Below, one piece after another: positions 1 through 20,374 of a stretch of 20,374 nt of DNA. Under the pieces are notes generated by a model. The model did no database searches, had not been told where the DNA came from, and saw nothing but the letters and a program-made list of their open reading frames with translations. Origin of the DNA: a virus; IMG/VR virus record IMGVR_UViG_3300017783_003376, positions 1 through 20,374 of that record; one strand, given 5' to 3'. Position 1 is the stretch's first letter; every line of letters begins with the position of its first letter. The position numbers and the translations under genes were made by a program.

Positions 1-621
1 GGCTTTGTAAACGAAAACCCACTTCAAGAAGATACACCTGAGAATCCAATTCGCAGGTTTGTTATCTCACCAAGCATCTTTAACTTGATTAAAGACGCAC
101 TAATGGATCCGGATATTCAAGAAATGCCAACAGATTATACTGCTGGTCTAGATTTCCGTATCACAAAAACCACTAAGGGACAGTATGCAGATTACAGCAC
201 CAGTAAATGGGCTCGTAAAGAAACTGCAATATCCGAACAGCAAATGGCGGCTATTGAAACACATGGTCTTCATACACTTAGTGACTTCCTTCCTAAGAAA
301 CCTACTGAAGTAGAATTACAGTGCATCAAAGAGATGTTCGAAGCAAGTGTAGATGGACAGCCCTATGACGTTGAACGTTTTGGGCAATACTATCGTCCAT
401 ATGGTATTGACGCTCCTGCGAGTTCCTCAAACTCTAGTACGTCTACAGCACCAGCGGCAACTACCCCAGCACCTGCTTCAACAGCAACTCCAACACCTGT
501 AGCAGAGGCTCCTGTTCCTGCACCACAAACTGAAACTGTGGCAGCACCAGCAGCAGCACCTGAAGGTGAAAGCAAGCGGGCAGAAGACATCCTAGCGATG
601 ATCCGTAACCGCCAATCATAA
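1..621 (+). CDS. gp32: gp32-like single-stranded DNA-binding protein, C-terminal part (5' end outside window)
   Basis: The frame is open from base 1 to the TAA at 619-621, giving 206 residues with no start of its own, so this is the C-terminal portion of a longer gene. The segment ENPIRRFVISPSIFNLIKDA, the DYTAGLDFRITKT stretch and the following YADYSTSKWARKE resemble the end of the OB-fold core of T4-like gp32 proteins, which coat ssDNA during replication and recombination. After about residue 135 comes an Ala/Pro/Thr/Ser-rich linker of roughly 50 residues, then a short helical-looking tail, KRAEDILAMIRNRQS. In T4 gp32 the C-terminal tail is acidic and recruits partner proteins; here the last 15 residues are mixed or slightly basic. 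The uvsX-uvsY genes just downstream support the assignment. Identification is from recognition of family sequence, not from a search. Confidence 0.85.
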   Translation, partial: GFVNENPLQEDTPENPIRRFVISPSIFNLIKDALMDPDIQEMPTDYTAGLDFRITKTTKGQYADYSTSKWARKETAISEQQMAAIETHGLHTLSDFLPKKPTEVELQCIKEMFEASVDGQPYDVERFGQYYRPYGIDAPASSSNSSTSTAPAATTPAPASTATPTPVAEAPVPAPQTETVAAPAAAPEGESKRAEDILAMIRNRQS

Positions 622-627
622 GGTACA

Positions 628-651
628 GAGGGCGGTAGAATTGCCGCCCTC
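628..651 (+). terminator. Hairpin after gp32, possible terminator or mRNA-stabilising stem
   Basis: An 8-bp perfect GC-rich stem, GAGGGCGG (628-635) with CCGCCCTC (644-651), encloses an 8-nt loop whose edges can add a T-G and an A-T pair. It starts 7 nt after the gp32 stop and is by far the most GC-rich piece of this AT-rich area. No run of T follows (the next bases are AATCCTACA, then the ATG of the next gene), so it is not a textbook intrinsic terminator. It could be a weak terminator, a processing or stability element for abundant gp32 mRNA, or a structure affecting initiation at 661. Confidence 0.6.
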
Positions 652-660
652 AATCCTACA

Positions 661-1488
661 ATGAAATTAGTATTCGAACAAACAGGCGATGAATTACCTT
701 TCAATGGTTTAAACAATGAAGTTCTAGAACTTTTCATTGATAAAATTTTTGTGGCTAACAGCCAGTATCGTCGTGTTAGTGAATATACTATAAAACTAAA
801 AAATACTATTAACAGTGTTAATCACTATTTAAATAGCATTGGTGTTGATATTGTTTTTCCCCAAGTGAATACACTACATCAAACAGATTTAAATTATTTG
901 CATGCATTTTGGGCAAAAAACACAGAAAAAAAGTTGAAAATAAAAGATCATCCTGCACTCATAGAACACTATTCTGATAGTAAAACACATTGCACACTAT
1001 ATGAAATTGCATCTAAATTACAACTAGGCACATTATTTCAAAGTTTAGAAGATATTAATATATTAGTTCACGACATTGAAACTATTTTCACAGGTAATAA
1101 TTTTTTCCCAACAGAACAAATTACCTATTCATCTGTACCTTGGGCAAGCCAATTTAGCACAAATGATTTTGCAAATATAAGTGTACCAAGACATTTTACA
1201 GGAAGAACACTAGAAAACAAATTTAGAAATTTTGATGACAAATTAGAGTTTGATGATGAAAATAATTGGAATGATATGCCTACATGTTTGCACATAAATT
1301 TTGGAAGACCTCGTACCATCGAGTTTAGTAAAGAATACAAAGATTGGTGCAAGAAACTAGACCTGGAACCATTGGGCAATCAATTAAATATTGGAAACTT
1401 TGTAAATATACACGAAAACTTGACTACATACAGAACAATTATGTATAATAACATACAAGCAGGAAACTCATTCTCAGTAAGGAAGTAA
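661..1488 (+). CDS. Hypothetical protein between gp32 and uvsX
   Basis: A 275-residue protein that I cannot assign. The ATG at 661 lies 9 nt after the hairpin and has no recognisable Shine-Dalgarno sequence, because the hairpin arm occupies that position. No transmembrane segment or signal peptide is evident. The composition is rich in Asn, Phe, Ile and Thr. The most structured-looking part is C-terminal, around residues 205-250 (a CLHINFGRPRTIEF-type segment, then EYKDWCKKLDLEPLGNQLNIGNF), which reads like a conserved core. The gene ends 2 nt before uvsX and supplies the AAGGAAG ribosome-binding site of uvsX within its final codons, so they are probably co-transcribed. Its position between two recombination genes suggests a role in replication/recombination, but nothing in the sequence shows one. 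Confidence 0.75.
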   Translation: MKLVFEQTGDELPFNGLNNEVLELFIDKIFVANSQYRRVSEYTIKLKNTINSVNHYLNSIGVDIVFPQVNTLHQTDLNYLHAFWAKNTEKKLKIKDHPALIEHYSDSKTHCTLYEIASKLQLGTLFQSLEDINILVHDIETIFTGNNFFPTEQITYSSVPWASQFSTNDFANISVPRHFTGRTLENKFRNFDDKLEFDDENNWNDMPTCLHINFGRPRTIEFSKEYKDWCKKLDLEPLGNQLNIGNFVNIHENLTTYRTIMYNNIQAGNSFSVRK

Positions 1489-1490
1489 AA

Positions 1491-2582
1491 ATGGCAAAAC
1501 CATTCGACGTAAGTAAATTTAGAAAAGACATTACAAAAAGCATTGATGGACTAAGTATTGGCTTTCACGATCCAACAGATTGGATCAGCACAGGCAGTTA
1601 TGCACTTAACTATCTTGTAAGTGGGGACTTTCATCGCGGAGTGCCGATGGGTAAGGTCACAGTTTTTGCTGGCGAATCTGGCGCAGGCAAAAGTTACTTT
1701 GCTAGTGGAAACATTGTAAAAAATGCACAAGACCAAGGAATCTTTGTTGTGCTTATTGACAGTGAAAATGCACTAGATGAAAGTTGGTTGCATGCATTGG
1801 GTGTCGATACAGATGAAAGCAAACTGCTAAAACTAAGCATGAGCATGATTGATGATGTTGCTAAAACTATTAGTTTGTTTATGGCAGATTACAAAGCAAT
1901 GGCAGAAGAAGAACGCCCAAAGGTGCTGTTTGTACTTGACAGTTTGGGCATGATGATGACACCTACTGATGTTGATCAGTTTAACAAAGGTGACATGAAA
2001 GGTGACATGGGTCGCAAGCCTAAAGCACTAACTGCACTTGTGCGTAACACAGTGAACATGATTGGTAGTTACAATGTAGGTATGGTGTGTACTAACCATA
2101 CATATGCAAGTCAGGATATGTTTGATCCAGATGACAAGATCAGTGGTGGACAAGGCTTTATCTATGCAAGTTCAATTGTTATTGCAATGAGAAAACTTAA
2201 ACTAAAAGAAGATTTAGATGGTAATAAGACTACTACTGTAAATGGTATTCGAGCGGCGTGTAAAGTTATGAAAACACGATATAGTAAACCTTTTGAAGCA
2301 GTGCAAGTTAAAATTCCTTATGAAACAGGCATGGATCCATACAGTGGTTTGCTTGATTTATTTGAAGCAAAAGGCATGCTTACTAAACAAGGCAATCGAC
2401 TAAAGTATACAACTACTGCAGGCGAAGAAATGCTAGAGTTTCGCAAAGGATGGACAGGGGATAAACTTCAAGTTATTATGAACGACATTTCTAACGCAGA
2501 TGGACTAAGTATAGATGACATTGCAAATGAAGTACAAGGCGATGTATATGCAGAAGACATAGAGGATGAAGTGCATGAGTGA
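1491..2582 (+). CDS. uvsX: UvsX, RecA-like recombinase
   Basis: A 363-residue RecA/RAD51-superfamily ATPase. UvsX forms filaments on ssDNA and carries out strand exchange in recombination-dependent replication, loading onto gp32-covered DNA with UvsY. Visible features: a substrate/ATP-binding entry around residues 31-50 (WISTGSYALNYLVSGDF), a Walker A loop GESGAGKS at 61-68, a DSENAL segment at 90-95, a Walker B strand FVLD at 147-150, the DNA-binding-loop region around 165-180, and VCTNHTY about 205 in the position of the T4 INHTY motif. An ETGMDPYSGLLDL segment near 285-297 matches the conserved UvsX GGIDPYSGLLD motif. The C-terminus is acidic. The ATG at 1491 has a good AAGGAAG site just upstream. 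The length is slightly shorter than T4 UvsX (about 390). Confidence 0.95.
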   Translation: MAKPFDVSKFRKDITKSIDGLSIGFHDPTDWISTGSYALNYLVSGDFHRGVPMGKVTVFAGESGAGKSYFASGNIVKNAQDQGIFVVLIDSENALDESWLHALGVDTDESKLLKLSMSMIDDVAKTISLFMADYKAMAEEERPKVLFVLDSLGMMMTPTDVDQFNKGDMKGDMGRKPKALTALVRNTVNMIGSYNVGMVCTNHTYASQDMFDPDDKISGGQGFIYASSIVIAMRKLKLKEDLDGNKTTTVNGIRAACKVMKTRYSKPFEAVQVKIPYETGMDPYSGLLDLFEAKGMLTKQGNRLKYTTTAGEEMLEFRKGWTGDKLQVIMNDISNADGLSIDDIANEVQGDVYAEDIEDEVHE

Positions 2583-2802
2583 AGAAGAAGTAATAAAAAA
2601 GATTTACTTAATTCTTAAACAATATATACCACTAAAAGAAATGCAAAGTGCAACCGATCATCTAGTGGATGATTTGCAAGAATTGCTTGACGAAGAAGAA
2701 CTGTACAGATTAGCCGGTATTGACAAATATATCAAGACAAGTGTTAAGGATATACTTGGAGAGCCCGAAGAGGACTTCGATTACGAAGATGATGACTATT
2801 GA
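2575..2802 (+). CDS. Small acidic protein between uvsX and uvsY
   Basis: A 75-residue protein from the ATG at 2575, which overlaps the uvsX stop by 8 nt and has an AGAGG ribosome-binding site at 2561-2565. An in-frame ATG at 2566 is possible but sits directly against that site, so it is less likely. The N-terminal two thirds look helical (EEEVIKKIYLILKQYI, then SATDHLVDDLQELLDEEELYRL), and the tail is strongly acidic (EPEEDFDYEDDDY). It has no recognised domain. The overlap with both recombination genes suggests translational coupling and a role close to UvsX/UvsY; an acidic tail is typical of proteins that touch DNA-binding partners, but that is inference. Confidence 0.8.
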   Translation: MSEEEVIKKIYLILKQYIPLKEMQSATDHLVDDLQELLDEEELYRLAGIDKYIKTSVKDILGEPEEDFDYEDDDY

Positions 2803-3260
2803 GTCAATGGTATAATAGAGTAGTTAACAACATCGCTGAGATTCCCAACTTCATTAATTTTTTTGAAAGTGAACTTGAAGAAGCAAAGCGTGAGTGCGGT
2901 GTAAAAGGTATAGTAGAAAAAAATATCAGTGCCTTGCCTGGTATTACAGAACATCGTTTTAATCAACTACAAGAGATTGAAGCAGTGCTTAACTATCTTA
3001 ACATACAACTGCGTAAGATCAGACGCAAGCATTTCCAAAAATATTTGGAAGGATATGCCCGTGCGTTAACAAGTCGCGATGCTGAAAAGTATGTTGATGG
3101 TGAGGACGAAGTCATTGACTTTGAAACTATTATCAACGAAGTAGCACTATTGCGTAATAGATGGCTAGGTATTATGAAAGGCTTGGATACAAAACAGTGG
3201 CAAATGGGTCACATTGTTCGTTTACGCACTGCTGGTATGGAAGATATTAGGATTGAATAA
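2799..3260 (+). CDS. uvsY: UvsY-like recombination mediator
   Basis: A 153-residue protein (T4 UvsY is 137). UvsY is a small, mostly helical hexamer that helps UvsX displace gp32 from ssDNA. The sequence is almost all helix-forming, with a basic central region (NIQLRKIRRKHFQKYLEGYA, about residues 67-86), a TSRDAEKYVDGEDEVI segment at about 91-106 and a C-terminal LRNRWLGIMKGLDTKQWQMGHI stretch, laid out as in UvsY proteins of marine T4-like phages. The start is a TTG at 2799 overlapping the stop of the previous gene (TTGA), with no ATG in frame nearby. It ends one base before the stop of the convergent gene on the other strand. Gene order (uvsX, small ORF, uvsY) supports the call. Confidence 0.85.
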   Translation: MSQWYNRVVNNIAEIPNFINFFESELEEAKRECGVKGIVEKNISALPGITEHRFNQLQEIEAVLNYLNIQLRKIRRKHFQKYLEGYARALTSRDAEKYVDGEDEVIDFETIINEVALLRNRWLGIMKGLDTKQWQMGHIVRLRTAGMEDIRIE

Positions 3261-3261
3261 T

Positions 3262-4695
3262 TTACAACAACTTGGAAATTTGTGCATATGTCAATGCAAA
3301 GTTTTCGTTGCGTCTACTGTCAATTTTATTCAATTCGGCCTGTAACTCACGTTTTAGTCCTAGATATTTTTTACCAGTAAAAAATCCTGCTAACTTTTGT
3401 ACACGTTGAAACTTGCTTGTTTGCAAATACTTTACAACTTGTTCTTTGTTCTTAATATTAAGCACACTAAAATATTCAGGTCTATCTAAAAATGCAAAAT
3501 CAATATCAATGTTATTTTTGCTTGCATAATCTGCTACATCATCTAAATCTAAAATATTGAAAATACTTACTGTACACACAATATCAAGATCGAAGTTGCA
3601 GGATATGTATTTTTGGATGTTTGTTTCAACAGTATTCCATTTGATTGTACTGTGTCTTTCATAGTTGAATTTTTCTCCGATATTGTCTATGCTAAAAGAT
3701 AAATTTACCTTTTCAAATTTTTTGAGTTCATTAACTAAGTTTTGATCAAATATTGTTGCATTAGTATTATAAGATATATTAACATCTTTTGGTAAAACTT
3801 TTAACAACGAAACGTGCTTTTTGTCTAACATAGGCTCACCGCCTATAAATTTAACAGATTTAAGATGTTGCAAATCTTTTTTGAAGTTATTCCAAAACTC
3901 TTCAGTGGTTGCAAATGTATAATCTATTTCATGTAACTTAGGCAAATTTTCATTAAATTTTTTATCTTCTTTATACCAAGCACTGCTTCTGCCATAGTAA
4001 CATATCCTGCATTTACTATTACAACTAAATCCAAGTTTTATATCTAGTTCTATTGGACTATTTTGCATGTTATAAAAATCTGTAGTAAACGCAATATCTC
4101 TTTTAAGTTCATGCTGTCTTTTACTAGAGATACCAGCAGATTCTGCGCTCCAGCATAGATGACATACAGATGGTTTTTTACCTTGTAAAAAATCTTTGCG
4201 AAAACTATTATAACTTTCACTGTGCCAAGCATCGCTTACACTATGGGTTATAACATTCATTTTTGTATCATTGTCATACAAAAATTGCTTGTCGGCTTGA
4301 CAGCAAGGTCTGTAATTACCATTTGTCATTATTTCTAAATTTGTAAAAGGTGAAGTGCAAATTGTTTCAGGATAATCAAATCTAGTGCTTCCTAAAGTTG
4401 CACGAAGATCTGTTGTGTCTACTGTACAATTCACGTGATCTTTGCAATTGGCATGAATAAAACGTTCTGTGATTCTATTATTTGTAGAGAAGTGTATAAA
4501 AAAAGTTGGTATGTCTAAGTACTCTGCAATACGGAAAAAATGACGCCAAATGCCTTGATCTGTGTTACCATATGCAGTTACAATGATCTGTTCATTTGGT
4601 GCATACTCTGTCTTTTGAATAGATTTCAAATCATAAAACATATCTTCAAAAGGTTGGCTATAATATTCTGTAATCTCTTTTTTAAATATGATCAC
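3262..4695 (-). CDS. Radical SAM protein with N-terminal Cys-rich (twitch/SPASM-like) segment
   Basis: A 477-residue enzyme (from the GTG at 4695) with a radical SAM core signature CNSKCRIC at about residues 225-232 (CxxxCxxC binds the 4Fe-4S cluster that cleaves S-adenosylmethionine) and the GGEP motif at 285-288. Before the core are further cysteines (C113, the CC pair at 131-132, and CHLC at 178-181) in a pattern seen in marine-phage radical SAM proteins, where they probably hold an auxiliary cluster. Residues 1-100 form an extra N-terminal region not present in the shorter relative at 8451-9587. The GTG start has a GGAG site 8 nt upstream and overlaps the upstream gene by 14 nt; a TTG at 4731 is the alternative but lacks such a site. 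The substrate is unknown; the neighbouring glycosyltransferase-like gene suggests a sugar or peptide modified for glycan work. Confidence 0.9.
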   Translation of the reverse strand: MIIFKKEITEYYSQPFEDMFYDLKSIQKTEYAPNEQIIVTAYGNTDQGIWRHFFRIAEYLDIPTFFIHFSTNNRITERFIHANCKDHVNCTVDTTDLRATLGSTRFDYPETICTSPFTNLEIMTNGNYRPCCQADKQFLYDNDTKMNVITHSVSDAWHSESYNSFRKDFLQGKKPSVCHLCWSAESAGISSKRQHELKRDIAFTTDFYNMQNSPIELDIKLGFSCNSKCRICYYGRSSAWYKEDKKFNENLPKLHEIDYTFATTEEFWNNFKKDLQHLKSVKFIGGEPMLDKKHVSLLKVLPKDVNISYNTNATIFDQNLVNELKKFEKVNLSFSIDNIGEKFNYERHSTIKWNTVETNIQKYISCNFDLDIVCTVSIFNILDLDDVADYASKNNIDIDFAFLDRPEYFSVLNIKNKEQVVKYLQTSKFQRVQKLAGFFTGKKYLGLKRELQAELNKIDSRRNENFALTYAQISKLL

Positions 4696-5536
4696 GAATT
4701 CTACTCCATTGTAGATGTATTTCGTCAGCAAACCATTCGGTGTATGTCATACGGTTTAACCAGTTATGTCTATCAGGCTTGCTTAACCATGAGTCTATCT
4801 TACTGCCAACTTCATACGCTAAACTACTTTCACTAACAACAGCAGGCACACCATGTATAATGCTAGTAATGCCAGCGTTGCTGCTATGACTAACAGTAAA
4901 GTGTGTGTGCTTTAGCATATGCTCTAAATCAAAACTGTCATAGGTTTGTTGCACATGCCTGGGTATGTTCCAAGTTACATCTTGTTCTTTGTACCACTGC
5001 ATGTCACATGCCCAGTGTAGCGACTCTCTGTAACGAGGATGGCTGCGAACAACTATGGGCTTGTCTGTTACTCGGCGTATCTCTCTAATAGTATTGCGAT
5101 AGTATGTGTCCATATCAGGCATACTACGCCACTGTTCACTGTGTCCGTGTTGTCCACATATTAGTACATATTCACCTTGTTGCTTCCAAGGCTGTAACAC
5201 AATGCCAAACTTTTGTAGTCTGTCGTTAGGCATGTAAGTATCTACTGCAAAGTCTGCATCTCTGTTGATCCCGTTTATACCCAACTTCCAAGTAGTATTG
5301 CGTATAAGCCCGCCCACTTCTATGACAATGACTGGCTTGTTCTGTGCGCGGTAGTGATCCCATACATGTTTGTTAGCACTCATCTTACCATACCACAACA
5401 CACTCCATATAAGTGCAGCATCAGCATCCATGTCATTTTCAACAAGTGTGTCCGTTTGCTGTATAGCATCCACTAGTTGCGGATAAACTTCACTTGCATT
5501 GTTAGGTAAGTTGTTTGGAAAATGTGATATTTTCAT
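4682..5536 (-). CDS. Putative GT-B (capsule/KpsC-like) glycosyltransferase, paralog A
   Basis: A 284-residue soluble protein that appears to be the first of three related proteins in the window (others at 11102-11914 and 11907-12839). A GG-x-IRNTTW segment (about 75-84) opens the N-terminal domain. The C-terminal domain has a VLICGQ strand (124-129), the basic motif VVRSHPR (162-168) and HFTVSHSSNAGITSIIHGVPAVV (212-234), resembling the nucleotide-sugar half of KpsC/capsule-type GT-B transferases (R-x-HP, then NSxxxxEALxxGxPVV). It ends with a WLNRMTYTEWFADEI segment shared in form with both paralogs. No membrane segment is seen. It starts 28 bp from the divergent gene at 5565 and is the first gene of a two-gene minus-strand unit. 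Donor and acceptor are unknown. Confidence 0.7.
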   Translation of the reverse strand: MKISHFPNNLPNNASEVYPQLVDAIQQTDTLVENDMDADAALIWSVLWYGKMSANKHVWDHYRAQNKPVIVIEVGGLIRNTTWKLGINGINRDADFAVDTYMPNDRLQKFGIVLQPWKQQGEYVLICGQHGHSEQWRSMPDMDTYYRNTIREIRRVTDKPIVVRSHPRYRESLHWACDMQWYKEQDVTWNIPRHVQQTYDSFDLEHMLKHTHFTVSHSSNAGITSIIHGVPAVVSESSLAYEVGSKIDSWLSKPDRHNWLNRMTYTEWFADEIHLQWSRIRDHI

Positions 5537-5551
5537 AAGGGATTAAAAACC

Positions 5552-5560
5552 AATAAATAG
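5552..5560 (+). promoter_or_regulatory. AATAAATAG box in divergent gap, possible T4-like late promoter
   Basis: The 28-bp gap (5537-5564) between the divergent genes is the only place from which both can be transcribed. It contains AATAAATAG, close to the T4 late-promoter -10 consensus TATAAATA, and the same 9-mer occurs in the other divergent gap at 16256-16264. With T4 geometry the transcript of the + gene would begin at or next to its ATG (5565), so it would be almost leaderless; there is indeed no Shine-Dalgarno sequence right before this ATG. In an AT-rich genome a match of this size can arise by chance. Confidence 0.4.
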
Positions 5561-5564
5561 TTAT

Positions 5565-6449
5565 ATGCGTACATTATCAGTATTTACCTCCTGGCACCCT
5601 ACGGGATACAAAAAATATGGCAAACAATTTATTGAGGGTTACAACAATTGTTGGCCCGCAGAAGTTCCTCTTACGATTTATGCAGAGGATCACAGACCAG
5701 AAATAAATAATCCGAATATAACAGTTTTGGATCAAGCAAGTACTTTGCCTGATCTGAAAAGTTGGCAACACCGTCACAAAGATAATCCACATGCACACGG
5801 GCACAACAAAGATAAAACTAAGAAAAGTTTTCTCTGGGACGCAAGCCGTTTTGCAAACAAAACTTTTGCACTTTGGCATTTTGCAGAACACTGTGATACA
5901 GACATTTTTATATGGTGTGATGGAGATGTAAGAACACATACACCAATGACCCTAGAGTTTTTGCAAAGTATTGCTCCCGGTGAAAATCAACTTGCTACAT
6001 ACCTAGGACGGAAAACTTGGCCCGAGTGTGGCTGGATGATGTTTAATCGTAATCATCCAAAGTTTGCTGAATTTATGGAGCAATGGCGTTGGATATACGA
6101 AAGTGATGACATCTTTAAACATGATGAATATCACGATAGTTTTATCTTTGGTGAACTAGTTGAAGACTTTAAAGCAGTTGGTGTAGAGTTTAATGATCTA
6201 GGCGGACCAGACAAAGGCGGTCATATCTTTATCAATAGTGTATTAGGTGCATACATGGATCATCTTAAAGGCTTTAGAAAAGAAGTAGGCAAAAGTCTTA
6301 AAGGTGATATTGTTGGCGGTTTTAAACATAATGCTGAATGGTGGAACGATTTGAGACAAGTAACTAAAGAACAAATCCGCCAAGAGAAATTAAAAAACCC
6401 ACATGAATATGATGCCACACAACAAGTTAAAAGTAAGGGAATAAAATGA
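5565..6449 (+). CDS. GT-A fold glycosyltransferase-like protein
   Basis: A 294-residue protein. It opens with a beta-strand (LSVFTSWHPTGY) and has a hydrophobic strand ending in a DxD-type motif, DIFIWCDGDV (113-122, DGD at 119-121), which in GT-A enzymes binds the metal and nucleotide sugar. CGWMMFNRNHP follows at about 155-165, resembling the acceptor-side strand (NxG/MxFN) of such proteins. A His/Lys-rich loop (about 69-87) precedes the core, and the C-terminus is lysine-rich and probably disordered. No signal peptide or membrane anchor is visible, so it is cytoplasmic. It leads a ten-gene run of mostly overlapping genes on the + strand and overlaps the next gene by ATGA. The donor sugar cannot be read from sequence. 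Confidence 0.8.
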   Translation: MRTLSVFTSWHPTGYKKYGKQFIEGYNNCWPAEVPLTIYAEDHRPEINNPNITVLDQASTLPDLKSWQHRHKDNPHAHGHNKDKTKKSFLWDASRFANKTFALWHFAEHCDTDIFIWCDGDVRTHTPMTLEFLQSIAPGENQLATYLGRKTWPECGWMMFNRNHPKFAEFMEQWRWIYESDDIFKHDEYHDSFIFGELVEDFKAVGVEFNDLGGPDKGGHIFINSVLGAYMDHLKGFRKEVGKSLKGDIVGGFKHNAEWWNDLRQVTKEQIRQEKLKNPHEYDATQQVKSKGIK

Positions 6450-7219
6450 GCGAACTAAGTGTAATACAAAATGTAACCAAAGTAGAAACAGATCCATATC
6501 CTTATGTTTGTGTAGAAGGAGCATTGCCAGATCGCTTTTACAAAGAGCTGCAGGATACATTTCCTGAACAACTAATAACAAACACAAGTCCACATGACGG
6601 AGGCATTTGCTATCGTTACAAGATGAAAGAGTGTGCAGAAATAGAACAACCGCCTGCAATATGGCAAGACTTTTTTGCATATCATACAAGTCCTGAATAC
6701 TTCCGTGCTTGCGCAGAACTATTTGCTACAAGTATTGTAGATCATTACAGTGAAGAGTTTTATGAAAGTTTAAAGACACAGAGTGTAACACCACGTGATG
6801 TTGATAATACTGGACATTATGTAGCAGATTGCCAGTTTGTTGTACATGAACCAGTAGATCAAACAGGCACAAGTCGTACACCACATGTGGATAACCCAGT
6901 TGAAATATACGCTGGACTGCTATACATGAGACAGGAAGGCGATACTGCACAGGGCGGCAACTTTACAGTGCATCGTGTACATGGTGAGATTACTGAGGTA
7001 AACAAAAGTTTAGGCAGACAAGTAGACAACAGTTTACATGTGCCACACTTTGAAGTGCCTTACATGGCAAATAACTTCTGCATGTTTTTGAATGTTAAGG
7101 ACAGTGTACATGGTGTTACACCGCGTATTGAACCTACAATGCGGCGCCGTAGCATTAATATTATTGGCGAGTTTAATGGCACTGGTAAGATGTGGAAAGT
7201 TAAAGAAATCAAATCATGA
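6446..7219 (+). CDS. 2-oxoglutarate/Fe(II)-dependent oxygenase
   Basis: A 257-residue enzyme with the double-stranded beta-helix signature of 2OG-Fe(II) oxygenases: HVD at 147-149 (H147 and D149), the distal iron ligand H222 in DSVHGVTPR, and a downstream arginine (R227, or those at 233-235 in MRRRSINII) able to hold 2-oxoglutarate. The GLLYM and GGNFTVHRV strands between the iron ligands fit the prolyl-4-hydroxylase/PhyH-like arrangement. Such enzymes hydroxylate an unactivated C-H in a protein side chain, sugar, lipid or small molecule; the target here is unknown. It overlaps both neighbours by ATGA (6446 and 7216), so translation is likely coupled to a glycosyltransferase upstream and a kinase-methyltransferase downstream, suggesting tailoring of the same product. 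Confidence 0.88.
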   Translation: MSELSVIQNVTKVETDPYPYVCVEGALPDRFYKELQDTFPEQLITNTSPHDGGICYRYKMKECAEIEQPPAIWQDFFAYHTSPEYFRACAELFATSIVDHYSEEFYESLKTQSVTPRDVDNTGHYVADCQFVVHEPVDQTGTSRTPHVDNPVEIYAGLLYMRQEGDTAQGGNFTVHRVHGEITEVNKSLGRQVDNSLHVPHFEVPYMANNFCMFLNVKDSVHGVTPRIEPTMRRRSINIIGEFNGTGKMWKVKEIKS

Positions 7220-8451
7220 AATACGCCATGGGCAAAGCCAGTTGGTGTTTTATGACTGACGAGCATGTTGTAAAAAGTTACAGTGTAAGAAACAAAAAAA
7301 GTGTTAAACCTGCTCGCGGAAGTATATATGATTGTTGGTTACGAGAAACAACATGTTTGCAACGACTAAAAGGTAAACTACATTTTCCTCAAATTATAGG
7401 AGCAGATGAAAATGATTACAGTTTAGCAATGACAAGTGTAGGAGATAGTTTATTCCATACCTGGCACGAACATAATTTAACACTGTATCACGATCAAGTG
7501 AACAGAATAGCAGACGAACTAGAACAAGCAGGTATACAATATTTTTATCCGGGCATGGATCCAAATACCAAAAGCAAGGACTTTACAAAATTTCCACTAA
7601 GTAACTTTTGCATTGAAGATGGTATAATCAGTCTAATAGACTTTGAAATGGCAACAGCAGTTAACAGTCTAGCAGAACAAAGACTAAGCGATAGGTTATC
7701 ATACCTATACAGTTTTTTTAAAAAGGAAGAGTTTAGACAAGCACTACATAATTGTTTGGATGATCCTAGACAAAGTTGGGAAAGTGAATTAAATGCAAAA
7801 CTTCCAGACAAGTCTAAATTTGAAGAGTTACGCAAAGGTAACCCTAGGGAAATATGGAATAATATGACAATGTTTACACAACCACCAGAAAAAGTAATTA
7901 AAGAATGGAACAAGTATCAAAAACGCTATGGTATAGATGATGCACAAGATCGTGTTGAACGTATGAAACTTGTTGAACTAGCACAACAATATGACGGCAA
8001 AGCACAGTTAATTGATATTGGATGCAATGATGGATTTATTACAAAACTAATGGCACCTCATGTAGCAAAAGCAACAGGTGTGGAGCCTTTTGTAAAACTC
8101 AGTGATGATAAAAAACCAGAAAATGTAAAATGGTATAGAGGCACATTTGGTGATTACCTTAAGTTTAAACAACTTGAATCTTGTGACATAGTTCTAAGTC
8201 TAGCAGTAAGTATTCAGTTGCGTGACTTTGGTGGATTTACAGAGCAAGAAATTGTAAACGGTTTTCACAGTTTACTTGCACCTGGTGGCATTGTTGTTCA
8301 CGAAACACAGAAACTTGAAAATCGTCCAAACAATCAGGAACACACTGATGCAATGCTTGCTGCTTTTAAAACTAAGTTTGTGCAAATAGATCACGGAAAA
8401 GCAAGACCTAGCGGTAAACGTGAATACTATCATTTTCAAAAGGTAGACTAA
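7216..8451 (+). CDS. Kinase-like domain fused to class I SAM methyltransferase
   Basis: A 411-residue two-domain protein. Residues 1-165 look like a degenerate aminoglycoside/choline-kinase-like fold: VVKSY (K20, ATP lysine position), RET (E44), then GMDPN (D115), LSNFCI (N130) and SLIDFEMA (D142, metal-binding Asp position). Residues 250-411 are a class I methyltransferase: motif I LIDIGCNDGF (265-274), acidic strand end ATGVEP (286-291), CDIVLSLAVSIQL (323-335) and LLAPGGIVVHET (353-364). A linker with NPREIWNNMTMF lies between. The same kinase-like plus methyltransferase combination recurs as two separate genes at 12829-13869 and 13856-14527. Possible substrates are a sugar, an amino alcohol or a glycan end. 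The kinase assignment is less certain than the methyltransferase. Confidence 0.8.
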   Translation: MKYAMGKASWCFMTDEHVVKSYSVRNKKSVKPARGSIYDCWLRETTCLQRLKGKLHFPQIIGADENDYSLAMTSVGDSLFHTWHEHNLTLYHDQVNRIADELEQAGIQYFYPGMDPNTKSKDFTKFPLSNFCIEDGIISLIDFEMATAVNSLAEQRLSDRLSYLYSFFKKEEFRQALHNCLDDPRQSWESELNAKLPDKSKFEELRKGNPREIWNNMTMFTQPPEKVIKEWNKYQKRYGIDDAQDRVERMKLVELAQQYDGKAQLIDIGCNDGFITKLMAPHVAKATGVEPFVKLSDDKKPENVKWYRGTFGDYLKFKQLESCDIVLSLAVSIQLRDFGGFTEQEIVNGFHSLLAPGGIVVHETQKLENRPNNQEHTDAMLAAFKTKFVQIDHGKARPSGKREYYHFQKVD

Positions 8452-9587
8452 TGAATACCCCAATTTGTAGTATGCCATGGCATGCTTTCTATCTTAAAGC
8501 CGCAGGAGAAATACATCCTTGTTGCCATATCAAAGAACCAGAAGGTACCAAGTATACAATACAAAAGGATGGACTTGAAGCCTATGAAAAAAGCAATTTT
8601 ATAACTGATCTTAAAGAAAGTTTACTCGCCGGCAACATGCATCCCAGCATGTGTAGAGTTTGTATAGATCAAGAACGTAGTAGTATTAAAAGCATGCGTG
8701 AGTTGGAAATGGAGCAACTCGAACAGTGTTATCCAGAATGGACTATAAATGATGGATATGTAAAAGCACAATTTATATTTGACAACAGTTGTAATCTTAA
8801 GTGTATAATGTGCGATAGTCTATATAGTAGTAAATGGAGACAAGAGTACAAAGATGTATACGGCATTGATAACAAGCCAAGTAAAGTAGACAATAGTATT
8901 ATCAAAGACTTTTTTGATAAACACTACAAAAGTCTAAGACATATACAGATAAGTGGCGGCGAAACTTTTATGGGTCCACTGGGAAGAGACAGTGCTTTTT
9001 TAGATAGTATAATCAAAACAGGTGCGCAAACTAAAATAGATTTGTTTATAGAAACAAACGGAACATTATATCCAGATCAAGAAATTATCAATAAGTTACT
9101 AGAGTTTCGCAGTGTTAAGTTTAATCTTAGTATAGATGCTACTGGTGCACGTGGAGAATATATTAGGTTTCCCAGTGTGTGGGATGAACACAAGCAAATT
9201 ATACATCAAATAAAAAAATTGGCTGATAGCCATTACAGTTTTAGTTTAGGAATAATGCATACATTGAATATATTCAATATATTATATTTGCCAGACTTTA
9301 TAAAATACGCACGAACATTAGACAAAAATCCACATATACATATTGTACATGGCCCAAAACATTTTAGTCCACATGCACTTACAGATGCACTAAGAGAAAA
9401 AATAGGCAAAATACTACTCAAGGGCAAAGATTTAGAATGTTTACGCTGGGGAAAATATCTCTTAGAAAGCAAATACAATGGTGCATGGAAAGATTTTTTA
9501 CTATACAGGGACAAGCATGATTTGTACAGAGGCACAAACTTTACAAAAACATTTCCAGAATTAGAGGAACTTATCAATGGCGTTTAA
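8451..9587 (+). CDS. Radical SAM protein with N-terminal twitch-like Cys cluster
   Basis: A 378-residue protein. Core signature CNLKCIMC at 114-121 (C114, C118, C121), SGGET at 168-172 for SAM binding, and NLSIDATG (225-232) on a core strand. The N-terminal part has C6 in the start strand ICSMPW, CC at 24-25 and CRVC at 68-71, matching the auxiliary-cluster pattern of the minus-strand radical SAM gene at 3262-4695 but without its extra 100-residue N-terminus, so the two are paralogs. Start ATG at 8451 shares its A with the preceding TAA (TAATG). The last codons (GGC GTT TAA) overlap the start of the next gene by 11 nt. The reaction is unknown; the auxiliary cluster is typical of enzymes acting on peptides or sugars. 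Confidence 0.92.
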   Translation: MNTPICSMPWHAFYLKAAGEIHPCCHIKEPEGTKYTIQKDGLEAYEKSNFITDLKESLLAGNMHPSMCRVCIDQERSSIKSMRELEMEQLEQCYPEWTINDGYVKAQFIFDNSCNLKCIMCDSLYSSKWRQEYKDVYGIDNKPSKVDNSIIKDFFDKHYKSLRHIQISGGETFMGPLGRDSAFLDSIIKTGAQTKIDLFIETNGTLYPDQEIINKLLEFRSVKFNLSIDATGARGEYIRFPSVWDEHKQIIHQIKKLADSHYSFSLGIMHTLNIFNILYLPDFIKYARTLDKNPHIHIVHGPKHFSPHALTDALREKIGKILLKGKDLECLRWGKYLLESKYNGAWKDFLLYRDKHDLYRGTNFTKTFPELEELINGV

Positions 9588-10392
9588 TAATATTATGCAG
9601 TTAGCAACTGCACAACTAACAAAACAAGGTGCATTTCCTTCTGGAGCAACAGTAGTCGAATGGGGTAATCAGCGTTTTAGATACAGTGAGGATTGGTTAA
9701 ATGAATGTGAAAAAACAAGCGGGCGAATACTCAGAAAACCTACACAGTTCGTATGGGAGTACTTTGAGGATTTGGGGTTTAGTGATTACCTTGCTATTGA
9801 TATTAACACTGAACTTAGGTCTATCGCTATGGATCTCAATTTCATCTTAAAAGACAAGTACAACTACACGCAACAGTTTGATTATGTGACAAACAACGGC
9901 ACAGGTGAACACATTTTTGATCAGCGCACAGTATTTGAAAACATGCACAATCTATGTAAAGTAGGAGGCACAATGATTAATGTGCTACCATTTGCACCTT
10001 GGTTTAATCATTGTTTTTACAGTTTTCATCCACAGTTGTTCCGCGATATTGCGGCCGCAAATGGATATACCTGGCAGTTTATGTGGTTAGCACAAAACAC
10101 AGGCAAATATGTAGACTGCCCTACAGACTTTGATAGTTGGAGTTACTATGAACAAAAGAAACCTCGCAATCCTATTAGTGATTTGGAAAAGCATTTTGAT
10201 GCCCTTCATAATCGCGAAGGCAAAACTCATAATGTTAGTATTGTTAGTGCGTATACTAAAACAGAAGATAAGCCGTTTCAAATCCCGTTCCAAGGACGAT
10301 ATGTAAATGATATTGTTGATAACCTTAAGGGCGAATACAGTAATGCAAATGTAGACACTAGACAGCAGGATCACAAAAGTGCGGCTTATTAA
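9577..10392 (+). CDS. Class I methyltransferase-like protein with atypical SAM motif
   Basis: A 271-residue protein with a methyltransferase-like order of strands: VVEWGNQRF (26-34) where motif I should be, YLAIDIN (71-77) with the acidic residue of motif II, FDYVTNNGTGEHIF (101-114) as motif IV, CKVGGTMINVLPF (127-139) as the post-motif strand. The glycine-rich GxGxG loop is replaced by EWGNQ, so SAM binding may be altered or lost. A segment with HPQLFRDIAAANGY follows, as in family members that include a C-terminal substrate lid. It starts at an ATG overlapping the radical SAM stop (ATGGCGTTTAA) and ends overlapping the next gene by 14 nt. Partnership with the upstream radical SAM enzyme is plausible but inferred. 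Confidence 0.7.
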   Translation: MAFNNIMQLATAQLTKQGAFPSGATVVEWGNQRFRYSEDWLNECEKTSGRILRKPTQFVWEYFEDLGFSDYLAIDINTELRSIAMDLNFILKDKYNYTQQFDYVTNNGTGEHIFDQRTVFENMHNLCKVGGTMINVLPFAPWFNHCFYSFHPQLFRDIAAANGYTWQFMWLAQNTGKYVDCPTDFDSWSYYEQKKPRNPISDLEKHFDALHNREGKTHNVSIVSAYTKTEDKPFQIPFQGRYVNDIVDNLKGEYSNANVDTRQQDHKSAAY

Positions 10393-11092
10393 TATAGGAT
10401 GTAGTTTTAGTTATGGTAATCAGATAAGTGCATACGAAACTTTTGCACAAGAACATCTATCACCAGGAACATTGTTAGCAGAGCACTTGCACTGCACAGA
10501 GTATAACATTGCAAGTCCAGGACTGAGTTTAGATGGCGTATTGCGTAGACTATACACATTTGACTTTGAAGACAATGATGTGTTTTTTGTAGGATTACCT
10601 CCTAATGTAAGACTGCAATATGTAAGTAAATCTCCAAGAAATCAAAGTAAAGTAAGACAGAGCGATCCCAGTGGAAAAGGTCCAACTGAATATAGAAACC
10701 ATGCTTTCAATCAGGGACCTAAGATATCCACAGATTGGTTTAAAACAATGCGCCTTGATATGGACATTGATATTGAAAAAATGGATCTCATTGAGACTAC
10801 TGCTTACCAAAGTTTCTTCTATATTTTACTAATACAACAATGTTTAGCAAATAAAAAGTATTGGATGTATAACAGTGTTCATGGGCACATGCAACAAACA
10901 ACAACCAAACCTGAAATACAAGTTCTTAAAAATAAAATAGACCTTACCCATTACTATCAGCCTGAATACGGTCTGTTAGATTTTGCTAGTAGTAAAAAAA
11001 AATATAGTGTGGCTCGTGATGATACACATCCCAATCATGCATGTTACAAAGACTGGTTTAAAAATTTTGTAACTTTTATAACACAAGGATAG
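10379..11092 (+). CDS. SGNH/GDSL hydrolase-like protein
   Basis: A 237-residue protein beginning at a GTG (10379) inside the end of the previous gene. Block I, NIGCSFSYGNQ (5-15, nucleophile S9), is close to the GxSxxxG signature of SGNH hydrolases; ASPGLSLDGVLRRL (45-58) fits block II; and RDDTHPNHACYKDW near the C-terminus has the D-x-x-H pair (D214 and H217) of block V. A typical block III GxND is not evident (DVFFVGLPPNVR at 67-78 stands in that place), so catalytic competence is uncertain. Members of this fold deacetylate or acylate sugars and lipids, fitting the glycan context. No signal peptide is seen, so it would act in the cytoplasm. It ends 9 nt before the next gene. Confidence 0.7.
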   Translation: MRLINIGCSFSYGNQISAYETFAQEHLSPGTLLAEHLHCTEYNIASPGLSLDGVLRRLYTFDFEDNDVFFVGLPPNVRLQYVSKSPRNQSKVRQSDPSGKGPTEYRNHAFNQGPKISTDWFKTMRLDMDIDIEKMDLIETTAYQSFFYILLIQQCLANKKYWMYNSVHGHMQQTTTKPEIQVLKNKIDLTHYYQPEYGLLDFASSKKKYSVARDDTHPNHACYKDWFKNFVTFITQG

Positions 11093-11101
11093 CAGATTAC
11101 T

Positions 11102-11914
11102 TTGAACAATTTATATTATAACACACAAAATTCTGAGAGCAAATGCAATTGGGTAATGCGCTGTCTACTAAAAGGTTGGCCAGACGCTCGGCCGGTACAA
11201 AAAAGATCAGATGACATAGAACTATTACCTGGTCATTTTTGGGGATTTATAGAAAACAACGAGCATGCAATTAACACACTCAAACGTGCAGGCATAGACT
11301 GGTATTTTTGGGATATGCCTTATTGGGGAAGATGGAATGGTCTTAAAGAAGCAGTTAACCCTAATCAAGACTTTTATTGGCGTGTAAGTCGTAACAGTGT
11401 TCACTATAAACACACAAAAGATTATCCAAGCGATAGATTTGATGCCTGGCAGATAGAACCAAAAAGTCAAAGCACAGGAAGTAAAATATTGATATGTCCT
11501 AGTAGTGAAACAATGACACGATGGACAACAGGCATGGATGTAAAGATGTGGGTCCAAATGATCACATTAGGATTGCGTAAGTATACAGACAGACCTATTG
11601 AAGTAAGGTATAAACCTCGAGGCAAAGGCACTAGCGGCCCTGCGGCTGCACTAATACCTTTTCGAGAACAAGCACAAGATACACATTGCGTGGTCACAAG
11701 TATTAGTTTATGTGCGATGGAGGCACAGATATTAGGCATACCAACCATATGCCATCCGGATAGTTTTGCTGCAGACATAAGTAGTACTAGATTAGAAGAA
11801 ATCGAAAATCCTAAGCGTGTAGATATTCAGCAATGGTTAAACAATCTTGCATACAGTCAATTTACACAAAATGAAATAGCGTCAGGATTAGCATACGAGA
11901 TATTACATGCCTAA
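11102..11914 (+). CDS. Putative GT-B (capsule/KpsC-like) glycosyltransferase, paralog B
   Basis: A 270-residue protein starting at a TTG (11102) with AAGGA 12 nt before; the first in-frame ATG is 18 codons later. The TTG is preferred because residues 4-30 align with the start of the next gene (LYYNTQNSE versus LVYDTNRKI). It shares with that gene GID-W/F-Y segments (GIDWYFWDMPYW, 64-75), an ILICPSS strand (129-135), the basic IEVRYKPRG (166-174), CVVTSISLCAMEAQILGIPTI (196-216) and the WLNNLAYSQFTQNEIASG ending (245-262). The R-x-KP and N/S-x-x-x-x-EAxxxGxPxI elements resemble the donor half of KpsC-type GT-B enzymes. It overlaps its downstream paralog by 8 nt, suggesting a tandem duplication followed by divergence. 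Confidence 0.7.
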   Translation: MNNLYYNTQNSESKCNWVMRCLLKGWPDARPVQKRSDDIELLPGHFWGFIENNEHAINTLKRAGIDWYFWDMPYWGRWNGLKEAVNPNQDFYWRVSRNSVHYKHTKDYPSDRFDAWQIEPKSQSTGSKILICPSSETMTRWTTGMDVKMWVQMITLGLRKYTDRPIEVRYKPRGKGTSGPAAALIPFREQAQDTHCVVTSISLCAMEAQILGIPTICHPDSFAADISSTRLEEIENPKRVDIQQWLNNLAYSQFTQNEIASGLAYEILHA

Positions 11915-12839
11915 ATTACTAGTATATGATACAAATCGAAAAATAACAACAAATTTTACACTTGCATTCGCTCGCGGTGCTATAAAATATAATAATGAAA
12001 TAAATGGCCCATGGGAAGTAAAACACAGATCTATTGGACATTATATTGATCATGGTATACCAGAGGACATGCAAGCAGGTGTGGATGCAATAGCCACACT
12101 GGGTATTCTCCGCGGAACAGGCTTGTTACTTAGATACGCAAAACAGCAAGGTATAGACTTTTACTACATGGATCATGCTTATTTTAAACCAGGATACAGT
12201 GGCAAAGGATGGATGCGTATTGTAAAAAATGGACATGCATGTACTACACTTAGGGATGTAGGCGCAGATCGTTGGAAAGGGTTTCACAAAAACGCAGGCT
12301 ATAATAAAGAGCTCTGGCGTACTAACGGAGAACGTGGTAGTGCAATTATTATTTGTCCGCCTACTCATGCTGTTAGTTGGTTCATGGGCTTAGAACAAGA
12401 TTGGGGAGAAATGGTAGTAAGTAAATTGAAAGCATATTTGCCAGAAAACGAACACAGTCGTATTGTTATACGCCGTAAACCAAAAGAACCTGTTGTTGAT
12501 GGAAATGGTAATTTAATTGAACTCAGAGAATATCCACAAGATGGGACACTAGAACAAGTTTTAGATGATGCGCACTGTGTTATAGCCTATAACAGTATGG
12601 TTGCACTAGAAGCAACACTTAAAGGCATACCTGTAATTACCAGTGAACAAAGTTGTTGCACAAAAGTAAGTTTTAGTTTAGAAGATTTTAAAGATAATCC
12701 AATGCCAGAAAAATTTAACAAAGAACCTTTGAACAGGCAAGCATTACTAAACTGGTTAGCATGTAACCAATTCAAAAAATCTGAAATAGAATCGGGCAAA
12801 GCATGGGGTATGCTGCAGGAGAACTATAGTGGCGTTTAA
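11907..12839 (+). CDS. Putative GT-B (capsule/KpsC-like) glycosyltransferase, paralog C
   Basis: A 310-residue relative of the preceding gene and of the minus-strand gene at 4682-5536. Corresponding landmarks are LLVYDTNRK (4-11), GIDFYYMDHAYF (82-93), AIIICPPTHAVSWF (146-159), IVIRRKPKE (186-194), CVIAYNSMVALEATLKGIPVI (224-244) and WLACNQFKKSEIESGKAW (283-300). It has an insertion between the basic motif and the C-terminal motif (about 195-215) and a second one (about 250-275) that paralog B lacks, which accounts for its greater length. No membrane segment is present. Its last codons (GGC GTT TAA) overlap the GTG start of the next gene by 11 nt. Family function is inferred from the GT-B-like motif order; donor and acceptor are unknown. 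Confidence 0.7.
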   Translation: MPKLLVYDTNRKITTNFTLAFARGAIKYNNEINGPWEVKHRSIGHYIDHGIPEDMQAGVDAIATLGILRGTGLLLRYAKQQGIDFYYMDHAYFKPGYSGKGWMRIVKNGHACTTLRDVGADRWKGFHKNAGYNKELWRTNGERGSAIIICPPTHAVSWFMGLEQDWGEMVVSKLKAYLPENEHSRIVIRRKPKEPVVDGNGNLIELREYPQDGTLEQVLDDAHCVIAYNSMVALEATLKGIPVITSEQSCCTKVSFSLEDFKDNPMPEKFNKEPLNRQALLNWLACNQFKKSEIESGKAWGMLQENYSGV

Positions 12840-13869
12840 GACTAACAAATTAGTTGTAAAAGACGACAGTAGTGGAAATAATGAGTACACACATGTAGAC
12901 AAAGTGCCTGGTTATGCTCATCTTGCTGCCAATGGATTTCATGATGCTATTAACTATATTGCACAAAATTTAGATAAACCTACACTTTGTATACAAGTAG
13001 CAGAAACACAGCATCCTGGCAAAATAGCCTATGATGAAAATGGAGAAATAATTGCTGCTTACGGCTGGCGTTGTATACAAATGCTGGGCCAAGGTAAAGA
13101 TGGTACTACATTCTGGGGATGTAAATATGGAGATCCAAAAGAAGAAAAGCATGTAGTAAAAATAAAAAGCTCTTATGCAAAACAATTTGATAATCACACG
13201 CATATTTTTAATGCAATGTTGCGTAGTATTATACGAAAGGATGAGAAAAAGCCTAGGGCAATATTAGATCAAGTTGTCAAATACGATTACAATCACTACA
13301 AATCTAGACAACCGTTTAGACATATAAAGCCGGACAGGAAAATCATTCATCAAAGTTTAGCGGATGTGTGTTCAATGAACGAATGGTGTATTCGCAATAC
13401 AGGTTTTGTTTTTTGGGACATGGGTTTCAGTAACGGCAGAAACTTCATGAAAGACAGTAATAATGAAACACGATGGGTAGATTATGGTGGTGCTGGTATG
13501 TTACAATGTCCTAATTTTAAACAGGTTTATAACACATTTAGAGGATTGCCTGTATTGGAATTGGGTATCGAAGAAGACTTGCGTAGTTTAAAAGGCAAAG
13601 AAAGTTTAATAGTTGGCGATAGCGATTTTGTTATGTGCCAATTCTTGCTGAATTATGAATTCTGGAGCGAACCAGAAACTACAGCAGATTTGTACAGTAG
13701 CATTCTGCAAGTAAAACGGCAAATTATTCCTGAAATAACCGAACTTTTACCAAAATTAATAAAGACAAAACTAGGCAAATCCGTGTATAATGAATATAAC
13801 AAAGGTTGGAACTGGTGTGATGAAACAACTTGGAAAAGTTTAAGGAAATTTATAAATGCAAACACTTGA
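12829..13869 (+). CDS. Kinase-like (protein-kinase-fold) protein
   Basis: A 346-residue protein from a GTG start inside the previous gene's end. After an N-terminal region of about 80 residues there is MLGQGKDGTTFWGCKYG (85-101), a match to the glycine-rich ATP loop of protein-kinase-like folds, then VVKIK (109-113; K111 as the ATP lysine). FVFWDMGFSNGRNFM (193-207; D197, N202/N205) fits the catalytic loop, and RWVDYGGAGM (215-224; D218) the DFG-type metal-binding site. This order is convincing, although the catalytic loop lacks the usual HRD. The target could be a small molecule, sugar or protein. It overlaps the methyltransferase gene downstream by 14 nt, recreating as two genes the kinase-methyltransferase pair that is fused at 7216-8451. 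Confidence 0.75.
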   Translation: MAFKTNKLVVKDDSSGNNEYTHVDKVPGYAHLAANGFHDAINYIAQNLDKPTLCIQVAETQHPGKIAYDENGEIIAAYGWRCIQMLGQGKDGTTFWGCKYGDPKEEKHVVKIKSSYAKQFDNHTHIFNAMLRSIIRKDEKKPRAILDQVVKYDYNHYKSRQPFRHIKPDRKIIHQSLADVCSMNEWCIRNTGFVFWDMGFSNGRNFMKDSNNETRWVDYGGAGMLQCPNFKQVYNTFRGLPVLELGIEEDLRSLKGKESLIVGDSDFVMCQFLLNYEFWSEPETTADLYSSILQVKRQIIPEITELLPKLIKTKLGKSVYNEYNKGWNWCDETTWKSLRKFINANT

Positions 13870-14527
13870 ACGAGCAGACATAGAAAGCATAACTTTTGGT
13901 GGGCACGACAGTGGTGTAACACAGGTGCGAGGTTATCAAAACTATGATATTAGTGATGAACAAGTTTTGGCTATCAATAATCCTGGCCCTAAACGTCCTT
14001 GGGTAGATACACGGGTAAAGTTTGAAGACTTTAATCGTGTGTTTAATACTATAAGTCCTCGTAGTTATGCAGACTTTGGCAGTAACCTAGGATTTTATGT
14101 ATTCATGTGTGCGCAGGAATATGACGTACCTGCAACAGGTGTTGACTATAACATGGAATACATAGCAGTGTGTGAGAGTATAAAAGCAAGACACAGTGCA
14201 AGTCTAGCAACATTCAAACACACAAACTTGGAACTGTGGCAGGACGGTGTGTATGAGTTCATGACTGTGTTCAATGTAATACATCATCTATACAATCGCA
14301 CAGAAAAATACATGGATATGTATAGACTACTAAAAGATTTTGCAGACAAAGCAGATACAATATTATTTGAAGTTCCTACAGAGCAGGATAAAAAGGGACA
14401 CAAGTGGACAATGGATACTGGGTACAGTGAAGCATTGTTCTACGAACAAGCACTAAAACTATTCACACAAGTAGAACGCATGTCTGGACAAACAGAACAT
14501 CGTCCTTATTACTTGTGTGTCAAATAG
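13856..14527 (+). CDS. Class I SAM-dependent methyltransferase
   Basis: A 223-residue protein with clear class I methyltransferase motifs: YADFGSNLGFY (71-81, motif I loop), ATGVDYNMEYI (93-103, acidic D97 for the SAM ribose), FMTVFNVIHHLYN (135-147, motif IV with the VxHHL found in sugar/lipid-type methyltransferases) and TILFEVP (168-174). An extra 65-residue N-terminal segment (GYQNYD, then NNPGPKRPWVDTRVKFEDF) precedes the fold. The start ATG has AAGGA upstream (AAGGAAATTTATAAATG) and lies 14 nt inside the kinase-like gene, so the two are translationally linked. Its stop overlaps the stop of the convergent gene on the other strand by 8 nt. The substrate is unknown. Confidence 0.85.
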   Translation: MQTLERADIESITFGGHDSGVTQVRGYQNYDISDEQVLAINNPGPKRPWVDTRVKFEDFNRVFNTISPRSYADFGSNLGFYVFMCAQEYDVPATGVDYNMEYIAVCESIKARHSASLATFKHTNLELWQDGVYEFMTVFNVIHHLYNRTEKYMDMYRLLKDFADKADTILFEVPTEQDKKGHKWTMDTGYSEALFYEQALKLFTQVERMSGQTEHRPYYLCVK

Positions 14528-15551
14528 TCTCTGCCCACTTCCTAAATGCATCTAAGTTAGTTATACGCCATGGATGATTATATCCTTTTGTGGGTTGTGG
14601 GTCTTCAAATACAACTTTCCCTTTGTATAAATCAATAGATGTTTTGTTCATATATGGACTCTGTGCTACAATGTGCCTATTTTGATTTCCACTAGGAAAC
14701 GGAAATCCTGGAGTGTGTATCCCTCCTACACTTAAATCTCGATTAATACGCCATAGTATATTAGTAACACCTGCACCTGCTGTGCTTATATATTTTGTCA
14801 TGTTACTAAACATACTTATTTTTTCACCTAAATTATAGTTTTCACCAAATACTTCTGTATATCCCAATGCCTTAAGAATGTCTACTATGCTATCTTCGTT
14901 TACAAGACCACGCTTAACAGTGTTATCCTCACCTATAACATCTTTGCGATTACGCAATGGATTTGCATGAGCTCTTCGACTTAGATAGACTTTGTCATGT
15001 GCAGGAACATCTGGATATCTCTGTCTACTAACAGTAACTAATTTTTGTATTAAACTGTATATTCTACTGTCGGGAGGACAACGCTTTCCTGTTACAGGGT
15101 CGTTGCACAGTGTATCGCTAAAAAATACATGTGAATATTGTGTATTTTCATCGCTATATCTATAGTCAATATCTAGCAGTTCTAATAATTCAGTTACAAA
15201 GGGAGGATGTTTATCCAATTTTCTAGCAAGTGGATTCAACATTAATTTAATATTTGGATATTGTGCTCTTAATTTTAGATAATTGTATAGTGGGCCCAGT
15301 CCATCATTGATGCAATGATAGTAGTTCATTAAAGGAAATGTATACCAATAGAAGTATATTCCATCCGCATATTGTTTAACCTTAGGTTGTTCAGGAGTAG
15401 GCTTACCTGCCAAAAAACTTTGATTCTTTCCCAAATGATATGGAATTGCCTGATCCATATGAATAAACCATTCAACTTTACTAGTAAAGTTTAGAACTTG
15501 TAGGTTGTGAAGTTCACCAATACCTTCACTGTTAAAGTGGTTGCGTATCAT
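14520..15551 (-). CDS. GT61-type glycosyltransferase (DUF563-like)
   Basis: A 343-residue protein. Landmarks of the GT61 (DUF563) family are present in order: NYYHCINDGLGPLYNYL (76-92, the YHxxxDxL-type entry), KVYLSRR (187-193), RGLVNEDSIVDILKALGYTEV (214-234) and YISTAGAGVTNILW (254-267), which corresponds to the family's GAGLxNxxF donor-site motif. Members transfer xylose, GlcNAc or other sugars in eukaryotes and are also found in bacterial polysaccharide loci. It starts with an ATGA overlap to the upstream GT-A gene, so the two form a minus-strand pair. No signal peptide or membrane segment is visible, so it would work in the cytoplasm. The C-terminus overlaps the end of the convergent methyltransferase gene. 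Confidence 0.85.
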   Translation of the reverse strand: MIRNHFNSEGIGELHNLQVLNFTSKVEWFIHMDQAIPYHLGKNQSFLAGKPTPEQPKVKQYADGIYFYWYTFPLMNYYHCINDGLGPLYNYLKLRAQYPNIKLMLNPLARKLDKHPPFVTELLELLDIDYRYSDENTQYSHVFFSDTLCNDPVTGKRCPPDSRIYSLIQKLVTVSRQRYPDVPAHDKVYLSRRAHANPLRNRKDVIGEDNTVKRGLVNEDSIVDILKALGYTEVFGENYNLGEKISMFSNMTKYISTAGAGVTNILWRINRDLSVGGIHTPGFPFPSGNQNRHIVAQSPYMNKTSIDLYKGKVVFEDPQPTKGYNHPWRITNLDAFRKWAETI

Positions 15552-16237
15552 GAACTATACAAGTTGATTACTTCTTTTTTCCATATATGATCATATTCAC
15601 AATCACGCATGTTTTCAAACCAAGGACCACCTTCTGTGTAGTGTAACACTTTGGGTGTGCCATCTACGCCTTCTTTGTAATGCCCTACTAACCAGTTCCA
15701 TTCAGGTCCTAGTTCACCGATCTCACTGTCATCACACCACTCAAATCTATGCAAGTATGCGCCTGTTTGAGTGTTGACAGTCTCCAAATCCAAGTTCTTA
15801 CAACTAGGATGTTCACAGTTAAACACCATAAAACTAGACCAGTTCTTACGAGGATACTGCAATTGCATTTGTCCATCCATTTTTAATCCCTCTGGAGGAT
15901 TGTAGTCATGTTTTACTACCCAAACTGCTTTGCTCTCATCTCTAAATCCATTATTAAACAAATGATGTGCATCTGTTAAAAATACCATATCGCTATCGCA
16001 AAACACTGCTAGTCCTTTATAGTTGTTTAGATGTGGAATAAGAAAGCGTGTAAAAGTAAATTCAGTACTAGCAAGTTTGTCAACTTCACGCCAGTAAAGT
16101 TTTTGCTCTCTTAGTTCATTTTGCTTTAATGGAATAACATTTACAAACTCTTTGTATGTGCGTCTTAGTATTGAATGTTCGCATACTTGATATGCAATAT
16201 CTTCACGGCTATCCCAGCCAACATATATATTGTTCAT
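15548..16237 (-). CDS. GT-A glycosyltransferase
   Basis: A 229-residue protein beginning NIYVGWDSREDIAYQVCEHSI, a strand-loop-helix that in small GT-A proteins starts the nucleotide-binding fold. AVFCDSDMVFL (77-87, DSD at 81-83) is the metal/UDP-sugar-binding DxD motif; WSSFMVFNC (133-141) and VLHYTEGGPWF (197-207) match the later strands lining the active site. A KLASTEFTFTRFLIPHL segment (54-70) precedes the DxD, as in GT8-like enzymes where the F-x-RF helix positions the donor. An AGGAA ribosome-binding site lies about 8 nt upstream of the ATG. It is the first gene of a two-gene minus-strand unit and overlaps the GT61 gene by ATGA. Confidence 0.88.
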   Translation of the reverse strand: MNNIYVGWDSREDIAYQVCEHSILRRTYKEFVNVIPLKQNELREQKLYWREVDKLASTEFTFTRFLIPHLNNYKGLAVFCDSDMVFLTDAHHLFNNGFRDESKAVWVVKHDYNPPEGLKMDGQMQLQYPRKNWSSFMVFNCEHPSCKNLDLETVNTQTGAYLHRFEWCDDSEIGELGPEWNWLVGHYKEGVDGTPKVLHYTEGGPWFENMRDCEYDHIWKKEVINLYSS

Positions 16238-16255
16238 AGTTCGATTTTCCTGTAT

Positions 16256-16264
16256 AATAAATAG
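16256..16264 (+). promoter_or_regulatory. AATAAATAG box, possible late promoter for the rightward unit
   Basis: In the 64-bp divergent gap 16238-16301 the sequence AATAAATAG (preceded by TAT) is the same 9-mer found in the divergent gap at 5552-5560. With T4 late-promoter geometry (TATAAATA at -13 to -6), transcription would start near 16269-16270, giving a leader of about 30 nt before the ATG at 16302 with its AGGTGA ribosome-binding site at 16292-16297. Confidence 0.45.
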
Positions 16265-16283
16265 AATAATAAAGTGCGTATAT

Positions 16284-16291
16284 TATTTATC
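16284..16291 (-). promoter_or_regulatory. GATAAATA box, possible late promoter for the leftward unit
   Basis: On the minus strand the bases 16291 down to 16284 read GATAAATA, one or two changes from the T4 late-promoter box TATAAATA. It lies about 47 nt ahead of the minus-strand ATG at 16237. The boxes for the two directions are crossed, each lying nearer the opposite gene, so the two transcripts would overlap within the gap. The match is short and the region AT-rich, so this is tentative. Confidence 0.4.
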
Positions 16292-16301
16292 AGGTGATTC
16301 A

Positions 16302-17084
16302 ATGACAACAGTAGTTTTAGTAACAGGCGGCTTTGATCCGCTACACAGTGGACATATTGCCTACTTTGAATCAGCCAAACAACTAGGCGATGAACTATGG
16401 GTTGGTCTAAACAGTGACGCCTGGCTTGCTAATAAAAAAGGACGTAGTTTTATGCCTATACAAGAACGTGCAAGCATTGTTAAAAATTTACGCATGGTAG
16501 ATCGTGTGATTGTAAACTTTGATGATAGTGATGGCAGTGCTAGTGGTGCAATACACAAAGCATATACGCTAGGTGCAGAACACATTGTATTTGCTAACGG
16601 CGGTGACAGAGGTACAGAGAATACACCTGAACAACACGACTTTAGATACACGCCTAATATAGAATTTGTGTTTGGTGTAGGCGGGGAAGATAAAAAGAAT
16701 AGTAGCAGTTGGATTCTCAAAGAATGGCAAGCACCTAAAGTAGAACGCGAGTGGGGTCACTATAGAGAACTATACAGCGGAGATGGATTTAGTGTTAAGG
16801 AACTGGTTATTGCTCCGCACAGTAAACTTAGCATGCAGAAACATAAACATCGCAGTGAAACTTGGAATCTTGTAAGTGGTAGTGCATATGTACTAACGAG
16901 TACTGGTTCAGATCCATTTGACGGCGCAAGACGACAAACGCTAACTCCGCCCAATCCTGTGGACATTCCACGTGGCGTATGGCATCAAGGCGTAAATGAC
17001 AGTGACAAGCCAGCACACATTGTTGAAGTGTGGAAAGGCCCTAGCGAGCAGTTAACTGAAGAAGATATAGAACGCTGGAATTAA
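16302..17084 (+). CDS. HxGH nucleotidyltransferase fused to a ManC-type cupin
   Basis: A 260-residue two-domain protein. Residues 1-135 are an RfaE-C-terminal/TagD-like nucleotidyltransferase: VLVTGGFDPLHSGHI (5-19, HSGH at 15-18 for nucleotide binding), LGDELWVGLNSD (28-39), FMPIQERASIV (50-60), VFANGGDR (96-103) and the KNSSSWIL loop (132-139) where the family has the ISST/RTSGI signature. Such enzymes join CTP or ATP to glycerol-3-phosphate, phosphocholine or heptose-1-phosphate. Residues 145-260 resemble the cupin of type II mannose-6-phosphate isomerase/GMP: REWGHYRELYSGDGFSVKEL (149-168), LSMQKHKHRSETW (176-188; metal ligands H181, H183) and IPRGVWHQ (222-229; H228). Start 16302 is preferred over 16230 because AGGTGA precedes it and the fold begins there. 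It probably makes an activated phospho-sugar for the surrounding transferases. Confidence 0.88.
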   Translation: MTTVVLVTGGFDPLHSGHIAYFESAKQLGDELWVGLNSDAWLANKKGRSFMPIQERASIVKNLRMVDRVIVNFDDSDGSASGAIHKAYTLGAEHIVFANGGDRGTENTPEQHDFRYTPNIEFVFGVGGEDKKNSSSWILKEWQAPKVEREWGHYRELYSGDGFSVKELVIAPHSKLSMQKHKHRSETWNLVSGSAYVLTSTGSDPFDGARRQTLTPPNPVDIPRGVWHQGVNDSDKPAHIVEVWKGPSEQLTEEDIERWN

Positions 17085-17085
17085 T

Positions 17086-17799
17086 ATGCAAGAAATAGCA
17101 GTTGTGCTTGCGGGTGACAAGTTCGATCCCAATGTACATGTAAAACAAATATATAAAAGATTACACAGATATTGTACAGATTTTAGATTAACAGTATTCA
17201 CCGATCAGCAAATTAATATTGATGAAGTAAGAACTATACCGTTGCCTCAATGGGATTTAAATCCCCGGGGACTGTGGTGGTATAAAATTTACATGTTTGG
17301 CCCACACAGTTGGACAGGGCCTGTGCTTTACATGGATTTAGATACTATACTAATAGGTAACATAGACAAGTTTTGGGACTACGAACCTAATAAATTTTGT
17401 ATATGTCAAGATTTTAATAGACAGTTTATAGACACTTATCCTGTAAGCAATAGCAGTGTAATTAGATTTGACCCTGCTAAATACACTGACATATACAATA
17501 CTTTTGTAGAAAATCCACAAAAAATTATTAGGCAATATCGTGGAGATCAAGACTACATAACAGCCTATTTCAAAGAACGTAACGATAAACAGTGGTGGCC
17601 AAAAGAATGGGCTATGAGTTACAAATGGGAAATCAAACATGGCGGAACTAGAGTAGGCGGATTGGATATAAAATATCCAGATGACTATATACAGCCTGAT
17701 TTGCCAGAAGTTATTCCTGAACCCTGTAGCATTGTAGTATTTCATGGTAAGCCAGATCCTTACGAAACAGAATTTGGAAAAAGATATTTAAATGATTGA
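17086..17799 (+). CDS. GT8-like GT-A glycosyltransferase
   Basis: A 237-residue protein with an IAVVLAGDKFDP start (4-15), RGLWWYKIYMF (61-71, the helix that in these proteins leads to the donor site), VLYMDLDTILIG (80-91, DLD at 84-86 for metal binding), a SNSSVIRF strand (121-128), YRGDQDYIT (151-159, GDQD loop) and a C-terminal IVVFHGKPDPYE (216-227), whose His after a hydrophobic strand matches the HxxGxxKPW end motif of GT8. It begins 1 nt after the nucleotidyltransferase-cupin stop (TAATATG), so the two are co-transcribed, and overlaps the next gene by 8 nt. It is cytoplasmic and has no membrane segment. The sugar donor is unknown; the adjacent nucleotidyltransferase might supply it. 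Confidence 0.88.
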   Translation: MQEIAVVLAGDKFDPNVHVKQIYKRLHRYCTDFRLTVFTDQQINIDEVRTIPLPQWDLNPRGLWWYKIYMFGPHSWTGPVLYMDLDTILIGNIDKFWDYEPNKFCICQDFNRQFIDTYPVSNSSVIRFDPAKYTDIYNTFVENPQKIIRQYRGDQDYITAYFKERNDKQWWPKEWAMSYKWEIKHGGTRVGGLDIKYPDDYIQPDLPEVIPEPCSIVVFHGKPDPYETEFGKRYLND

Positions 17800-19330
17800 A
17801 CAACGCGATTTAGTGCTTGTTACTGTACCTTTTACAGATACACCTATTCCCCTTTATGCTATTGCGCAACTTAAAAGTGTTGCTCTCGAAGCCGGTTGGA
17901 GTTGCGCCACTATTGATTTTAACAATGATTTTTTAACAAAGATCGTTAATCATCGCCATGGGACTGCTCTGACAGATTGGTTTTATCATGAGAAATATCA
18001 TCCAGGAATTGAAAAATTTGTAATGGATATGATACATATTATGTCTGATAGGATAATAGCAAATAAGCCTAAAGTAGTTGGCATTAGTTTGTTTACCTAT
18101 GCATGTCAAATAGCAACAAAGTATTTGTGTTTAGCAATAAGACGTAAAGATCCAACAATTAAAATTGTAATTGGCGGTAGCGGATGTTTTGATAATGTTC
18201 TAGGTGAAAGTGTATATGTTGATGCTATGCATCAAATGAACTTAATCGACCATCACTTTACCGGTGACGCTGAACTTGCTTTTTATGATTATTTAAAAGG
18301 CAAGCACGATATAATTGGAATGGACGAAAGTAAGTGGAAAGAACTAAGCAACAAAGATATTGCAGAAATACCTTTCGCTAACTTCGATGATTATAACTGG
18401 GATCTTTATAAAAATCCTGTGATACCAATGACTGCAAGCAGAGGGTGCGTGAGACGATGTAAATTTTGCAGTGATATTGCACACTGGAAGATGTTTAGTT
18501 TTAGAACTGGTCAACATATATTTGACGAAATGTTACATCAAAAAGAAAAATATAATATAAGTCATTTTAGTTTTACTGACGCTCTTATTAATGGCAACGT
18601 AAAAGAATTTAGAAGTTTATGTGGCTTGCTCAGTGAATACAATCACACAAATAAAGATGACAAAATTAGTTGGGAAAGCCAATTTATTTTTAGACCACAA
18701 AACCAGTTTAAAGAAAATGAATGGGAGTTACTAGCAGGTAGTAATCCCACAGAATTGTATACAGGAATTGAAAGTTTAGATCCAGACGTAAGACATGATA
18801 TGGGTAAAAAGTTTAATCAAGATGATTTAAACTTTAATTTAGAAATGAGTCTCAGGCACAACATTCATATATACGGTATGATGATTGTAGGATATCCCAC
18901 TGAGGACGAACACAGTATACAAGTTGCTAAAGACTGGCTTAGCGATCATACACACTTTCAACCAATATTAGAATTTAGTTTTGGTGGCACAATGGCTATA
19001 CTACCTGGAACGTATCTGGATAATAACAGAGAAGAGTATGGGCTAGAAGTATACGGACCACCATGGCAAATGTGGAGTAGCACCAAGAGTGGTAGCACAC
19101 CAGAAAAGCGTCTTAAATGGTGGCAGGATCTCAGTAATCACGCTAAAGAACTGGGCTATGAAATTGGTAGTGCGCATGAAAATGAAAGTGTTATTCATAT
19201 CCTAAGCAGTATGGATCACACACAAGACACCAAAGCGTACAGAAACGACAGAGCATTAGATGTGCAGAACTACAAAGACTTTCACGATCAATTAAAAAGG
19301 TTAAAGGATGAACCAATTCAACTCCAGTAG
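17792..19330 (+). CDS. Radical SAM enzyme with B12-binding-like N-terminal domain
   Basis: A 512-residue protein. Residues 1-165 have the Rossmann-like layout of B12-binding domains: VLVTVPFTDTPIPLYAIAQL (8-27), VVGISLFTY (95-103), IKIVIGGSG (123-131) and HHFTGDAELAF (154-164). The cobalamin His motif (DxHxxG) is not seen where expected; the corresponding stretch is IDFNND (41-46). The radical SAM core follows: TASRGCVRRCKFCSD (214-228; C219, C223, C226), SFTDALINGN (260-269) and GIESLDPDVRHDMGK (325-339), a typical ELP3-like core region, then IYGMMIVGYPTED (360-372). The C-terminal 120 residues (WWQDLSNHAKELGYEIG) carry no recognised motif. Members act in methylation or rearrangement of sugars, lipids and peptides. 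The ATG at 17792 overlaps the previous gene by 8 nt. Confidence 0.92.
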   Translation: MIEQRDLVLVTVPFTDTPIPLYAIAQLKSVALEAGWSCATIDFNNDFLTKIVNHRHGTALTDWFYHEKYHPGIEKFVMDMIHIMSDRIIANKPKVVGISLFTYACQIATKYLCLAIRRKDPTIKIVIGGSGCFDNVLGESVYVDAMHQMNLIDHHFTGDAELAFYDYLKGKHDIIGMDESKWKELSNKDIAEIPFANFDDYNWDLYKNPVIPMTASRGCVRRCKFCSDIAHWKMFSFRTGQHIFDEMLHQKEKYNISHFSFTDALINGNVKEFRSLCGLLSEYNHTNKDDKISWESQFIFRPQNQFKENEWELLAGSNPTELYTGIESLDPDVRHDMGKKFNQDDLNFNLEMSLRHNIHIYGMMIVGYPTEDEHSIQVAKDWLSDHTHFQPILEFSFGGTMAILPGTYLDNNREEYGLEVYGPPWQMWSSTKSGSTPEKRLKWWQDLSNHAKELGYEIGSAHENESVIHILSSMDHTQDTKAYRNDRALDVQNYKDFHDQLKRLKDEPIQLQ

Positions 19331-19790
19331 TGTTGAAATTACATTTACATTTGTTAATCCTATTGAAACAATAAAACTGTTTCACAATGACGAACAATGT
19401 ATGCCCGACAGTAACAATCAATATATCTATCGAGCTCAGCACATTTTTCCGGTGCGTTTGCAGTTTGAAATGAATGGTAAATGTCCGCGAGGTAGTGATT
19501 GTAGAGTTGATGCAAATGGCGAAGTAATATGGGATAGGTATATTATTGTCAGTGGAGTAAAAGTTGACGGTGTAGTTCCTAATCTTAACCACTTAAAACG
19601 CTGGGGAAGGATACATCCAAACACAACATTAAAAGACTTTAGACCCGCAAACCAAATTGTGTTTAGTAACTACATGGGATTTAATGGTGTTATTGAACTA
19701 GAATTTGATGGCAGTGATGTTTTAGAATGGCTTATGAGAACACATCAATACAAAGAAGATGATTGGCAAAAAAACTATGACTATGACTAA
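19308..19790 (+). CDS. Hypothetical beta-rich protein
   Basis: A 160-residue protein I do not recognise. The start ATG lies 23 nt inside the radical SAM gene, with AAAAAGG 7 nt upstream. The sequence alternates short strands (SVEITFTFVNPIETIKLF, then IIVSGVKVDGV, then GVIELEFDGSDVLEWLM), suggesting an all-beta, carbohydrate-binding-like or jelly-roll domain; two cysteines sit close together in GKCPRGSDC (57-65). A tightly charged C-terminus (YKEDDWQKNYDYD) ends the protein. No signal peptide is visible. It lies between a radical SAM enzyme and a methyltransferase-like gene with overlaps on both sides, so it is probably a non-enzymatic partner or substrate of them; that is inference. Confidence 0.75.
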   Translation: MNQFNSSSVEITFTFVNPIETIKLFHNDEQCMPDSNNQYIYRAQHIFPVRLQFEMNGKCPRGSDCRVDANGEVIWDRYIIVSGVKVDGVVPNLNHLKRWGRIHPNTTLKDFRPANQIVFSNYMGFNGVIELEFDGSDVLEWLMRTHQYKEDDWQKNYDYD

Positions 19791-20322
19791 GACTTATTGG
19801 ATAGAACGTAATAAAACTATCAATGTAGACTGGAGTGCAAAAACAGTGGTATATTGTAGAAATATTTTTAAGCACATTAATATACCCAAAGGAAATGTAG
19901 TAATGCTAGGAGCGGCATACAGTCTTGCACTTGAAGTATTAGTTGGACAGTTTGGCAAACGTGCAATGGGTGTTGATAAATGGAACTTTGGTAATCATCC
20001 ACAGTGTATCACTGAAGATATATTTGACTTAGATGACTTTGACTGCGCATTTGTATACTGCGATGTAGCAAGTTTCAGCCATATTGCACAGCAAAATCCT
20101 TGTCCTAGATTGACGGCCTTTGAGTGGAGTTTGCGAAATCTAGTGCCTGGTGGATATTGTTTAACAAGAATGTACGGATATTCAGATCAGGACATGAAAA
20201 GCACCCAGCATTTAATGCGTATTGTTGATAAACACAATGTAACTATTTTGCCAATACCCGGTAACTTCCGGGGATCGGATTGGGATAGTAAAGATGATGT
20301 TTTATTGCGAAAAAAAGGTTGA
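19783..20322 (+). CDS. Methyltransferase-like protein with degenerate SAM loop
   Basis: Read from the ATG at 19783, 179 residues. Other in-frame ATGs at 19759 and 19777 cannot be excluded; 19783 gives the 8-nt overlap with the preceding stop that is common in this cluster. VVMLGAAYSLALEVL (39-53) replaces the glycine-rich motif I, RAMGVDKWNFG (60-70) places the acidic D65, FDCAFVYCDVASF (86-98) serves as motif IV and LVPGGYCLTRMYGY (120-133) as the post-motif loop. The methyltransferase fold is plausible, but with LGAAYS in place of GxGxG, SAM binding is uncertain. The TGA stop overlaps the -35 element of the promoter at 20319. Confidence 0.7.
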   Translation: MTKTYWIERNKTINVDWSAKTVVYCRNIFKHINIPKGNVVMLGAAYSLALEVLVGQFGKRAMGVDKWNFGNHPQCITEDIFDLDDFDCAFVYCDVASFSHIAQQNPCPRLTAFEWSLRNLVPGGYCLTRMYGYSDQDMKSTQHLMRIVDKHNVTILPIPGNFRGSDWDSKDDVLLRKKG

Positions 20323-20346
20323 CAGTTGTTTAAACTGTGCTATATT
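20319..20346 (+). promoter_or_regulatory. Strong sigma70-type promoter with extended -10
   Basis: TTGACA (20319-20324) is a perfect -35 element; after 16 bp comes TATATT (20341-20346), a near-consensus -10, preceded by TGC (20338-20340), an extended -10. This is the best host-type promoter in the window, and the sequence from 20347 on is a short leader ending in GAGGAGAGA. It would drive a gene starting just beyond base 20374, probably as an early promoter for host RNA polymerase. Confidence 0.8.
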
Positions 20347-20353
20347 AATATAG
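20340..20353. repeat. 14-bp perfect palindrome over the -10 region
   Basis: CTATATTAATATAG (20340-20353) reads the same on both strands and covers the -10 hexamer. Just upstream, ACAGTT (20322-20327) and AACTGT (20333-20338) form a 6-bp inverted repeat with a 5-nt centre, filling the space between -35 and -10. Either could be an operator half-site pair for a dimeric repressor or activator. Confidence 0.55.
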
Positions 20354-20365
20354 TAAGTTGAAATT

Positions 20366-20374
20366 GAGGAGAGA
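20366..20374 (+). promoter_or_regulatory. Shine-Dalgarno sequence at the window end
   Basis: GAGGAGAGA contains AGGAG, a near-perfect ribosome-binding site, and is cut by the end of the window. The gene it serves must start within about 10 nt outside, which fits the promoter at 20319-20346 and implies a 5' leader of only about 20-30 nt. Confidence 0.7.

Follow-up and report, generated by a model that had tools for sequence, protein, structure and literature searches.

A nineteen-gene glycan island with late-type promoters in the uvsY-uvsW slot of marine jumbo phages

Why should a phage keep a dense row of sugar genes beside its recombination core, and does their product act on the virion or on the host envelope? 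The window analyzed here (the whole stretch of DNA, 20,374 bp) is an entire IMG/VR contig, so that its right end is truncated. Positions 3262 to 20322 hold 19 consecutive ORFs with a coding density of 99.8%, overlapping at 15 of 18 junctions and otherwise separated by 1, 9 and 28 bp. Most island genes for which a close relative was available had low dN/dS values (0.03–0.16), indicating purifying selection. The features are, from left to right:

1..621, + strand: g1, partial gp32-type ssDNA-binding protein, left flank (PHROG 1192, 4e-36)
661..1488, +: g2, ORF between ssb and uvsX, no assignment, few relatives (relatives' loci)
1491..2582, +: g3, UvsX recombinase, left flank (PHROG 97, 1e-71)
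2566..2802, +: g4, conserved 78-aa protein between uvsX and uvsY (relatives' loci)
2799..3260, +: g5, UvsY recombination mediator, left border of the island (PHROG 231, 5e-13)
3262..4731, −: g6, twitch/SPASM radical SAM enzyme, CxxxCxxC at 237 (Pfam 6e-11; NF033640 5e-80)
4682..5536, −: g7, GT-B, KpsC/WbbB-like predicted fold (AF2 pLDDT 90; Foldseek KpsC 5.6e-8)
5552..5559, +: AATAAATA, late-type promoter 13 bp upstream of the g8 start (in 31/40 close relatives, 25 at the same spacing)
5565..6449, +: g8, GT-A glycosyltransferase, DGD at 119-121 (AF2 pLDDT 92; Foldseek prob 1.00)
6446..7219, +: g9, 2OG-Fe(II) oxygenase-like, HVD at 147 (Pfam 0.003, below cut-off)
7216..8451, +: g10, kinase-like N-terminal domain (LIDFE) and SAM methyltransferase domain (Pfam PF13489 1e-6; alignment; motifs)
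8451..9587, +: g11, twitch/SPASM radical SAM enzyme (Pfam 7e-9; NF033640 2e-78)
9577..10392, +: g12, divergent class-I methyltransferase-like, very conserved at 65-97% (weak Pfam; alignment)
10379..11092, +: g13, SGNH/GDSL-like hydrolase by motif only (GCS...DDTH)
11102..11914, +: g14, GT-B paralogue of g7, R-x-K-P replacing R-x-H-P (alignment)
11907..12839, +: g15, GT-B paralogue of g7, R-x-K-P (alignment)
12829..13869, +: g16, kinase-like, GxGxDG and WVDYG (alignment; motifs)
13856..14527, +: g17, SAM methyltransferase, DFGSNLG (Pfam PF08241 8e-5, above cut-off)
14520..15551, −: g18, GT61 glycosyltransferase (Pfam 2.5e-8)
15548..16237, −: g19, GT8/GT24-like glycosyltransferase, DSD at 81 (Pfam 2e-4, below cut-off; PHROG 28018 7e-52; alignment)
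16240..16300: divergent conserved late promoter between g19 and g20, AATAAATA at 16256 (+) and GATAAATA at 16291 (−)
16302..17084, +: g20, HxGH cytidylyl/adenylyltransferase with fused ManC-type cupin (Pfam 1.5e-12 and 2e-16)
17086..17799, +: g21, GT-A-like glycosyltransferase, DLD at 84 (PHROG 1962, 1.5e-25)
17792..19330, +: g22, B12-binding radical SAM, CVRRCKFC at 219, methylase-like (Pfam 2e-8)
19308..19790, +: g23, no assignment (no match in HMM/PHROG searches)
19759..20322, +: g24, possible methyltransferase (FtsJ-like 0.007, below cut-off)

Judged by UvsX, which is 64–67% identical to that of the jumbo phages Phosso, Atu_ph07, CBB, GAP32 and Vibrio 2.275.O, the source phage is a member of a jumbo lineage of the T4 superfamily, and the label T4-like of the original prediction holds in that wide sense and not in the narrow one. 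The window covers only 20 kb, and the ssb-uvsX-uvsY-uvsW core in a genome above 200 kb was seen through relatives of 203 and 316 kb and a 335-kb contig within a MAG. The owners of the island are a widespread, uncultured group of giant marine phages. CBB and Vibrio 2.275.O share the gene order terL-ssb-uvsX-uvsY-uvsW but carry a single exonuclease-like or unknown gene between uvsY and uvsW and no insertion of this kind, and Atu_ph07 and Phosso have no annotated glycan genes at that position.

Domain searches confirmed most of the enzymes originally predicted, and the dense 19-gene arrangement stands. HMM matches above curated cut-offs back g6, g11, g22, g18, g20, the C-terminal domain of g10 and g17; g19, g21, g8, g7, g14/g15, g9, g12 and g24 were below cut-off or assigned by other means, and g16, the N-terminal domain of g10 and g13 by motif only. 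All seven expected glycosyltransferases were recovered as GT-like proteins by Pfam, PHROG, predicted folds and homology; the Foldseek matches of g8 are GT-A enzymes (alpha-1,3-galactosyltransferase, LARGE1 and BoGT6a). The three radical SAM enzymes were likewise found, with g6 and g11 scoring 269 and 264 bits against the model NF033640 ('twitch domain-containing radical SAM', cut-off 170), and with rSAM C-/P-methyltransferases as the best NCBIfam matches of g22, below cut-off. The nucleotidyltransferase-cupin fusion also stood in g20, both halves above Pfam cut-offs; its PDB profile matches are CTP:glycerol-P and ethanolamine-P cytidylyltransferases, and its start is most likely 16302 rather than 16230 as first called. 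Among the four methyltransferase domains claimed, those of g10 and g17 were above cut-off and g12 and g24 gave weak matches; the two kinase-like domains (g16 and the N-terminus of g10) and the SGNH hydrolase (g13) were seen as motifs and the 2OG oxygenase (g9) as the weak Pfam match. No significant match came from searching PDB sequences with profiles of g7, g8, g16 and g19, and g16 had no HMM match either.

A glycan pathway as such was upheld, but not a complete one. The Pfam and sequence scans of the window detected no NDP-sugar epimerase/dehydratase or initiating transferase, and neither a flippase nor a polymerase nor any other membrane protein. Nor did they show sugar synthesis apart from g20, and sugar precursors would therefore have to come from the host, or from phage kdsA/kdsB in some relatives. 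All island enzymes appear soluble and none of the genes is structural.

Which sugar might be transferred is suggested by the GT-B enzymes. The three originally counted are GT-Bs, g7 by predicted fold and g14 and g15 by homology, but instead of being unrelated they are paralogues of one expanded family. For the AF2 model of g7 the best 27 PDB matches in Foldseek were all retaining Kdo transferases, KpsC (GT107), WbbB (GT99) or KrkA (GT140), with prob 1.00, although the TM-scores to KpsC/WbbB were modest (0.40–0.57). The model has the modified GT-B fold of the retaining beta-Kdo glycosyltransferases, and g7 carries their (K/R)XHP motif as R164-S-H166-P167, RXHP being a CMP-binding motif (PMC12887879). 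The spacing of 37 residues between Q129 and H166 equals that of WbbB (228/265, numbering of PMC9587256). However, g7 is shorter than these enzymes, and the catalytic Asp of QXXXD is replaced by Ser133, for which reason we do not file it as a member of GT99, GT107 or GT140. Within the family (g7 and 30 relatives) RXHP is present in 31/31 and Ser occupies the nucleophile position in 25/31. A pattern search matched the full QXXXD...RXHP signature in 20 ORFs of relatives, one of which was also a weak Capsule_synth match; a Pfam scan of 31 g7 relatives gave no match. The location of the general-base Glu at the acceptor site varies between Kdo transferase families (PMC12887879). We consider that g7, g14 and g15 probably use CMP-Kdo or a similar CMP-ulosonate as donor; since g7 has Ser at the nucleophile position and g14/g15 lack the HP histidine (RXKP), both the sugar and the mechanism might be different ones. 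More speculatively, the members with Ser could have arisen from a retaining ancestor and now be inverting CMP-ulosonate transferases, or the change could have gone the other way.

The neighborhood of the island in relatives contains further envelope genes. In L246 a kdsB gene, reaching the equivalogue cut-off, overlaps a g14-type gene, and in L294 kdsB overlaps a g15-type gene; two other relatives have kdsA-kdsB 2–5 kb past uvsW, with kdsA above cut-off. Both genes are absent from the window and were not detected in most long relatives. Genes for Gram-negative outer-membrane porins, also outside the window, lie in the gap between uvsY and g7 at 17 of 46 loci, with no late promoter of their own. 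Annotated phages gave no match to this porin, and a literature search on phage-encoded porins returned nothing useful. As an indication of the host the porin was of little help, since searches of Alphaproteobacteria and SAR11-order samples found weak matches or none, and g20 was not diagnostic, having orthologues at ~45–50% in various marine bacteria, SAR11 and SAR86 among them.

In relatives the island occupies a single slot, between uvsY and uvsW. uvsX/uvsY were present at 46 of the 47 IMG/VR loci found through g12 (the remaining locus is truncated), and the position also held at 75/79 loci anchored on g19; in four long relatives the island stops before uvsW, and the 335-kb MAG contig has the same slot. 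The synteny comparison thus found the genes staying together, as expected, and not scattered; independent exchange, the other half of what had been proposed as a refutation, is partly true, since individual genes come and go. The content is mosaic: the radical SAM genes (the least conserved part), g13, g16, g18, g22–g24 and a sulfotransferase are variably present, adjacent genes differ strongly in identity, and the g18–g21 block is inverted in G003.

The timing of expression can be predicted from the promoters. The late-promoter consensus of the T4 superfamily is TATAAATA/NATAAATA (PMC2984593); the exact TATAAATA had 0 matches in the window, and long relatives were used to derive the NATAAATA form. 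This motif is 64 times as frequent upstream of genes as in gene bodies, and was found upstream of a structural-gene homologue in 10 of 11 cases but never upstream of ssb, uvsX or uvsY (0/367). In the island it stands at the first gene of the operons (g8 in 31/40 close relatives, g20 in 40/68 distant ones), and the divergent g19-g20 promoter is near-invariant across 10 loci with variable flanks. These late-type promoters suggest late expression. A consensus scan for sigma-70 promoters in the window did no better than shuffles.

Our analysis indicates that these phages probably make a custom glycan, either to remodel the infected cell's surface or to cover their own particles. The computation gave us gene content, slot, the predicted folds of g7 and g8, motifs, the kdsB/GT overlap, late-type promoters, porin neighbors and purifying selection; what we infer is the donor sugar, the acceptor, how the glycan is exported and what the phage gains by it. 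The reading that we favor, at a little under an even chance, is that of a Kdo-type module for a surface glycan, expressed late and with the envelope of the host as its most likely target. The genes would be transcribed late from NATAAATA promoters as g8–g17, g19–g18 and g20–g24, and the soluble glycosyltransferases (GT-Bs g7, g14 and g15, GT-As g8, g19 and g21, and the GT61 g18) would build a short glycan, with g20 turning a further phosphorylated building block into an activated CDP- or ADP-derivative. Kinase, methyltransferase, 2OG and radical SAM enzymes, and the sulfotransferase in relatives, may modify this glycan. The likeliest acceptor would be host LPS or a capsule glycolipid on the inner side of the membrane, and late in infection the host's own export would carry the altered glycan to the cell surface, where superinfection and the loss of progeny by re-adsorption would be blocked. 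Against this reading, there is no lipid-linked initiating enzyme, flippase or polymerase, the TM-scores of g7 are modest, kdsA/kdsB are missing from the window, and the porin has no late promoter.

The main rival, somewhat less probable but a serious contender, is that the pathway decorates virion proteins (capsid, tail or fibers) with a modified glycan, altering adsorption or shielding the particle. Capsid and tail-tube glycans exist in Mycobacterium phages (as cited in PMC12619734), the island shares its late promoters with virion structural genes, and glycosyltransferase diversity and soluble enzymes with no export genes agree with it; late promoters and solely soluble enzymes fit both readings. 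Against it, glycans of the envelope are what the Kdo genes and the KpsC/WbbB-like fold suggest, a porin occupies the same gap in relatives, and the island holds no structural gene. It is improbable that the slot is simply a recombination hot-spot collecting unrelated accessory genes with no single pathway: the mosaic content, varying identities, the inversion in G003 and solitary g20 orthologues in SAR11/SAR86 genomes speak for it, but g7, g8 and g9 form a core present in 47/47 g12-anchored loci, some relatives, L090 for example, have GT8 fused to GT-B, the late-promoter scheme is common to the loci and almost every addition that could be assigned has to do with glycans or the envelope. Less probable still is a secreted secondary metabolite or modified peptide made by the kinases, radical SAM enzymes, methyltransferases, 2OG oxygenase and glycosyltransferases, an idea comparable to one proposed for a second cyanophage cluster (PMC7824862) and fitting the three radical SAM enzymes, one of them B12 methylase-like; no precursor peptide, NRPS/PKS or carrier protein was found, the seven GT-like proteins dominate, and the radical SAM genes are the part least conserved. 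We give hardly any credence to hypermodification of phage DNA as in T4, even though the island sits among recombination genes and in some phages DNA can be modified by 2OG enzymes together with GTs, given its late, not early, promoters and the Kdo link. Such hypermodification was sought through dCMP hydroxymethylase, C5-methylase and Tet_JBP, and the original statement that the window has no DNA-modification enzyme proved right and extends to the lineage: thymidylate-synthase/dCMP-hydroxymethylase homologues were found in 0/18 records (possibly incomplete; positive control detected), C5-cytosine methylase in 0/9 and Tet_JBP in 0/9, the last search being run with no positive control.

Among known systems, the LPS/capsule clusters of cyanomyoviruses and jumbo cyanophages are similar in being large, in having several glycosyltransferases per cluster (seven here) and HIGH-family nucleotidyltransferases with cupins (here g20), and in belonging to marine phages of the T4 superfamily. 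P-SSM2 has 24 LPS genes in two clusters, and a change of the host surface against superinfection has been proposed for such clusters (PMC2984593, PMC7824862). However, the glycosyltransferase families differ (cyanophage matches were 0 for g7, g8 and g12 and one for g19), the NAD-dependent epimerase/dehydratase and PfkB kinase of the P-SSM2 type had no Pfam match among the 24 window ORFs, the lineage is not cyanophage by UvsX, and the island has its fixed slot, late-type promoters and porin and kdsAB companions. Another comparison is with the host-recognition islands of pelagimyophages: Mosig EXVC030M (PMC7029224) has a run of genes with homologues of g8 and g19, a pair of the g14 type, methyltransferases and a putative sulfotransferase, but at ~28–47% identity, in a smaller cluster that adjoins ribonucleotide-reductase and ruvC genes and not uvsY.

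Phage LPS/capsule clusters have been viewed as scattered or hypervariable cargo of unknown target and timing. The present locus keeps to one position, is found in dozens to hundreds of marine contigs, and has a conserved core (g7-g8-g9) and late-type promoters. As a more speculative proposal, which we hold rather unlikely in its entirety, a phage-specific, expanded KpsC/WbbB-fold family with both full-signature and Ser members might assemble a late Kdo-containing glycan from the recombination-core locus and, together with the phage porin, rebuild the host outer membrane. Natural sequence variants at the nucleophile of an unusual double-displacement glycosyltransferase are available in the GT-B family, and the porin and kdsAB companions suggest envelope remodeling by lytic phages beyond single O-antigen tweaks. 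With this island, asking why there are sugar genes in jumbo phages becomes a choice of virion versus envelope that can be tested.

The 20,374-bp window spans an entire IMG/VR contig, and comparison with 50,697 phage records gave no near match. Its left end lies inside a gp32-type ssb, and the gene order is ssb, g2, uvsX, g4, uvsY and the island. All 19 ORFs originally predicted are present, with overlaps at 15 of the 18 junctions and 99.8% of 3262-20322 coding, and no clear membrane helix was found in any of the 19 proteins. For g20 the listed start at 16230 is probably incorrect: relatives conserve the ATG at 16302, and 16230-16302 is occupied by a promoter. Most island genes with a close relative gave dN/dS values of 0.03-0.16 against their relatives, indicating that they are kept for function (the value for g11, which is poorly matched, was higher, 0.24-0.35).

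We assessed scattering by anchoring IMG/VR loci on island genes (g12 and g19), without uvsX as an anchor. uvsX/uvsY were found in the fetched flank of 46 of the 47 loci encoding g12, the remaining one being cut at g7. Close g19 relatives had uvsX/uvsY or uvsW nearby at 75 of 79 loci; of the four exceptions, three come from short contigs and L339 is genuine. All 47 g12-anchored loci carried g7, g8 and g9, and 30-32 carried g14/g15 (truncation included); g6, g13, g16-g18 and g21-g24 were patchy. Close relatives have the layout uvsY-g7<-g8-g9-g10-g12-g14-g15-...-g19<-g20-g21, and distant relatives have uvsY-g20-g19-(GT-B)n-g8-g7; one related contig (G003) had the g18-g21 block inverted. These data therefore indicate a fixed position, a conserved core and a mosaic cargo. 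Independent exchange, the outcome that would have counted against the original prediction, is thus seen in the cargo and not in the position or the core. Other twitch radical SAM genes (L006:6847, L010:6733, L045:2292, G002:91017-97074, G004:23614-25773) lie between ssb, uvsX and uvsY, and as tandem copies at other sites of the jumbo genomes.

UvsX shares 64-67% identity with T4-superfamily jumbo myoviruses: Sinorhizobium phage Phosso, Agrobacterium phage Atu_ph07, Vibrio phage 2.275.O and the CBB/GAP32 group. CBB and Vibrio 2.275.O show the order terL, a structural/unknown gene, ssb, uvsX, uvsY, one gene and uvsW, without glycan genes. Four contigs of 60, 117, 203 and 316 kb, long relatives of the window, keep this frame, with a uvsY-uvsW interval of ~16-23 kb that includes the glycan genes. 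A further phage of this kind, a 335-kb contig (L150/L151; PBPT01000082.1, PBPT01000016.1), is filed under a Candidatus Neomarinimicrobiota MAG, probably as a binning contaminant.

The late promoter published for cyanomyoviruses is NATAAATA (PMC2984593). In three long relatives this octamer reached 1.217/kb in the 95 bp around gene starts (coding strand) versus 0.019/kb inside genes. It preceded the homologue of a CBB structural protein at 10 of 11 loci. No replication gene tested had it upstream, and for ssb, uvsX and uvsY the count was 0/367 upstream regions. Across the 31 kb of CBB examined it marked two hypothetical genes and four with a structural annotation, and no recombination gene. The window holds four copies (~9.6 expected by chance), three of them at operon heads:

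5552 (+), NATAAATA before g8
16256 (+), NATAAATA before g20
16291 (-), NATAAATA before g19

Among 40 close relatives the motif preceded g8 in 31, with spacing unchanged in 25. In distant relatives, whose layout often places g20 first in the island, it preceded g20 in 40 of 68. The divergent g19/g20 promoter is nearly invariant across ten loci, with variable flanks. Judging from these motifs, the island would be expressed late. Directly past it, at 20319-20346, TTGACA-16 bp-TATATT resembles an early-type promoter for the next gene beyond the contig.

The predicted fold of g8 (pLDDT 92) matches GT-A enzymes (alpha-1,3-galactosyltransferase, LARGE1, BoGT6a). For g7 (pLDDT 90) the best 27 matches were all retaining Kdo transferases, KpsC, WbbB and KrkA (lowest E-value 5.6e-8, probability 1.00, TM-score 0.40-0.57), and its family also takes in g14, g15 and many further genes in relatives. 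Some relatives combine the GT8-like g19 and a KpsC/WbbB-like GT-B domain in a single fused gene (L090:10774-12456, 560 aa; L089:8921-10612). In Kdo transferases QXXXD carries the nucleophilic Asp and (K/R)XHP binds CMP (PMC9587256, PMC12887879). Gln129 and RXHP were invariant in 31 aligned g7 relatives; at the Asp position 25 have Ser, 4 have Asp and 2 have Gly. In g7 the Gln-to-His spacing is 37 residues, as in WbbB (Gln228 to His265). g14/g15 have R-x-K-P at the RXHP site. By pattern count, in which a small number may be chance matches, QXXXD...RXHP occurred in 20 ORFs of the fetched phage loci, the majority of them clearly island-borne; one had a weak Capsule_synth match (E 0.018) and a surface-carbohydrate model match. 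The island thus encodes a diversified Kdo-transferase-like family, whose members in the window are not filed in GT99/107/140 because the nucleophile is absent.

Kdo synthesis genes were found in related viral loci:

L246:11799-12524, kdsB (CMP-Kdo synthetase) flanked by g12 and a g14-type gene, with an 11-bp overlap into the g14-type gene
L294:4781-5467, kdsB overlapping a g15-type gene
L365:10215-11637, kdsA-kdsB pair, CMP-Kdo synthesis
L366:12078-13539, kdsA-kdsB pair, CMP-Kdo synthesis

The L246 kdsB scored 156.2 bits with TIGR00466 (cut-off 155.2). The two kdsA-kdsB pairs, each with overlapping genes, lie 2-5 kb after uvsW, in G007, a contig of the same lineage, and in the 335-kb contig; there kdsA is above its cut-off and kdsB below, with KdsB as best match. 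Cyanophage S-SCSM2R has a g19 relative near kdsB and kdsA. The pair is absent from the window and most long relatives, which would depend on host CMP-Kdo. Adjoining the L246 kdsB, the protein at 10816-11802 carries GSSPS...LGMDCDY, which recalls the Maf/DUF115 factors of flagellin glycosylation; it had no NCBIfam match. SAR11, SAR86 and further marine bacteria carry full-length g20 orthologues (NTase plus cupin) as single, isolated genes (L152-L229), in a neighbourhood conserved in 39 loci, mostly SAR11, with an adjoining MFS-type transporter.

Between uvsY and g7/g8, where the window has g6, a Gram-negative porin gene (PF13609, ~1e-21) was found in 17 of 46 close-group loci. Phage-encoded outer-membrane porins, usually in this gap (elsewhere in G002), include:

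L105:3775-4611 (-), porin
G004:C1:28007-28768, porin
G001:C1:188394-189254, porin
G002:C1:262510-263286, porin

The porin had no match in annotated phage records, and NATAAATA was not found at its gene.

The glycan had been proposed to be attached to the virion or the host surface. Kdo-type glycosyltransferases, kdsAB, a sulfotransferase in L105 and the porin point to the host envelope, whose remodelling by the island product is the leading, if tentative, reading. Decoration of the virion is less likely; the late promoters and the solubility of the enzymes either do not discriminate or speak for it. DNA-modification chemistry was searched for and none was found, as originally noted for the window. 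None of the open-access papers found describes the fixed uvsY-uvsW slot, a KpsC/WbbB-like family with nucleophile variants, the late-promoter architecture or the phage porin. LPS-type clusters are already known in marine T4-superfamily phages (P-SSM2; jumbo cyanophages, PMC7824862; pelagimyophages, PMC7029224), and the island is therefore a variant of these: a positional, late-promoter, Kdo-linked glycan locus, from which we infer the acceptor, donor and benefit of the glycan.
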